A program made the translations under genes and the position numbers. Below, piece by piece: positions 1-64,000 of a DNA stretch of 64,000 nucleotides. The stretch covers positions 60,743 to 124,742 of the forward strand of contig VFIW01000122.1 in the NCBI GenBank assembly GCA_006386115.1, read 5' to 3'. Source of the DNA: Globisporangium splendens (lineage: Eukaryota; Oomycota; Peronosporomycetes; Pythiales; Pythiaceae). Every line of letters begins with the position of its first letter. Position 1 is the stretch's first letter. A model generated the notes under the pieces. The model was not told the DNA's origin. It ran no database searches and was given only the letters and a program-made list of their open reading frames with translations.

Positions 1-62
1 AGTGGTACAATGGCGTCTCTCTTTGTCAATAGATGGTTGCACTGCTTCGAGTGTCGAAAGAT

Positions 63-2303
63 CTAACTGTGCGACGGCGCCTTCACGTGGAACGCGGGCG
101 TGGGCACGGGCTCGTGAATCGAGATCTGCTTGGCGCAGTGGAAGTACGTCTGCACGAGGCTCTTGTACTCGGGCACCGAGCGCGCGAGCTCCGTGAACGG
201 AATCGCGTCGACCCAGGACGTCGAGGTCGAGGTTGAAGCCGGCTGGCTGAATCGCCCGCCCTTGCGTTGCTTCGTGATGCGGTTGTAGCGCTGGATCATC
301 TGGTGCAACGGGGTGTCGAACACGTCCCAGCTGATCATCGCCGCCGTGCGCACGAGACCGTGAATCTCGAACAGCTGCGAGGCTTCGGCGCCGAGAATGG
401 ACTCGTCCGAGCGCGCGCACAGCACGATGCGGTTGCCCGGGTACGTCAGGTACAGCAGGATGTGGTAGTAGCAGTAGCGCACGTCGCGGTTCCAGTGCAG
501 GAAGAGGTGTCGGAACTGCGCTTCGAACACCTGCACGAGCGCCGAACGCAGGGTCATCGAGAACGCTCCGAAGTGCTTGAGCAGGAAGAGCTCCGTACCC
601 TTGAGGATCTCGAAGTGCTCGGATTCCAGCAGGCACGTGAACACATGGCTCATGAGCTCGGTATCAATTGTGAATTCGTTGTTGCCGGCGTACACCGTTG
701 GTTCGTTGCGGAAGTAGGCTGGGAACTCGGTGATGAGGCGCTCCAGGTACTGCAGACAGATCTCGACGTGGTGCGGAAGCATGTAGTTGGTGCTCTTGAG
801 GATGGTCATCAGCATTGGATGGATCAGGAACTGGTTTTCACGCAGTAGGGTCAGCGATTGACGGGAGAAGAAAGCGCTTGGCGAGTTCTCCTTCAGCGCG
901 CTCATCCGAGGCGACTTTGGCTCGAACTTGACGCTGTTCACGCGTTCTTCTACTTCGTCGTCATCGGCTGCAGGTTGCTCCAAAGCGTTCACTTGGCTCT
1001 GGAAGATCGTTTCCGTCAGCGCCATGACTTGTTCCACGAGGATCGGGAACCCAGGGATGCACTTCCACTCGATGCGCCCCCACGCACTGCCTGGTGAAGT
1101 CAGGTGCTGGATGAGGTTGCCGCAGATCATCATGCGAGCATCGCTGCTCTCGAGGACCGACTCGAGGAAGTGCACACTCGGGTACCAGAACTCCTCGCGG
1201 CTGAATGGCGCCATCTCGGCGTTGCACTTGGAGAACATGGTGTGCTGCCACTTGAAGATGGCCATGGCCATGGTGGACTGACGACCCGAGTTGTGGTTGT
1301 CAGCTGAGGATGAGGTTCGCGATGGAATAGGTTTAGTTGGCTGCAGTTTGTCGGTGATCTTTTCCCACAAGAACGGGATGCGGATGAAGCTCACCGCGAT
1401 CAGCTCCGAGAGCAGCTCGTGGACCTGGGTCATCCAGGCTGCTTTCTTCTTGCTGATGAGCGAGTCTTCAGCGAACTGCAGCGTGGCTTGATGCAACTCG
1501 AGGTATTTGCGCGCGAACAGACAGAGCGGAGGTGCCGCCAGTTGCTGGTGGCGCTTGCTTTTCTTGAGAAAGTTGCGTCGAGACGATTTCTTCGCTGGTG
1601 GTTGCGCCGAAGACGCCGTCGCGGGGACGACCTTGAACGAGCTGCGGCGTTCCAACCGCACGCTGCTCACGCGGCGTTTGCGTCCGTCGCTCTCCTGGCC
1701 ACGATGCACAGTGCAGCCACCGCTCGCGAGCGCATTCAGGACGACATCAAACTCGTGGCGCGCCAGAATAGCGCGCACCAACAACACCGCGGCTTGCTTC
1801 ACCTGCTGGGTAAACACGCTGTCGTCTTCAGTAGCAAGCAGCGGCAGCACGCACTCCCAGAGCTGGAGCAGCGTCTCCACCAGGGCTTGGGCTGTCACGG
1901 TCTTGGTCTTCTTGCTGCTGGTGCCAACGAACGTCTCCTCCCTCGCCGCGAGCATCAGTGTGAGTTTCTCCATCATCTGGACGGACAATGCGTCTCCGGA
2001 TCCTGGAAACGAGTTGATGGACGATTGGGGCGACGCCACCGTTGTCGCGGACGATCGGCACGACGAGCTGGAGAAGCGCGAGCCCGAGGACGACGACGAA
2101 GGAGCCGCGTTCTGCTGCTCCACGGCGCTCTTGACAACGCGGAAAAAGGTCGCGGGCAGCGTCGTCGTCGTGTCGGGGGCCAGGCATCCGGCCATGAGCA
2201 TCGCTGGGGCTTTAGAGGACGAACTGCCGCTGGTCTTGTGCTTGAAGACCCGGAAGAGCTTGGTGACGGCGTGCGAGAGCCGATGCGAAGAAGACACTGC
2301 CAT
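63..2303 (-). CDS. DUF1765/UPF0592-like protein, 746 aa
   Basis: Single open exon. I chose the ATG at 2303 (protein start MAVSSSHRLSHAV, A at -3 and G at +4); the frame stays open to 2489, but the extra 62 residues look like translated 5' UTR. The first 300 residues are Ser-rich low complexity; the conserved part is C-terminal, with a helical region around residues 370-700. The segment FRHLFLHWNRDVRYCYYHIL (roughly residue 620) resembles the FLHW...VR..YF..LL signature of the fungal DUF1765 (UPF0592) family, whose biochemical role is unknown. No signal peptide and no clear membrane segment. The family call is from motif memory only; a generic HEAT-like scaffold is the alternative. The gene is complete in the window, ending in TAG at 63-65. 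Confidence 0.6.
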   Translation of the reverse strand: MAVSSSHRLSHAVTKLFRVFKHKTSGSSSSKAPAMLMAGCLAPDTTTTLPATFFRVVKSAVEQQNAAPSSSSSGSRFSSSSCRSSATTVASPQSSINSFPGSGDALSVQMMEKLTLMLAAREETFVGTSSKKTKTVTAQALVETLLQLWECVLPLLATEDDSVFTQQVKQAAVLLVRAILARHEFDVVLNALASGGCTVHRGQESDGRKRRVSSVRLERRSSFKVVPATASSAQPPAKKSSRRNFLKKSKRHQQLAAPPLCLFARKYLELHQATLQFAEDSLISKKKAAWMTQVHELLSELIAVSFIRIPFLWEKITDKLQPTKPIPSRTSSSADNHNSGRQSTMAMAIFKWQHTMFSKCNAEMAPFSREEFWYPSVHFLESVLESSDARMMICGNLIQHLTSPGSAWGRIEWKCIPGFPILVEQVMALTETIFQSQVNALEQPAADDDEVEERVNSVKFEPKSPRMSALKENSPSAFFSRQSLTLLRENQFLIHPMLMTILKSTNYMLPHHVEICLQYLERLITEFPAYFRNEPTVYAGNNEFTIDTELMSHVFTCLLESEHFEILKGTELFLLKHFGAFSMTLRSALVQVFEAQFRHLFLHWNRDVRYCYYHILLYLTYPGNRIVLCARSDESILGAEASQLFEIHGLVRTAAMISWDVFDTPLHQMIQRYNRITKQRKGGRFSQPASTSTSTSWVDAIPFTELARSVPEYKSLVQTYFHCAKQISIHEPVPTPAFHVKAPSHS

Positions 2304-4330
2304 ATTCCCGCTTTTCTGTATGCAAAAATGCGTGAGACGAATGGGTACCTGACGGGTGTCTGCTATGGTGTGTGCGCGTGTGTGTGTGCTGGAGCTGGCG
2401 AGTTCAAGAGTGGGCTTTCGGTTTTGTATAGAGAAAGTGAGTGGTTTGGTGCTTTGGCGTAAAAGCCAAGCGGGCAGTTTAGGGTGCATATGCGCAATTG
2501 TACCTACTGCATACGAACATAAAAGGGTCGGATCATGACCCCAGCCGTTGCAGCTTTTGCTTTTGCTTTCTCTCTCTCTCTCTTCTCTCTCTATGCGGGA
2601 CTGGTTGGAGATTCTGAAGCTGACTGGCTCAAGAAATATGGAAAAGTGCGATTGAGAGGGGGAGAACGCGTGGATATTTAGACAGATCCCTGAAGAGCCA
2701 TCGTTGTGAAACTTGCATTTGCGGAGAATAGGGAGAATATGGAGAGAAAGCCATGTAGCGAGTATGTATGCGCTTCAGAAGGCAGCATCCCATATTCTGA
2801 TGGCAGCGTCAACAACAACAAGACAAACAGCAGCGCATCCCTTCTATCCATTGCCCGCGGCTCTTTTTATCCCGTGCTGAGAGCGCATCAACATCAGGAT
2901 TGGACCATAATGACTCAATTAGCGTAATGAGTCGGCACAGAGCAGCGTGGGCGATGTTGTGGGTACATTTTGAATTCACTTGTTTCAATTGTTTGTAGTT
3001 GAGGATACTTCACACAGATTTACCTCGAGTACTGATACAATATATATACATATGCACTCAGCGATTGCGCTAGTTCCGAGACATGCAGAGACCACCAAAG
3101 TGCCAAGCTCAAGATTACTGAGAGCCGCCAAACAGACACGACGCGTCGACTTTGGTCCGTTCAAAACCGCCACCTGCCCTTTGCTGCACGCGTCCTATCC
3201 ACACACAACGACACTCGTTTTGCCCTCTGCTCCAGTGTCCTATAAATAGCATACAAACACGCATCTTTGAGGCTCGTGGTGTCAAAACGTGGGCGAGACT
3301 CGGACGCAAAGAGAATCTTTTGACTGGCTGGTTCACGGCATAATCGCGGTTTTATAAAATGAGAGGGTCCCCAGCAGCACAGATCGGCGCTCGTTCCGCG
3401 AGTCAAAAATCATGGAAAAGTTCAGAAAAGAACGAAGATTCGGTTCTTCGGCTGACAGCGATCCCTGATGCAAAAATTCCATGTGGGGTGCTTTTCACAG
3501 CCAGAATATGATATTTTACTGTTCAGTCGTTGCTTACCGTCTGTGCGATGGTTCCATCTGCTGAGTAAATGCACCCATTCCAATATCCACCCATCCAAGA
3601 GGCACATGGCCATCCGTGTTCACCGTCCGCGTTCACTGTCCATATTCTCCCCTGTATGCTGAGGGGACGAGTGTGTGGTCATGAAGAGTCCACTTCAGTC
3701 GTCTGCTTGGTGGCGTGTAGTATCGTATAGAGAAAAAGGTTGAGAAACTACAGGGTGTATTTATACATATTGGACTGGAATTTTTTCACTTGCTCCAGTC
3801 TCGTTATTGAATGGGTACATTCGCTCATGACGGATTTTTTACTCTCTGGTCATAGCACTGCGTTTGACGCGTCCACTCGCCACTGGCCAAACCTTTACGG
3901 TATGTGCAACAGCGTGTTACTTCTTGCTGCTAGTACTTTAGAGCGCATCTAGGAGATTAATGACTCTTCCCTCGAAGATGCTCCTTGCGTGGATGATATG
4001 TGTTTGCATGGCGCATGGTCATTTTTTTCTTCTCATGGATATTTGGTTGGCATATCAGGCGAATCTGCAATTGTCGTCATGCACCCAAGTCTGCGCTCTC
4101 CATATGGCAATAACGCACACGCTAAATTATGATTTTGTCGATTTGTAGAATCTACAAACCGACAAAACCATCCTTTCTCTCTGTCTATCCAATGCCATAT
4201 TTCTTTCTTTCTTTCTTTCCATGGTCATTTCTGCATAGAGAAGACACGTGGGTACACCACACTCGCGCTCGTCATTTTCATCTCTCTCTTTATCACTTGA
4301 CTCTATATCGCTCCTGCGCGCTCTCTCTCT
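2304..4330. other. Intergenic region, about 2 kb, no gene recognised
   Basis: Lies between the 5' end of the DUF1765-like gene and the 3' end of the thioesterase gene, both on the minus strand. Only short unsupported reading frames occur. It contains CT-rich tracts and AT-rich stretches and should hold the promoter and 5' UTR of the DUF1765-like gene near 2304-2600. Confidence 0.6.
2568..2592. repeat. CT microsatellite upstream of the DUF1765-like gene
   Basis: Interrupted (TC)n tract. A similar tract lies in the 5' leader of the HMG-CoA synthase fusion gene, so pyrimidine-rich leaders may be usual here. Confidence 0.7.
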
Positions 4331-5918
4331 CTAAATGCGCGCCGTGAGCGACGGTACAAACGTTTTCGGCGCGGACGTCGGGATCGCCGGCAGCGCGAGC
4401 AGCTCGGCGTCGTGCTTCTCGAACTGACCGCGGCGCTGCGCCTTCAGCAGCGACTGCATCGCGTCCTGGTCGTTCTCGTCTGCCGTCACATCCAAGTGGA
4501 TCTCGCGCTTCCGGTTGTCGTCTTCCAGGTTCAGCACTTCAAAGTAGCTGCGTGTGCATACATAAACACAAAGTACTCGTTAGAACGCCAACAGCATACA
4601 CTACTGATAAGAAAATGCGCTCATGTACCCCGTATGTGAAAGCTCGAGGAGATGCGTTTTGCCCGTGCCTCGGTACACTGCGATCTCCACCTCCACCGAA
4701 TACTTTCTATACATTCATATAAACAACAGAAGACACAGTCAACAAGTCGGGCCATTAACTAACTCCTCTAGCCCTGTGTCCTGTGTCTTCAAGCACAATT
4801 ACTTATCCATTCCATAAAGAACGAAAGGGCGAGAACGTACCGGACGCGGCAAATGCGGGCGCGGATGCTCACCATGTGGTGCAAGTTGATCGGCAGCTTG
4901 AAGTGCACGCGGTCCATTCCGACCGTCACCATGTTGTAGTTCTTTGTAAACTGCCGCGCGCAGTACAGCGCCAAGTGGTCCTATATGAAATGGCACAAAC
5001 GCATTAGATATATGCAAAACATCCCCATGTGCAAATTTATACCCCATTACCATCCACTCAAGCAGCACGCCGCCAAAGACGTTGCCGTGCACGTTGGCGT
5101 GCTTCATAATGAACGTGTGGCGCGTCTCTACGACGGTGGTCTGGATGTCGATGGCCTTGCGGCCCGCGGCGTACTTGTGGCGCGGGATCATGGCGTGCGT
5201 GATGGTGCCCATCTGGGTCACGGCGGTCTGCGCCTGCTGCCAGCGCGCCGTGAGCTCTTTGCGCTTAGCCGCAAGCTCCTGGAGCTGCGCGCACTCAGCG
5301 GGTCGCAGCGGATCGTACAGCGTCGGCAGCCCGCGACTCACTTTGCCGTCCTTGCCCATGGCCACAAACGTCGCCACCACGTTGTGCGTCAACTGGAACT
5401 CGCCCGTCGCGAAGTCCTGGCGGTACACGCTCACCTGGCACACCATGGACGAGCTATTGACGCTGATCCCGCGACCCTCGAGGCGGATGAAGTCGCCGTG
5501 GTACACGGGCCGGAGCAGCCGGAACGTATCGAACGCGACCGTCACCACGGGCTTCTGCGCAATGCTGCAGAGAGTATATGCAGATACACGAGCATTAGAC
5601 AAGCAAATGAACGGCAACAGCAGTAACAAAACCATTAGACAGCGTACACATTGCAGACTTCGGCGACCAGCAGATCGACCTGGTGCAGAATGGGCCCCGA
5701 GCCGAGCAGTTTGCCGCGCAGCGCTTCGTCGCCCTATGCCGTCATTTTTGCCACATGAGAGAGCGTCAAAGAGGTCAGTACAAGTAGCAGCGGCGCCTCA
5801 TGCACGAACGCACATACAGCGAGTGCTAGCGGTGAAGACGTACGAAGACAGCGGCGTGCGCGCAGCGCGTTTCCTCACTCGTGATCCGCGCGCGCGTCGT
5901 CGTCTCTGGTGTCGCCAT
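4331..5918 (-). CDS. Double-hotdog acyl-CoA thioesterase, six exons, 369 aa
   Basis: Expected to hydrolyse acyl-CoA to free fatty acid plus CoA, as in the ACOT9/ACOT7-type double-hotdog thioesterases. I rebuilt the exons from phase and GT-AG borders: 5844-5918, 5648-5733, 5051-5564, 4841-4980, 4629-4706 and 4331-4547; they join in frame to 1110 nt ending in TAG. The first hotdog covers about residues 35-130 (LVAEVCNVIAQKPVVTVAFD, then RPVYHGDFIRLEG); the second starts near residue 160 and includes RHTFIMKHANVHGNVFGGVL, the H-x-N-x-x-G-x-x-FGG pattern of the family, and RVHFKLPINLHHMV. Introns are 81-134 nt. No organelle targeting signal is obvious: the N-terminus MATPETTTRARITSEET is hydrophilic. 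It is divergent from the HMG-CoA synthase fusion gene, which also uses acyl-CoA. Exon 1 is the least certain. Confidence 0.85.
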
Positions 5919-6392
5919 GTTTCCTTTTGCGAAATGATCTCATGAGCGTTTCGAGGGAGAGCCATCACCTCTGTTTTTTTTTCTATAGAACGAGTAGAAG
6001 GGATATGTGTCAATCAGAATCAATATTAACTGTTTGGCTGATCTGATTTACAGAGGAATATCAACTTTACACAAGCTTTTAATTGCATGCAGCATCGTTT
6101 ACTTCAGGACCGTTGTGACAACACAGTCGTTCGTACACTCAAGTCAACACACCCTTTTCTGATACTCTCCACTCTAATTACACCTTGTGTTCACTCGACT
6201 AATGCATTTTGCCCTGTTTTGATAATCGCTTCATCATCTCACCTTTGTTTTGGCATTTTCATCCCAAGCATCTGCAGCACCAACAACTGACCATCACTCT
6301 GGCAAGATCCCCATTTCCAGTGTTCCAGAGTGTAGGGTGGAGAAGAACCAAGAAGAACCACAGATATCATCCGACATCCGCCATCGCTGCTG

Positions 6393-6432
<40 letters not shown>

Positions 6433-6475
6433 ACTCGTGATCGTGTCCCCAGTCCGCAGCACTCTATACTTTGCC
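5919..6475. promoter_or_regulatory. Shared divergent promoter region, thioesterase / HMGCS-KS
   Basis: 557 bp between two divergent start codons, both genes acting on acyl-CoA thioesters. It is AT-richer than the coding flanks and ends in a long pyrimidine tract in the plus-strand leader. No individual transcription-factor site can be called by eye; co-regulation is an inference from layout only. Confidence 0.5.
6395..6427 (+). repeat. (TC)n tract in the 5' leader of the HMGCS-KS gene
   Basis: About 16 TC dinucleotides ending roughly 50 bp before the chosen ATG at 6476. Confidence 0.8.
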
Positions 6476-9460
6476 ATGGATCCGTTCGCCGACGACTCGC
6501 CGCGGCCACGCAACGTCGGCATCCTGGCCATGGAGGTGTACTTTCCGCAGTTCTACGTCGCGCAGGCTGATCTCGAGCGCTACAACAGCGTACCGGCGGG
6601 CAAGTACACGATCGGGCTCGGCCAGGACGCCATGGCGTTCGTGGGCGACCGGGAAGACGTCAACTCGATCGCGCTCACGTGCGTCGCGCGGCTGCTCGAG
6701 AAGTACGGCATTGACCCGAAGGACGTCGGTCGCCTCGAGGTCGGCACGGAGACGCTCGTGGACAAGAGCAAGTCGACCAAGACCGTGCTCATGACGCTCT
6801 TTGAGGAGTGCGGCAACCGCAACATCGAAGGCGCGTCGACCATCAATGCGTGCTACGGCGCCACGGCCGCCGTGCTAAACGCCATCGCGTGGGTCGAGAG
6901 CTCTGCCTGGGACGGACGGTACGCGATCGTGGTCGCGTCGGACATCGCAGTGTACGCGAAAGGAACTGCGCGCCCCACTGGTGGCTGTGGAGGCATCGCG
7001 ATGCTCATCGGTCCAGATGCGCCGCTCGCGATCGGCAGCAAGACGCGCGTCACGAGCGCATGCCACGCGTGGGACTTCTATAAACCTGACCCAACGAGCG
7101 AGTACCCGACGGTGGACGGCCAGTTCTCGCTGACGTGCTACCTCCAGTCGCTTGACGACTGCTACCTCCGATTTTGCGAGAAAAACGAAAAGGTGGCAAA
7201 GCAAAGCACTCCTCCGTGCGATGTGAACGCATTCGACTACGCCGTGTTCCACTCGCCATACAACAAGCAGGTGGTGCGATCGTTTAGCAGAGTACGTGCC
7301 ATCACTATTCCCATAACTCTACTGTGATCTGAGGACGAGATGATGCTAATCTCTATTGTCCTTGTATTGTAGTTTTTGTTTTTGGATTCGCGACGTCAAC
7401 CTGCCGATGAGGCGCTCACGCACCCAAGCCTTGAGAAATGGCGCTCCGTGCCGCTGGAAAGCACGCTCACTGACCGCGAATTGGATTTGGCCGCGCGCGG
7501 ACTCGCGAAAGACATGTACGCTGCCAAGGTGGCTCCGAGCTGCACGACGTCCAAACAAGTCGGCAACTGCTACACGGGCGCCGTGTACATCAACCTCGCG
7601 ACGCTGGTGAATGCCGTGTCGACACAGTTGGTGGACAAGAAGATTCTGCTGTTCTCGTACGGATCCGGCAGCATCGCGTCCATGTTTTCGATCCGCGGCC
7701 GCGTGCCGACGAGCTCCAAGTTCTCCATCGAGCGCATGGCAGAAGTCCTCGACATCCCTGAGCGGCTCGCGGCGCGGAAACAAATCAGCGCCGAGGAATA
7801 CTCGGCGTACATGGACATCCGTCAGCGCGTCTATGGTCTGCGCAACATCACGCCAACGCAGTCGATCGCGACCTTGGCGCCAGGTACGTTCTACCTCAAG
7901 AGCATCGACGCGAGGTTCCACCGGACGTACGCCAGAACAGAGAAAGCAGTCGAAGCTACGACGAGTGTTGCTGTCCCCGCTGGAGGAAGCACTAACAGCA
8001 ACACGGAGAAGTGGGACCGTGCTGGTGCCGTTTACGTGACGGGAGTGAGTGCAGGTGTTCCAGGCAACGCTGTGCCCTTTGATGGCCAGAACACGCTGGA
8101 CTCGCTGCTCGCGGGTGCAAACTGCATTGCACCATTGAGCGACGCCACGAAAGACGCGATCCTGTCGCGTCGGATCGTCGAAGTGAAGAAATCCTCTGCG
8201 AATGGCGACGTGACGCGCCATCACGTCGCGACAAGAGACGAAGGCGTGCAAGTCGCAGCCGTGATGCAGCCGGTGGATCTGGAGACGCAGTACGGCATCG
8301 CACCGGCGCTCGTTGGCTCCATGGATGAAGCCACGCGGCTCGGAGTCGCGGCGGGTCTGGATGCGCTGAAAAACGCCAACTTGGTCGACGGCGTCAGTGG
8401 CAAGTGGCGTCTTCCGGAGAAGCTGCAGGCGTCCACGGGCATCATCTACGCGACGTCGTTTCCGACGATGAATGCCGCGGTCTCGGAAGCCAACCGATTC
8501 CAGCATAGTGAAGGAGAAGAACCAGCTGAACTTGATCGCAAGATTCTCTTCCGGCTGCTCGTACTGGCGAATGCGCAGCTCGCGCAGATCACGGGTGCGC
8601 GCGGTCCGAACACCCAGGTCAACGCGGCGTGTGCCGGAACGACGCAGGCGATCGGCATGGCGCACGACTGGCTGGCGCTGGGCAAATGCGACCGCGTCGT
8701 GGTCATCGCCAGCGACGTCACGAGCAATGAGACGCTGATCCCGTGGATCGGTGGCGGATTTCGCGTTCTTGGAGCCGCGTCCACGGCAGCAAATGTGGGC
8801 GATGCAGCGCTTCCATTCGATAAGCGACGAAACGGCATGGTGCTCGGAGCTGGGGCCGTGGGGCTCGTGTTGGAATCCGCCGCTGCGTTTGCAGCGCATC
8901 ATCGTCCAATGTCTTCTCCCCTGCGATCAACGCATGTGCGCTTACTGCGGTCTCACTTCAGCAACTCGGCGTACCATGGCGCGTCCCTGGACCCAAAGCG
9001 CGTGTCGGAGGAGCTCGTGCACCTGCTGCTGCGCGTGGAGAAGGACTTTGGCATCACGCGTACCGAGATCGCCGAGCACGGCGTGTACTACAGCCACGAG
9101 ACGTTCACGAACGCGTCGCCCAAGACCTCGTGCGCGTACACGGAGATCGAAGCGCTGCGCAGCGCGTTTGGCGCCGAGTTGTTGGAGAAACTGGTCATCG
9201 CCAACACGAAGGGGTTCACGGGCCACCCGATGTCGGTCTCCTTCGAGGACGTCGTGGCAGTGGAAGGGCTGCGTCAGAGCAAACTGCCGCCTGTGGTCAA
9301 CTTCCAGCACCACGATCCAAATCTCGGCTCGCAGCCGCTTCGCCTCGCAAAGGGAGGCGCGCACCGCCACAAATACGCGTTGCACTTTGCCGCGGGCTTC
9401 GGCTCGCAGCTCGCGTTCACGCTGTACGCGTTGCAGGAACAGAGACACCCATTGCGTTGA
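6476..9460 (+). CDS. HMG-CoA synthase / beta-ketoacyl synthase fusion, two exons, 967 aa
   Basis: Exon 1 is 6476-7291 and exon 2 is 7373-9460, joined in phase 0 across an 81-nt GT-AG intron with a ctaat branch-like motif. The ATG at 6476 opens MDPFADDSPRPRNVGILAME, the normal HMG-CoA synthase start; the longer frame upstream translates the CT tract. Residues 1-463 are HMG-CoA synthase (acetyl-CoA + acetoacetyl-CoA to HMG-CoA, mevalonate pathway), with catalytic Glu92 (VGTETLVDKSKS), Cys126 (NACYGATAA) and His259 (VFHSPYNK). After a Ser/Thr/Ala linker (about 464-489), residues 490-967 form a ketosynthase fold with nucleophile Cys692 (NAACAGTTQA), His847 (YYSHETFTNA), Lys885 and His890 (NTKGFTGHPM). 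All triad residues are present, so both domains look active. Canonical HMG-CoA synthase is about 460-520 residues and ends before the second domain. No acyl-carrier domain is seen. The substrate of the second domain is unknown. Confidence 0.92.
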
Positions 9461-9752
9461 AATGGAACACCAAAAAGCACATATAAACCAAGAAAATGCA
9501 CAACACATGAATATGAAAAGGGACAAACCGCGTTTGTGTCAAAACTGCTTCCATTGTCTGCCTTGGGTTCTTTCTTTTTCTGGGAGGATCTTCGCTTGGT
9601 TCATTGTCTCGTTCTTTATCTCGATCCACATCGTCGTTATATATCGTTGGCTCGGGGCAACTTTGCGAAAAGGGCTACCAAGACTCGCTCATCTCTTAAA
9701 AACATAAACTCAACCACGCACAAACACTTACCACACCAGGGAATAATTACGC
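9461..9752. other. Short convergent intergenic spacer
   Basis: 292 bp between the 3' ends of two convergent genes. No feature is recognised beyond expected 3' UTR and polyadenylation sequence. Confidence 0.6.
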
Positions 9753-10389
9753 TTAGAACTCCACGGACACGTTGCTGTGGGTCCGCTTCTCGCGGTAGCT
9801 GCCCACAGCGTTGCCCCAGACGTCGTGGCCCTCGCTGCTCGAGTGGCTGTCGTGGTCGCTCACGCGATAATCCGTGCTTGTATGCGCGGCGGACACTGGG
9901 ATGCCGTACTCGACATCCGCCGCCGCCGCAGCGACGGGGACCGCGTAGCTGTGCGGCGGAGGCGCGCGCACCGGCGACGTCTGCATGTCGCCCTGGAATC
10001 CTGGATTGTTGGGCTTGCTGAACGTGGTCGCGGCGTTCGCGCCGTACGCCGCCGTCGCGGTCGACGTCTGGTTGTACGTGGCCTTGGGCGGTGGGAAGCG
10101 CGGCTCATCGTCGTCCGAGTCATCGTCGTCGTCCTGGCGGCGTTTCCAGACAAAGAAGCCGAGAACAGCGACAACGACGACGCAGCCACCGACAATCGCG
10201 AGGATCACGCCAACCTTTGAGCCAGACGACGAGTTCTCGTCCTTGGACGCCGTCGCGTTCGATGGCGCCGAGGCTGCTTCCTGTGCCGCCTCCGTCGCCG
10301 TCGGCGTTGGCGACGGAGTGGGCGATGGTGTAGGCGAAGGCGTCGGCTTGGGCGTGGGTGACGGCGTTGGCTTAGGCGTCTTCACCGTC

Positions 10390-10428
<39 letters not shown>

Positions 10429-10941
10429 GACGAGGACGACGCCTTGGTCTTGCTCGGCTTCTTGGTGGTCGGCTTGGGCGTCGTCGAGCCGCTGCCGCTG
10501 TCGCCTGAGTTAGAGCCGCTGCTCGACGCCGTCTTCTTAGGCGTCTTCTTCGGGGTCGGCGTGGGTGTCGGCGACGGCGTACTCGTCGTCGAGCAGAGCG
10601 TCGTGCCGTCGGGACACTCCGAGTCGTCGTTCAGCTGGTAGCAGCCGTACTTGGTGCTCGTGAGGAAGCCGAAGAAGCCACCGTCCATCGCGGCGAGACA
10701 CGGCGGACACACCGCCTTCTCCATATTGCACGTCTTGGAGCCGCCGTCGATGTAGCATTTCGAGATGTCGACGCTGCAAATGTCGTCCGCGGCGGACACA
10801 TCTGTCGTCATCGCGGCCAGCGCTATTTTAACGTCAGCAAGCACACAAGCATAGCGATTAGACCATATACGCGGACAGAGACCAAGCGCATGCATTCTTA
10901 CCTGCCACCGCGACCGCGGCGCTCACAAATCGACGCGCCAT
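9753..10941 (-). CDS. Secreted-type single-pass membrane protein with Cys-rich ectodomain, two exons, 369 aa
   Basis: Exon 1 is 10902-10941 and exon 2 is 9753-10822, separated by a 79-nt GT-AG intron. The spliced N-terminus MARRFVSAAVAVAALAAM supplies a clear signal peptide that the unspliced reading lacks, which is why I chose this start. The mature N-terminal 60-70 residues hold about eight cysteines (CSVDISKC, CNMEKAVCPPC, CYQLNDDSEC), followed by a long Pro/Ser/Thr and Ser-Gly stalk (PTPSPTPSPTP, SGSGSGSGS) typical of O-glycosylated wall or surface proteins. A hydrophobic segment at about residues 214-237 (VGVILAIVGGCVVVVAVLGF) precedes KRRQ and an acidic tail (DDDDDSDDDE), giving a type I topology. 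Surface sensing or adhesion is possible but unproved; I recognise no named family. Confidence 0.82.
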
Positions 10942-11750
10942 CTTGTGTGTCTGTGCGTAGAAATCGGATATGCGCGTTCTCAGCCTGCCGACCGCCCAAA
11001 GAAACAACAGAACATGGCGCAGATCCACATGTCAGTGTTTGGGCATCCACACATTCCCATGTGCCGTCATCAGCACACTGATTCCGCACCCATGGATCCG
11101 CAGACAGCAGACAGAAAACACGAACAAAAAAATCCAGTCCACCGCGAAAATGACACATCCAGCGCATCATAAACATAACATGCAGCCAACACCACATACA
11201 CACACAAACAGCGCGGCATGCGCGGACGCACCTTCTTCTTCTTCTTCCTGTTGAGACAAATGCGGCTTTGGCGGACTGACTGGCGGCTTGCAGGATGTTG
11301 GGATTATGGCCAATGGGGACGAGGGGGGACCTCGAGGGAACGAATGACTGACGCGCACAAAAGCGAACGCATCATCATGCGGGTCTACAGTAGGGGGCGA
11401 GAGGGTTACGTTGCGAAAAAGAACTGGCGCTCTGAGCGTGAAACGGCTGTGGCCAAATTGCGAAACCCGGTTCTGATACTGTGGGACGATGGAAACTGTC
11501 GATGGGATGCATCGGGTTTTGGAAATTGGATATGGTAGAAATATGTTGTAATGGGATGAACGCGATGTGTGATTGGCTGAAAAGCGTATCCCAGTGGGTG
11601 CAATCTCAATGGACACTTTCGTGGCACACCTGTGCGCCAGCTGGGTTCCAGGAACAAATTCTGCAGTTCACTTATCCCAGTATCTCAACCAAATGCAACA
11701 TCAACACAATGTCGAGCTGTCAGTTAGATGATGAATACGCATCACCTCTG
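10942..11750. other. Upstream region of the surface-protein gene
   Basis: About 0.8 kb with no supported gene. Several overlapping reading frames of 60-150 codons occur on both strands but none shows domain-like composition. It should contain the promoter of the minus-strand surface protein. Confidence 0.5.
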
Positions 11751-11825
11751 TCCTTGTGAAACTTGATTTTTTAACAGAGCAGTGGATCGTGGATCCACTC
11801 GATCGTTGGCGGATCCGCTCCGCTC

Positions 11826-14800
11826 ATGCTGAGAGAGTCATTTTGCCAAAAGCTGATGCAAGAAGGAACGCACCTCGACACTTCGAACACGGCCACGAGA
11901 CAGCAGCACGCACTGCACTTAGCGTTTCATTCGGAAGACATAAGCCGCAGTCCAATGGTTGTGGGACGAGCGAGACCCCTGCAAAACATGGCGACAAAGC
12001 GCGGCGACCAAGAGGGAGACGACAGAAGTTAGAAGACGATACTGGATGCTTTAGTCACTGCGACTGAGCATCCAGACGACGAAGACAATCTTGAGAATCT
12101 GATAGTGCTGGAGAGCGTAGCGGATCAATTGCCAGCAACTGAGACACATCACCCGTTTCTGTAATGTAGACAACCGACGCCAGTCCAGAATTCTCTCGAG
12201 CCAGACGACGCCAGCTTCGATGGATCTTTGTCTCCCTTGGAGCAATTCGTGCGTGAGCTCTGGCGCATCAGTTTAAGACGGCGTTCACCGACTTGTAAGA
12301 CAGTGAGGCTCGCTGAACAAGTTTCCCTCTGGATCCAGTTGCTACCTTGTTGTCGCAATGGAAAGCGCCAACTGCTGACAGCTCCATCTCGTCGATGACG
12401 TGCGATCAACGCGCAGAGTTTGTTGAGCCATTGGTAAAGGCCATTAACGTCGCTCCTCAGCTGGTCAGTTGTAGTGACATTACTGATGGCATTGTTGGTA
12501 TTGCCGAAGAGTATTTTGGAAACTAAGACACTGTCGGTCTCGCGTGTGAGCTTCTCTACACACTGTGCAACCAGCACCCAGAGCCTATTGAACGGATCGC
12601 TCAGTGCTTCCAGCGTGGATCGTCGTTGGATCGTAACGAAGAGAGTAATACTCCCAGGTAACCCCTTCGTTCTGTCAGCTTTTAACTGATGTACAGTTGG
12701 ATTATCTGTTGATTAAAGTGCGGGTTGGAAGCGCGAACAATGACGAACCGGGATGCTGTATCACGATGCTCGATCCTCGCGCTCCATCGACGTCTGCTCT
12801 GGCGTTTGCAATCGCGCTTTTCAACACGCTTTCGACGCACTCGCCTCTCATGTTGACGTGGTTTGCGAAATGCCAACGTGTTCAGCTACTTTTCGACCTG
12901 CTTCTAGTGGACCAAGCGTATACAAGCTCGCTGTCGCTGCAAATTCGGCACGCGTTCGTATCCAGCCTTCTAGAACTGTGTTTGCGAGTACTTCAGCTGC
13001 ATCCAGATATGCGTCGATGGTTCATTATCGATCCGCGACTCCTGTACCGCGTTGTTCAGCACGTCTATTGCCTTAGAGCGCATGCTCAGCTCGCCGCCCT
13101 CGAGTTGATCCATGAACTTACGAAATCGTCGACGATCGTTGGCACGATCTTCCGAGTAGAATACTTTTCTTGCTGTTTTCTATGCGTTGTTGAGGATCGG
13201 ATGGTAGACGGTATCCAGGAACGTTGCTTGCAGCTTCAAATCCCTCCAGAATTGCATCCAAGAGTGGTTGCGCTGACATGTTTACTTCAGCTACCACTCT
13301 TCCTGGATTTAAAAACGGCAGAGTTGGTCCGAGTCTCCATGTGCGTTGTTGAAGGCTCTGATGTTGAGAACGAGTCGCTGATGATCATCGCAGAGGATGA
13401 ACGGTTTGGACGGATCACAGAGTGGATGATTGTGGAAAATACTGTGGCTCCGAAGGTGCAGACTGCCTTTCTCTCAGGCAACGTCAAGTGCTGAGGCGAG
13501 TGGACGAGGAGCTCAAGCGCATCGTAGCCATGAAGAGAGCTGAGGGGTCATTGATGCACTTCAAAATTCAAGAGGATGCGTACGTGAGGTGCACAACCCA
13601 CAGGACGCGAAAAATCGTCAGCAAGCGTATCGTGAAACTCCTCACTCGCGGCGAGTAATGCTTTGGATTTCCTCGTCTCAGTCACGCACCAACAGGATTG
13701 CTTACGCGGGTACACCGCTTTCTCACCGAAGACCGTGCCGAGCTGATCCGTCGTGTTGCATTCACGAAGCAATATCACGAGCAGGCTATCTTGGCCGAGG
13801 TCTCCAAGAAAAAGATCAATGATGTGCTGTCTCTGTTGCACGATTGTCCTCTGTTTGAGGGGCTTGACCGAGGTGCACTTGCTTGCCTCGCGTACCGCCT
13901 GAGCTCGCCAAAACTCGTTTCAGTGGACACTTTCCGGTGCGACCAGGAGATGCCACTGATGCTACTTGTCGGTGACGATGTCGAGTACCAAATGCGTGTG
14001 TCGAATCTGCGTAAAGCAAATCTGACAGGTGCTTTGCATCATGGGAGTTCCCACAATGGCTGGTTGGGAATCCAGAAAGCAATTCTTTCTTGCTGACTCA
14101 AACCCGCGTTCGAAGGAAGCTATTTGTCGTGACCTTGACCTATGAGATTCTTCTGGCTACGCTGGGGACACAGGGCATCCAGAGGTTGATCCAAGCGTAC
14201 ACAACTCAAGCCAGCGCTGATTCTCATGAGCTCCAGCCTTTTAAAATGCACATGGCCAGACCGACTCGATCCAGTGTCGAACGAAAGCAGCAGATTGCTG
14301 GACTGACACTTCTTCGTCAATGTGTGGTTTCTCGAGAATTTGCGATTCAGTTCTTGAAGAATACTTGGGCTGTTCAGATTATTTACGAGATCGCAATTTC
14401 GGCGCTGTGGTCTCATCTGGTGATGGCTGCACTGGACGTTCTGTGCAGTTTTGCTGAAGGCGAGCTGGTGTGCAAACTTGTGTGTGCTGTACCGATTCCA
14501 ACTTTGATGACGATGTTGTGAACCCTCAGCTGTCCGAATGGTCTTGTAAAATCTAAACGCAAATCCAGCACCATCGCCAAGTGCAAGCCCTCATTGGAAG
14601 CACTAGATGCTCGGAAAGTCGGTGTTTTGGTCAGGTTGAACCAGAGTGCTGAGAAAGGTATGCGCTTCCCCATTCGTGTCAAAATCCACATGAAGATTTT
14701 TCGCAGCGACAAGAAAGTGCGTCGGGAATTTCAAGTGACGTTCATCACTCACTCTGCAGGCGAGAGCCTTTCCGACTCGTTCATTGTTGACGATGCGGGT

Positions 14801-16190
14801 TGCGCAGTGAGCTGCAGCGTTGTCCTGCGATGGCTCGCTGCAGATAGTCCTGTAACCTGTAGAGCGAAGCAGTCGCTGATGTATTCTCTCGGTGCGACTC
14901 AACTCCAGCCGATAGATAAAAGCACAGTCAATCCATCAAAGACGACAATGGCGATGCAAGTGGGTAGTGGACGCGCGATCGTGAGTGTCTTAGACCAAGA
15001 AATTGATGAACACATGGAAGATCTAGGACCCCTCTGAGCCACAATGTCATCGACCTTTCCATTTTAAAGGGTGCGACACGCATCGTTGCCGAGCTCTGCA
15101 AGAGCACTCGCATCTTCTGTGATCTGAAACTGAAGCTGTGGGATCACTTGCTATCAGCGATGAAACAGCAGGCGGATACCGCAACCAACATGCCTGATAC
15201 ATCATGTCTGCAAAATTTGCCAACTTGGCTCTGGACAAACCTGGAGCTTTGTACTCCAAGACCAGTATGATTCCTATCCTGCGTCTCATCCAAGGCATGC
15301 GAAAATACGGCTTTGTGGTCGACACGGTGACTTGGAAATGCTCGCAGATACATCACCCACAAAGAAGCAAAGCTGAGGATAACCATGACGTTCTCACACG
15401 TCTCATTGAATGGACTGCGGCGATGAAAGTCCCCGAGTGCACCGAAAATTACCTCAACATCTTGTTTATGGAGAACACCGATGTCCTTCATTCCTCCGCA
15501 CGCAAATCTTCCTGGCACGGAGTCCACGAGCCAGCTTTTACTTCCTCGTCTTTTCCATGTGTATTTTCTCGTCAGTCACTTTTTAGCCAACGAATCGGAA
15601 AGCAATAAGAAATACTGAGCGAGTATCGACTTGAGCATTGTAATGGGAATGCCCGTTACACGGCGTACACGTGCGTTGAGGAAGCGCAGCTGAGAGGAAG
15701 GGCATAGTGGTAACGCTGTGTCCAAAGAGAAGGAAGGGAGCTTTGCGCGACAATGTGCAAAATGAGAAGTGAATTGAAATCTTAAGGTTTGAAATGCAAA
15801 TCTGATGGGTTGTTTCTACGGCGCCTTCGATTGGCAGATAGTCGGGTGTCCAATCCGACTATCATCCAATGAGATTAAACTTCAATGGAATGTTCTTATT
15901 GGCTAAAATGCAAGTGGCTACATAGAGTGTTGATGGGTTAGCGGGTGGGTTTGTAGAGAGTGGTAGAACCCGTGTGGGTATGACCCACACTCTTTGTACC
16001 CAAGAACTCATGTAATGGTAAGCCCCATTACATGCAGCATGCTTTGCAAAGTGCTCTCCAAGATGCAAGAGAACTCTTTGTTTGAGAAATTTGCGAAGGA
16101 ACGAGCCTCAATGCTCTGCATTCGGCAGCGCGAGCCACAGCATGGTGCAAAAACATGGAAATCTGGATACCCCTTCTCAAAAGTCGTACA
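11826..16190 (+). pseudogene. Decayed pseudogene of a large helical-repeat-like protein
   Basis: Protein-like sequence runs through all three plus-strand frames with many stops and shifts. Examples are KTILDALVTATEHPDDEDNL after 12030, FVEPLVKAINVAPQLVSCSD near 12420, the longest open piece at 12697-13494 (helical, Leu-rich), LLHDCPLFEGLDRGALACLA near 13830 (resembles the start of a cyclic-nucleotide-binding domain), 14090-14521 (armadillo-like), 14594-15037 and 15204-15608. The coding trace appears to resume after the solo LTR with LQSALQDARELFV and AARATAWCKNMEIWIPLLK. Frame changes are too frequent for introns alone. The parent family is not recognised; the 5' limit is uncertain (11.75-11.83 kb), and the 3' end is lost at the possible SINE. 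Confidence 0.65.
15639..16032 (-). mobile_element. Solo LTR of a Ty3/Gypsy relative, minus orientation
   Basis: Begins TGTAATGGG and ends CCCATTACA. Its reverse complement aligns over most of its length with the LTRs at 16918-17304 and 24094-24481 (shared blocks around gcgcaaagctcccttcct and cgcacgtgtacgccgtgtaa), but it is clearly diverged. AGCAT occurs directly upstream (15634-15638) and again at 16036-16040, three bases beyond the expected LTR end, so the target duplication is imperfect. No internal region remains. Confidence 0.75.
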
Positions 16191-16262
16191 AAGCGGGATT
16201 GAACTCGCGACCAACAGAACGGCAACTCGGCACTTCAACGCGTGAGCAACGGACAACCCACC
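16191..16262 (-). repeat. tRNA-like sequence, possible tRNA-derived SINE head
   Basis: On the minus strand an A-box-like stretch (ttgctcacgcgttga) is followed by a B-box-like gagttcaatccc at tRNA-like spacing, but the stems do not pair well enough for a functional tRNA. It marks the point where the pseudogene trace ends. Confidence 0.35.
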
Positions 16263-16293
16263 AGTATCGCCCCGCCTTGCACATCACTTTCAG

Positions 16294-16732
16294 TGTAACG
16301 GTTTGGGGTCTTCTTGAGATCTGATTGGTCGAAAGTCGGAAAGTCGGAACTTGATTGGCTGAAAGTCGGGGACGATGGCTTGGACTCGGAGGAGGAGGTA
16401 GCAACATGATGGCAAATTGGAAAGTGAATTGAATGGAGGACTTAGTTCGCTAGCGCTACGTCTAAGCCTCCCTGCATGCATGCCTATCCTTTTCTTCAAC
16501 TGATTCGACTTTTCTTCCTATCCAGGTGTCCTGCCTGCAACTGTATTTTTATCTGACTAGTTACCTCTAACTGTATATTTTGACCTTACATGAAAAGGAG
16601 AGCCTGACCTCGGACTCGAGGTCAGGCACAGGTTACACATGCCTTGACGCTCCGCACGCTAGGCACGTGCGAAGTCAGGCACATGCCGATCCTACGCGCG
16701 TGCCTGGCGTGCGAGGTCAGGCACACGTGACA
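16294..16732 (-). repeat. LTR (3' LTR of the minus-strand element)
   Basis: 439 bp, TGTAACGG to CACGTGACA as read on the plus strand. It contains an inverted set of gaggtcaggcac-type motifs near its 5' (minus-strand) end. A G-rich polypurine tract (tctgggggga on the minus strand) abuts it at 16733-16742. Confidence 0.9.
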
Positions 16733-16912
16733 TCCCCCCAGACTTGACTTCGCGTTGGGAGTCTTGAAACTCTTGAAGGAATCGATTCCAATGCGAAACA
16801 TGGCGGATGTTCTTCTCGTATTCCCACGTACTCTCGTACACAGGATACCCGAGCCACTTGACCAACCATATTCGTTGGCGGTTGTGGGTTTTACTGCGAA
16901 GTAATGCTTCCA
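16692..16912 (-). pseudogene. Distal part of the older element's chromodomain, cut off by the insertion
   Basis: Encodes EALLRSKTHNRQRIWLVKWL then GYPVYESTWEYEKNIRHVSH, a canonical chromodomain second half (W-x-x-Y/G...TWE). The codons continue exactly from the pol fragment ending at 24487 once the inserted element and one copy of the 5-bp duplication are subtracted. The stop codon lies inside the LTR. Confidence 0.88.
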
Positions 16913-16917
16913 CAACG

Positions 16918-17304
16918 TGTAATGGGACCTCCCTTTACATGGGTTCCCGGGTCAGGAGAGTGTGGGTTTTCTCCCACATGGGTTTTACCACTTCTTCCGA
17001 ACCCACCCACGACGTACAGTTGGAGACACATTAATATGTGTCACTCATGAACACTGTACGTAGCCATTTGCATATTAGCCAATAAGACTAAGCCGTTAAG
17101 ATTTAATCCCATTAGATGATAGTCGGACTGGACATCCGATTATCTACCAATGAGAGACACCGTAGGTTTCAGTCACTACGATTGCATGTTAGCACTTTAA
17201 CGTTTTAATGCACTTCTCAATTTGCACGGTAACGCGCAAAGCTCCCTTCCTTTCACCTGCGCTTCCTCAACGCACGTGTACGCCGTGTAACGAGTCCCGT
17301 TACA
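16918..17304 (+). repeat. 5' LTR of the nested element
   Basis: 387 bp, TGTAATGGG to CCCGTTACA. The terminal inverted repeats extend beyond the usual TG/CA (TGTAA / TTACA). Confidence 0.93.
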
Positions 17305-17306
17305 CC

Positions 17307-17319
17307 TGGTAGCACTTTG
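17307..17319 (+). other. Primer-binding site of the nested element
   Basis: tggtagcactttg starts two bases after the LTR, as expected for annealing to a tRNA 3' end. The older element has the same 13 bases at the same distance from its LTR, so both use the same primer tRNA. Confidence 0.75.
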
Positions 17320-17354
17320 TGGTCCGTCCAACCACAGAGCGGGAGCCGTCAGTA

Positions 17355-18494
17355 ATGAGTACTGACGAAGAACCGATGATGAATCTCGAACCCGCGGAAA
17401 CCGCGAGTGCGACGATCAACCGGGAGGATTGCCTCCACTTGAGTGATCTCGAGTGGAGTGCCTTCCAACGGATGAGGACGATCATCGGCGAAAAGGCCGT
17501 GTTCGCCATCCTTGCCACCCTGTCGCAGGATTAACATCGCCTCACGGCGATCGGGTTCCTGCAGAAGGAGGCAGAAGACCGTGGAAGAGAAGCAACCCGC
17601 GCAGCCCCTGCGCAGGTACAGTTCCCACGACAAAAGCTTGTGAGGCTTGAAGTCGCGAAGTATGGCGGAGGAGACAATGAACCTCTCCTCCGATGGTTCG
17701 TCGAAATCGATGCCGCCATTCGCTCCGGACAAATCTACGATCCGGAGCAGCAGGTCGATTTCGCGATGTCCAAGCTCGCTGGGAGAGCCAAGAGCTGGGC
17801 ATTTGGTCGCTGAATGGCCGACCATGGTTGTTTCTCCACACTTTCGGAGTTTAAAGGCGACATCCGTGCCACCTTTGAGCCACCAAAGTCGGAATTCCGT
17901 ACTCGCACGGAATTTCTCGAAATCCGACAGGATAAACGCGATCTCCACGCGTATATCCAGCATGCTCGATACTTGGTATCAAGTATCGTGTCTGAGCCAA
18001 TCGACATGGCGACGCAAGTCGCCACGTTCATGAAAGGTTTGGTGGATGGTCCCGTCAAGACCTACCTGTTCCGGGAATACCCGGAAACGCTAGAGCAAGC
18101 AATCGCTCTGGCGCTTCAGGAAGACTTTAGCGCGAAGCAAGCACGGCTTCACGCGTTCCCTTACCGCGCCGCGCAGTTCCGGCACGCGAGACCTCCTCCA
18201 CGTTACAGTGGATCCGAACCAATGGATCTCTCGTTGGTTCAAGCTTCGGCGGCTCCGAAGAGACCCGTCGACAAGCGCAAGCTGCGGTGCCACCGCTGCC
18301 AGAAACTGGGGCACTTTCAATACGAGTGCCGAGCGGCGCAGCCCGCGTCCGAGACACACATCGGACGACTTCTTCGCGTCCAACGCGCGAAGAATCAAAA
18401 AACGTCAACCACCAGTAGATGCGGGGCGCTCTACTGGCGAATATGCGTCTGGTGTGGTCGTGGTGCACGAGACGCAAGCCCCCAGCGTGCATGA
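17355..18494 (+). pseudogene. gag of the nested element, with two in-frame stops
   Basis: Starts at ATG 17355 and runs in one frame to 18494, apart from TAA at 17532 and TGA at 17811. It encodes a Ty3-type capsid-like region (WFVEIDAAIRSGQIYD, FLEIRQDKRDLHAYI, MATQVATFMKGLVDGP) and an intact CCHC zinc knuckle CHRCQKLGHFQYEC near 18290-18335. Downstream of the knuckle the gag frame decays while the pol frame (+1) becomes convincing, so gag-pol passage is by frameshift or was broken by an indel. Confidence 0.85.
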
Positions 18495-21400
18495 CACGCG
18501 CTGCTGGACTACCACGACTGCGGAGGAGCCGAGAGATCGGCTCATCCAACTTGAGGTAACCGTAGAGGGATTTACGACCCCTCTGCGGGCACTGCTAGAC
18601 ACGGGTGCGTCAAACAACTTTGTTCGATCGCATGTCGCCCGTGCACTAGCGAGAGTAATTTCGGAGGAATCGCGTTCCTCCGAGTCGAAGATCACCGTGC
18701 GGTTGGCAACAGGTGCCACCGTCACGACGGAGAAACACGTGACACGGCTTCGTGTCACGCATGATGGACACCAAATGGAAGGAGACTTCATTTGGCTGGA
18801 TTTAGATGACAAGTTCGATGTCATCCTTGGAATGCCATGGCTGAAGAAGTATCAGCCGATCATCGATTGGAATCAACAATCGATCAGTTACCCCGCTATG
18901 AAGCGGAACAAGGCTAACCGCCCGTCGGCGCGCAACGCGCTGTCGGTTAACGAACATGATGCAAGGGTGTGCGGTGGCCCCCTTAGCACGATGCTCGATG
19001 GAGAAGCCACCCGAAAGTCTAAAGGACAGACTTCGGTTGCTCATCGCTCTGTACAGAAGAGCGATGACGAAGGAAAGGTACCGCCAATGGAGACCTCTGA
19101 TCAAGGCTCCTCGTGCGAAGTCATCAGTGTCTTGGTCACTGATGAGGATGGATCTCATATTCATGAGATGGCGTTAGAAGACCCTCCGAAGGACGCTTCG
19201 GAAGTGGCAACGCTACCCATCATGAGCCAGAAACGGTTCATGAAAGAACTGCATCGAGGCACCCTCGAGCATATTTGTTACATCGCTCCTCAGGAATCGA
19301 TCAATGCCGAGTCGGCAGTGCAGAGACACCCACTCGATGAATGTTTCCTCGCGTCGTCATCAGTGATGGACACTGATGTGCTCGACGAGCCAACGAAGAA
19401 GGAACGATTTCAGGCTCAGGGATGGGAATCCCTGAAGAACAGTCCATTCTACGGACTATTGAAGGAGTACGAAGACGTATTCCCAGAAGAAGTTCCCAGT
19501 CGTCTTCCGACAGACAAAGGAGTTCGGCATGAGATTGATCTCAAGCCGGGAACAAAGTACTGCGTCACGAGGCAATGGCCACTGCCTCGAGAGCAAGTCA
19601 AGGTGATCGACGAGTTCTTTGAAGCTCGCCGTAAAGCGGGCCAAGTGCGCGAGTCGAACTCTCCGCACTGCAGCCCCACCTTCTGTGTGAAAAAGGCCAC
19701 AGGAGGTTGGAGGATCGTGCATGCGTTCAACAAGTTGAATGCGGCAACAATCCCGGCGCAAACGCCGATACCTCGCAAAGATGTCATCATTGACAGCACG
19801 CAAGGCAGTACTATCTTTAATACGATCGATTTGAGAGATGGGTTCTATCAAATCTTGATGCGTGAAAAGGATATCCCTTTCACAGCAGTCAGCACCCCGA
19901 GCGGGATGCTGTGGGAGTGGCTCGTAATGCCACAGGGGCTAACAAATGCTCCCGCCACGTTCAACAGATGCGTCACGCAACTATTACGTCCAGTGCGAGA
20001 CTTCGCACCAAGCTATTTTGACGACGTGTTCATACACAGTCGTGCATCGGATGCTGCATCCGATGTGGAAGTGCACAAAGAGCACCTCCGACAGCTATTC
20101 GACTTGATGCGGAAGCACAAGCTGTACGCCAACATACAAAAGTGTATGTTTGGTGTTGATGAGATCCCCGTTCTCGGTTGCTTTGTCGGCAAGAACGGAG
20201 TGCGTCCTGATCCCGAAAAGATCAAGGCGATCAACGATTGGCCCGTCCCAACAAGCCAAAAGGATCTTCGCAAGTTCCTCGGTCTTGCGACGTATCTCCA
20301 TAAGTACTCGCAGAACTATGCGGGTATCATCCGACCTCTTTCACCATTACTGAAGAAAGACGTCGATTGGAAGTGGTCCGACGAATGTCAAGATGCATTC
20401 GTCAAGGTGAAAAGCAGTCTCATGGAGGCTCCGGTTCTCGCGATCGCCGATCACGAGCGACCATTCTATGTGGTCTGTGATGCATCCGACTTTGCAATCG
20501 GATGCGCGCTGATGCATCACGACGATGCAGATCGAGAACGCGTGATCTGCTATCAATCGCGTCAGCTGAAGCCAGCTGAGCGCAATTATCCGGTTCATGA
20601 CAAGGAGTTGCTTGCCATGAAGTACGCTCTTACGAAGTTCAGAGTGTATTTGCTCGGAAGTAAACGGTTCACCGTTCACACTGACCACGCTTCGCTCCGC
20701 ACCGCAGTGAAGTCGCCACATCTGTCGCAAAGAATGGCCCGATGGCTTTCTTTCTTTGCGGAGTACGAGTTTGACGTCGAGTACAAACCCGGACGGTTCA
20801 ACGTGATCGCGGATGCATTATCACGTCGCCCAAACTTTGAGTCGAAAGCAAACGACTCAAAGGAAGACCGTGTGATGGCAATCACACGGGAAAGCACGCC
20901 GACATCGTCGCTCCTCGACGATATCAAAAGAGCGTATGCGACAGATAGCGACATCAGTCGACTTGTTGCCCACTTGTCAGACCCGTCTGATAAGTCGCTC
21001 AAGGCGTTGGATCCGGCTCAACGCGCTCGTCTACATCGTTACGAGATGCACAGCGATGTTCTCTACTACCGTATAGATGACAGCGACGAGCCACGCGCTG
21101 TCGTTCCAAACGATAGTGACCTTCGCAATCGTGTGCTCTTCGAGTACCACGATGCGCCTTTCCGCGGTCATCCAGGACGCGAGAAAACGTATCTCGCGCT
21201 TTCCCGCGACTTCTATTGGTCACACCAATACAAGTGGGTCCGCAAATACGTACGCGCATGCGAGGTTTGCCAGCGCGTCAAGCCAGCACCGGTGACCAAC
21301 GCACCGCTGCGATCTCTGCCAGTCCCAACGGACTGTTGGAAGTCAGTCTCGATGGACTTCATCTCCGGTCTTCCTGCTGACTCCAGCAAGAAGACTGGCA

Positions 21401-22749
21401 TCCTCGTCATCGTGGATCGCTTCAGTAAGATGGTCCATCTCAGTGCTGTCCCTGCTAGCGTCACCGCAAAGCAGACGGCGCAGATATTCCTGGATTCTGT
21501 GTTTAGGTTACACGGAATGCCCACTGAAATCGTGTCGGACCGAGATCCACGATTCACAGCTGCCTTCTGGCAAGAGTTGTTCCGACTCTTGGGCACTCAG
21601 CTCAAGATGTCGACAGCTGATCATCCGCAGACAGATGGTCAGACCGAGCGTGTGAATCGCACGCTCGAGGATATTCTGCGCAGCTATGCGCATTCATTCA
21701 CTCACTGGAATGAATGTCTCCCTCTCGCAGAGTTTGCAATCAACAACTCTGTGCATGCCTCAACCGGGCACACGCCATTCTACGTGAACGCCCTCAGGCA
21801 CCCACGTGTTCCGTCCATCCTCGGTGGGATGTCCCCTCCGTCGGTGACATCTCCCTTGAGTGGGGGAGGAGTCCTCGAAGCAGCTGCTTCGGAACAAGCG
21901 AAGAGCGCGGAGATCTCGCACCATCATGGGCAGGCAACTGCTCATGCGGCGATCGTCGACAAAGACATCGCTACAACAGTGTTGCAGCGGTAAGCTGTCA
22001 TCCGCTTCGTCCGCGATTCAATCGCCGACGCAGTGGATGGTCAGAAAGAACAAGCGGACAAGAGTGGCCGCAAAAACACGAACGAGTTTCAGCGAAATTC
22101 GTTTGTTTTATTATCGACTGCTAACCTGCCTAACAGAGTGGTGAGCAGTGACAGCAACAAGTTGCTGCCAAGATACATTGGCCCTTCCAAGGTCCTTGAA
22201 AGGATTGGGGACGCATACACGTTGGAGCTTCCTCCGACCATGCGTCTACACCCGACGCTCTACGTCGGGCGTCTCAAAGCGTATCGTCGCCACGATGACT
22301 CGTTGGTCTCTTCCTCTTCAGGAGACCGTGGTCGCGAAGGATCCCAAGCACAAGCTTGCGATCAGCCTCGAGCCTCGAAAGCTGTCCCTCGAGCCGCTCG
22401 TGCTTCGCGATCATCTCGCTTAGCTCGGCCCGAAGCCGGAGAACCTCGTTCTCCCGCTCAGCGTACTTCAGCCGATCAAGAAGACGCTGATCACTCTGAG
22501 GATGCGCCTCGGAGTCACGAGCAGATCTTCCCTCCTCCAGCTCCTCCGTTGCGAGACTCCGAGGGGAACCAACGCTGGATCGTGGAGAAGATACTTGCTT
22601 ATCGCGATCGATCGTCGCGAGGGAAGAAGGAGCGCGTCTATCGCGTTCGTTGGCTTGGTTACCCGCCAGATCGAGATACCTGGGAACCGGCCGCGATGCT
22701 CCAAGCCGATGTTCCTGGCTTGGTGCGGCAGTACGAGAGTCGACGCTAA
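18208..22749 (+). pseudogene. pol of the nested element: protease, RT, RNase H, integrase, chromodomain
   Basis: Open from 18208 to a TAA at 21991, then in the same frame to 22749. Convincing pol begins about 18360. Aspartic protease motif LLDTGASNNF is at about residue 131; the RT has YFDD near residue 603 (Phe in the second place is less common than Val or Ile); RNase H has VCDASDFAIG and TDHASL; integrase has an HHCC zinc region (YHDAPFRGHPGREK...CEVCQRVK) and D,D-35-E landmarks (MDFISGLP, SDRDPRF, TDGQTERVN). A GPY/F-like module (YIGPSKVLERIGDAYTLEL) and a C-terminal chromodomain (RVYRVRWLGYPPDRDTWEPA) follow the stop. The chromodomain would direct integration to modified chromatin. The last 475 bp overlap the antisense ORF. 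Confidence 0.93.
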
Positions 22750-23884
22750 TCGACTCTCGCTTCCACAACTCGCGGATTCGATCTTGCAATCCGCGAGGAA
22801 GCATCACGCCGTTGTAACCACGAAGGTGCTCCTCAGCCAACTGAGGATCATCGCTGGTGCAGATGCGGCAACCCCTCGGTGTGGTCTTGACTCCACACGG
22901 AACCCCAAGATCCACGCATTCCTCGTGGATCGCCAACAACTTTCCAACGGCATTGTGCCGGAGGAACTTATCCCGATTATCTCGCAATCGAGAGATACAC
23001 TTCGCAGCGTCTTCGTTGAAATTCACAACGAAGGCACCCCACGCTTGCGAAAGGAACAGCGCTTGTTTCTCAGCGCTGTGAGACTTCTTTGACTTCGATC
23101 GACCATCGAAGTACCGCATCGAATGGAAAAGGTCGATGTAAAACTCCTTGCGCGCCTTGGGATGGAAGTTCTGTCGAAGGACGAAGTCATCGTCCTTGAT
23201 GGTACTAACATCGTACAGCGCGTGAGTGCCCGCACGCTGGGTGCCACGATGCGCACGAACCCAATTGGGTTTGGGCGCCCATAAGTGACTCCAGCTAGAA
23301 GGGACGAAATCCATCCCTTCAGAAGGACCCGTCGCCGGATCCTTCTCCTCCGCCGGAAAGGCAAGATAGCGTGGCAACTCGCTATTTCCCGATGACGCAG
23401 TAACCTGCGCATCAGATTCGGATTCCACATCGAAGAGCAAGTCCTCGAGTGGATCGACAGCATCCAGTTCACAATTGGACGCGTCCAGCGAGAGAAGGAT
23501 ATTTCTCGCTGCATTCACCAGGTCGGGATCAGCTGACGCTAATCCTTCCCGACCGAGATTTTCCATCGTGTTGGCAGATGCCGCGCTTTCCGACGCTCCG
23601 ACGTCGGAAATGGCAACCGCCACGGTGGATCCGCTCGTTTCTCCGTGAGGAGATCCCTCCTCACGACGCTTCTTCCGTGTAGGCTCATTCAAGAGGGCCG
23701 CGGACGACGAACGTTTCGCTTCGTTTCGTTTGAGATTCGAACGGTCAACGGAAGAAGACTCGGCTTCTTCCTCCCGATCGTCACACACGGCATTCGTCGT
23801 GGTGCTACTCATTGGAGTGTTGCAAGGAGTCACCTCCTCGCTACTCGACTCGTAGTCAACAGCATAGCTGTCGATCGAAGACAT
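22274..23884 (-). CDS. Antisense ORF inside the nested retrotransposon, 536 aa
   Basis: Runs opposite to gag-pol, between the chromodomain and the 3' LTR. The frame opens at 23968; ATG 23884 (MSSIDSYAVDYESSSEEV) is the likelier start. It is uninterrupted although gag and pol of the same copy carry stops. N-terminal third is acidic and Ser-rich with a basic cluster (NEPTRKKRREEG); a central folded-looking region contains KEFYIDLFHSMRYFDGRSKS, DAAKCISRLRDNRDKF and CRICTSDDP; the C-terminus is a heptad-rich coiled coil (ENEVLRLRAELSEMIAKHER) ending LLKRKRPTSH. It overlaps the sense chromodomain by 476 bp. No domain family is recognised. Antisense ORFs are known in other Ty3/Gypsy lineages, but I cannot link this one to any. 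Confidence 0.7.
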   Translation of the reverse strand: MSSIDSYAVDYESSSEEVTPCNTPMSSTTTNAVCDDREEEAESSSVDRSNLKRNEAKRSSSAALLNEPTRKKRREEGSPHGETSGSTVAVAISDVGASESAASANTMENLGREGLASADPDLVNAARNILLSLDASNCELDAVDPLEDLLFDVESESDAQVTASSGNSELPRYLAFPAEEKDPATGPSEGMDFVPSSWSHLWAPKPNWVRAHRGTQRAGTHALYDVSTIKDDDFVLRQNFHPKARKEFYIDLFHSMRYFDGRSKSKKSHSAEKQALFLSQAWGAFVVNFNEDAAKCISRLRDNRDKFLRHNAVGKLLAIHEECVDLGVPCGVKTTPRGCRICTSDDPQLAEEHLRGYNGVMLPRGLQDRIRELWKRESISVDSRTAAPSQEHRLGASRPVPRYLDLAGNQANERDRRAPSSLATIDRDKQVSSPRSSVGSPRSLATEELEEGRSARDSEAHPQSDQRLLDRLKYAERENEVLRLRAELSEMIAKHERLEGQLSRLEADRKLVLGILRDHGLLKRKRPTSHRGDDTL

Positions 23885-24081
23885 TTGTACGAGGTTCACC
23901 TCGCACAGCTTGCGGCGTCTGGAAAGCTCTCTGTTGGGCACGGCGCACACTGAGAACTGAGCCCGCAAGACTCAGTGCTCTGCCTTCTGTGGCCAGTTCC
24001 TCCGAACACGGAAGAACACCAAAGAACACAGAAGAACACAAGATGGATTGGTCGCGCGCGTTTCTACGTGACCAATCGCTT

Positions 24082-24093
24082 TACGGGGGATGA
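24082..24093 (+). other. Polypurine tract before the 3' LTR
   Basis: cgggggatga directly abuts the 3' LTR, as expected for plus-strand priming. Confidence 0.65.
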
Positions 24094-24481
24094 TGTAATG
24101 GGGCCTCCCGTTACATGGGTTCCCGGGTCAGGAGAGTGCGGGTTTTCTCCCACATGGGTTTTACCACCTCTTCCGAACCCACCCACGTCGTACAGTTGGA
24201 GACACATTAATATGTGTCACTCATGAACACTGTACGTAGCCATTTGCATATTAGCCAGTAAGACTAAGCCGTTAAGATTTAATCCCATTGGATGATAGTC
24301 GGACTGGACATCCGATTATCTACCAATGAGAGACACCGTAGGTTTCAGTCACTACGGTTGCATGTTAGCACTTTAACGATTTCAATGCACTTCTCAATTT
24401 GCACGGTAACGCGCAAAGCTCCCTTCCTTTCACCTGCGCTTCCTCAACGCACGTGTACGCCGTGTAACGAGTCCCGTTACA
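24094..24481 (+). repeat. 3' LTR of the nested element
   Basis: 388 bp, same termini as the 5' LTR. It is followed at once by CAACG, the second copy of the target duplication. Confidence 0.93.
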
Positions 24482-24486
24482 CAACG

Positions 24487-27400
24487 TGCAGAGCCTCACC
24501 AGTCTCGTCGTCGAGGATCACGGGGGCTGCCTTCGGAATTGGTCTTGAATGGAACTTGGTTGGATTCTCAGCATAGTGGCTAAGCAACTCCACATTGAAC
24601 GCTGGATGCAAGCGCTTCATGTTTGTTGGCAACACCAATCGAGCCACATTCTTGTTCACCATTGAGTCGATCTTAAACGGTCCAACCTTCTTCGCTGCCA
24701 ACTTCGCCTTTTGGAGAGAGGTGCTTTGAGCGACCGTCTTCAAGGGTAGATTCTTCGTATCTAACATAACGAGATCGCCAGTGTTAAATTCCACTTCGCG
24801 ACGCTTCCTGTCGTAGTATATCTTCTGGCGCTCTTAAGCTTGCTTGAGGTTCTCTTGGGCTAGATTGACGACTTGTTGGTGCTTCTCCGCAAAGTTCTTG
24901 GCAAACTCAGCTATATTTACTGGTTCGAAGTTTCCTTCGTCGACGCCGAACTCTTGGGTAATTAGGTTGCGCACCTTTCTTCCAGTGTCGACTTCAAACG
25001 GTGTGAACTTGGTCGACTCATCAACGAGAGTTGCATGAGCAAACTCGATCGTTCCAAGGTGGCTCACCCAATCGTCTCCATGGTATGACATCATGCATCG
25101 CAGCGCATCTTCCAACACGAGGTTCTGACGCTCGGTTTGTCCGTCTGCTTGCGCGCGATGAGACGTTGTCATGCTCAGCTTGATACCCATGAGCTTGGTC
25201 AGCGACTTCCAAAAGTCCGACGTGAACTTGGGATCGCGGTCGCTGATGATGACCTTCGGCAAACCGTGGTGACGAACCACTGCCTCGAAGAATACCTTGG
25301 CGGTACCTTCGGCATCTGCTGTCGAGTGTGTTGGATGGTACTTCGGACGCTTCGACAACTTGTCCACCGTGACAAAGATTGCATCAAAACCTTCGGACAC
25401 TGGAAGTCCAGTGATGAAATCCATCGACACAACATCCCAGCATTCTTGGAGCGTCGGAATTGGCATCATCAAGCCGATCTTCTTCCGATTGTTCGACTTC
25501 CATCGTGCACAAGTCTGGCAACTGCCAACATACTCGTGAATGTCTTTTTCCAAGGCTGGCCAGTAATACCATTGAGCCGCCTTTAGCTGTGTTCGACGAA
25601 CTCCTGGATGAGCAGCCACAGGAGCATCGCGAAACTCTTGAATAACATCTGTGACCAACTTGCTCGAGTTTGGTACACACAATCGCAGTACCGGGTGCTT
25701 CGTTCGCAAGAACAGAAGACCGTTGCGCTTCTCGAACTTCTCGTTCCCTTCGCGACTCTGCCACACTTCGGCAAAACTTGGGTCGCGAGAATAGCCAGCT
25801 TGAAAGGCTTTCTTCGTCGCTTCGGACAAGTGAACACTTGCCCACTGCGTGTCGACAGTGTGGACTTGCTCTTGCCGCACTGCCACGGCGCGTCTCTCCC
25901 CCCGAAAGTCCGCAGCGGAGAGAAAGACGGAGCAATCCGAATCTGGCAAGTGACGTAGAAATGCCGCGGACACCACATGACGAGAAATAGACTGCGACCG
26001 AGCGTGACACGCATCATCGCAAGCGTGCACTTCGGGAGTCGAAACTACGGGCAACTCATCGGATTGCTTGACTTCTTCCAGTCCTGGTCGAGACAAGGCA
26101 TCAGCAACCACATTGGTACTGCCTTTCACATGGTGCAGGACAAAATCAAACTGGGAGAAGGACGTCAGCATCCGCGCAAGCTTGGGAGTCACCTTCGGAT
26201 GATGTAGCATCCACCGACAAGCCGAATTGTCCGTAAACACATCGAACTGACGACCATGAAGGTAGTGTCGCCGCTTTGACAACGCAAACTTGATTGCGAG
26301 CAGCTCTTTCTCGTGAGCAGGCCACTTTTCCTCATACTGCCCAAACTTCTTTGAATAGAAGGCAATGGGAGCGTCAAACCCGTCGATCTTTTGAGACAAG
26401 ACACCACCCATGCAGTAGCCCGAGGCATCCGTTGTTACCGTGAACCGACGGTCAAAGTCAGGTAAACGCAACGTCGGAGCCTGTTGCAATGCCAACTTCA
26501 AGGCACGAAAGGCGTGATCATGTTCGGATGACCATGTCCACTTTGCATCCTTCTTGATCAGCCTATGCAGCGACAATGCAATCCGCGCAAAGTCGCAAAT
26601 AAACCGACGATAGTATCCGGCGAGACCGAGAAAACTCAACAATGTCTTCTGCGTCGTCGGAGTAGGATACTTCTCGATCGCGGTTGTCTTCTTTGCGTCG
26701 ACTTGGATCCCTTCAGTCGTGACTGTGTGACCGAGGAAATGGACACTGGACTTGCCGAACTCGCACTTGGACAGGCGAGCGTACAACTTCTCATGACGGA
26801 GGACTTCACAGACCATCGCCAGATGTTGCGCATGATCTTTCATCGAGCGGGAGAAGACACAGATGTCGTCGAGATACACGACAACAAACTTGAATTTACC
26901 AAAGAGTACTCGCATAAGACGAGACCATACTCCCGGCATACCCGCTAATCCCATCGGAGCGACACACCATTGGTACGTTTCCTTTTGCGACCTAAAAGCC
27001 GTGTAAGGATGACTGTCAGGCTTCACGCGCATCTGGTGATAACCTTGCGCGAGGTCGATCACCGTGAATACCGTCGCACCGAGCATCTGATCAAAGAGTT
27101 CCTCTATGTGTGGTAGAGGAATATTGGGGATCTTCGTCTGGCTGTTGACATACCGATAGTCGATGACCCAACGTATCGGCACCTTTGTGTTGCCACTGCG
27201 CAGCCATCCAGCGCGCTTCACAGCCATACCCGTCGCGGGATCCTTTTTCGGAACACCGAAGATATTGGAGATCCATGGGGAGTTCGATACTTCAATCCAT
27301 CCCTTCTTCACATTGTCGCGGACGAACTCTTCCAACGCGCCTTGCTCTGTCTTGGACAGACGAAACGGCGGACGCGAGCTTGGCACTGCGTCTGGCTTCG

Positions 27401-28190
27401 GCTGGAGCTCAAAGTTCACAGCACGCTCTGGCGGTAAGCCATCCGGAAGTAACTCCGGGAAACAGTCCGCGAACCGATCAATGACAGGTTTCAACTCTGG
27501 CGGGACGACTGGAGAAATGTCGTTAACTGCGGACACCTTTACGACGAACAACTCTTCATACTCTGCATTCTTGATCTTGGAGCAGATTTCACTACCGCTG
27601 CGCTCGTGCACAGAGGTGTCTTCCGGCAATGCAAACGTCTGCTTTCTCCAATCAATGATCGAGTTGTGCTTGACGAACCATGGCTGACCGAAGATGACAT
27701 CGTGGCTGTTGGGTAGATCCCATTCCGTAAACTGCATTGCCTCAAACTTCTTGTCTTGTACTTGGCGCGATGCTTCCACCTCGTTCACTTGTTTCTTGGT
27801 CCTTCTGCCGTCGAATCCTTGCGCTTCGATCACTGCTGTATTCAGCACTTTCTTCACCAACCCACGCTGGATCAGGTTGGTCGAGGCGCCGCTGTCAATT
27901 AAAATGCGCACATCATTACCATCAACACGGCCGTTCACCATGAACAGGTTGCTCTTACGCGCAATGCCCACTGCGTTTAGCTCCGCATTGTCAAACACAA
28001 TGGGATAATCCACTTCATCCACTGTCGCCAGGTTGTGCTCAACCATCGGACTTGATCGACGAGCTCGCTGTGTCGGACGCTGATATCTTGAGTTGCACGG
28101 CGTGCTCGCTTGTCTCTGCTGGCGCGGCGCACGACGCTCTGACGCTCGGTGTCCAGGTCGATTGCAATTGAAGCAAAGGCGCTGACGCAA
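24487..28190 (-). pseudogene. pol of the older element: protease, RT, RNase H, integrase
   Basis: Frame opens right after gag, with a zinc-knuckle CFNCNRPGHRASE in which the final Cys is replaced by Arg. Protease ILIDSGAST, RT with YLDD near 26870 and CVAPMGLAGMPG, RNase H (TTDASGYCMGG, TDNSACRW) and integrase (SCQTCARWK; MDFITGLP, ISDRDPKF, ADGQTERQN) follow in order. The first His of the integrase zinc motif is Arg (FRDAPVAAHPG). A TAA at 24834 interrupts the integrase C-terminus, after which the frame continues (RREVEFNTGDLVMLDTKN, RLHPAFNVELLSHY) up to the insertion at 24487 inside the chromodomain. Not functional. Confidence 0.92.
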
Positions 28191-28193
28191 ACA

Positions 28194-28928
28194 CTACTCA
28201 CGACCCAAGACTCGGACATTGTCCACTTCCATCGGACTTGCACCATTCAGTCGGTATTGGCGATTGTCGAAACGCCTGTACCTAGGTTCTGAGTGGGACC
28301 GACCTCCATCCGCAGAGCGACGATGCGAACGGTCATAGTCCAACGCTAGAGTGATGGCTTCTGACAACGCAGAACATCGGCGATAGCGCACCTCTGTTCG
28401 GATCGCTGGAGCTAATCCTCGCGCAAAGTACATGATCTTGTCGAGCTCACTCATCTCTTGTACTTGTGTGATAACATGCCTAAAACGACTGACGTAGTCG
28501 TCAAGGCCTCGACTCTGACCCTGGGATAGCTCACCCAACTGGTCACGCAAACGCTCTTGTAGATCGGCGGGAATAAATTCGTTTCCTAGTTCTAGGAAGA
28601 ATTGGTCAACCGTCTCAATCTCTGTCTTCTTCAGAATGAACCACTGGGCAGCTCCCTGCCGCAGGGTTCCTCCCAACATCGCCAAAAGGCGTGGCTGTAG
28701 GCTAGCATCCTGTCTGTCAATGTTCCTCGCCTTTAAATAGTCTCCGACTTGCTCTTTATATAACTGAAACGATTCTTGTAATGCTCCACTATACACCGGT
28801 AATTTACATCCCTCTAATTTTATCTCTGACTCCCGTTTTACTTGCTGGAATTCTTTGATCATCTCTGCTTGCTGGTTTAGCACTGCCAGCATACTCTGCA
28901 GCAACTGGGCATTCGTTGATTCGTTCAT
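28194..28928 (-). CDS. gag of the older element, 244 aa
   Basis: Starts MNESTNAQLLQSMLAVLNQQ with a coiled-coil-like N-terminus, then a retrotransposon gag capsid domain (VYSGALQESFQLYKEQVGDY, AAQWFILKK, GLDDYVSRFRHVI, IMYFARGLAPAIRTEV). It ends at TAG 28194-28196 immediately before the zinc knuckle, which continues in the same frame. The capsid part is intact; the nucleocapsid motif is on the other side of the stop. Confidence 0.88.
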   Translation of the reverse strand: MNESTNAQLLQSMLAVLNQQAEMIKEFQQVKRESEIKLEGCKLPVYSGALQESFQLYKEQVGDYLKARNIDRQDASLQPRLLAMLGGTLRQGAAQWFILKKTEIETVDQFFLELGNEFIPADLQERLRDQLGELSQGQSRGLDDYVSRFRHVITQVQEMSELDKIMYFARGLAPAIRTEVRYRRCSALSEAITLALDYDRSHRRSADGGRSHSEPRYRRFDNRQYRLNGASPMEVDNVRVLGRE

Positions 28929-29112
28929 CTTTGTACTTTTCTTGACTTGACTTCACACTCGGTATTTTACGTAACCGGTTTCACTTGACTTGGCAGGCAG
29001 GGACGGGAGTCGAGATTCTATCTTATGGGATCTTAAAACCAGTATAATACGAAGCTATACTTTTATTTATTTATTTATTTTTTTGTTTCTTTTATTTTTT
29101 AATTGTGTATTT

Positions 29113-29463
29113 TTAGTCGAACTTAGGCGGAGGAACTTGACCTGGACGCAGCTTGGCCTTCCCAGTAGCTGTACTCGATGCCGGCGGGTCTCGTAGCGCG
29201 CGGCGAAAACACTCGTCAATACCGTCGGATGCGTCGATGATTCCTTGAGCGATCCGGATTAGAGCCTTCTTTGCGCGTTTCTTCTTCAGCTTGTCTGGAC
29301 ACTTGTCCACGTACTTCTCTAGCACTTCACAGATCCGGAAAGCCTTCGTCAGACAGTTCACGAGGTCTTGACGGGCTTTATCAGCTTCTGTAGGTTTCGG
29401 CACGCCTAAGTACGTAAAGCTGCCTTGAATCGGGACCTGCTTGACGCGCGGCTTCTTGGGCAT
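29113..29463 (-). CDS. Accessory ORF between LTR and gag of the older element, 116 aa
   Basis: MPKKPRVKQVPIQGSFTYLG to GQVPPPKFD, Lys-rich and mostly helical in appearance (AFRICEVLEKYVDKCPDKLK, KKRAKKALIRIAQGIIDASD). It is intact while pol is not. It lies 184 bp upstream of the gag ATG on the same strand, separated by a T/A-rich stretch. Ty3/Gypsy elements do not normally code here. No family is recognised; a nucleic-acid-binding or helical-bundle protein is possible. No counterpart is seen in the nested element. Confidence 0.6.
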   Translation of the reverse strand: MPKKPRVKQVPIQGSFTYLGVPKPTEADKARQDLVNCLTKAFRICEVLEKYVDKCPDKLKKKRAKKALIRIAQGIIDASDGIDECFRRALRDPPASSTATGKAKLRPGQVPPPKFD

Positions 29464-29871
29464 CGAGTTGGGGAGGTTACCAACTCTGGGAGTTCACAAT
29501 CACAGTCTTGATCCTCTAATGAGGGCTTCACCTAGGCACGCCTGAAGATGACACCACGGAATAACACCCTAAAGAACACAGACAGTTAGGGCGAACCCGA
29601 GACACCGTGTCACTATTAGAGAAACCGAGGTAGACCAGAACACAGAATTACGCACAAAGCACGACTGGCTCAACACTACAGGAGTTGCTGCCACAGAACA
29701 CCAAAGGGTCAACGCACCGACAATGATTCCGGGATTTATGTCACTAAATGCAACACCCGTTCAGAAAGCGGCTCGAATAACAACCTCGGAGGTGCCTGGC
29801 TTGGACGACGACGGCGACTTGAACGCTTGGAAACGGCCACGCTCCCCCCCCAGACGCAAAGTGCTACCAGA
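29464..29871 (-). other. Untranslated leader of the older element with primer-binding site
   Basis: About 400 bp between the 5' LTR (in element sense) and the accessory ORF. The primer-binding site tggtagcactttg (minus strand, 29857-29869) lies two bases from the LTR. No reading frame of note. Confidence 0.7.
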
Positions 29872-30310
29872 TGTAACGGTTTGGGGTCTTCTTGAGATCT
29901 GATTGGTCGAAAGTCGGAAAGTCGGAACTTGATTGGCTGAAAGTCGGGGACGATGGCTTGGACTCGGAAGAGGAGGTAGCAACTTGATGGCAAATTGGAA
30001 AGTGAATTGAATGGAGGACTTAGTTCGCTAGCGCTGCGTCTAAGCCTCCCTGCATGCATGCCTATCCTTTTCTTCAACTGATTCGACTTTTCTTCCTATC
30101 CAGGTGTCCTGCCTGCACCTGTATTTTTATCTGACTAGTTCCATATAACTGTATATATTAGTGTTACATATAAATGAGAGCCTGACCTCGGACTCGAGGT
30201 CAGGCACACGTTACTCATGCCACGACGCTCCGCACGCTAGGCACGTGCGAAGTCAGGCACATGCCGATCCTACGCGCGTGCCTGGCGTGCGAAGTCAGGA
30301 ACACGTGACA
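29872..30310 (-). repeat. LTR (5' LTR of the older element)
   Basis: 439 bp, same length and termini as the copy at 16294-16732, with scattered substitutions. Confidence 0.92.
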
Positions 30311-31310
30311 TTCGGCCTCAACCTCACGACTCTCCTCCATCGACTCCGCGCTCAAACCCGGCTTCGGGGCCCTCACATTCCCCTGGGGTCCGGGCGAGAC
30401 AGCTGGAGTGTCAGAAGGAGAATCCGCTCGGCTTGGCTACGGTGACGTCGCTTGGCTGGGCTCGACTTGACTGGACTTGGTGACTTCGAGATTTCCCAGC
30501 AAAAGGGGATAGAGGTCCAAAAGCATACCTGCCACCATTCCATACGGTCCAATCTCATATATTAACCCTCAAAATTTATATTAATTATAAATTTATAGAT
30601 CAAAATGTTGGATCATATTTATGATAGATACTATGTCCACACTAGGTAGATTAAGTAGTCACTCCGTGTAAGAGGCTATCCGAGACAGCCTCAAACACAG
30701 CACGCACGCTCGCGCTTGAGAGGAAGACTTGAGAGGAACTTGGCAAAAATGCAACTGAATTGAAATGAGCTTGTGGTTCCTGACGCTACATATAAAACAC
30801 CACTAGGACTCCTAGAGGTTTTATGCATAAAACCTAAACATGCAGAAATAAAACCTATGAATCTGATATATAAAACCTTGGGTACACTGAGGTTGAACCT
30901 ACGGGATCTTCGAGAAACTTGAACTTGAAGTACCGCGAAGATTCCCTGCGAAGTGATTGGCTCACGCCACTCACTTCAGGTGATAGAGACACGTCCGTCT
31001 CGTCGCCAGTGTTGTTTCCCCAAGCAGGAACCATCACTCACATGTCTCGAGTACTGTTGTGCGTAATCACGCCGAATCTCAATGATTGCGAGCGACCAAC
31101 ACTCAACTCAGACACAGATTGTTCTGACGTCAGACGATGACGTCACCTGTGCATGTGGGGATCACTTTTATGTGCTTCGCCCAATATCTTCGCACCCACA
31201 ATGCACTTCCACAAGGTGGTGTGTGATACACACACAAAGAGCCACCTTGCGTGTAATGCCAGCCTTAACCCATTACACTCCGTCTAAATCAAGTAGTATA
31301 GACAACTTTC
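30311..31310 (+). mobile_element. 3' remnant of a LINE, cut by the Gypsy LTR and by a solo LTR
   Basis: The parts 30311-30666 and 31278-31310 match the 3' region of the LINE at 39955-47561 (compare 47170-47561): a small terminal ORF (30312-30470, stop TGA), an AT-rich untranslated stretch, and the terminal block tagattaagtagtcactcc...tagtatagacaactttc. It ends in the 17-bp tRNA-Phe target sequence (31311-31327). The 5' part is missing beyond the Gypsy LTR. Confidence 0.85.
30667..31277. mobile_element. Solo LTR, 611 bp, inserted in a LINE 3' end
   Basis: TGTAAGAGGC to CCCATTACA, flanked by the perfect direct repeat CTCCG (30662-30666 and 31278-31282). Removing it and one CTCCG restores the usual LINE terminus. 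It is unlike the other two LTR families here except for the TGTAA/TTACA ends. It contains taaaacctag-type hairpins and no ORF. Confidence 0.88.
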
Positions 31311-31427
31311 AACTGAGCTATCGAGGCACTTCTCAATTTGCCGGCTACCCCACAAGTCGACTTGAGAAATACCAAGCCAACCGCCGCCTCCACGCCGCCG
31401 CCTTCCTACCCTCAAGCTTCTTTCGCA

Positions 31428-34247
31428 ATGGTCTCTCCCAAGAATCCAGCTTCGACCGTAGCTACCAACCCAGCCAACACCACTCGTCGCCCTGGATCCA
31501 GGAAAGAATCCAGTGAGAAGCCTGCCTCGTCTGCCCTTCCATCCTCCTCAACCCATGCTTCTGGCCAATCAGAGGCACGGATTTGTGGAACGGGAGGGAA
31601 CGGTTCCGTGTCGCAAGACTCTGAACCCACCCCAAGTTCAAGTTCAACCCACGAAAATTTGGGATCTGGTTTTCAACCCAACCCAAGTTCAAGTTCAACC
31701 CACGAAAATTTGGGATCTGGTTTTCAACCCAACCCAAGTTCAAGTTCAACTGCAAGTTCAACCCGTGAAAATTTGGGATCTGGGTACGAACTCATCCCAA
31801 GTTCAACTGCAAGATCAAGCCGACCGAAGCTGGGATCCAGTTCCGAACCCACACCAAATGCAAGTTCAACTTGCAAATATTTGGGAAGTGGGCTCGAGAC
31901 TGGAGAACATTCCAGCTCCGACCCATCTTCGGAGGGACTTCCAGGATTGGATGAAGCGACCACCACGGGTGGTACTTCAACCGGGAATCCGCCTGACACC
32001 ACCTCTGACGACGGGGATGTCGTCATGGGGGAAGGAGGTACTGTGGAAGCGCCAGCCGAAGACACGCGTCCGACCATGGCCGACGTGATCATGCAACAAG
32101 AACACCTCCAACGCGACCGAGCTGCGGTCGAAGCAGCCCGCAAGCGCGTCGAGACCCCAAAGCCTCTTGCTGTGGACATCGAGGCGATTGAGCGCCAGTA
32201 TGCTGCTGGTCACGACTGGTCGCTCATCGCTTCGAGAATGGAACAAGCGCGACCCTACCAGCTGCCGAGAGCCAAGTACGACATGGTGATCGAGACTGGC
32301 AGAGCGCTCGCGAAGACTTCTGTCCACAAGATATTGGCGTCGCTTGCCGGTCCGGAACACGGAAACAGCGCGCTCGAAGAGCTGTGCAAGCAATTCGAGA
32401 TTGGCCAGATCTCCAAGATGCCGGGAGGCAACTTGCGCGTCAAGGTCAAGTCGAAAGAAGCCTGTGTCCGCTTGGAGCGCACCAAGGTGAATATCCTTGG
32501 AGGCGTCTTCACTTTCAAGGAGTTCGACAGCCTTGGCGACAAGTACTACTTGGCTATTGCCAATGTAGACTGCGACATGGACACGGACGTGATCCTGCAC
32601 CGACTCTTCCTTCTTGGATGCAAGCCGGTGTACGACACGTTCCGTGAAGTGAACTTGACGACGGAGATGACGTCCGCGACGTGGCGGGTGTACTTCCTGT
32701 CGAGGTCGTGTCCTCCCGCTCTGATCATCAACAACTCGGTGTGTGATCAGCTGGTCTTCGACAACAAGCTCCATCCCGTTCACGGGAAGAATGCGCCGTT
32801 CAGTTCAGAGCGAATGCCGTTTGGCTATCGCTCACTGCATGCGCTCGAGCTTGGTGTTCCGGGTGACGTGTTCCCACCACCACCCGACAACACCCCTGCT
32901 GCGACGCAGAATCATCCACAACAACCAAGGACCTACGCACAAGCTGCGACAGCGAAGACTTTCAGCTCGTCCCTGCAGAGATCGATCGACGCAGGCAAGA
33001 AGAAGGAAGTGCAGCTCACGCTCAGAGCTCAGCATGACCAAGCACCGGTGGTGACAACGCTGGCAAAGTCACGAAGCAACTCATTGGTGTCGCTGGAGAC
33101 GCTGAAGAACTCGACCGGTCCGATCACGCCTCCAGGGAGTCCGAAGCCTCAAACAAAGCCGGCTCTGTTGACGAATGGTGATGGGTTCACCACAGTGAGA
33201 AACAAGAAGAAGCGATCCCGAAATGGCATCGATTTCTTCAATTTGATGGTCAAGGATCAACCTTCCCAACCTCTCGACGGCATCGCCACGACCAACTACT
33301 TCCAAGCACTGCAGACGATAGAAGTTGCGTTCGAAGCGAAGGATGTGAGTGCTGATGCGAAGTTCGGTCCCCGATACCAGATCCTCCCCACAGAAGTGAA
33401 GCGTCCTGAAGCACTCAAGACCTCCCCAGAGTCTGCGTTCTTCGTGGAAAAGCACCACACGAAGATTCGCAAGGCATCGAAGGCGTCCTCGCTTGCCGAG
33501 GTAGCGGAGTCGATGCTCAACGATGAGAACACGGCACTTCTCAGCATCCTCCCTGACTGTCTTGTGACTGCAGACACGAAGGTCGCGAGCGTACTCAACA
33601 TCGTCGAGAACGCCACGAATCCTGACCATGTCACGAAGAAGGCAGTGGAGTCACCCCTCGCCTTCAACAGCGCTCTGTCGCTCAAGATGGCAGGAAGCGG
33701 ACGCGAGATCGCCGAGATTGCCCAGCTGCATGTGATCAACCGCGTGCTGTGCGCGTCTCAGCCGAGCGAAGACACGACGTTCAGTGTGAAGTGGAAGAAG
33801 CTGATGAAGACGACGGTCCCGTCGAAGCGAGGCGACATATTCAAGACGTGCGCCACGTGGTGGAGATCGTCTGACCAAGTCAGCGAGCTGTCACGAGCGA
33901 CGAAGGCACTCGGGTTCTTCGAACTCATGCTGATGTCGATCGCGCCGACGATCTTCAGCAACGACCACTGGATCCACTACATCACTGGTCAACCGGTCGA
34001 GTGGATCCCCGCACACCACACGAGACTCCTCCACCCCAACACTCTCCTCATGCTCTTGCGGTCGGACCTTGGTGCGCACTGCTTGAGTCAATGGAACGAA
34101 GTGCAGTGGCAGGGGTACTTGTTCGACGACCTGGAAGAGCTTCGCAAGCTCGATGGGTACTACCCGGTCGACGAGTCGGTGTTGCAGCTCCGAGTTGTCG
34201 AGGGAGAGGTGGTACTGGTAGCGGGAGGGTTGGCCACTCGTTGCTAA
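31428..34247 (+). CDS. LINE family A ORF1 protein, about 939 aa
   Basis: First ATG is 31428 (MVSPKNPASTVATNPANTTR), but the frame is open from the element's 5' end. The N-terminal third is Ser/Thr/Pro low complexity with a tandem SSSSTHENLGSGFQPNP repeat. After an acidic stretch (DDGDVVMGEGG), a conserved core begins at TRPTMADVIMQQEHLQRDRA and includes KAKYDMVIETGR-like, GNLRVKVKSKEACVRLERTK and CKPVYDTFREVNLTTEMTSA, then basic NKKKRSRNG (possible nuclear localisation) and a C-terminal helical region ending LATRC. No CCHC knuckle is seen. By position it should be the RNA-binding partner of the RT. Its core is shared with the family B ORF1 (40056-42778). Confidence 0.85.
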   Translation: MVSPKNPASTVATNPANTTRRPGSRKESSEKPASSALPSSSTHASGQSEARICGTGGNGSVSQDSEPTPSSSSTHENLGSGFQPNPSSSSTHENLGSGFQPNPSSSSTASSTRENLGSGYELIPSSTARSSRPKLGSSSEPTPNASSTCKYLGSGLETGEHSSSDPSSEGLPGLDEATTTGGTSTGNPPDTTSDDGDVVMGEGGTVEAPAEDTRPTMADVIMQQEHLQRDRAAVEAARKRVETPKPLAVDIEAIERQYAAGHDWSLIASRMEQARPYQLPRAKYDMVIETGRALAKTSVHKILASLAGPEHGNSALEELCKQFEIGQISKMPGGNLRVKVKSKEACVRLERTKVNILGGVFTFKEFDSLGDKYYLAIANVDCDMDTDVILHRLFLLGCKPVYDTFREVNLTTEMTSATWRVYFLSRSCPPALIINNSVCDQLVFDNKLHPVHGKNAPFSSERMPFGYRSLHALELGVPGDVFPPPPDNTPAATQNHPQQPRTYAQAATAKTFSSSLQRSIDAGKKKEVQLTLRAQHDQAPVVTTLAKSRSNSLVSLETLKNSTGPITPPGSPKPQTKPALLTNGDGFTTVRNKKKRSRNGIDFFNLMVKDQPSQPLDGIATTNYFQALQTIEVAFEAKDVSADAKFGPRYQILPTEVKRPEALKTSPESAFFVEKHHTKIRKASKASSLAEVAESMLNDENTALLSILPDCLVTADTKVASVLNIVENATNPDHVTKKAVESPLAFNSALSLKMAGSGREIAEIAQLHVINRVLCASQPSEDTTFSVKWKKLMKTTVPSKRGDIFKTCATWWRSSDQVSELSRATKALGFFELMLMSIAPTIFSNDHWIHYITGQPVEWIPAHHTRLLHPNTLLMLLRSDLGAHCLSQWNEVQWQGYLFDDLEELRKLDGYYPVDESVLQLRVVEGEVVLVAGGLATRC
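31620..31790 (+). repeat. Minisatellite inside LINE ORF1
   Basis: About three and a half imperfect copies of a 50-57 bp unit containing acccacgaaaatttgggatc, in frame, giving repeated THENLGSGFQPNPSSSS. Not present in the family B ORF1. Confidence 0.8.
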
Positions 34248-34287
34248 ACCAACTCCATCCCAGACAACGTGGAGCAACGCTAGTGTC

Positions 34288-37200
34288 GTGTCCGTCAACA
34301 CTAACGGCATCAAGAAGAACGGTCACCTATTTATCGACAGCGTGCTATCGAAACACTCGGTGGCATGTGTCCAAGAAACCAAGTTGAGCGACAGAACGCA
34401 TCTGTCCAAGTTCAAGTTCCACCTCGACTCGAGCTTCAAGCACCGAGTCTTTGTGAACGACCCGAACTGCCAGCTCGATCGACCGACGCGAGGAAGGAGC
34501 AATGGAGTGATCACGGTGCTCCGCTCCGACTTCCCAGGCTTCGACACGGCGGAAGAGGTCTCTCGACTCTCAGTCCCTGGTCGGTATCTCGTTGTGAAGG
34601 TGATGGTCGAGTGTGCTCCCATCTACATCCACAACGTGTATGCGCCAGTGGACCAGCAAGAGAAACACCAATTCTTCTCGAGTCTGGACACCGAAGGGTT
34701 CGAGGGTCAAGCGACGCACATGGTGTTGGGAGATCTGAACACTCCTCTGGACCCCAGACTCGACTCGTCGTCTCCAGATCTACGCTACGACCCCGGTCGG
34801 TCCAGCTGCTTGGAGTGGTTGGCGAAACTCGGTGTGGTCGATGCGTGGCGGATCCACTACGACACCAAGCGAGTCTTCACCGGTCCCCTTCCTCGGAAGA
34901 ACCGACTCGACTACATCTTGCTGTCGGAGGACTTCTACGAACGCTTCTACGACGACTCCAAGTACTTCCTGCCGAAGCATGCTGGCGACCACCTCACTCA
35001 CAGTGTGAGCCTCCGGTCTGGCTCCCAGATGCACGGCCGAGGGTACTGGAAGTTCCCTCGCTACCTCCTCGAGTACCCACTCGTGGTCTCGGCGATCGAG
35101 AAGGAGGCAGAGATGGTGCTCGACAAGCTTCGCACTTCGACATATCCTGGCAAGGTGTGGGAGAAGTGGAAGGAGAGCATCAAGTCCCAGCTCCAAGACG
35201 TGCAGAAGAAACTGCGGATGCAAGACACTGCTGCGATCGAAGAGGCTCAAGCGGCGTTGGACCAAGCGGCTGCTCGCTGTCGAGATGCGTCGACCGAGAA
35301 CAACCGCAGCGAGTTCGAAGAAGCCATGAAGATGTACAAGGAGACGGTCACGAGGACGAGCCAGTACAACCAGGACACTGCGTTCGACTTCCAAGCGGCC
35401 AACTCTGAAAAGTCGACCAAGCACTTCTTCCGTCCGCTGGACACGAGCTTGAGAAGGGTCTCGATCGAGGAGGTGATGACACCGAGTGGCAGTGTCTCAT
35501 CGAATCCTCAAGAGATATCGCTTCGCTTCCTGGAACACTGGGGGTCCGAGATGGGAGATCCTGACAGTCCGGCAGGAAGAGCTCATCCACCCGACGAAAC
35601 CATGCAACGCAAGCTTCTCGACTCCATCGTCCGGTTCACGTCGGAGATGGATCGAGACATCCTGAATGCACCAGTCACATCTCACGATCTGGCGGATGCG
35701 ATTCGACACATGAAGGCGACGTCGGCTCCTGACATGGACGGCTTGACTGCTGGTTTCTACCAGGTCGCTCCGGACGTCTTCGGTGAGTGTCTCAGTCTCG
35801 TCTTCAACGACCAACTTCGACGAGGGGTTCTGCTCCCTTCTCAGCGCAAGTCTGCCGTCGTGCTTCTCCACAAGAAAGGCTCGAGAGCACAACCAGGCAA
35901 CTACCGACCGATCGCACTCATCCCGGTGGATGTCAAGGTGCTCTCGAAGGCTCTCACCTATCGACTGCAAAGTGTCGTACCGGACCTGGTCCACGCGGAT
36001 CAGAAAGGGTTCGTCAAAGGTCGATCGATCCATCACCATGTGCGGTTCCTCGCGGATCTGCAGGACTTGGTGACGAGTCGAGACGAAGAAGCGTATGCTC
36101 TGTTCTTGGACTTCGAGAAGGCGTTCGACCGAGTGAACTGGGACTACATGTTCCGTGTGCTCGAGCGAATGGGGTGTGGTTCGGACTTTTTGCAGTGGGT
36201 GAGACTGCTGTACACCGAGCCGCAAGCACACCTCGTCATCAACCAGAACATCCAGCCTGCGCTGTATCCGACGAGAGGAGTGAAGCAAGGCGACCCGCTC
36301 TCTGCGCTTCTCTTCCTTCTCACGATCGAGCCACTGGGAAACCTGCTGCGGTCCCACGAAGAGTTCGGAGTGTGCCTCACCGAGGATCACACATCCACCA
36401 GTGTCTTCTTCGCGGACGACACGACTCTTTTGGGAGGCTCCATTGCGAGTGTGCAAGCGCAGCTTGAGCTCGTGGAGGAGTACTGCAACGGGTCTGGCGC
36501 GAAATTGAACCTTGGCAAGTCGAATCTGATGGCACTGAATCGGAACGAGATCTGTCCCCAGCTCCCTGGTGTGCATGTGCTTGGTCGGAACGAGATCTGT
36601 CCCCAGCTCCCTGGTGTGCATGTGCTTGGTCGAGCCGAGTCGGTCAAGTTCCTCGGGATCCCCTTCAGTCAGTCGCCAGTCAACGACGACATCGTCAACT
36701 TCCTCGACCAGCGCTTCTACGACGGCTTCAAGATGTGGTACAGACGAGCAAGGACTCTTCGCGGTCGTCTTCTTGTGGCGCAAACGATGGTCTTATCTCG
36801 CTTGTGGCACTACACCCAACACGTGTCGATCCCGTCGTCGGTCGTGAAGAGGTGGCAGTCGATGCTGAATCGGTTCGTCTTGAGTCGGAAGCACGATCGA
36901 GACGCAAGCCACATCCAGCTCATTCCGAAGGAGTTCTTGTATCTCCCGAGGAGTGAGGGTGGTCTGCAGATCCCAAGCATCGAAGCGCAACTGAAGCGAC
37001 AACGCCTCCAGCATCTGCTCCAGTTCATGCGATCGGCGAGCAAGCCAGACGAGCGAAGCTGGACGACACCGAGTGCGGAGCTGCTCACAGCGGTTCTTCC
37101 TCGAGTCGGTCGACGCACGGCGCTCGACTTCCTCACGGTCTCTCCTCTTCGACATGGCACGATGATCAAGTGGGAGTTGATCTCTGGTTGGTGGGAGGAG

Positions 37201-38421
37201 ACGTGGGTCTGGTGGTACAAGATCCGATGGGAGATCTCGTGGCACGACCTTCCGACGGACAAGCGTGTCTGGTATGGTCTGAACCAGCCGATCTGGTTCC
37301 ACTCGGATCCAGACCTCCACTACGAGCAGACTCCGAGGTCGCAAACCACCGCTGCACACCGTCGGTGCATCGGGATGGTGCCAGAACCCCAGCGCGGGTT
37401 CCGTCTGCACATCTCGAGGGTCTTCGGCTTGCGCTCGCTGGTCGACTTCATGAGCAATGGTGCTTCCTGGCCGAGCGAGTCCGACTTCGTCCAACGGCAC
37501 CTCGACCTCACTCTCGCGTCTGTGGCTCTCGGCGTGCAATCCCAGTGGTTGCGTTCTCTGTACCGAGAGGCGACACAGATCGCGGTCCGACTTGGAGTGC
37601 GTGAGCTTGCACCTTTGTCTTCGGACACATGGAGTGAGTGTGCATTCCCTCACCTGGGATCCAAAAGTGGCTCGAAGGTATGTCTGGTCCCAGCGATCCC
37701 GAGGAGCGCGCTTCTTCGTGTCGTGTGGGAACCGAAGCCACCGAACAAGCCCCACCCGATGTCGCTGCACTCGCAAAGTGTCGGTGACGAAGAAGTCAAG
37801 TCGTTCGTGAAGTACGGGAAGCATCTTCGCAAGATCCTACTCCCCGTGTTCGAAGACCTGCAGTTCCGCCTCGCGTTTCGGCTTCTCCCCGTGCGCTCGC
37901 GGTTCTGGTTCCTGCAACACTCGAACCCGCGCATCATCTACTGCATTCGCGACGGGTGTGACGCAGTCGAGACGGAGCAGCACTTGTTCTTCGAGTGTGC
38001 TCTCGCAACAAGACTGTGGGAGCACATACGGAACATCATGGCGCCATTTGTCCGATCCCAGTTGACATGGACCATGATTGCGACAGCAAGGAAACCAGTC
38101 GTGCGAGATGAATGGAAGGAGTGTGAGGACGTCATCGGAGACGTGTGGCACACGTTCCGAGCTGTGACCCTCCACTTCATCTGGTCGGACCGCAATCGGT
38201 GTCTGTTCGATGGAAGACAGCCCACACCGACGACGCCAGCACTGCTGGTCATCTTCACCACTGCCAGTGCGCACTTCCGGTACAACCTGAGGCGTCGATA
38301 CGACGACGATGAGAGAGCATCACTCGAGAAGGCGCTTACCAAGATGAGGAAGTATCCGCCTTTCGGTGACTTTGCGACGACCCACCCAGCAATGTTCCAA
38401 GTTCGTCACCTCCAGCACTAG
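34288..38421 (+). CDS. LINE family A ORF2: endonuclease and reverse transcriptase, 1377 aa
   Basis: Residues 1-250 form an apurinic/exonuclease-endonuclease-phosphatase domain with Glu30 (CVQETK), Asp149/Asn151 (LGDLNTPLD), Asp208 (RLDYIL) and Asp234/His235 (AGDHLTHS). Residues 530-800 are the RT (NYRPIAL, DFEKAFDRVNWDY, GVKQGDPLSALLF, FFADD at 708-711). Around 1190-1250 is a zf-RVT-type region (RLLPVRSRFWFL...C..C...ETEQHLFFEC). It nicks target DNA and copies element RNA at the nick. No ATG precedes the endonuclease: the frame opens at 34222 inside ORF1, and 34288 is only a GTG. Residues 752-781 are a tandem duplication of 15 residues. All catalytic residues are present. Confidence 0.95.
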   Translation: MSVNTNGIKKNGHLFIDSVLSKHSVACVQETKLSDRTHLSKFKFHLDSSFKHRVFVNDPNCQLDRPTRGRSNGVITVLRSDFPGFDTAEEVSRLSVPGRYLVVKVMVECAPIYIHNVYAPVDQQEKHQFFSSLDTEGFEGQATHMVLGDLNTPLDPRLDSSSPDLRYDPGRSSCLEWLAKLGVVDAWRIHYDTKRVFTGPLPRKNRLDYILLSEDFYERFYDDSKYFLPKHAGDHLTHSVSLRSGSQMHGRGYWKFPRYLLEYPLVVSAIEKEAEMVLDKLRTSTYPGKVWEKWKESIKSQLQDVQKKLRMQDTAAIEEAQAALDQAAARCRDASTENNRSEFEEAMKMYKETVTRTSQYNQDTAFDFQAANSEKSTKHFFRPLDTSLRRVSIEEVMTPSGSVSSNPQEISLRFLEHWGSEMGDPDSPAGRAHPPDETMQRKLLDSIVRFTSEMDRDILNAPVTSHDLADAIRHMKATSAPDMDGLTAGFYQVAPDVFGECLSLVFNDQLRRGVLLPSQRKSAVVLLHKKGSRAQPGNYRPIALIPVDVKVLSKALTYRLQSVVPDLVHADQKGFVKGRSIHHHVRFLADLQDLVTSRDEEAYALFLDFEKAFDRVNWDYMFRVLERMGCGSDFLQWVRLLYTEPQAHLVINQNIQPALYPTRGVKQGDPLSALLFLLTIEPLGNLLRSHEEFGVCLTEDHTSTSVFFADDTTLLGGSIASVQAQLELVEEYCNGSGAKLNLGKSNLMALNRNEICPQLPGVHVLGRNEICPQLPGVHVLGRAESVKFLGIPFSQSPVNDDIVNFLDQRFYDGFKMWYRRARTLRGRLLVAQTMVLSRLWHYTQHVSIPSSVVKRWQSMLNRFVLSRKHDRDASHIQLIPKEFLYLPRSEGGLQIPSIEAQLKRQRLQHLLQFMRSASKPDERSWTTPSAELLTAVLPRVGRRTALDFLTVSPLRHGTMIKWELISGWWEETWVWWYKIRWEISWHDLPTDKRVWYGLNQPIWFHSDPDLHYEQTPRSQTTAAHRRCIGMVPEPQRGFRLHISRVFGLRSLVDFMSNGASWPSESDFVQRHLDLTLASVALGVQSQWLRSLYREATQIAVRLGVRELAPLSSDTWSECAFPHLGSKSGSKVCLVPAIPRSALLRVVWEPKPPNKPHPMSLHSQSVGDEEVKSFVKYGKHLRKILLPVFEDLQFRLAFRLLPVRSRFWFLQHSNPRIIYCIRDGCDAVETEQHLFFECALATRLWEHIRNIMAPFVRSQLTWTMIATARKPVVRDEWKECEDVIGDVWHTFRAVTLHFIWSDRNRCLFDGRQPTPTTPALLVIFTTASAHFRYNLRRRYDDDERASLEKALTKMRKYPPFGDFATTHPAMFQVRHLQH

Positions 38422-39128
38422 TCTCCAGTCAGAAGATCTTTGGCTAGAACGCAACTCGCAAGATCCTGTACCTTATCAAATGTAGAGTATATTTATTCGA
38501 AAAGTAGTAGTATCTATATGTAGCTAGGCAGATTGAGTCGTCACTCCGTCTAATTCTAGTAATATAGACAACTTTCAACTGAGCTATCGAGGCGGCGAAC
38601 TCGCCCACTCACCACTCTCTCTCAAAAACACCACACAAACAACAACACGCACTCTACAAATTTATACTGCACCCACCTCACATGCAAGCGCCACACTTCA
38701 CCTACACGCTTCCCGCGCCACAACCGACCTCCTTGGTCATCGCTTTCGCCTCCCGTGCGCTTCAATCGTCTGACCACCCACTCGTTTCCCCGCAGTGGAC
38801 TGTCGGCCACGGCACTGGTCGAACCTCTCTTTCTGTTGTTGGGACCACCGTCTGTTTGCAGTTCTTCGTGTCTTGCTCTCGTCCCCCCTCTTCAACAAAA
38901 GCAAAAAAACAAAAATACAAAAATACAAAAATACAAAAATACAAAATACAAAATACAAAATACAAAAATACAAAAACAACGCACGCACACGACACACCAA
39001 GTGGTTTAGAACACACCCAACGCATGCCCAACCAACCAAACAGCATACACACACGACAAGTGAGCTCGGCAGACGAAATACAAACAAGAAAGAACACAGC
39101 ACAACAGCAAGCAGCCAAGCAAGAAAAG

Positions 39129-39139
39129 TGCCGCGACCC

Positions 39140-39197
<58 letters not shown>

Positions 39198-39201
39198 AGG
39201 C
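39129..39201 (-). tRNA. tRNA-Phe (GAA), array unit 1
   Basis: 73 nt with D arm GCTC/GAGC, anticodon loop CTGAAGA (anticodon GAA), five-pair T stem with TTCGATC loop and discriminator A. Internal A box (tagctcagttgg) and B box (ggttcgatccc) are intact. The minus-strand 3' flank begins CTTTTC, a short pol III terminator. The acceptor stem has one mismatch, U4 with C69. A non-autonomous element abuts its 5' end. Confidence 0.9.
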
Positions 39202-39937
39202 ACTTCTCAATTTGCTCGCTACCCCACAAGTCGACTCTTCAGAAATACCCAAGCCCATCACCACTCCACTTCCTCCACCTCTCTCTCCCACCCACTCTGC
39301 CTGCAGTATGGGTGTAGGGAGAACCAAGAAGAAGCGCAAGAAGACGCGCGTTTGGAGTCTGCATCGACATCGCCTTCCAGTTCGCCTCGCAACTGTCCGT
39401 CGATCGGCTCCGTCGGTAGAGCCGATGCACTTGGCTGAGCGAAGCGACCCGCATTGCGCTTGAGCAACTGCAAGACGACCGAGAGAGGTCGCGCTTGTGC
39501 GAGCGGGGAGTGCTCCGATCGCCAGCACGATCTCGAAGAATCAACCCAGAAGTGAAGAATGAACCCACAAGACAAGAAAACCCACAAGCGAAGAATCAAC
39601 CCACAAGTCAAGAAATCAACCCACAAGAATCAACCCACAAGACAAGAATCAACCCACAAGACATGGTTCAACCCACAAGGGAAGAATCAACCCAGAATAC
39701 ATCCTCGAGTGTCTCACACCGACACTCACACCTCAAAACAGCAAGGTTTAAAGACCTGACGCACAAGCAACCTTCACCAAGCCAACACAAACGACTGCAT
39801 AGCACAACCAAAATCTCACCCCAACAGAATTAAAGAGAAGCCTTAGTGCTAGCATCATAGAATACGCAATGGCATAGCGAGCAATTAGAAGTCAGTTTGC
39901 CGTACTATTTATTCACACTAATATACGGACACCTTTC
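39202..39937 (+). mobile_element. Non-autonomous element (0.74 kb), copy 1
   Basis: Begins with the LINE head (acttctcaatttgctcgct) and ends ctaatatacggacacctttc, followed by the 17-bp target copy at 39938-39954. It has no RT. It contains a 51-codon ORF (39308-39463) for a basic peptide, MGVGRTKKKRKKTRVWSLHR..., similar in copy 2, and a gaatcaacccacaag minisatellite. Likely moved by the LINE machinery. Confidence 0.82.
39540..39690 (+). repeat. gaatcaacccacaag minisatellite
   Basis: Eight to nine imperfect 15-20 bp copies in the non-autonomous element. The equivalent tract is at 63560-63705 in copy 2 with a different copy arrangement. Confidence 0.8.
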
Positions 39938-40055
39938 AACTGAGCTATCGAGGCACTTCTCAATTTGCCGGCTACCCCACAAGTCGACACTTCGGAAGAA
40001 CCCATCCCCTTCCAGCTCCAAGCTTCTCTCTCCGGTCGCTGTCCCTTCTCTATCA

Positions 40056-42778
40056 TGGAGAATCCAGCTGCCGCCCAGTCGCTCCGCCCAGCCGCCTCGA
40101 CCTCCCCTGTCACTCCGGCCCCGGTTCCAGTGATCGCTCCTGACCACTCTTCTGGCCAAGCGATCGCTCTCTCCCACATGGACCCTGTCGTTGCTCCCGC
40201 CGATGGCTTCCGTGCCGTGCCCACTGACGACATCGAAGACCCTGCGCCGCTGGTCGTGCTGTCTTCCCCGTCGTCCGTGCTCGTGCCGCCGCCGCCGCCG
40301 TCGTCTGCGCTTCCTGTTCCTCCTGCTGCTATCGCGCCGCTGGTGGACCTGACGGGAGCAAGCGATAGCGACCAAAGCGACGCAACCGCTGCGCTGCCCT
40401 CACCTTCTGACTCCTCCGGCGACGAAGACGACGCGATGCCTCCTCCACCTCCTGCTGATGTCGAGCCTGACGTCGACGAGGTGATGCCGTCTGCTGGTGT
40501 CGGTGCTGCTGCTGCCGCTGCTGGTGCTGCTGAAGATCCACGTCCGACGATGGCTATGCTGCTCAGCCAGCAAGAAGCCATTCGTCGCGACAACGCCGAA
40601 GTCGATGCTGCTCGTCGCCGCGTGGAGACCCCGAAGCCTCTCGCGATCGACATCGAAGCGATCGAGCGCCAGTACGCTGCCGGCGGTGACTGGTCTGCCA
40701 TCGCCTCCAGCATCCACCAGTCTCGCCCGTACCAGCTTCCCCGTGCCAAGTACGACATGGTGATCGAGACGGGCAAGACGTTCGCCAAGACACCGCTGAC
40801 GAAGATCATGGCCGCGCTCGTGGGAACGAACTACGGCAACCGCGCGCTCGACCGTCTGTACGAACAGAAGCTCGTCGACCAAGTGTCGAAGCTACCGGGT
40901 GGCAATCTGCGCCTCAAGCTCAAGTCTCGTGAAGCGTGCCTGAAGCTCGAGCGCACGACTGTGAGCATCCTCGGTGGTGTCTTCCCGTTCAAGCCGTTCG
41001 ACGTTCTGGCGAGCATGTTCTACTTGGATGTCTCGAACATCGACTCGGACACGAACACGGACCTCATGCTGCGTCGGCTGTACCTGCTCGGATGCGAACC
41101 GGTGTACGACACGTTCCGCGATGTGAACCTGGCGACGGGTCTCACGTCCGCGACGTGGCGTGTCTACTTCCGGTCGAGCGAGTGTCCGCCTCCGCTGGTG
41201 GTGAACGGCTCGGTCTGCGACCAGATCGTCTTCAACAACAAGATGTACCCCGCGCACGGCAAGGACGCGCCGTTCCAGTCGGAGCGTCTCCCCTTCGGCT
41301 TTCGCTCGCATCACGGCATCGATTTGAAGTCGTCCGAATCGTCGAATGCTGCGTTCGCTCGCTCTGCTTCAGCGTCGGTTGCAACTCCCGCTGCCAAGTC
41401 GAACTCGTCGAAGAACCAAGAGAAAGCACCTCCCGCTCCGCCGAAGACGTACGCGCAAGCTGCTCAAGCCGGACCGGTCTTCTCCTCGCTCCGCAACGCG
41501 CTCGAGGACGAAGAGAAGAAAGAGGATGGCCAGCTCCAGTCTGGAGCTCAGCATGGCCAGCGATCTGCGGCCAGTCAACTCGCGAAGAGAATCATCGACA
41601 TCGACGACACGCTCTCGATCTCGACGTTCACTGGATCCGGTGGTCGTATCTCGCCGCCTGCGAGTCCGAAGGCTCCGCCCAAGCCGGTGCTGCTGCTGAC
41701 AAATGGTTCGGACGGCTTCACCACCGTCGAGAACAAGAAGAAGCGCTCGCGCGGAGGTGTCGACTTCAGCAACATGCTGACGAAGCAGATGCCAAAGCCG
41801 CTCGATGGCGTCGCGACCGCGAACTACTTCCAGGCGCTCCAGACGATGGAAGTCAAGTTCGAGTCGATCGACGCGACCGTGGACAAGAAGTACGGCGTCC
41901 GTCACCACGTGCGTCCGGTCGACGTGAAGCGTCCCGGCGCGCTCAAGGCGTCGACCGAGTCTGCGTTCTTCGTCGAGAAGCATCACACGAAGATCCGCAA
42001 GGCGTCAAAGCCGTCGCCTGTCGTCGAGGTGACCGAGTCGATGATCAGCGACGAGAACACGGCGCTTCTGAACACGCTTGCCGACCGTCTCGAGGATGCG
42101 GACAAGAAGGTCGACGGCATCGCCACGATCCTCGGGAAGGCGACGAACCCCGACCACATCCTGAAGAAGGCGGTCGAGTCCCCACTCGCGTTCAACAGCG
42201 CGCTGTCGCTCAAGATGGCTGCTAGTGGCAACGAGATCGAGGAACTCGTGCAGCTGCACATGATCAACCGTGTGCTGAGCGCGACGAAGCCGGATGAAGA
42301 CACGACGTTTGCTGCGAAGTGGAAGAAACTCATGGGAGCGTCGGTTCCGTCCAAGCGCCAAGACATCTTCGTCACATGCGGCAAGTGGTGGAAGGTGACC
42401 CCGAAGATCTTCGAGCTCACGCGCTTCACCAAGGCGCTGAGCGCGTTCGAGCTCTCGCTCATGTCGATCGCGCCGACGCTGTTCGCGAACGATCACTGGA
42501 TCCAGTTCGTGACGGGACATCCGGTCGAATGGATTCCCGCTCACCACGCGCGTCTGCTGCACCCGAACACGCTGCTGAGTCTCCTGCGGTCGGAGCTTGG
42601 CGAGTTGTGCATGACGCACTGGCGTGAGATCCAGTGGCAAGGCCACATGCTCGATGAACTCGAAGAGCTGCGCACACTCGAGGGACACTACCCAGCGGAC
42701 GAGTCGGTTCTTCAGCTCCAGGTCGCGGACGACGGCTCGGTGACGCCAGTGGCAGGAGGCGTAGCCACTCGCTGCTAA
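40056..42778 (+). CDS. LINE family B ORF1 protein, about 907 aa
   Basis: ATG 40056 gives MENPAAAQSLRPAASTSPVT. N-terminal 170 residues are Ala/Pro/Ser/Asp-rich; the conserved core starts at DPRPTMAMLLSQQEAIRRDN and includes AIERQYAAGGDWSAIASSIH and NLRLKLKSREACLKLERTTV, followed by basic ENKKKRSRGG. Collinear with family A ORF1 from the core to the end (VAGGVATRC) but clearly diverged at nucleotide level; the N-terminus is unrelated. No zinc knuckle. The reading frame is intact. Confidence 0.85.
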
Positions 42779-42818
42779 GGCGGTCCCGACGTCGCAACCG
42801 ACTTGGAACAACGCCAGC

Positions 42819-45800
42819 GTGCTGACCGTGAACACGAACGGCGTCAAGAAGAACGGACACCTCCTGATCGAAAACCTGCTGTCGAAGTACGCGATGTCGT
42901 GCGTCCAAGAAACCAAGTTCGCGGACCGCTCGCACCTCGCAAGCTTCAAGTTCCACCTCGAGTCCGCATTCGAGCACAAGCTGTTCGTGAGCGACTCGAA
43001 CTCGCTGCTGGATCGGCCGACGCGCGGTCGGAGCAATGGAGTGCTGACAGTGCTCCGCTCCGACTTCCCCGGCTTCGACACGGTGGTGGAGATGACCCGA
43101 ATGACCGTCCCTGGCCGGTACCTCGTCGTGCGTGTGACGGTTGAGCTCGCTCCCGTCTACATCCACAACGTGTACGCGCCGGTGGACAAGCAAGAGAAAC
43201 AAGCGTTCTTCTCAAGCCTGCCGACGGAGGAGTTCGAAGATGGCGCGACGCACTTGGTGCTTGGCGACCTCAACACTCCGCTGGATCCGAGCTTGGACTG
43301 TTCGACACCAGATCTGCGCTACGACCCGAGTCGTTCGTGCTGCCTTGAGTGGCTGGCACGTCTTGGAGTCGTCGACGCCTGGCGGATCCATCACGACTCG
43401 GCACGCGCGTTCACCGGTCCGATGCCACGCAAGAACCGTCTTGACTACATTCTGGTCTCGGACGCGTTCTGCAACAGCTTCTACGGCGACGCCAAGTACT
43501 TCCTGCCGAGGCACGCTGGAGACCACCTGGCGCACAGTGTGTCGTTCAAGCCGGGCTCGCAACTGCACGGTCGAGGATACTGGAAGTTCCCGTGCTATCT
43601 GCTCGACTACCCGTTGGTGGTGTCGGCGATCCAGCGCGAAGCTGAAGATGTCTTGGCACAGCTCCGCTCCGCGTCAAACCCCGGTAAGACGTGGGAGCAG
43701 TGGAAGTCGAGCATCAAGGCGCAGCTGCAGGACCTCCAGAAGAAGCTCCGCGCACAAGACACGCAAGCTGTCGAAGACGCTCGTGTCGCGCTGGATCAAG
43801 CTGCTGCTCGGTACCGAGTCTCTGCTGACGACGCCAACCGAGAACTGTACGAGGAAGCCATGCGCGACTACAAGGAGACGGTGACGCGGTCGAGCCAGTA
43901 TCACCAAGACACTGCGTTCGACTTCCAAGCCGCGAACTCCGAGAAGTCGACGAAACACTTCTTCCGACCGCTGGACACGAGCTTGAGGCGGGTCTCGATC
44001 GAGGAAGTCGCGACACCGAGTGGAAGTGTCTCGACGACCCCTCACGAGATCTGTCTTCGCTTCCTGGAGCACTGGGGGTCCGAGATGGGTGACCCAAACA
44101 GTCCGACAGGAAGAGCTCCTCCACCCGATAACGCTGTGCAGCGCAAGCTTCTCGACTCGGTCGTCCGCGTCCTGTCAGAGCTCGACAGGGAGGCTCTCGA
44201 CATGGACGTGACCGCTCTCGACTTGACCGAAGCCATCAAGCACATGAAGGCAACGTCGTCTCCCGGCATGGACGGCTTGACAGCGGGATTCTACCAAGTC
44301 GCGCCGGACGTGTTCGGACAGTGCCTTGAACTGGTCTTCAACGATCGTCTCGAACGTGGCAAACTTCTCGCGTCGCAGCGCAAGTCGGCTGTCGTGCTGT
44401 TGCACAAGAAGGGTTCGCGTGCAGACCCAGGCAACTACCGACCGATCGCGCTCGTCCAAGTCGACGTGAAGGTGTTATCGAAGGCGCTGACGTATCGGCT
44501 GCAGTCTGCCATACCGAAGCTCATCCACCCGGACCAGAAAGGTTTCGTCCGCGGTCGCTCGATCCATCACCACGTGCGCTTCCTCGCTGATCTCCAAGAC
44601 CTCGTCACCAGTCGCGACGAAGAGGCGTACGCGCTGTTCTTGGATTTCCAGAAGGCGTTCGACCGGGTCAACTGGGACTACATGTTCCGGCTGCTCGAGC
44701 GCATGGGGATCGGGGACGGCTTCACGCGCTGGGTCAAGCTGCTGTACACGGATCCACAGGCGCATTTGCTGATCAACGGTGACATCCAGCCAGCGCTGCA
44801 TCCAACGCGAGGCGTGAAGCAAGGCGATCCGCTGTCCGCGCTGCTCTTCATTCTAACGATCGAGCCGCTCGGCAACATGCTTCGATCGCACGAGGAGTAC
44901 GGTGTGTGTCTGAATGACGACCACACTGCGACGAGCATCTTCTTCGCGGACGACTCGACGCTTCTCGGCAGCTCCATCGTGAACCTTCAGGCGCAGCTTG
45001 GGCTCGTGGAGGAGTACTGCCAAGGCTCCGGCGCGAAGTTGAACCTGTCCAAGTCGGTGCTGCTGGCGCTGAACCGGAGTCACGACTGTCCGTCGATGCC
45101 TGGTGTCCAAGTGCTCGGTCGCTCGGAGTCGGTCAAATACCTCGGTATCCCATTCAGCCAGTCGACTGTCGACGATCGCATCCTTGAGTCGCTTGACCAG
45201 CGTTTCTACGACGGCTTCAAGTCGTGGTATCGCCGCGCTCGGACACTCCGCGGACGCCTCTTGGTCGCGCAGACCATGGTGCTCTCGCGCTTATGGCACT
45301 ACACGCAGCACGTCTCGGTTCCGTCGGCGGTCGTCCGGCGATGGCAGTCGATGTTGAACCGGTTCGTGCTGAGTCGCAAGCACGATTGCGACACGACGCA
45401 CGTCCAGTTGATCCCGAGTGAGTTCCTGTATCTGCGGCGCGCAGACGGCGGTCTTGGTGTCCCGTGTCTCGACGCGCAGCTCAAGCGACAGCGACTCGTT
45501 CTCTCGATGCAGTTTGTGGCGCAGGCTCGCGCGTCGAGCGGACGCTGGTGGACGACTGCGAGCACGGAGTTGCTGCGGTCGATACTTCCTCGATACAGCG
45601 GCAGCCACGCGCTCGACTTGCTGACGATATCACCGCAGCGACACGGCGAGATGATCAAGTGCCGACACGTGTCGACATGGTGGAAGACGACTTGGACGTG
45701 GTGGCATCGGACGCGATGGGAGAAGACGTGGCGCGACCTGCCGTCCGATGATCGCGTCGAGTACGCGCTTCACCAGCCGATCTGGTTCCACTCCGACGCC

Positions 45801-46901
45801 GATCTTCACTACGAGCAGCGCATGCGCGGCGGCACGACCGCTGCACATCGACGCTGCATCGGCATGGTGCCTGAGCCGCAACGAAGCTTCCGTCTTCACG
45901 TCTCTCGTGTCTTCGGTCTTCGGTCGCTCGCGGACTTCATGCGCGATGGAAGCGCGTGGCCGACGCAAGTCGACTTCGTGAATCGGCACATCGACTTCAC
46001 ACTTGTGGACATCACGCCAGCGAAGCAAGCCAAGTGGCTGCGCACGCTATACCGCGAAGCGACGCAGATCGTGGAGCGGCTTGGTGCACGTGCTGTTGTT
46101 CTGCAGGCGACCGACGGAGGTAGCCCGAGGTTGGTACCGTACGTCGGCGTCACGAGCAACGAGAAGCTGTGCTTGTTCCCGGAGATCCCGCGCTCGGCCG
46201 TCATGTGCATCGTATGGACGCCGAAGTCGCCGACGTAGCCACACCCGATGAAGATCCACTGGGATCGCGTCGACGAGGACACCATCAAGGCGCATGTGAA
46301 GCTTGGCAAGCGTCTGCGCAAGGTGCTGCTCCCGATCTTCGACGACCTTCAGTTCCGCCTGGCGTTCCGTCTTCTGCCGGTCCGGTCGCGCTTCTGGTTC
46401 CTGGAAGCCTCGAACCCGGGGATACACAAGTGTGTGCGTGACGGCTGCGACGCGATCGAGTCCGAGCAGCACTTGTTCTTCGACTGCACGCTCGCATCCG
46501 GACTGTGGCGACAGGTGCTCAGCATCACGACGAAGCTCTTCGCGACACGGCCGACGTGGCTTGACATCGCGCTAGCGAGGCAGCTGCGTGTGCGCGACGA
46601 GTGGATGGACCACGAGACGATCATAGCCGACGTGTGGCATGTCCTTCGCGCGGTGACGCTTCACTTCGTGTGGTCAGATCGCAATCGGTGCCTGTTCGAC
46701 GGGCGACAACCCACACCGGTGACACCTGCAATGGCAGTCATTTACACAACTGTCAGCGCACACATCCGACACAACATGCGAAGAAGGTACGAGGACGAAG
46801 ACTTACAGGTGCTCAAGAGAGTGGTGACGAAGATGAAGACGCTTCAGTCATTCGGCGACTTCTTGGACTCCCACCCATCGATGCTTCAAATTCGGCATTG
46901 A
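42819..46901 (+). pseudogene. LINE family B ORF2: endonuclease and RT, one nonsense codon
   Basis: Same layout as family A ORF2: CVQETKF, LGDLNTPLD, RLDYILVSD, AGDHLAHSV; RT with DFQKAFDRVNWDY and FFADDSTLLG; C-terminal RLLPVRSRFWFLEA and ESEQHLFFDC. A single TAG at 46236-46238 separates the last 220 residues, which stay in frame to 46901. The duplication found in family A (15 residues before the thumb) is absent. No ATG before the endonuclease; the frame opens after a TAG at 42762, overlapping the end of ORF1 by 14 nt. This copy is probably inactive in cis. Confidence 0.92.
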
Positions 46902-47055
46902 TAGGACACTCGTCCGCACGTGAACTTGGCCCTCGACGCTGAAGAGCTGTTCTTCAATTCACCGAAGTCAAATTGCTCGCGTTCGGATTCATCTTCAACC
47001 AAACCTCCGCCATCATCCCCGCAGCATCAACGAGGTGCAGCACTCCAACAGCATC

Positions 47056-47331
47056 ATGAACACGAATGTCGGATCACCACGTCTCGAGCGCGCCAACAAA
47101 GAAGCCACAGCGAACACCCCACTCCAGACGGCACTCGTACCACAAGCATCGTCGACACCCAGCGCACCTACCTCGGCCACAACCTCACGATTCCCCTCCA
47201 TCAACTCCGCGCTCAAACCCGGCTTCGGGGCCCTCACGTTCCCCTGGGGTCCGGGCGAGACACCTGTAGTGTCAGAAGGAGAAACCGCTGAGCTTGGCCT
47301 CGGCAACGTGGCTCGGCTCGGCTTGGCTTGA
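47056..47331 (+). CDS. Small third ORF of LINE family B, 91 aa
   Basis: MNTNVGSPRLERANKEATAN to GLGNVARLGLA. It begins 154 bp after ORF2. The C-terminal half (INSALKPGFGALTFPWGPGE) is conserved, in the same frame and with the stop at the equivalent place, in the LINE remnant at 30312-30470, where several nucleotide differences are silent or conservative. Function unknown; Pro/Gly/Ala-rich. Could be an extension of ORF2 in an ancestor. Confidence 0.5.
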   Translation: MNTNVGSPRLERANKEATANTPLQTALVPQASSTPSAPTSATTSRFPSINSALKPGFGALTFPWGPGETPVVSEGETAELGLGNVARLGLA

Positions 47332-47580
47332 CAGGACTTGAATGGACGCTTCGACTTCAAAAGGTCCCAGTAATAGGGAATAGAGGTCCTACAGTATACA
47401 ACTTTTTGGTCCATACGGACCATTGCGGCAAAAATTCTCAAAAAATATATTATTTATAAAATTGTAGAATAGGTGTAGGAATATATTTATGATAGATACT
47501 GTCCATGCTAGGTAGATTGAGTAGTCACTCTGTCTAATTCTAGTAATATAGATAACCTTTCAACTGAGCTATCGAGGCTC

Positions 47581-49554
47581 ATGGTGATCGAGACTGGAAG
47601 AGCGCTCGCGAAGACTCCGCTCCAAAAGATCATGGCGTCGTTGGCCGGCACGAGCCACGGAAACGCGACACTCGATGAGCTGTACCAGCGCTTCGAGATC
47701 GGTCAGATCTCCAAGCTCCCCGGTGGCAACCTCCGAGTCAAGGTCAAGACGAAGGAAGCCTGTGTGCGCTTGGAACGCACCAAGGTGAACATCCTCGGTG
47801 GTACGTTCACGTTCAAGGAGTTCGACATCCTTGGCGACAAGTATTTCATCGACATTGTCAACGTCGACCCCGACGTGGACATTCGAGTGATCGTGCACCG
47901 ACTGTTCCTCCTCGGGTGCCAGCCGGTGTACCACACCTTTCGCGAAGTGAACCTCGCGACGGGGATGACATCGGCGACCTGGCGGATGTACTTCTTGTCC
48001 AGCTCGTGTCCAAGCGCGTTGGTCGTGAACGGGTCTGTGTGCGACCAGGTGTTGTTCGACAACAAGCTGCACCCGGCGCATGGAAAGAATGCTCCGTTCC
48101 AGTCGGAGCGACAGCCGTATGGGTATCGCTCGCACCATGGAATCGACCTCGGGTCTCCAGACAGTGTGTTCCCTCCTTCGAAGCCAGCTCCAGAGCAACC
48201 CCAGCAGCAACGACAACAACCGCCGAAAACCTACGCTCAAGCTGCGAGTGCGATGCCGAAGCAAACCTCGCTGCAGAAGGCAGTCGAGGAAGGAAAGAGA
48301 CGGGAAGCCCAGCTCCAGCAGAGAGCTCAGCATGGCAAGTCGTCAGCTGAAACAGCGCTGGCCAAGCCGCGAAGCAACTCCGATGTGCTATCGATCTCCA
48401 CGTTCGACGATTCGCAAGGCAAGGTGACTCCACCGGGAAGTCCCAAACCGCCAATGAAGTCTCCGACTCTGCTCTTGACGAATGGAAACGACGGTTTCTC
48501 CACCGTGACAAACAAGAAGAAGCGCTCGAGAAACGGAGTCGACTTCTCCAACATGCTGGTGAAACAGCAACCGCAGCCTCTGGATGGTGTTGCCACCACC
48601 AACTACTTCCAGGTGCTGCAGTCGATGGAAGTGTCCTTCGAAGTGAAGAATGTGGCTGCAGACAAGAAGTATGGTCCTCGGTACCAAGTGATCCCTGTCG
48701 ATGTGAAGCGTCCCGAGGCGCTCAAGACGTCGACTGAGTCGGCTTTCTTCGTCGAGAAGCACCACACGAAGATCAGGAAAGCGTCGAAGGCGTCTCCGAT
48801 CTTGGAGGTGTCCGAGTCGATGCTGAACGACGAGAACACGGCGTTGCTCAACACCCTCCCGGACCGTCTTGCGCTCGCAGACACTCAGGTCGAGGGTGCG
48901 AGCAAACTCATCGACAACGCCACGAACCCCGACCACGTCATCAAGAAGGCAGTGGACTCGCCGCTGGCGTTCAACAGCGCTCTGTCGCTCAAGATGGCAG
49001 GAAGCGGACGCGAGATCGCCGAGATTGCCCAGCTGCATGTGATCAACCGCGTGCTGTGCGCGTCTCAGCCGAGCGAAGACACGACGTTCAGTGCGAAGTG
49101 GAAGAAGCTGATGAAGACGACGGTCCCGTCGAAGCGAGGCGACATATTCAAGACGTGCGCCACGTGGTGGAGATCGTCTGACCAAGTCAGCGAGCTGTCA
49201 CGAGCGACGAAGGCACTCGGGTTCTTCGAACTCATGCTGATGTCGATCGCGCCGACGATCTTCAGCAACGACCACTGGATCCACTACATCACTGGTCAAC
49301 CGGTCGAGTGGATCCCCGCACACCACACGAGACTCCTCCACCCCAACACTCTCCTCATGCTCTTGCGGTCGGACCTTGGTGCGCACTGCTTGAGTCAATG
49401 GAACGAAGTGCAGTGGCAGGGGTACTTGCTCGACGACCTGGAAGAGCTTCGCAAGTTCGATGGGTACTACCCGGTCGACGAGTCGGTGTTGCAGCTCCGA
49501 GTTGTCGAGGGAGAGGTGGTACTGGTAGCGGGAGGGTTGGCCACTCGTTGCTAA
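47581..49554 (+). CDS. Truncated LINE ORF1 (copy D), 657 aa
   Basis: Corresponds to family A ORF1 from its MVIETGRALAK segment on. The frame is intact to LATRC. Residues 1-463 are a diverged relative of family A; the remainder is virtually the same. The N-terminal 300 residues of a full ORF1 are missing, so function is doubtful despite the in-frame ATG. Confidence 0.8.
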   Translation: MVIETGRALAKTPLQKIMASLAGTSHGNATLDELYQRFEIGQISKLPGGNLRVKVKTKEACVRLERTKVNILGGTFTFKEFDILGDKYFIDIVNVDPDVDIRVIVHRLFLLGCQPVYHTFREVNLATGMTSATWRMYFLSSSCPSALVVNGSVCDQVLFDNKLHPAHGKNAPFQSERQPYGYRSHHGIDLGSPDSVFPPSKPAPEQPQQQRQQPPKTYAQAASAMPKQTSLQKAVEEGKRREAQLQQRAQHGKSSAETALAKPRSNSDVLSISTFDDSQGKVTPPGSPKPPMKSPTLLLTNGNDGFSTVTNKKKRSRNGVDFSNMLVKQQPQPLDGVATTNYFQVLQSMEVSFEVKNVAADKKYGPRYQVIPVDVKRPEALKTSTESAFFVEKHHTKIRKASKASPILEVSESMLNDENTALLNTLPDRLALADTQVEGASKLIDNATNPDHVIKKAVDSPLAFNSALSLKMAGSGREIAEIAQLHVINRVLCASQPSEDTTFSAKWKKLMKTTVPSKRGDIFKTCATWWRSSDQVSELSRATKALGFFELMLMSIAPTIFSNDHWIHYITGQPVEWIPAHHTRLLHPNTLLMLLRSDLGAHCLSQWNEVQWQGYLLDDLEELRKFDGYYPVDESVLQLRVVEGEVVLVAGGLATRC

Positions 49555-49594
49555 ACCAACTCCATCCCAGACAACGTGGAGCAACGCTAGTGTC

Positions 49595-52500
49595 GTGTCC
49601 GTCAACACTAACGGCATCAAGAAGAACGGTCACCTATTTATCGACAGCGTGCTATCGAAACACTCGGTGGCATGCGTCCAAGAAACCAAGTTGAGCGACA
49701 GAACGCATCTGTCCAAGTTCAAGTTCCACCTCGACTCGAGCTTCAAGCACCGAGTCTTTGTGAACGACCCGAACTGCCAGCTCGATCGACCGACGCGAGG
49801 AAGGAGCAATGGAGTGATCACGGTGCTCCGCTCCGACTTCCCAGGCTTCGACACGGCGGAAGAGGTCTCTCGACTCTCAGTCCCTGGTCGGTATCTCGTT
49901 GTGAAGGTGATGGTCGAGTGTGCTCCCATCTACATCCACAACGTGTATGCGCCAGTGGACCAGCAAGAGAAACACCAATTCTTCTCGAGTCTGGACACCG
50001 AAGGGTTCGAGGGTCAAGCGACGCACATGGTGTTGGGAGATCTGAACACTCCTCTGGACCCCAGACTCGACTCGTCGTCTCCAGATCTACGCTACGACCC
50101 CGGTCGGTCCAGCTGCTTGGAGTGGTTGGCGAAACTCGGTGTGGTCGATGCGTGGCGGATCCACTACGACACCAAGCGAGTCTTCACCGGTCCCCTTCCG
50201 CGGAAGAACCGACTCGACTACATCTTGCTGTCGGAGGACTTCTACGAACGCTTCTACGACGACTCCAAGTACTTCCTGCCGAAGCATGCTGGCGACCACC
50301 TCACTCACAGTGTGAGCCTCCGGTCTGGCTCCCAGATGCACGGCCGAGGGTACTGGAAGTTCCCTCGCTACCTCCTCGAGTACCCACTCGTGGTCTCGGC
50401 GATCGAGAAGGAGGCAGAGATGGTGCTCGACAAGCTTCGCACTTCGACATACCCTGGCAAGGTGTGGGAGAAGTGGAAGGAGAGCATCAAGTCCCAGCTC
50501 CAAGACGTGCAGAAGAAACTGCGGATGCAAGACACTGCTGCGATCGAAGAGGCTCAAGCGGCGTTGGACCAAGCGGCTGCTCGCTGTCGAGATGCGTCGA
50601 CCGAGAACAACCGCAGCGAGTTCGAAGAAGCCATGAAGATGTACAAGGAGACGGTCACGAGGACGAGCCAGTACAACCAGGACACTGCGTTCGACTTCCA
50701 AGCGGCCAACTCTGAAAAGTCGACCAAGCACTTCTTCCGTCCGCTGGACACGAGCTTGAGAAGGGTCTCGATCGAGGAGGTGGTGACACCGAGTGGCAGT
50801 GTCTCATCGAATCCTCAAGAGATATCGCTTCGCTTCCTGGAACACTGGGGGTCCGAGATGGGAGATCCCGACAGTCCAGCAGGAAGAGCTCCTCCACCCG
50901 ACGAAACCATGCAACGCAACCTTCTCGACTCCATCGTCCGGTTCACGTCGGAAACGGATCGAGACATCCTGAATGCACCAGTCACATCTCACGATCTGGC
51001 GGATGCGATTCGACACATGAAGGCGACGTCGGCTCCTGACATGGACGGCTTGACTGCTGGTTTCTACCAGGTCGCTCCGGACGTCTTCGGTGAGTGTCTC
51101 AGTCTTGTCTTCAACGACCAACTTCGACGCGGGGTTCTGCTCCCTTCTCAGCGCAAGTCTGCCGTCGTGCTTCTCCACAAGAAAGGCTCGAGAGCACAAC
51201 CAGGCAACTACCGACCGATCGCACTCATCCCGGTCGACGTCAAGGTTCTCTCGAAGGCTCTCACCTATCGACTGCAAAGTGTCGTACCGGACCTGGTCCA
51301 CACGGATCAGAAAGGGTTCGTCAAAGGTCGATCGATTCATCACCATGTGCGGTTCCTCGCGGATCTGCAGGACTTGGTGACGAGTCGAGACGAAGAAGCG
51401 TATGCTCTGTTCTTGGACTTCGAGAAGGCGTTCGACCGAGTGAACTGGGACTACATGTTCCGTGTGCTCGAGCGAATGGGGTGTGGTTCGGACTTTTTGC
51501 AGTGGGTGAGACTGCTGTACACCGAGCCGCAAGCGCACCTCGTCATCAACCAGAACATCCAGCCTGCGCTGTTCCCGACGAGAGGAGTGAAGCAAGGCGA
51601 CCCGCTCTCTGCGCTTCTCTTCCTTCTCACGATCGAGCCACTGGGAAACCTGCTGCGGTCCCACGAAGAGTTCGGAGTGTGCCTCACCGAGGATCACACA
51701 TCCACCAGTGTCTTCTTCGCGGACGACACGACTCTTTTGGGAGGCTCCATTGCGAGTGTGCAAGCGCAGCTTGAGCTCGTGGAGGAGTACTGCAACGGGT
51801 CTGGCGCGAAATTGAACCTTGGCAAGTCGAATCTGATGGCACTGAATCGGAACGAGATCTGTCCCCAGCTCCCTGGTGTGCATGTGCTTGGTCGGAACGA
51901 GATCTGTCCCCAGCTCCCTGGTGTGCATGTGCTTGGTCGAGCCGAGTCGGTCAAGTTCCTCGGGATCCCCTTCAGTCAGTCGCCAGTCAACGACGACATC
52001 GTCAACTTCCTCGACCAGCGCTTCTACGACGGCTTCAAGATGTGGTACAGACGAGCAAGGACTCTTCGCGGTCGTCTTCTTGTGGCGCAAACGATGGTCT
52101 TGTCTCGCTTGTGGCACTACACCCAACACGTGTCGATCCCGTCGTCGGTCGTGAAGAGGTGGCAGTCGATGCTGAATCGGTTCGTCTTGAGTCGGAAGCA
52201 CGATCGAGACGCAAGCCACATCCAACTCATTCCGAAGGAGTTCTTGTATCTCCCGAGGAGTGAGGGTGGTCTGCAGATCCCAAGCATCGAAGCGCAACTG
52301 AAGCGACAACGCCTCCAGCATCTGCTCCAGTTCATGCGATCGGCGAGCAAGTCAGACGAGAGAAGCTGGACGACACCGAGTGCGGAGCTGCTCACAGCGG
52401 TTCTTCCTCGAGTCGGTCGACGCACGGCGCTCGACTTCCTCACGGTCTCTCCTCTTCGACATGGCACGATGATCAAGTGGGAGTTGATCTCTGGTTGGTG

Positions 52501-53728
52501 GGAGGAGACGTGGGTCTGGTGGTACAAGATCCGATGGGAGATCTCGTGGCACGACCTTCCGACGGACAAGCGTGTCTGGTATGGTCTGAACCAGCCGATC
52601 TGGTTCCACTCGGATCCAGACCTCCACTACGAGCAGACTCCGAGGTCGCAAACCACCGCTGCACACCGTCGGTGCATCGGGATGGTGCCAGAACCCCAGC
52701 GCGGGTTCCGTCTGCACATCTCGAGGGTCTTCGGCTTGCGCTCGCTGGTCGACTTCATGAGCAATGGTGCTTCCTGGCCGAGCGAGTCCGACTTCGTCCA
52801 ACGGCACCTCGACCTCACTCTCGCGTCTGTGGCTCTCGGCGTGCAATCCCAGTGGTTGCGTTCTCTGTACCGAGAGGCGACACAGATCGCGGTCCGACTT
52901 GGAGTGCGTGAGCTTGCACCTTTGTCTTCGGACACATGGAGTGAGTGTGCATTCCCTCACCTGGGATCCAAAAGTGGCTCGAAGGTATGTCTGGTCCCAG
53001 CGATCCCGAGGAGCGCGCTTCTTCGTGTCGTGTGGGAACCGAAGCCACCGAACAAGCCCCACCCGATGTCGCTGCACTCGCAAAGTGTCGGTGACGAAGA
53101 AGTCAAGTCGTTCGTGAAGTACGGGAAGCATCTTCGCAAGATCCTGCTCCCCGTGTTCGAAGACCTGCAGTTCCGCCTGGCGTTTCGGCTTCTCCCCGTG
53201 CGCTCTCGGTTCTGGTTCCTGCAACACTCGAACCCGCGCATCATCTACTGCATTCGCGACGGGTGTGACGCAGTCGAGACGGAGCAACACTTGTTCTTCG
53301 AGTGTGCTCTCGCAACAAGACTGTGGGAGCACATACGGAACATCATGGCGCCATTTGTCCGATCCCAGTTGACATGGACCATGATTGCGACAGCAAGGAA
53401 ACCAGTCGTGCGAGAAGAATGGAAGGAGTGTGAGGACGTCATCGGAGACGTGTGGCACACGTTCCGCGCTGTGACCCTCCACTTCATCTGGTCGGACCGC
53501 AATCGGTGTCTGTTCGATGGAAGACAGCCCACACCGACGACGCCAGCACTGCTGGTCATCTTCACCACTGCCAGTGCGCACTTCCGGTACAACCTGAGGC
53601 GTCGATACGACGACGATGAGAGAGCATCACTCGAGAAGGCGCTTACCAAGATGAGGAAGTATCCGCCTTTCGGTGACTTTGCGACGACCCACCCAGCAAT
53701 GTTCCAAGTTCGTCACCTCCAGCACTAG
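49595..53728 (+). CDS. LINE ORF2 (copy D): endonuclease and RT, 1377 aa
   Basis: Intact, with the same catalytic residues and the same tandem 15-residue duplication (nt 51848-51937) as the ORF2 at 34288-38421; only a handful of substitutions separate them. Like that copy it lacks an ATG before the endonuclease domain. An element with a truncated ORF1 but intact ORF2 could still supply RT in trans. Confidence 0.93.
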   Translation: MSVNTNGIKKNGHLFIDSVLSKHSVACVQETKLSDRTHLSKFKFHLDSSFKHRVFVNDPNCQLDRPTRGRSNGVITVLRSDFPGFDTAEEVSRLSVPGRYLVVKVMVECAPIYIHNVYAPVDQQEKHQFFSSLDTEGFEGQATHMVLGDLNTPLDPRLDSSSPDLRYDPGRSSCLEWLAKLGVVDAWRIHYDTKRVFTGPLPRKNRLDYILLSEDFYERFYDDSKYFLPKHAGDHLTHSVSLRSGSQMHGRGYWKFPRYLLEYPLVVSAIEKEAEMVLDKLRTSTYPGKVWEKWKESIKSQLQDVQKKLRMQDTAAIEEAQAALDQAAARCRDASTENNRSEFEEAMKMYKETVTRTSQYNQDTAFDFQAANSEKSTKHFFRPLDTSLRRVSIEEVVTPSGSVSSNPQEISLRFLEHWGSEMGDPDSPAGRAPPPDETMQRNLLDSIVRFTSETDRDILNAPVTSHDLADAIRHMKATSAPDMDGLTAGFYQVAPDVFGECLSLVFNDQLRRGVLLPSQRKSAVVLLHKKGSRAQPGNYRPIALIPVDVKVLSKALTYRLQSVVPDLVHTDQKGFVKGRSIHHHVRFLADLQDLVTSRDEEAYALFLDFEKAFDRVNWDYMFRVLERMGCGSDFLQWVRLLYTEPQAHLVINQNIQPALFPTRGVKQGDPLSALLFLLTIEPLGNLLRSHEEFGVCLTEDHTSTSVFFADDTTLLGGSIASVQAQLELVEEYCNGSGAKLNLGKSNLMALNRNEICPQLPGVHVLGRNEICPQLPGVHVLGRAESVKFLGIPFSQSPVNDDIVNFLDQRFYDGFKMWYRRARTLRGRLLVAQTMVLSRLWHYTQHVSIPSSVVKRWQSMLNRFVLSRKHDRDASHIQLIPKEFLYLPRSEGGLQIPSIEAQLKRQRLQHLLQFMRSASKSDERSWTTPSAELLTAVLPRVGRRTALDFLTVSPLRHGTMIKWELISGWWEETWVWWYKIRWEISWHDLPTDKRVWYGLNQPIWFHSDPDLHYEQTPRSQTTAAHRRCIGMVPEPQRGFRLHISRVFGLRSLVDFMSNGASWPSESDFVQRHLDLTLASVALGVQSQWLRSLYREATQIAVRLGVRELAPLSSDTWSECAFPHLGSKSGSKVCLVPAIPRSALLRVVWEPKPPNKPHPMSLHSQSVGDEEVKSFVKYGKHLRKILLPVFEDLQFRLAFRLLPVRSRFWFLQHSNPRIIYCIRDGCDAVETEQHLFFECALATRLWEHIRNIMAPFVRSQLTWTMIATARKPVVREEWKECEDVIGDVWHTFRAVTLHFIWSDRNRCLFDGRQPTPTTPALLVIFTTASAHFRYNLRRRYDDDERASLEKALTKMRKYPPFGDFATTHPAMFQVRHLQH

Positions 53729-54419
53729 TCTCTAGTCAGAAGATCTTTGGCTAGAACGCAACTCGCAAGATCCTGTACCTTATCAAGTGTAGAGTATATT
53801 TATTCGAAAAGTAGTAGTATCTATATGTAGCTAGGCAGATTGAGTCGTCACTCCGTCTAATTCTAGTAATATAGACAACTTTCAACTGAGCTATCGAGGC
53901 GGCGAACTCGCCCACTCACCACTCTCTCTCAAAAACACCACACAAACAACAACACGCACTCTACAAATTTATACTGCACCCACCTCACATGCAAGCGCCA
54001 CACTTCACCTACACGCTTCCCGCGCCACAACCGACCTCCTTGGTCATCGCTTTCGCCTCCCGTGCGCTTCAATCGTCTGACCACCCACTCGTTTCCCCGC
54101 AGTGGACTGTCGGCCACGGCACTGGTCGAACCTCTCTTTCTGTTGTTGGGACCACCGTCTGTTTGCAGTTCTTCGTGTCTTGCTCTCGTCCCCCCTCTTC
54201 AACAAAAGCAAAAAAACAAAAATACAAAAATACAAAAATACAAAAATACAAAAATACAAAAACAACGCACGCACACGACACACCAAGTGGTTTAGAACAC
54301 ACTCAACGCATGCCCAACCAACCAAACAGCATACACACACGACAAGTGAGCTCGGCAGACGAAATACAAACAAGAAAGAACACAGCACAACAGCAAGCAG
54401 CCAAGCAAGAAAAGCAAAG

Positions 54420-54430
54420 TGCCGCGACCC

Positions 54431-54488
<58 letters not shown>

Positions 54489-54492
54489 AGGC
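54420..54492 (-). tRNA. tRNA-Phe (GAA), array unit 2
   Basis: Same 73-nt sequence as unit 1, including the 4:69 mismatch. A SINE abuts its 5' end at 54493. The 3' flank reads CTTTGCTTTTC on the minus strand. Confidence 0.9.
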
Positions 54493-54751
54493 CATGACCC
54501 GGTGGCGTGGGTTAGTCGGATAAGCTTCTGGTCCTTACGGTGTGTGTTGCGGGTTCGAGCCCCACACCGGACACTTTCGTAATCGAACCAAACTTGGAGA
54601 ACGGTCGGCTCCAAGCGAAATATTACCGACCCCAGCCTCTGCGCACGACTTTCAGAAATAAAAAATAACCCTTCGGTAGAATGCAGTGTATTGTCTTAGC
54701 CATAGCCGAGAAGGTATAAGGTTGTGTCAACGGTAATATACAGCCACTTTC
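54493..54751 (+). mobile_element. SINE with tRNA-like head, copy 1
   Basis: About 259 bp. The head has an A-box-like ggcgtgggttagtcgg and a B box gggttcgagcccc ending in caccggacac, tRNA-like but with a poorly pairing anticodon arm. The body contains gaacggtcggctccaagcg and aacccttcggtagaatgc; the tail is cggtaatatacagccactttc, resembling the LINE terminus. The 17-bp target copy follows at 54752-54768. Confidence 0.85.
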
Positions 54752-55307
54752 AACTGAGCTATCGAGGCGACGAACTCGCCCACTCACCACTCTCTCTCAA
54801 AAACACCACACAAACAACAACACGCACTCTACAAATTTATACTGCACCCACCTCACATGCAAGCGCCACACTTCACCTACACGCTTCCCGCGCCACAACC
54901 GACCTCCTTGGTCATCGCTTTCGCCTCCCGTGCGCTTCAATCGTCTGACCACCCACTCGTTTCCCCGCAGTGGACTGTCGGCCACGGCACTGGTCGAATC
55001 TCTCTTTCTGTTGTTGGGACCACCGTCTGTTTGCAGTTCTTCGTGTCTTGCTCTCGTCCCCCTCTTCAACAAAAGCAAAAAAAACAAAAATACAAAAATA
55101 CAAAAATACAAAAATACAAAATACAAAATACAAAATACAAAATACAAAAATACAAAAACAACGCACGCACACGACACACCAAGTGGTTTAGAACACACAC
55201 AACGCATGCCCAACCAACCAAACAACATACACACACGACAAGTGAGCTCGGCAGACGAAATACAAACAAGAAAGAACACAGCACAACAGCAAGCAGCCAA
55301 GCAAAAG

Positions 55308-55318
55308 TGCCGCGACCC

Positions 55319-55376
<58 letters not shown>

Positions 55377-55380
55377 AGGC
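55308..55380 (-). tRNA. tRNA-Phe (GAA), array unit 3
   Basis: Same 73-nt sequence; minus-strand 3' flank CTTTTGC. A 5'-truncated LINE starts directly at its 5' end. Confidence 0.9.
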
Positions 55381-58055
55381 TGATCTGCCACATGAAGGCA
55401 ACGTCGGCACCAGGCATGGACGGATTGACGGCTGGTTTCTACCAGGTCGCTCCGGACGTGTTTGGCGAGTGCTTGAGCATCGTGTTCAACGATCGGCTTC
55501 GACGCGGCGTGCTGCTTCCATCTCAACGCAAGTCGGCAGTGGTGCTGCTGCACAAGAAGGGTTCGCGAGCACAACCTGGCAACTACCGACCCATCGCACT
55601 CGTACAGGTCGATGTGAAGGTGCTGTCGAAGGCGCTGACGTACCGACTGCAACAAGTGATCCTCGACTTGATCCACCCCGACCAAAAGGGCTTCGTCAAA
55701 GGTCGCTCGATTCACCACCACGTTCGGTTCCTCGCGGATCTGCAAGACTTGGTGACCAGCCTGGATGAAGAAGCGTACGCGCTGTTCTTGGACTTCGAGA
55801 AGGCGTTCGACCGAGTCAACTGGGACTACATGTTCCGGCTGCTCGAGCGAATGGGGTTCGGCTCGGAGTTTACTCAGTGGATAAAGCTCCTGTATACTGA
55901 CCCGCAAGCGCATCTTCTCATCAACCAGAACATCCAACCCGCGCTACATCCGACGCGAGGAGTGAAGCAAGGCGATCCGTTGTCCGCGCTGCTCTTCGTC
56001 TTGACCATCGAGCCGCTCGGCAACCTGCTGCGGTCCCACGAAGAGTATGGAGTGTGTCTGAACGCAGACCACACCGCCACGAGCACGTTCTTCGCGGACG
56101 ACTCGACTCTCCTGGGCAGCTCGATTGCAAACCTGCAGGCGCAGCTAGGACTCGTGGAAGAGTACTGCAGAGGCTCCGGCGCGAAGCTCAACCTGTCCAA
56201 GTCGATGCTGCTGGCGCTCAACCGCAACCAAGACTGCCCGCTGCTCCCCGGAGTGCAAGTGCTCGGTCGCACGGAGACGGTCAAGTACCTCGGCATCCCG
56301 TTCAGCCAATCACCCATGGACGACAACATCGTCGAGTTCCTCGAGCAGCGCTTCTATGACGGCTTCAAGGCTTGGTACCGACGTGCGAGAACGCTTCGTG
56401 GCCGGCTCTTGGTAGCTCAAACGATGGTGCTCTCCCGGCTGTGGCATTACACACAACACGTGTCGATCCCCCTGGCAGTCGTGAGGAGGTGGCAGTCGAT
56501 GCTGAACCGGTTCGTGCTGAGTCGGAAGCACGACCGCGACGCATCGCACATCCAGCTCATCCCTCGCGAGTTCTTGTATCAACAACGGAGTGACGGTGGA
56601 CTGCAGATCCCAAGCCTGGAAGCACACCTCAAGCGGCAACGTCTTCAGCTTGTACTGCAGTTCATGCGAGCTGCGACTGCAGATGGTGTGCGGAACTGGA
56701 CGACAGCGAGCACGGAGCTGCTCAAGCTCGTTCTTCCTCGCACTGGCGGCTGCAAAACACTCGACTTCCTCACGATCTCTCCGCTCCGACATGGAGACAT
56801 GATCAAGTGGAGACTGACTTCGGCGTGGTGGCGAGCGACTTGGGTCTGGTGGTACACGATTCGCTGGGAGATCAATTGGCACGACCTTCCCTCGGACGAG
56901 CGCGCTTGGTACGGTCTTCGGCAGCCGATCTGGTTCCACTCGGACGCGGAACTCCACTTTGAGCAAAGAACACGATCCAGCACCAGTGCGGCGCACCGCC
57001 GGTGCATCGGGATGGTGGTTGAACCCCAACGGAGTTTCAGACTGCACGTGTCAAGAGTCTTCGGAGTGCGGTCGCTCGCCGACTTCATGAGCGAAGGTTG
57101 TGCTTGGCCATCCCAGCAGGACTTCGTCCAGCGTCACATGGACTTCACGCTCGCGTCTGTCACGCCTGGACAACAGGTGAAATGGCTGCGAGCTCTGCAC
57201 AAGGAAGCGACTCAGATCGTCGAGCGACTTGGTGCGGCGCAGCTAGTTCTACAGCCACCTGGTGGTGTGAGACGACTGCTGCCGCATCTCGGCTGCAAGA
57301 GTGGGGTGAAGACGTGCTTGGTCCCAGCGATCCCAAGGTCGGCGCTTCTCCGCGTGGTGTGGACGCCAACGACACCGACAAAGCCGCATCCGATGACGAT
57401 ACACTCCCAGCGAGTAGGCGACGGGCAGATCAAGGCATTCGTCAAGTACTCCAAGCACCTGCGCAATATCTTGCTGCCCGTGTTCGAAGACCTGCAGTTC
57501 CGCCTCGCGTTCCGTCTTCTGCCGGTGCGCTCGCGGTTCTGGTTTCTGGAGGCGTCACATCCTGGCATCCAACGCTGTGTTCGCGACGGATGCATTGCAA
57601 TCGAGACGGAGCAGCACTTATTCTTCGAGTGTGTGCTTGCCTCCCAGCTCTGGGAGCACATCGGTCAACTCATGGCCCCGCTCATCCGATCGAGGCCGAC
57701 TTGGCTGAGTGTCGCGCTCGGGAAGAATCCGAACGTGTGTGTCGAGTGGGTAGATAGCGAGGGCATTGTGTACGACATGTGGCACACGCTACGCGCGGTG
57801 ACACTCCACTTCCTCTGGTCGGATCGCAACCGATGCTTGTTCGACGGAAGACAGCCGACCCCGGCGATTCCTGCGATGACGATCATCTTTGCGACAGCGA
57901 GCGCACACTTCAGACACAGCCTCCGACGCCGATACGACGCTGACCAACAGACGGCTCAACAAGCAATCCTCACCAAGATGACACAACACCAAGGATTCAA
58001 AGAATTTATGGAAAAGAACCCAACTGCGCTGAGTGTCCGTCACCGTGAAGTGTAA
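55381..58055 (+). pseudogene. LINE family E RT and C-terminal zinc region, 5' truncated
   Basis: About 890 codons, from the segment before the RT (CHMKATSAPGMDGLTAGFYQ) through NYRPIALV, DFEKAFDRVNWDY, FFADDSTLLG and the C-terminal ETEQHLFFEC region to a TAA at 58053. No stop interrupts it, but the endonuclease is missing because of truncation. The upstream frame merely reads through the tRNA unit. Confidence 0.9.
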
Positions 58056-58164
58056 CGCCCGGAACGCACAAGCGACGTGGAGGTTCAATCAAGCTTTTTC
58101 AATGTGCTGTCACTTGAAAACCCGAAACTTGAGGGATATGCAAAAAGACTCGTCGCTACACGAC

Positions 58165-59094
58165 CTACCATGCACCAAACCGGAGCAAGATCCGACGAAC
58201 AGTGCAGATGCTTCGGATCCACGTCTGGGTCATGATGCCTTGGGTTACGCCATTCTCCCGCACGACCATCTTCCCCCCCTCCTTCTTCATTGCGATGCAG
58301 TGGCCGCGTCGGGAGGTCTTGAGGGCGTACACGAGGTAAACGCCATCTTCAATCGGATCAACAGCGCGCCAAGCCAGCTGCGCGACTCCCAGTGGTCCGG
58401 AGCCCTTGCCCGTGTACCAGTTCCTGTTGAAAACGTCCAAGCTAATCCGCCACCCGGTGTGAGGAACTTCCTCGCGGAGAAACTTCACGAGCTGGGAGTA
58501 TTTCAACCCGCCGAACCGACCAGAGTCGCTGAGGGTCATCCGACGGAGAAACTTCTCCGACCGACGCCTCAGCGTCACGACATCCCTATCCAAGCCGCCC
58601 ATCAGCTCAAACGCCATTTGTACTGCGTGGAGAGCACAGTCGTCCTTCGGACTGTCAGCCATCAACTGGATGGACGGGAGGTCCGAGCTGACGAACTCGG
58701 CATAAGACACATTGCGCTCTGGATGCTCCTCGAGGTACCGGTCGTACGCCTTCAAGAGCTCGAAGCAGTTGCCGAGATCAGCGACAGCCATCCACTCAGA
58801 CGACTGGTCCTCCCACTGGATCAAGTACTCGCGCAAGCTGCCGTCGCCACGACGATTCAACACCCGCGCAACAACATGCTCCTCGAACTCCTCCTCCTTC
58901 TCCTCCTCCTGCTCGTCGCCTTCATCAACACGGCGCAAGCGTCGTCGCTTCGGCCGAGGCTCCCCCTCCTCCTCCTCCTCCGAAGAATCACCCAAACCAG
59001 CAGCAACCAGCGTGTCTCCCTCCTCCTGCTCGGGTGCGACCCTCACCGGTCTCATGCCCCCAGCCACCTGCGAAGCAGGCGCATGCGGTGACAT
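58165..59094 (-). CDS. Chromodomain plus cysteine-peptidase-like protein, antisense in LINE E 3' region, 309 aa
   Basis: ATG 59094 gives MSPHAPASQVAGGMRPVRVA; the frame stays open to about 59335 with an SR-rich extension (PPRSRSSSAVARSRSRSRSS) but without an upstream ATG, so the real N-terminus may be longer or spliced. Residues 35-70 are acidic with PKRRRLRR (nuclear signal). Residues 70-122 are a chromodomain (EEHVVARVLNRRGDGSLREY, LIQWEDQSSEWMAV). Residues 145-285 resemble a papain-fold cysteine peptidase: Cys153 in DDCALHAVQMAFELMG, His265 in SRRGHCIAMKK, and a following VVRENG strand. This family assignment is by pattern only. The frame is uninterrupted over 300 codons. It could nick the SUMO/ubiquitin system or chromatin proteins, but no substrate can be inferred. 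Confidence 0.6.
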   Translation of the reverse strand: MSPHAPASQVAGGMRPVRVAPEQEEGDTLVAAGLGDSSEEEEEGEPRPKRRRLRRVDEGDEQEEEKEEEFEEHVVARVLNRRGDGSLREYLIQWEDQSSEWMAVADLGNCFELLKAYDRYLEEHPERNVSYAEFVSSDLPSIQLMADSPKDDCALHAVQMAFELMGGLDRDVVTLRRRSEKFLRRMTLSDSGRFGGLKYSQLVKFLREEVPHTGWRISLDVFNRNWYTGKGSGPLGVAQLAWRAVDPIEDGVYLVYALKTSRRGHCIAMKKEGGKMVVRENGVTQGIMTQTWIRSICTVRRILLRFGAW

Positions 59095-59335
59095 TACAGC
59101 CCCGGATTGAGTCACACCGCTGCGAGAGGAAGACGGCACAGCAGTCACGCCACCAACTTGGAGACCCTCCACCAGAGGTGTGAGAGAGAGAAGCGCCGAC
59201 GAGCGAGAGAGCGAGCGCGCAGCAGTGGAAGAGCGCGAGCGTGAACGAGAGCGCGCAACAGCAGACGATGAGCGCGAGCGAGGTGGCTTGGTGGTCTTCG
59301 ATGTCAGCGGCGCTGGTCGGGCTTTTTTGACGAAT

Positions 59336-59351
59336 GGCTATTTTTAGCCAC
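59336..59351. other. Short perfect inverted repeat
   Basis: tggctatttttagcca, just upstream of the antisense chromodomain ORF; possible regulatory hairpin or element boundary. Function unknown. Confidence 0.5.
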
Positions 59352-60150
59352 CCCTTCAAAACGCCAAAAATAACCCCCCTCCTACACGCAATTCAAGCAA
59401 TTCACACAATTCATTCATAAAGAATTGCAAGACAGACATTTCAAAAAGTCAACCTCAAGTCCAGATTCAATACGTCAACATGTATACTAGAGTAGTATAG
59501 TAAGTGATATTTCTATTTTTGCTAGGTAGATTGAGTAGTCACTCCGTCTAATTCTAGTAATATAGACAACCTTTAAACTGAGCTATCGAGGCGACGAACT
59601 CGCCCACTCACCACTCTCTCTCAAAAACACCACACAAACAACAACACGCACTCTACAAATTTATACTGCACCCACCTCACATGCAAGCGCCACACTTCAC
59701 CTACACGCTTCCCGCGCCACAACCGACCTCCTTGGTCATCGCTTTCGCCTCCCGTGCGCTTCAATCGTCTGACCACCCACTCGTTTCCCCGCAGTGGACT
59801 GTCGGCCACGGCACTGGTCGAACCTCTCTTTCTGTTGTTGGGACCACCGTCTGTTTGCAGTTCTTCGTGTCTTGCTCTCGTCCCCCTCTTCAACAAAAGC
59901 AAAAAAACAAAAAAACAAAAATACAAAAATACAAAAATACAAAAATAACAAAATACAAAAAAACAAAAATACAAAAATACAAAAATACAAACATACAAAA
60001 ACAACGCACGCACACGACACACCAAGTGGTTTAGAACACACTCAACGCATGCCCAACCAACCAAACAGCATACACACACGACAAGTGAGCTCGGCAGACG
60101 AAATACAAACAAGAAAGAACACAGCACAACAGCAAGCAGCCAAGCAAAAG

Positions 60151-60161
60151 TGCCGCGACCC

Positions 60162-60219
<58 letters not shown>

Positions 60220-60223
60220 AGGC
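60151..60223 (-). tRNA. tRNA-Phe (GAA), array unit 4
   Basis: Same 73-nt sequence as the others. Two SINE copies in a row lie at its 5' end. Confidence 0.9.
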
Positions 60224-60480
60224 GATAGACCCGGTGGCGTGGGTTAGTCGGATAAGCTTCTGGTCCTTACGGTGTGTGTTGCGGGTTCGAGCCCCACACC
60301 GGACATTTTCGTAATCGAACCAAACTTGGAGAACGGTCGGCTCCAAGCGAAATATTACCGACCCCAGCCTCTGCGCACGACTTTCAGAAATAAATAACCC
60401 TTCGGTAGAATGCAGTGTATTGTCTTAGCCATAGCCGAGAAGGTATAAGGTTGTGTCAACGGTAATATACAGCCACTTTC
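60224..60480 (+). mobile_element. SINE, copy 2
   Basis: 257 bp, nearly identical to copy 1, followed by the target copy at 60481-60497. Confidence 0.85.
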
Positions 60481-60497
60481 AACTGAGCTATCGAGGC

Positions 60498-60756
60498 GTA
60501 GACCCGGTGGCGTGGGTTAGTCGGATAAGCTTCTGGTCCTTACGGTGTGTGTTGCGGGTTCGAGCCCCACACCGGACACTTTCGTAATCGAACCAAACTT
60601 GGAGAACGGTCGGCTCCAAGCGAAATATTACCGACCCCAGCCTCTGCGCACGACTTTCAGAAATAAAAAATAACCCTTCGGTAGAATGCAGTGTATTGTC
60701 TTAGCCATAGCCGAGAAGGTATAAGGTTGTGTCAACGGTAATATACAGCCACTTTC
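60498..60756 (+). mobile_element. SINE, copy 3, stacked behind copy 2
   Basis: 259 bp, starts directly after the target copy left by copy 2 and is followed by another at 60757-60773. It shows that repeated insertion at one tRNA gives a head-to-tail stack with the 17-bp sequence between members. Confidence 0.85.
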
Positions 60757-61290
60757 AACTGAGCTATCGAGGCGACGAACTCGCCCACTCACCACTCTCT
60801 CTCAAAAACACCACACAAACAGCAACACGCACTCTACAAATTTATACTGCACCCATCTCACATGCAAGCGCCACACTTCACCTACACGCTTCCCGCGCCA
60901 CAACCGACCTCCTTGGTCATCGCTTTCGCCTCCCGTGCGCTTCAATCGTCTGACCACCCACTCGTTTCCCCGCAGTGGACTGTCGGCCACAGCACTGGTC
61001 GAACCTCTCTTTCTGTTGTTGGGACCACCGTCTGTTTGCAGTTCTTCGTGTCTTGCTCTCGTCCCCCCTCTTCAACAAAAGCAAAAAAACAAAAATACAA
61101 AAATACAAAAATACAAAAATACAAAAACAACGCACGCACACGACACACCAAGTGGTTTAGAACACACACAACGCATGCATGTCCATGCAACCAAACAGCA
61201 TACACACACGGCAAGTGAGCTCGGCAGACGAAAGACAAACAAGAAAGAACAGAGCACAATAGCAAGCAGCCGAGCAAGAAAAGCAAAAAC

Positions 61291-61323
61291 TGCCGCGACC
61301 CGGGATCGAACCAGGGACCTTCG

Positions 61324-61359
<36 letters not shown>

Positions 61360-61363
61360 AGGC
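61291..61363 (-). tRNA. tRNA-Phe (GAA), array unit 5, degenerate anticodon stem
   Basis: Differs from the other copies by one base (plus-strand ttcggatcttc), which opens the third pair of the anticodon stem (A29 opposite C41). The flank also differs (aaaactgccg). With the 4:69 mismatch this copy is the weakest functional candidate. Confidence 0.85.
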
Positions 61364-61880
61364 GACGAACTCGCCCACTCACCACTCTCTCTCAAAAACA
61401 CAACACAAACAACAACACGCACTCTACAAATTTATACTGCACCCACCTCACATGCAAGCGCCACACTTCACCTACACGCTTCCCGCGCCACAACCGACCT
61501 CCTTGGTCATCGCTTTCGCCTCCCGTGCGCTTCAATCGTCTGACCACCCACTCGTTTCCCCGCAGTGGACTGTCGGCCACGGCACTGGTCGAACCTCTCT
61601 TTCTGTTGTTGGGACCACCGTCTGTTTGCAGTTCTTCGTGTCTTGCTCTCGTCCCCCCTCTTCAACAAAAGCAAAAATACAAAAATACAAAAATACAAAA
61701 ATACAAAATACAAAATACAAAAATACAAAAACAACGCACGCACACGACACACCAAGTGGTTTAGAACACACACAACGCATGCCCAACCAACCAAACAACA
61801 TACACACACGACAAGTGAGCTCGGCAGACGAAATACAAACAAGAAAGAACACAGCACAACAGCAAGCAGCCAAGCAAAAG

Positions 61881-61891
61881 TGCCGCGACCC

Positions 61892-61949
<58 letters not shown>

Positions 61950-61953
61950 AGGC
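61881..61953 (-). tRNA. tRNA-Phe (GAA), array unit 6
   Basis: Standard array sequence; followed on both sides by complete units with no insertion. Confidence 0.9.
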
Positions 61954-62515
61954 GACGAACTCGCCCACTCACCACTCTCTCTCAAAAACACCACACAAAC
62001 AACAACACGCACTCTACAAATTTATACTGCACCCACCTCACATGCAAGCGCCACACTTCACCTACACGCTTCCCGCGCCACAACCGACCTCCTTGGTCAT
62101 CGCTTTCGCCTCCCGTGCGCTTCAATCGTCTGACCACCCACTCGTTTCCCCGCAGTGGACTGTCGGCCACGGCACTGGTCGAACCTCTCTTTCTGTTGTT
62201 GGGACCACCGTCTGTTTGCAGTTCTTCGTGTCTTGCTCTCGTCCCCCTCTTCAACAAAAGCAAAAAAACAAAAAAACAAAAATACAAAAATACAAAAATA
62301 CAAAAATAACAAAATACAAAAAAACAAAAATACAAAAATACAAAAATACAAACATACAAAAACAACGCACGCACACGACACACCAAGTGGTTTAGAACAC
62401 ACTCAACGCATGCCCAACCAACCAAACAGCATACACACACGACAAGTGAGCTCGGCAGACGAATCAACAAGAAAGAACACCGCACACCCAAGCACCAAGC
62501 AAGAAAAGCAAAAAG

Positions 62516-62526
62516 TGCCGCGACCC

Positions 62527-62584
<58 letters not shown>

Positions 62585-62588
62585 AGGC
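62516..62588 (-). tRNA. tRNA-Phe (GAA), array unit 7
   Basis: Standard array sequence, no insertion at its 5' end. Its 3' flank has a small deletion relative to the other units. Confidence 0.9.
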
Positions 62589-63156
62589 GACGAACTCGCC
62601 CACTCACCACTCTCTCTCAAAAACATCACACAAACAACAACACGCACTCTACAAATTTATACTGCACCCACCTCACATGCAAGCGCCACACTTCACCTAC
62701 ACGCTTCCCGCGCCACAACCGACCTCCTTGGTCATCGCTTTCGCCTCCCGTGCGCTTCAATCGTCTGACCACCCACTCGTTTCCCCGCAGTGGACTGTCG
62801 GCCACGGCACTGGTCGAATCTCTCTTTCTGTTGTTGGGACCACCGTCTGTTTGCAGTTCTTCGTGTCTTGCTCTCGTCCCCCTCTTCAACAAAAGCAAAA
62901 AAAACAAAAAAACAAAAAAACAAAAAAACAAAAATACAAAAAAACAAAAATACAAAAAAACAAAAAAACAAAATACAAAAATACAAAAATACAAAAACAA
63001 CGCACGCACACGACACACCAAGTGGTTTAGAACACACACAACGCATGCCCAACCAACCAAACAGCATACACACACGACAAGTGAGCTCGGCAGACGAAAT
63101 ACAAACAAGAAAGAACACAGCACAACAGCAAGCAGCCAAGCAAGAAAAGCAAAAAG

Positions 63157-63167
63157 TGCCGCGACCC

Positions 63168-63225
<58 letters not shown>

Positions 63226-63229
63226 AGGC
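63157..63229 (-). tRNA. tRNA-Phe (GAA), array unit 8
   Basis: Standard array sequence. The second copy of the non-autonomous element abuts its 5' end. Confidence 0.9.
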
Positions 63230-63949
63230 ACTTCTCAATTTGCTCGCTATCCCACAAGTCGACTCTTCAGAAGTACCCACACCATACCCTCTCCGTCTTC
63301 CCTCTCTCCCACCCACTCTGCCTGCAGTATGGGGGTCAGGAGAACCAAGAAGAAGCGCAAGAAGACTTGCGTTTGGAGTCAGCATCCTCCTCGTTTTCCA
63401 GTTCGCCTCGCCAGTGTTCGTCGATCGGCTCCGTCGGTAGAGCCGATGCACTTCGCTGAGCGAAGCGACCCGCATTGCGCGTGAGCAACTGCAAGACGAC
63501 CGAGAGAGGTCGCGCTTGTGCGAGCGGGGAGTGCTCCGATCGCCAGCACGATCTCGAAGAATGAACCCAGAAGTGAAGAATGAACCCACAAGACAAGAAT
63601 CAACCCACAAGCGAAGAATCAACCCACAAGTCAAGAAATCAACCCACAAGACAAGAATCAACCCACAAGACATGGTCCAACCCACAAGGGAAGAATCAAC
63701 CCAGAATACATCCTCGAGTGTCTCACACCGACACTCACACCTCAAAACAGCAAGGTTTAAAGACCTGACGCACAAGCAACCTTCACCAAGCCAACACCAA
63801 CGATCGCAAAGCAACAAACAACATCTCACCCCAACACAGAATTAAAGAGAAGCATTAGTGCTAGCATCACAGAATACGCAAGGGCGTAGCGAGCAATTAG
63901 AAGTCAGTTTGCCGTACTATTTATTAACAATAATATACGGACACCTTTC
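63230..63949 (+). mobile_element. Non-autonomous element (0.72 kb), copy 2
   Basis: Same head, body and tail as copy 1, with scattered differences and indels. The basic 51-codon ORF is kept at 63329-63484 (MGVRRTKKKRKKTCVWSQHP). The 17 bp after its tail read aactgagccaaaggagc instead of the usual target sequence. Confidence 0.82.
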
Positions 63950-63966
63950 AACTGAGCCAAAGGAGC

Positions 63967-64000
63967 ACTTCTCAATTTGCCGGCTACCCCTCAAGTTGAA
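63967..64000 (+). mobile_element. 5' head of a further LINE, cut by the window end
   Basis: acttctcaatttgccggct followed by acccctcaagttgaa matches the heads of LINE families A and B; the rest lies outside the window. Confidence 0.75.

Follow-up and report, generated by a model that had tools for sequence, protein, structure and literature searches.

A LINE of the oomycete Globisporangium splendens found at the 5' ends of many tRNA genes and probably targeted through box A

How do transposable elements of different length and make-up come to begin at one and the same base beside a tRNA gene? The question is raised by a 64,000-nucleotide stretch of the 53.3-Mb genome of Globisporangium splendens, the genome searched here (G000:C29:60743-124742, hereafter the window, whose right edge is the contig end). 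A reading made from the letters alone (the sequence-only reading) had listed nine element starts, at 31328, 39202, 39955, 47579, 54493, 55381, 60224, 60498 and 63230, and proposed a LINE that inserts inside tRNA-Phe together with SINE partners. Its observations hold: all nine starts lie directly after the ...GAGGC that ends in tRNA nucleotide 1, and the same 17-mer follows eight of the nine elements, the exception being 63230-63949.

Results

In the right part of the window, tRNA-Phe genes stand in a tandem array on the minus strand with a period of 590-641 bp; plain repeats of this length are the native array itself, a type of arrangement already described in oomycetes (PMC9584435). ARAGORN calls eight tRNA-Phe(gaa) genes in the window, all on the minus strand, with the native 5' flank GACGAACTCG (or GGCGAACTCG). 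In five of them an element directly abuts nucleotide 1, and three, at 61291-61363, 61880-61953 and 62515-62588 (together 61291-62588), are uninterrupted. Seven of the eight sequences are identical, and the remaining one, an uninterrupted unit, differs by one base within the gene; insertion therefore leaves the tRNA whole. With up to two mismatches allowed, AACTGAGCTATCGAGGC has 17 matches in the window, every one exact, where chance would give 0.01: eight lie within whole tRNAs and nine are isolated 17-mers.

Read along the plus strand, the first isolated 17-mer (tRNA-Phe nucleotides 17-1; 31311-31327) is the right flank of an upstream LINE tail and is followed by LINE A (31328-38576; 7249 bp, with a full 5' end), another 17-mer (38577-38593) and native array flank. 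The intact tRNA-Phe at 39128-39201 (ARAGORN; minus strand, as are those below) carries at nucleotide 1 a short LINE-headed element (39202-39937; 736 bp), which a 17-mer (39938-39954) separates from LINE B (39955-47561; 7607 bp); the next 17-mer (47562-47578) separates LINE B from a 5'-truncated copy of LINE A (47579-53883; 6305 bp, 93.5% identical to LINE A), which ends in a 17-mer (53884-53900) with native flank behind. Three more intact ARAGORN-called tRNA-Phe genes follow. That at 54419-54492 bears a tRNA-headed SINE (54493-54751; 259 bp) and its 17-mer (54752-54768); that at 55307-55380 bears LINE C (55381-59575; 5'-truncated, 4195 bp, with an RT frame at 54930-58055) and its 17-mer (59576-59592); and that at 60150-60223 bears the second and third SINE copies (60224-60480 and 60498-60756), separated by one 17-mer (60481-60497) and followed by another (60757-60773). 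Native array flank lies behind the outermost 17-mer at all three. Beyond the uninterrupted units, the intact tRNA-Phe at 63156-63229 (ARAGORN) bears a 720-bp short LINE-headed element (63230-63949), followed by AACTGAGCCAAAGGAGC (63950-63966), a tRNA-Met type flank within the Phe array, and by the start of another LINE that is cut by the contig end (63967-64000). This ninth right flank equals the 5' end of the genome's tRNA-Met, as called by ARAGORN at two loci (L206 and L207), save that it reads AAC where the gene has GAC. Upstream of 31311, a repeat with TG...CA ends (TGTAAGAGG...CCATTACA; 30671-31277) interrupts the LINE tail; it appears to be a solo LTR with a 5-bp duplication, CTCCG.

The "four or more unrelated" families of the sequence-only reading reduce to one LINE group, the 720-736 bp element and the 259-bp SINE. 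The ORF2 products of LINE A and LINE B are 71% identical over their aligned part, and truncated LINE C has 74-75% DNA identity to both over ~2.6 kb. LINE A has two long open frames (ORF1, 31338-34247; ORF2, 34288-38421), and by Pfam its ORF2, whose N-terminus reads VSVNTNGIKKN...VQETK, holds an APE endonuclease and a reverse transcriptase (RT), with no RNase H domain found; its best solved-structure match is human L1 ORF2p (E 5.6e-56, R2 following at 1.5e-23). The ORF2 frame of LINE B (42819-46238) has an early stop and is accompanied by an additional frame at 46248-46901. An APE endonuclease and an RT in one ORF that is closest to L1, a constant 3' end, variable 5' truncation and a target duplication are the features of an L1-group LINE, and the truncated LINEs at 47579 and 55381 still start exactly at nucleotide 1. 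ORF1 matches no Pfam family at cut-off, and the two window ORF1 frames align over just 53 residues. A hairpin in the LINE tail was considered and not adopted: it shows no compensatory change in 13 pairs and clearly beats shuffled sequences in one copy only. Of 599 ORF2 candidates 34 were scored, and 29 of these are without a stop; 12 regions were fetched for the missing 3' ends of ORF2 copies, and tail plus flank were seen in five. Relatives of ORF2 occur in Peronospora, Lagenidium, Aphanomyces, probably Plasmopara, and metagenomes, with none in viral contigs, and the oomycete relatives may share the targeting of tRNA starts.

Every element in the window terminates in (A)CTTTC or CCTTTC/A. With the LINE 5' end, the 720-736 bp element has only its first ~60 bp in common (84%). 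To the eye, the head of the SINE resembles a tRNA, with stretches like box A and box B, though Rfam does not call it as one; the SINE has the target site and terminal bases of the LINE, with sharing limited to about the last 17 and no significant match when the two are compared. Its three window copies sit at tRNA-Phe, another copy is at a Met-type 17-mer, and one adjoins a Lys-like sequence that has no ARAGORN call. A SINE away from any tRNA (L047; C25:174746-174997) has an 18-bp duplication, GGATCGTTGCTGTTCTAG, and a right flank that begins AACTAG.

Oomycete promoters can carry an INR+FPR block, YCAYTYY, 2 nt and MWTTTNC, with transcription starting at the A (PMC3599244). The start of the LINE and short element, (C)ACTTCTCAATTTGC, opens with the A at which transcription would be expected to begin, the preceding C coming from tRNA nucleotide 1, and every position fits save the -2 base at tRNA-Phe, which is C at the Ala and Ile targets. 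The 5' end of both is therefore a candidate oomycete INR+FPR core promoter, in which case each full copy would bring its own. Two LTR-like repeats ~7.2 kb apart, at 17212 and 24389, carry the LINE start motif CACTTCTCAATTTGC; a common INR+FPR motif would explain their sharing of the 14-mer. Allowing one mismatch, the 14-mer element start occurs at 185 + 172 places in the genome (reversed control, 7 + 6). Of 100 exact matches listed, a hand count puts 44 at tRNA-type sequences; one LTR-like repeat accounts for 37, two of them in the window, another repeat for 15, and four lie elsewhere. The 56 outside tRNA-type sequences are taken not as insertions of this element but to be the same promoter motif in other repeats; the 14-mer was rejected as a marker of insertions, and longer starts were used because it also marks those repeats.

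To survey targets genome-wide, we searched for element tails and starts with the flank left free; the counts are lower bounds, because only exact matches with a base other than T at one end were scored. Reversed-pattern controls gave no matches in each of the six tail and start searches. Tail sequence by itself located 92 3' ends, and in 86 of these a tRNA-type 5' end follows. The LINE tail TAATATAGACAACTTTC occurs at 38 places, 37 of them leading into a tRNA-type 5' end and one not (Phe 11, Ala 6, Met 4, Ile 4, Tyr 4, Thr-TGT 3, Thr-AGT 2, Asn 2, unconfirmed 1), the short-element tail at 27 (26 and one; Met 8, Phe 7, Ile 5, Thr 3, Ala 1, Lys 1, Tyr 1), the LINE tail with CCTTT at 24 (20 and four, counted by hand), and a divergent tail at three, all Leu-type, one of them unconfirmed. 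From the other side, 83 of 84 5' starts abut a tRNA-type 5' end: 58 of 59 LINE starts, the exception lying 18 bp upstream of tRNA-Leu-CAA, and 25 of 25 short-element starts. Most of the 83 are base-exact, and about ten are shifted by 1-6 bases. Because arrays expand, copies within them are not independent insertions.

ARAGORN calls adjoining genes of twelve kinds: Phe, Met, Ile-AAT, Thr-AGT, Thr-TGT, Ala-AGC, Ala-CGC, Lys-TTT, Tyr, Asn, Leu-TAA and Ser-GCT, the last a single case, shifted by 2 bases, for which a search found no 3' end. Typed without ARAGORN confirmation at the site are CTCGCGC (one LINE tail, two LINE starts), two Gly-like short-element starts and the divergent tail on C16. 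The share of tRNA-Phe is 11/38, 7/27, 2/24 and 0/3 places in the four tail searches, or 20 of the 86 tRNA-adjacent 3' ends, and other tRNA kinds appear in all four, which rules out specificity for tRNA-Phe. What the sequence-only reading had named as the result that would overturn it, most other copies lying outside tRNA-Phe, is indeed what we find, yet those copies sit at the same place in other tRNA genes. Its site-specific LINE with SINE partners landing at tRNA genes is supported; its observation is right and its interpretation, partly supported, is too narrow. ORF2 copies 96-100% identical to LINE A occur at Phe, Met, Thr-AGT, Thr-TGT and Ala genes, and one enzyme therefore serves several tRNAs. 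An ORF2 lineage about 59-63% identical sits at tRNA-Leu-TAA and tRNA-Ser-GCT, whose box A differs (C129:1233501, L192; C67:359928, L094 and L202); target preference may have shifted between LINE lineages.

What, then, is duplicated on insertion? Pairing starts with ends gave 47 element pairings, from which we dropped seven with different tRNA kinds on the two sides, six in shifted register and four of unfitting length or spanning two elements; the remaining 30 and one added Leu pair make 31. Nucleotides 1-14 are the same on both sides in 31 of 31, while at nucleotides 17-15 the left side reads GAC, CAC or ATT and the right side AAC in all 22 informative pairs (21 of 21 if C35:61457, typed without its one extra C, is excluded). 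With nucleotides 1-14 matching and the right-hand AAC independent of the left, AAC is therefore element-derived and the duplication spans 14 bp; the 17 bp that had been read as tRNA-Phe nucleotides 17-1 consist of 14 bp of target and an AAC brought by the element. At Leu-TAA the left flank is CACTCGGGC and the right AACTCGGGC, and the element therefore supplies AAC, at most AACT, an upper limit set by the Leu case alone. A tail reading CTTTCAACAACTGAGC at C34:12773 fits an RNA ending in AAC. At the six non-tRNA 3' ends AA comes first in 6/6 and AACTG in 5/6, and at two off-site copies, on C164 and C46, AAC replaces other bases of the left flank. Two copies depart from the rule: an off-site one reads AATTTAGC in place of AAC, and a misfitting tRNA-Tyr copy reads TACTGAGC (the Tyr copy reading TAC is among the shifted-register pairings dropped). 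Because the duplication is 14 bp and AAC is element-borne, we infer a priming nick between A14, a conserved base of box A, and nucleotide 15. The claim of insertion inside tRNA-Phe would then stand for the nick, which would fall within the gene, and fail for the product, in which the element ends up 5' of nucleotide 1 and the tRNA is complete.

Discussion

Throughout, elements stand head-to-head with the tRNA, starting precisely at nucleotide 1 or a few bases from it and leaving the tRNA complete, and their 3' side is a copy of nucleotides 1-14 preceded by an AAC that is not from the target. On this sequence evidence we think it fairly probable that target-primed reverse transcription places an L1-group LINE at tRNA gene 5' ends through recognition of box A / the D-arm. 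The conserved GCTCA at nucleotides 10-14 would be the feature recognized; the ORF2 endonuclease would nick the tRNA sense strand between A14 and nucleotide 15, the freed ...GCTCA 3' end would prime on element RNA ending ...CTTTCAAC, and the second strand would be cut after nucleotide 1. Truncated copies that start at the same base are expected for reverse transcription from a fixed 3' end. Either the whole tRNA or the half-site behind an element could receive more elements, which would build tandem stacks, and the 259-bp SINE and ~720-bp LINE-headed element would use the LINE proteins in trans, because they share the site, the AAC rule and the terminal (A)CTTTC/CCTTTC. Against this model stand the 6/92 3' ends that are not at tRNA 5' ends, the 7/47 pairings with different tRNA kinds on the two sides, and the start 18 bp upstream of tRNA-Leu-CAA, explained equally by proximity to a tRNA gene as by sequence. 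For the fuller version, in which the endonuclease reads box A / the D-arm directly, the RNA-terminal AAC pairs at nucleotides 15-17, one element can settle at the first base of many tRNA kinds and support its SINEs there, and read-through dimers bring the 5' ends of one tRNA family to another and so create chimeric tRNA genes, we see an even chance.

Tethering to the RNA polymerase III machinery, as for Dictyostelium TRE5-A, with the endonuclease contributing no more than a local preference among bases, would account for the use of many tRNA kinds with different sequences, for the head-to-head arrangement also reported for TRE5 (PMC5911963) and for the copy 18 bp from a tRNA-Leu. The register, however, is base-fixed here, as against 40-54 bp upstream for TRE5 and 2-6 bp for NLTR-A in the same source, the nick would lie within box A, and off-site copies share AACTG, so that we regard tethering as possible but rather unlikely. 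Much less probable is that very few insertions were multiplied as tRNA arrays recombined, underwent gene conversion and expanded, the specificity being mostly copying. The tandem arrays and the 7/47 mixed pairings suit such a history, whereas LINE, short-element and SINE insertions with differing truncation points keep one register, and unlinked arrays of at least 11 tRNA kinds have their own nucleotides 1-14 on both sides (8 kinds in the pair table). We give least credence to the view that the 17 bp are not target but the 3' end of the element itself. The constant AAC speaks for it, as does AACTGAGC, found behind 61 of 65 3' ends in the LINE and short-element tail searches; against it, nucleotides 1-9 differ according to the tRNA at the site and agree with the left flank in 31/31 pairs, and Leu genes have TCGGGC in place of TGAGC. 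The flank pairs refute any element-borne origin beyond AAC (at most AACT).

Mixed flanks raise the possibility that tRNA 5' ends travel. The window's last short element stands at tRNA-Phe with a Met-type 17-mer behind it, 34 bp short of the contig end, and a tRNA-Met array on C162 contains two short elements with a Phe-type 17-mer between them. Two chimeric tRNA genes, each beside a short or LINE-type element, combine a Met body with an Asn 5' end (L207; C162:1694330-1696600) and an Ile body with a Met 5' end (L208; C35:84200-84400). Read-through dimers moving between arrays would explain both mixed flanks and chimeras; recombination between arrays and misassembly are alternatives. The LINEs at C122:16739-24065 and C188:19330-26604 have unlike tRNAs on their left and right (Thr/Ala, Ile/Phe), for which recombination between arrays or misassembly may likewise be responsible.

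How does this LINE compare with known systems, as represented by excerpts of the reports cited? TRE5 elements integrate 40-54 bp upstream of tRNA genes, tethered through TFIIIB (PMC5911963); like TRE5-A of Dictyostelium discoideum, the present element is a LINE with APE and RT upstream of many tRNA genes in opposite orientation, differing in its position at the tRNA start. NLTR-A of Dictyostelium purpureum, a non-LTR element 2-6 bp upstream of the mature tRNA sequence (PMC5006619, PMC5911963), resembles it in nearly touching the first base of the tRNA; NLTR-A differs in its spread of 2-6 bp and in having an RNase H domain, whereas this LINE has no RNase H by Pfam, a mostly base-exact register and a duplication that takes in 14 bp of the tRNA gene itself. 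Most of the 83 starts are base-exact, and neither the distance from the tRNA start of TRE5 nor the spread around it of NLTR describes them. Dewa, a zebrafish LINE in the tRNA-Leu spacer (PMC3706591), is like other Tx1-type target-specific LINEs a sequence-specific LINE in a multicopy small-RNA gene array, as here; going by its brief description, Dewa uses one gene family and its spacer, in contrast to the many tRNA kinds used by this LINE. Utopia, found in U2 snRNA genes of oomycetes among others (PMC4640811), is an oomycete LINE likewise confined to a small-RNA gene array, and differs in its restriction-like endonuclease, its U2 target and the interruption of the gene; with an APE endonuclease and tRNA targets, the LINE described here falls outside Utopia. 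Dada DNA transposons, inside tRNA and snRNA genes (PMC3706591), share a base-exact target inside tRNA genes, yet have a DDE transposase and 6-7 bp duplications and interrupt the tRNA. SART1Bm offers a parallel for the proposed annealing of the RNA 3' sequence to the nicked target strand, unlike this LINE in its telomeric repeat target and poly(A) tail (PMC7265360).

As these sources present them, known tRNA-seeking LINEs land near tRNA genes, one by protein tethering, and sequence-specific ones use one gene family. The present LINE joins base precision to a target common to a whole gene class, because the motif it would use is common to most tRNA genes. In the literature searched, with Repbase and most subscription journals outside its scope and some sources in excerpt, we found no LINE at tRNA box A, no oomycete tRNA-targeting LINE and no base-exact LINE insertion at many tRNA genes. 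Such targeting would be unusually exact use of a safe site, reaching many tRNA kinds and leaving the tRNA gene whole; it would also offer a compact insertion system with a defined nick site and a possible route by which tRNA 5' ends move between tRNA families. As a separate observation, some LINE 3' regions hold tRNA-like sequence themselves (L172 on C126, Gly-like; L186-L187 on C115; L175 on C114; L179 on C35), and the elements on C115 appear to be inserted into the Gly-like tRNA sequence of a LINE 3' region.
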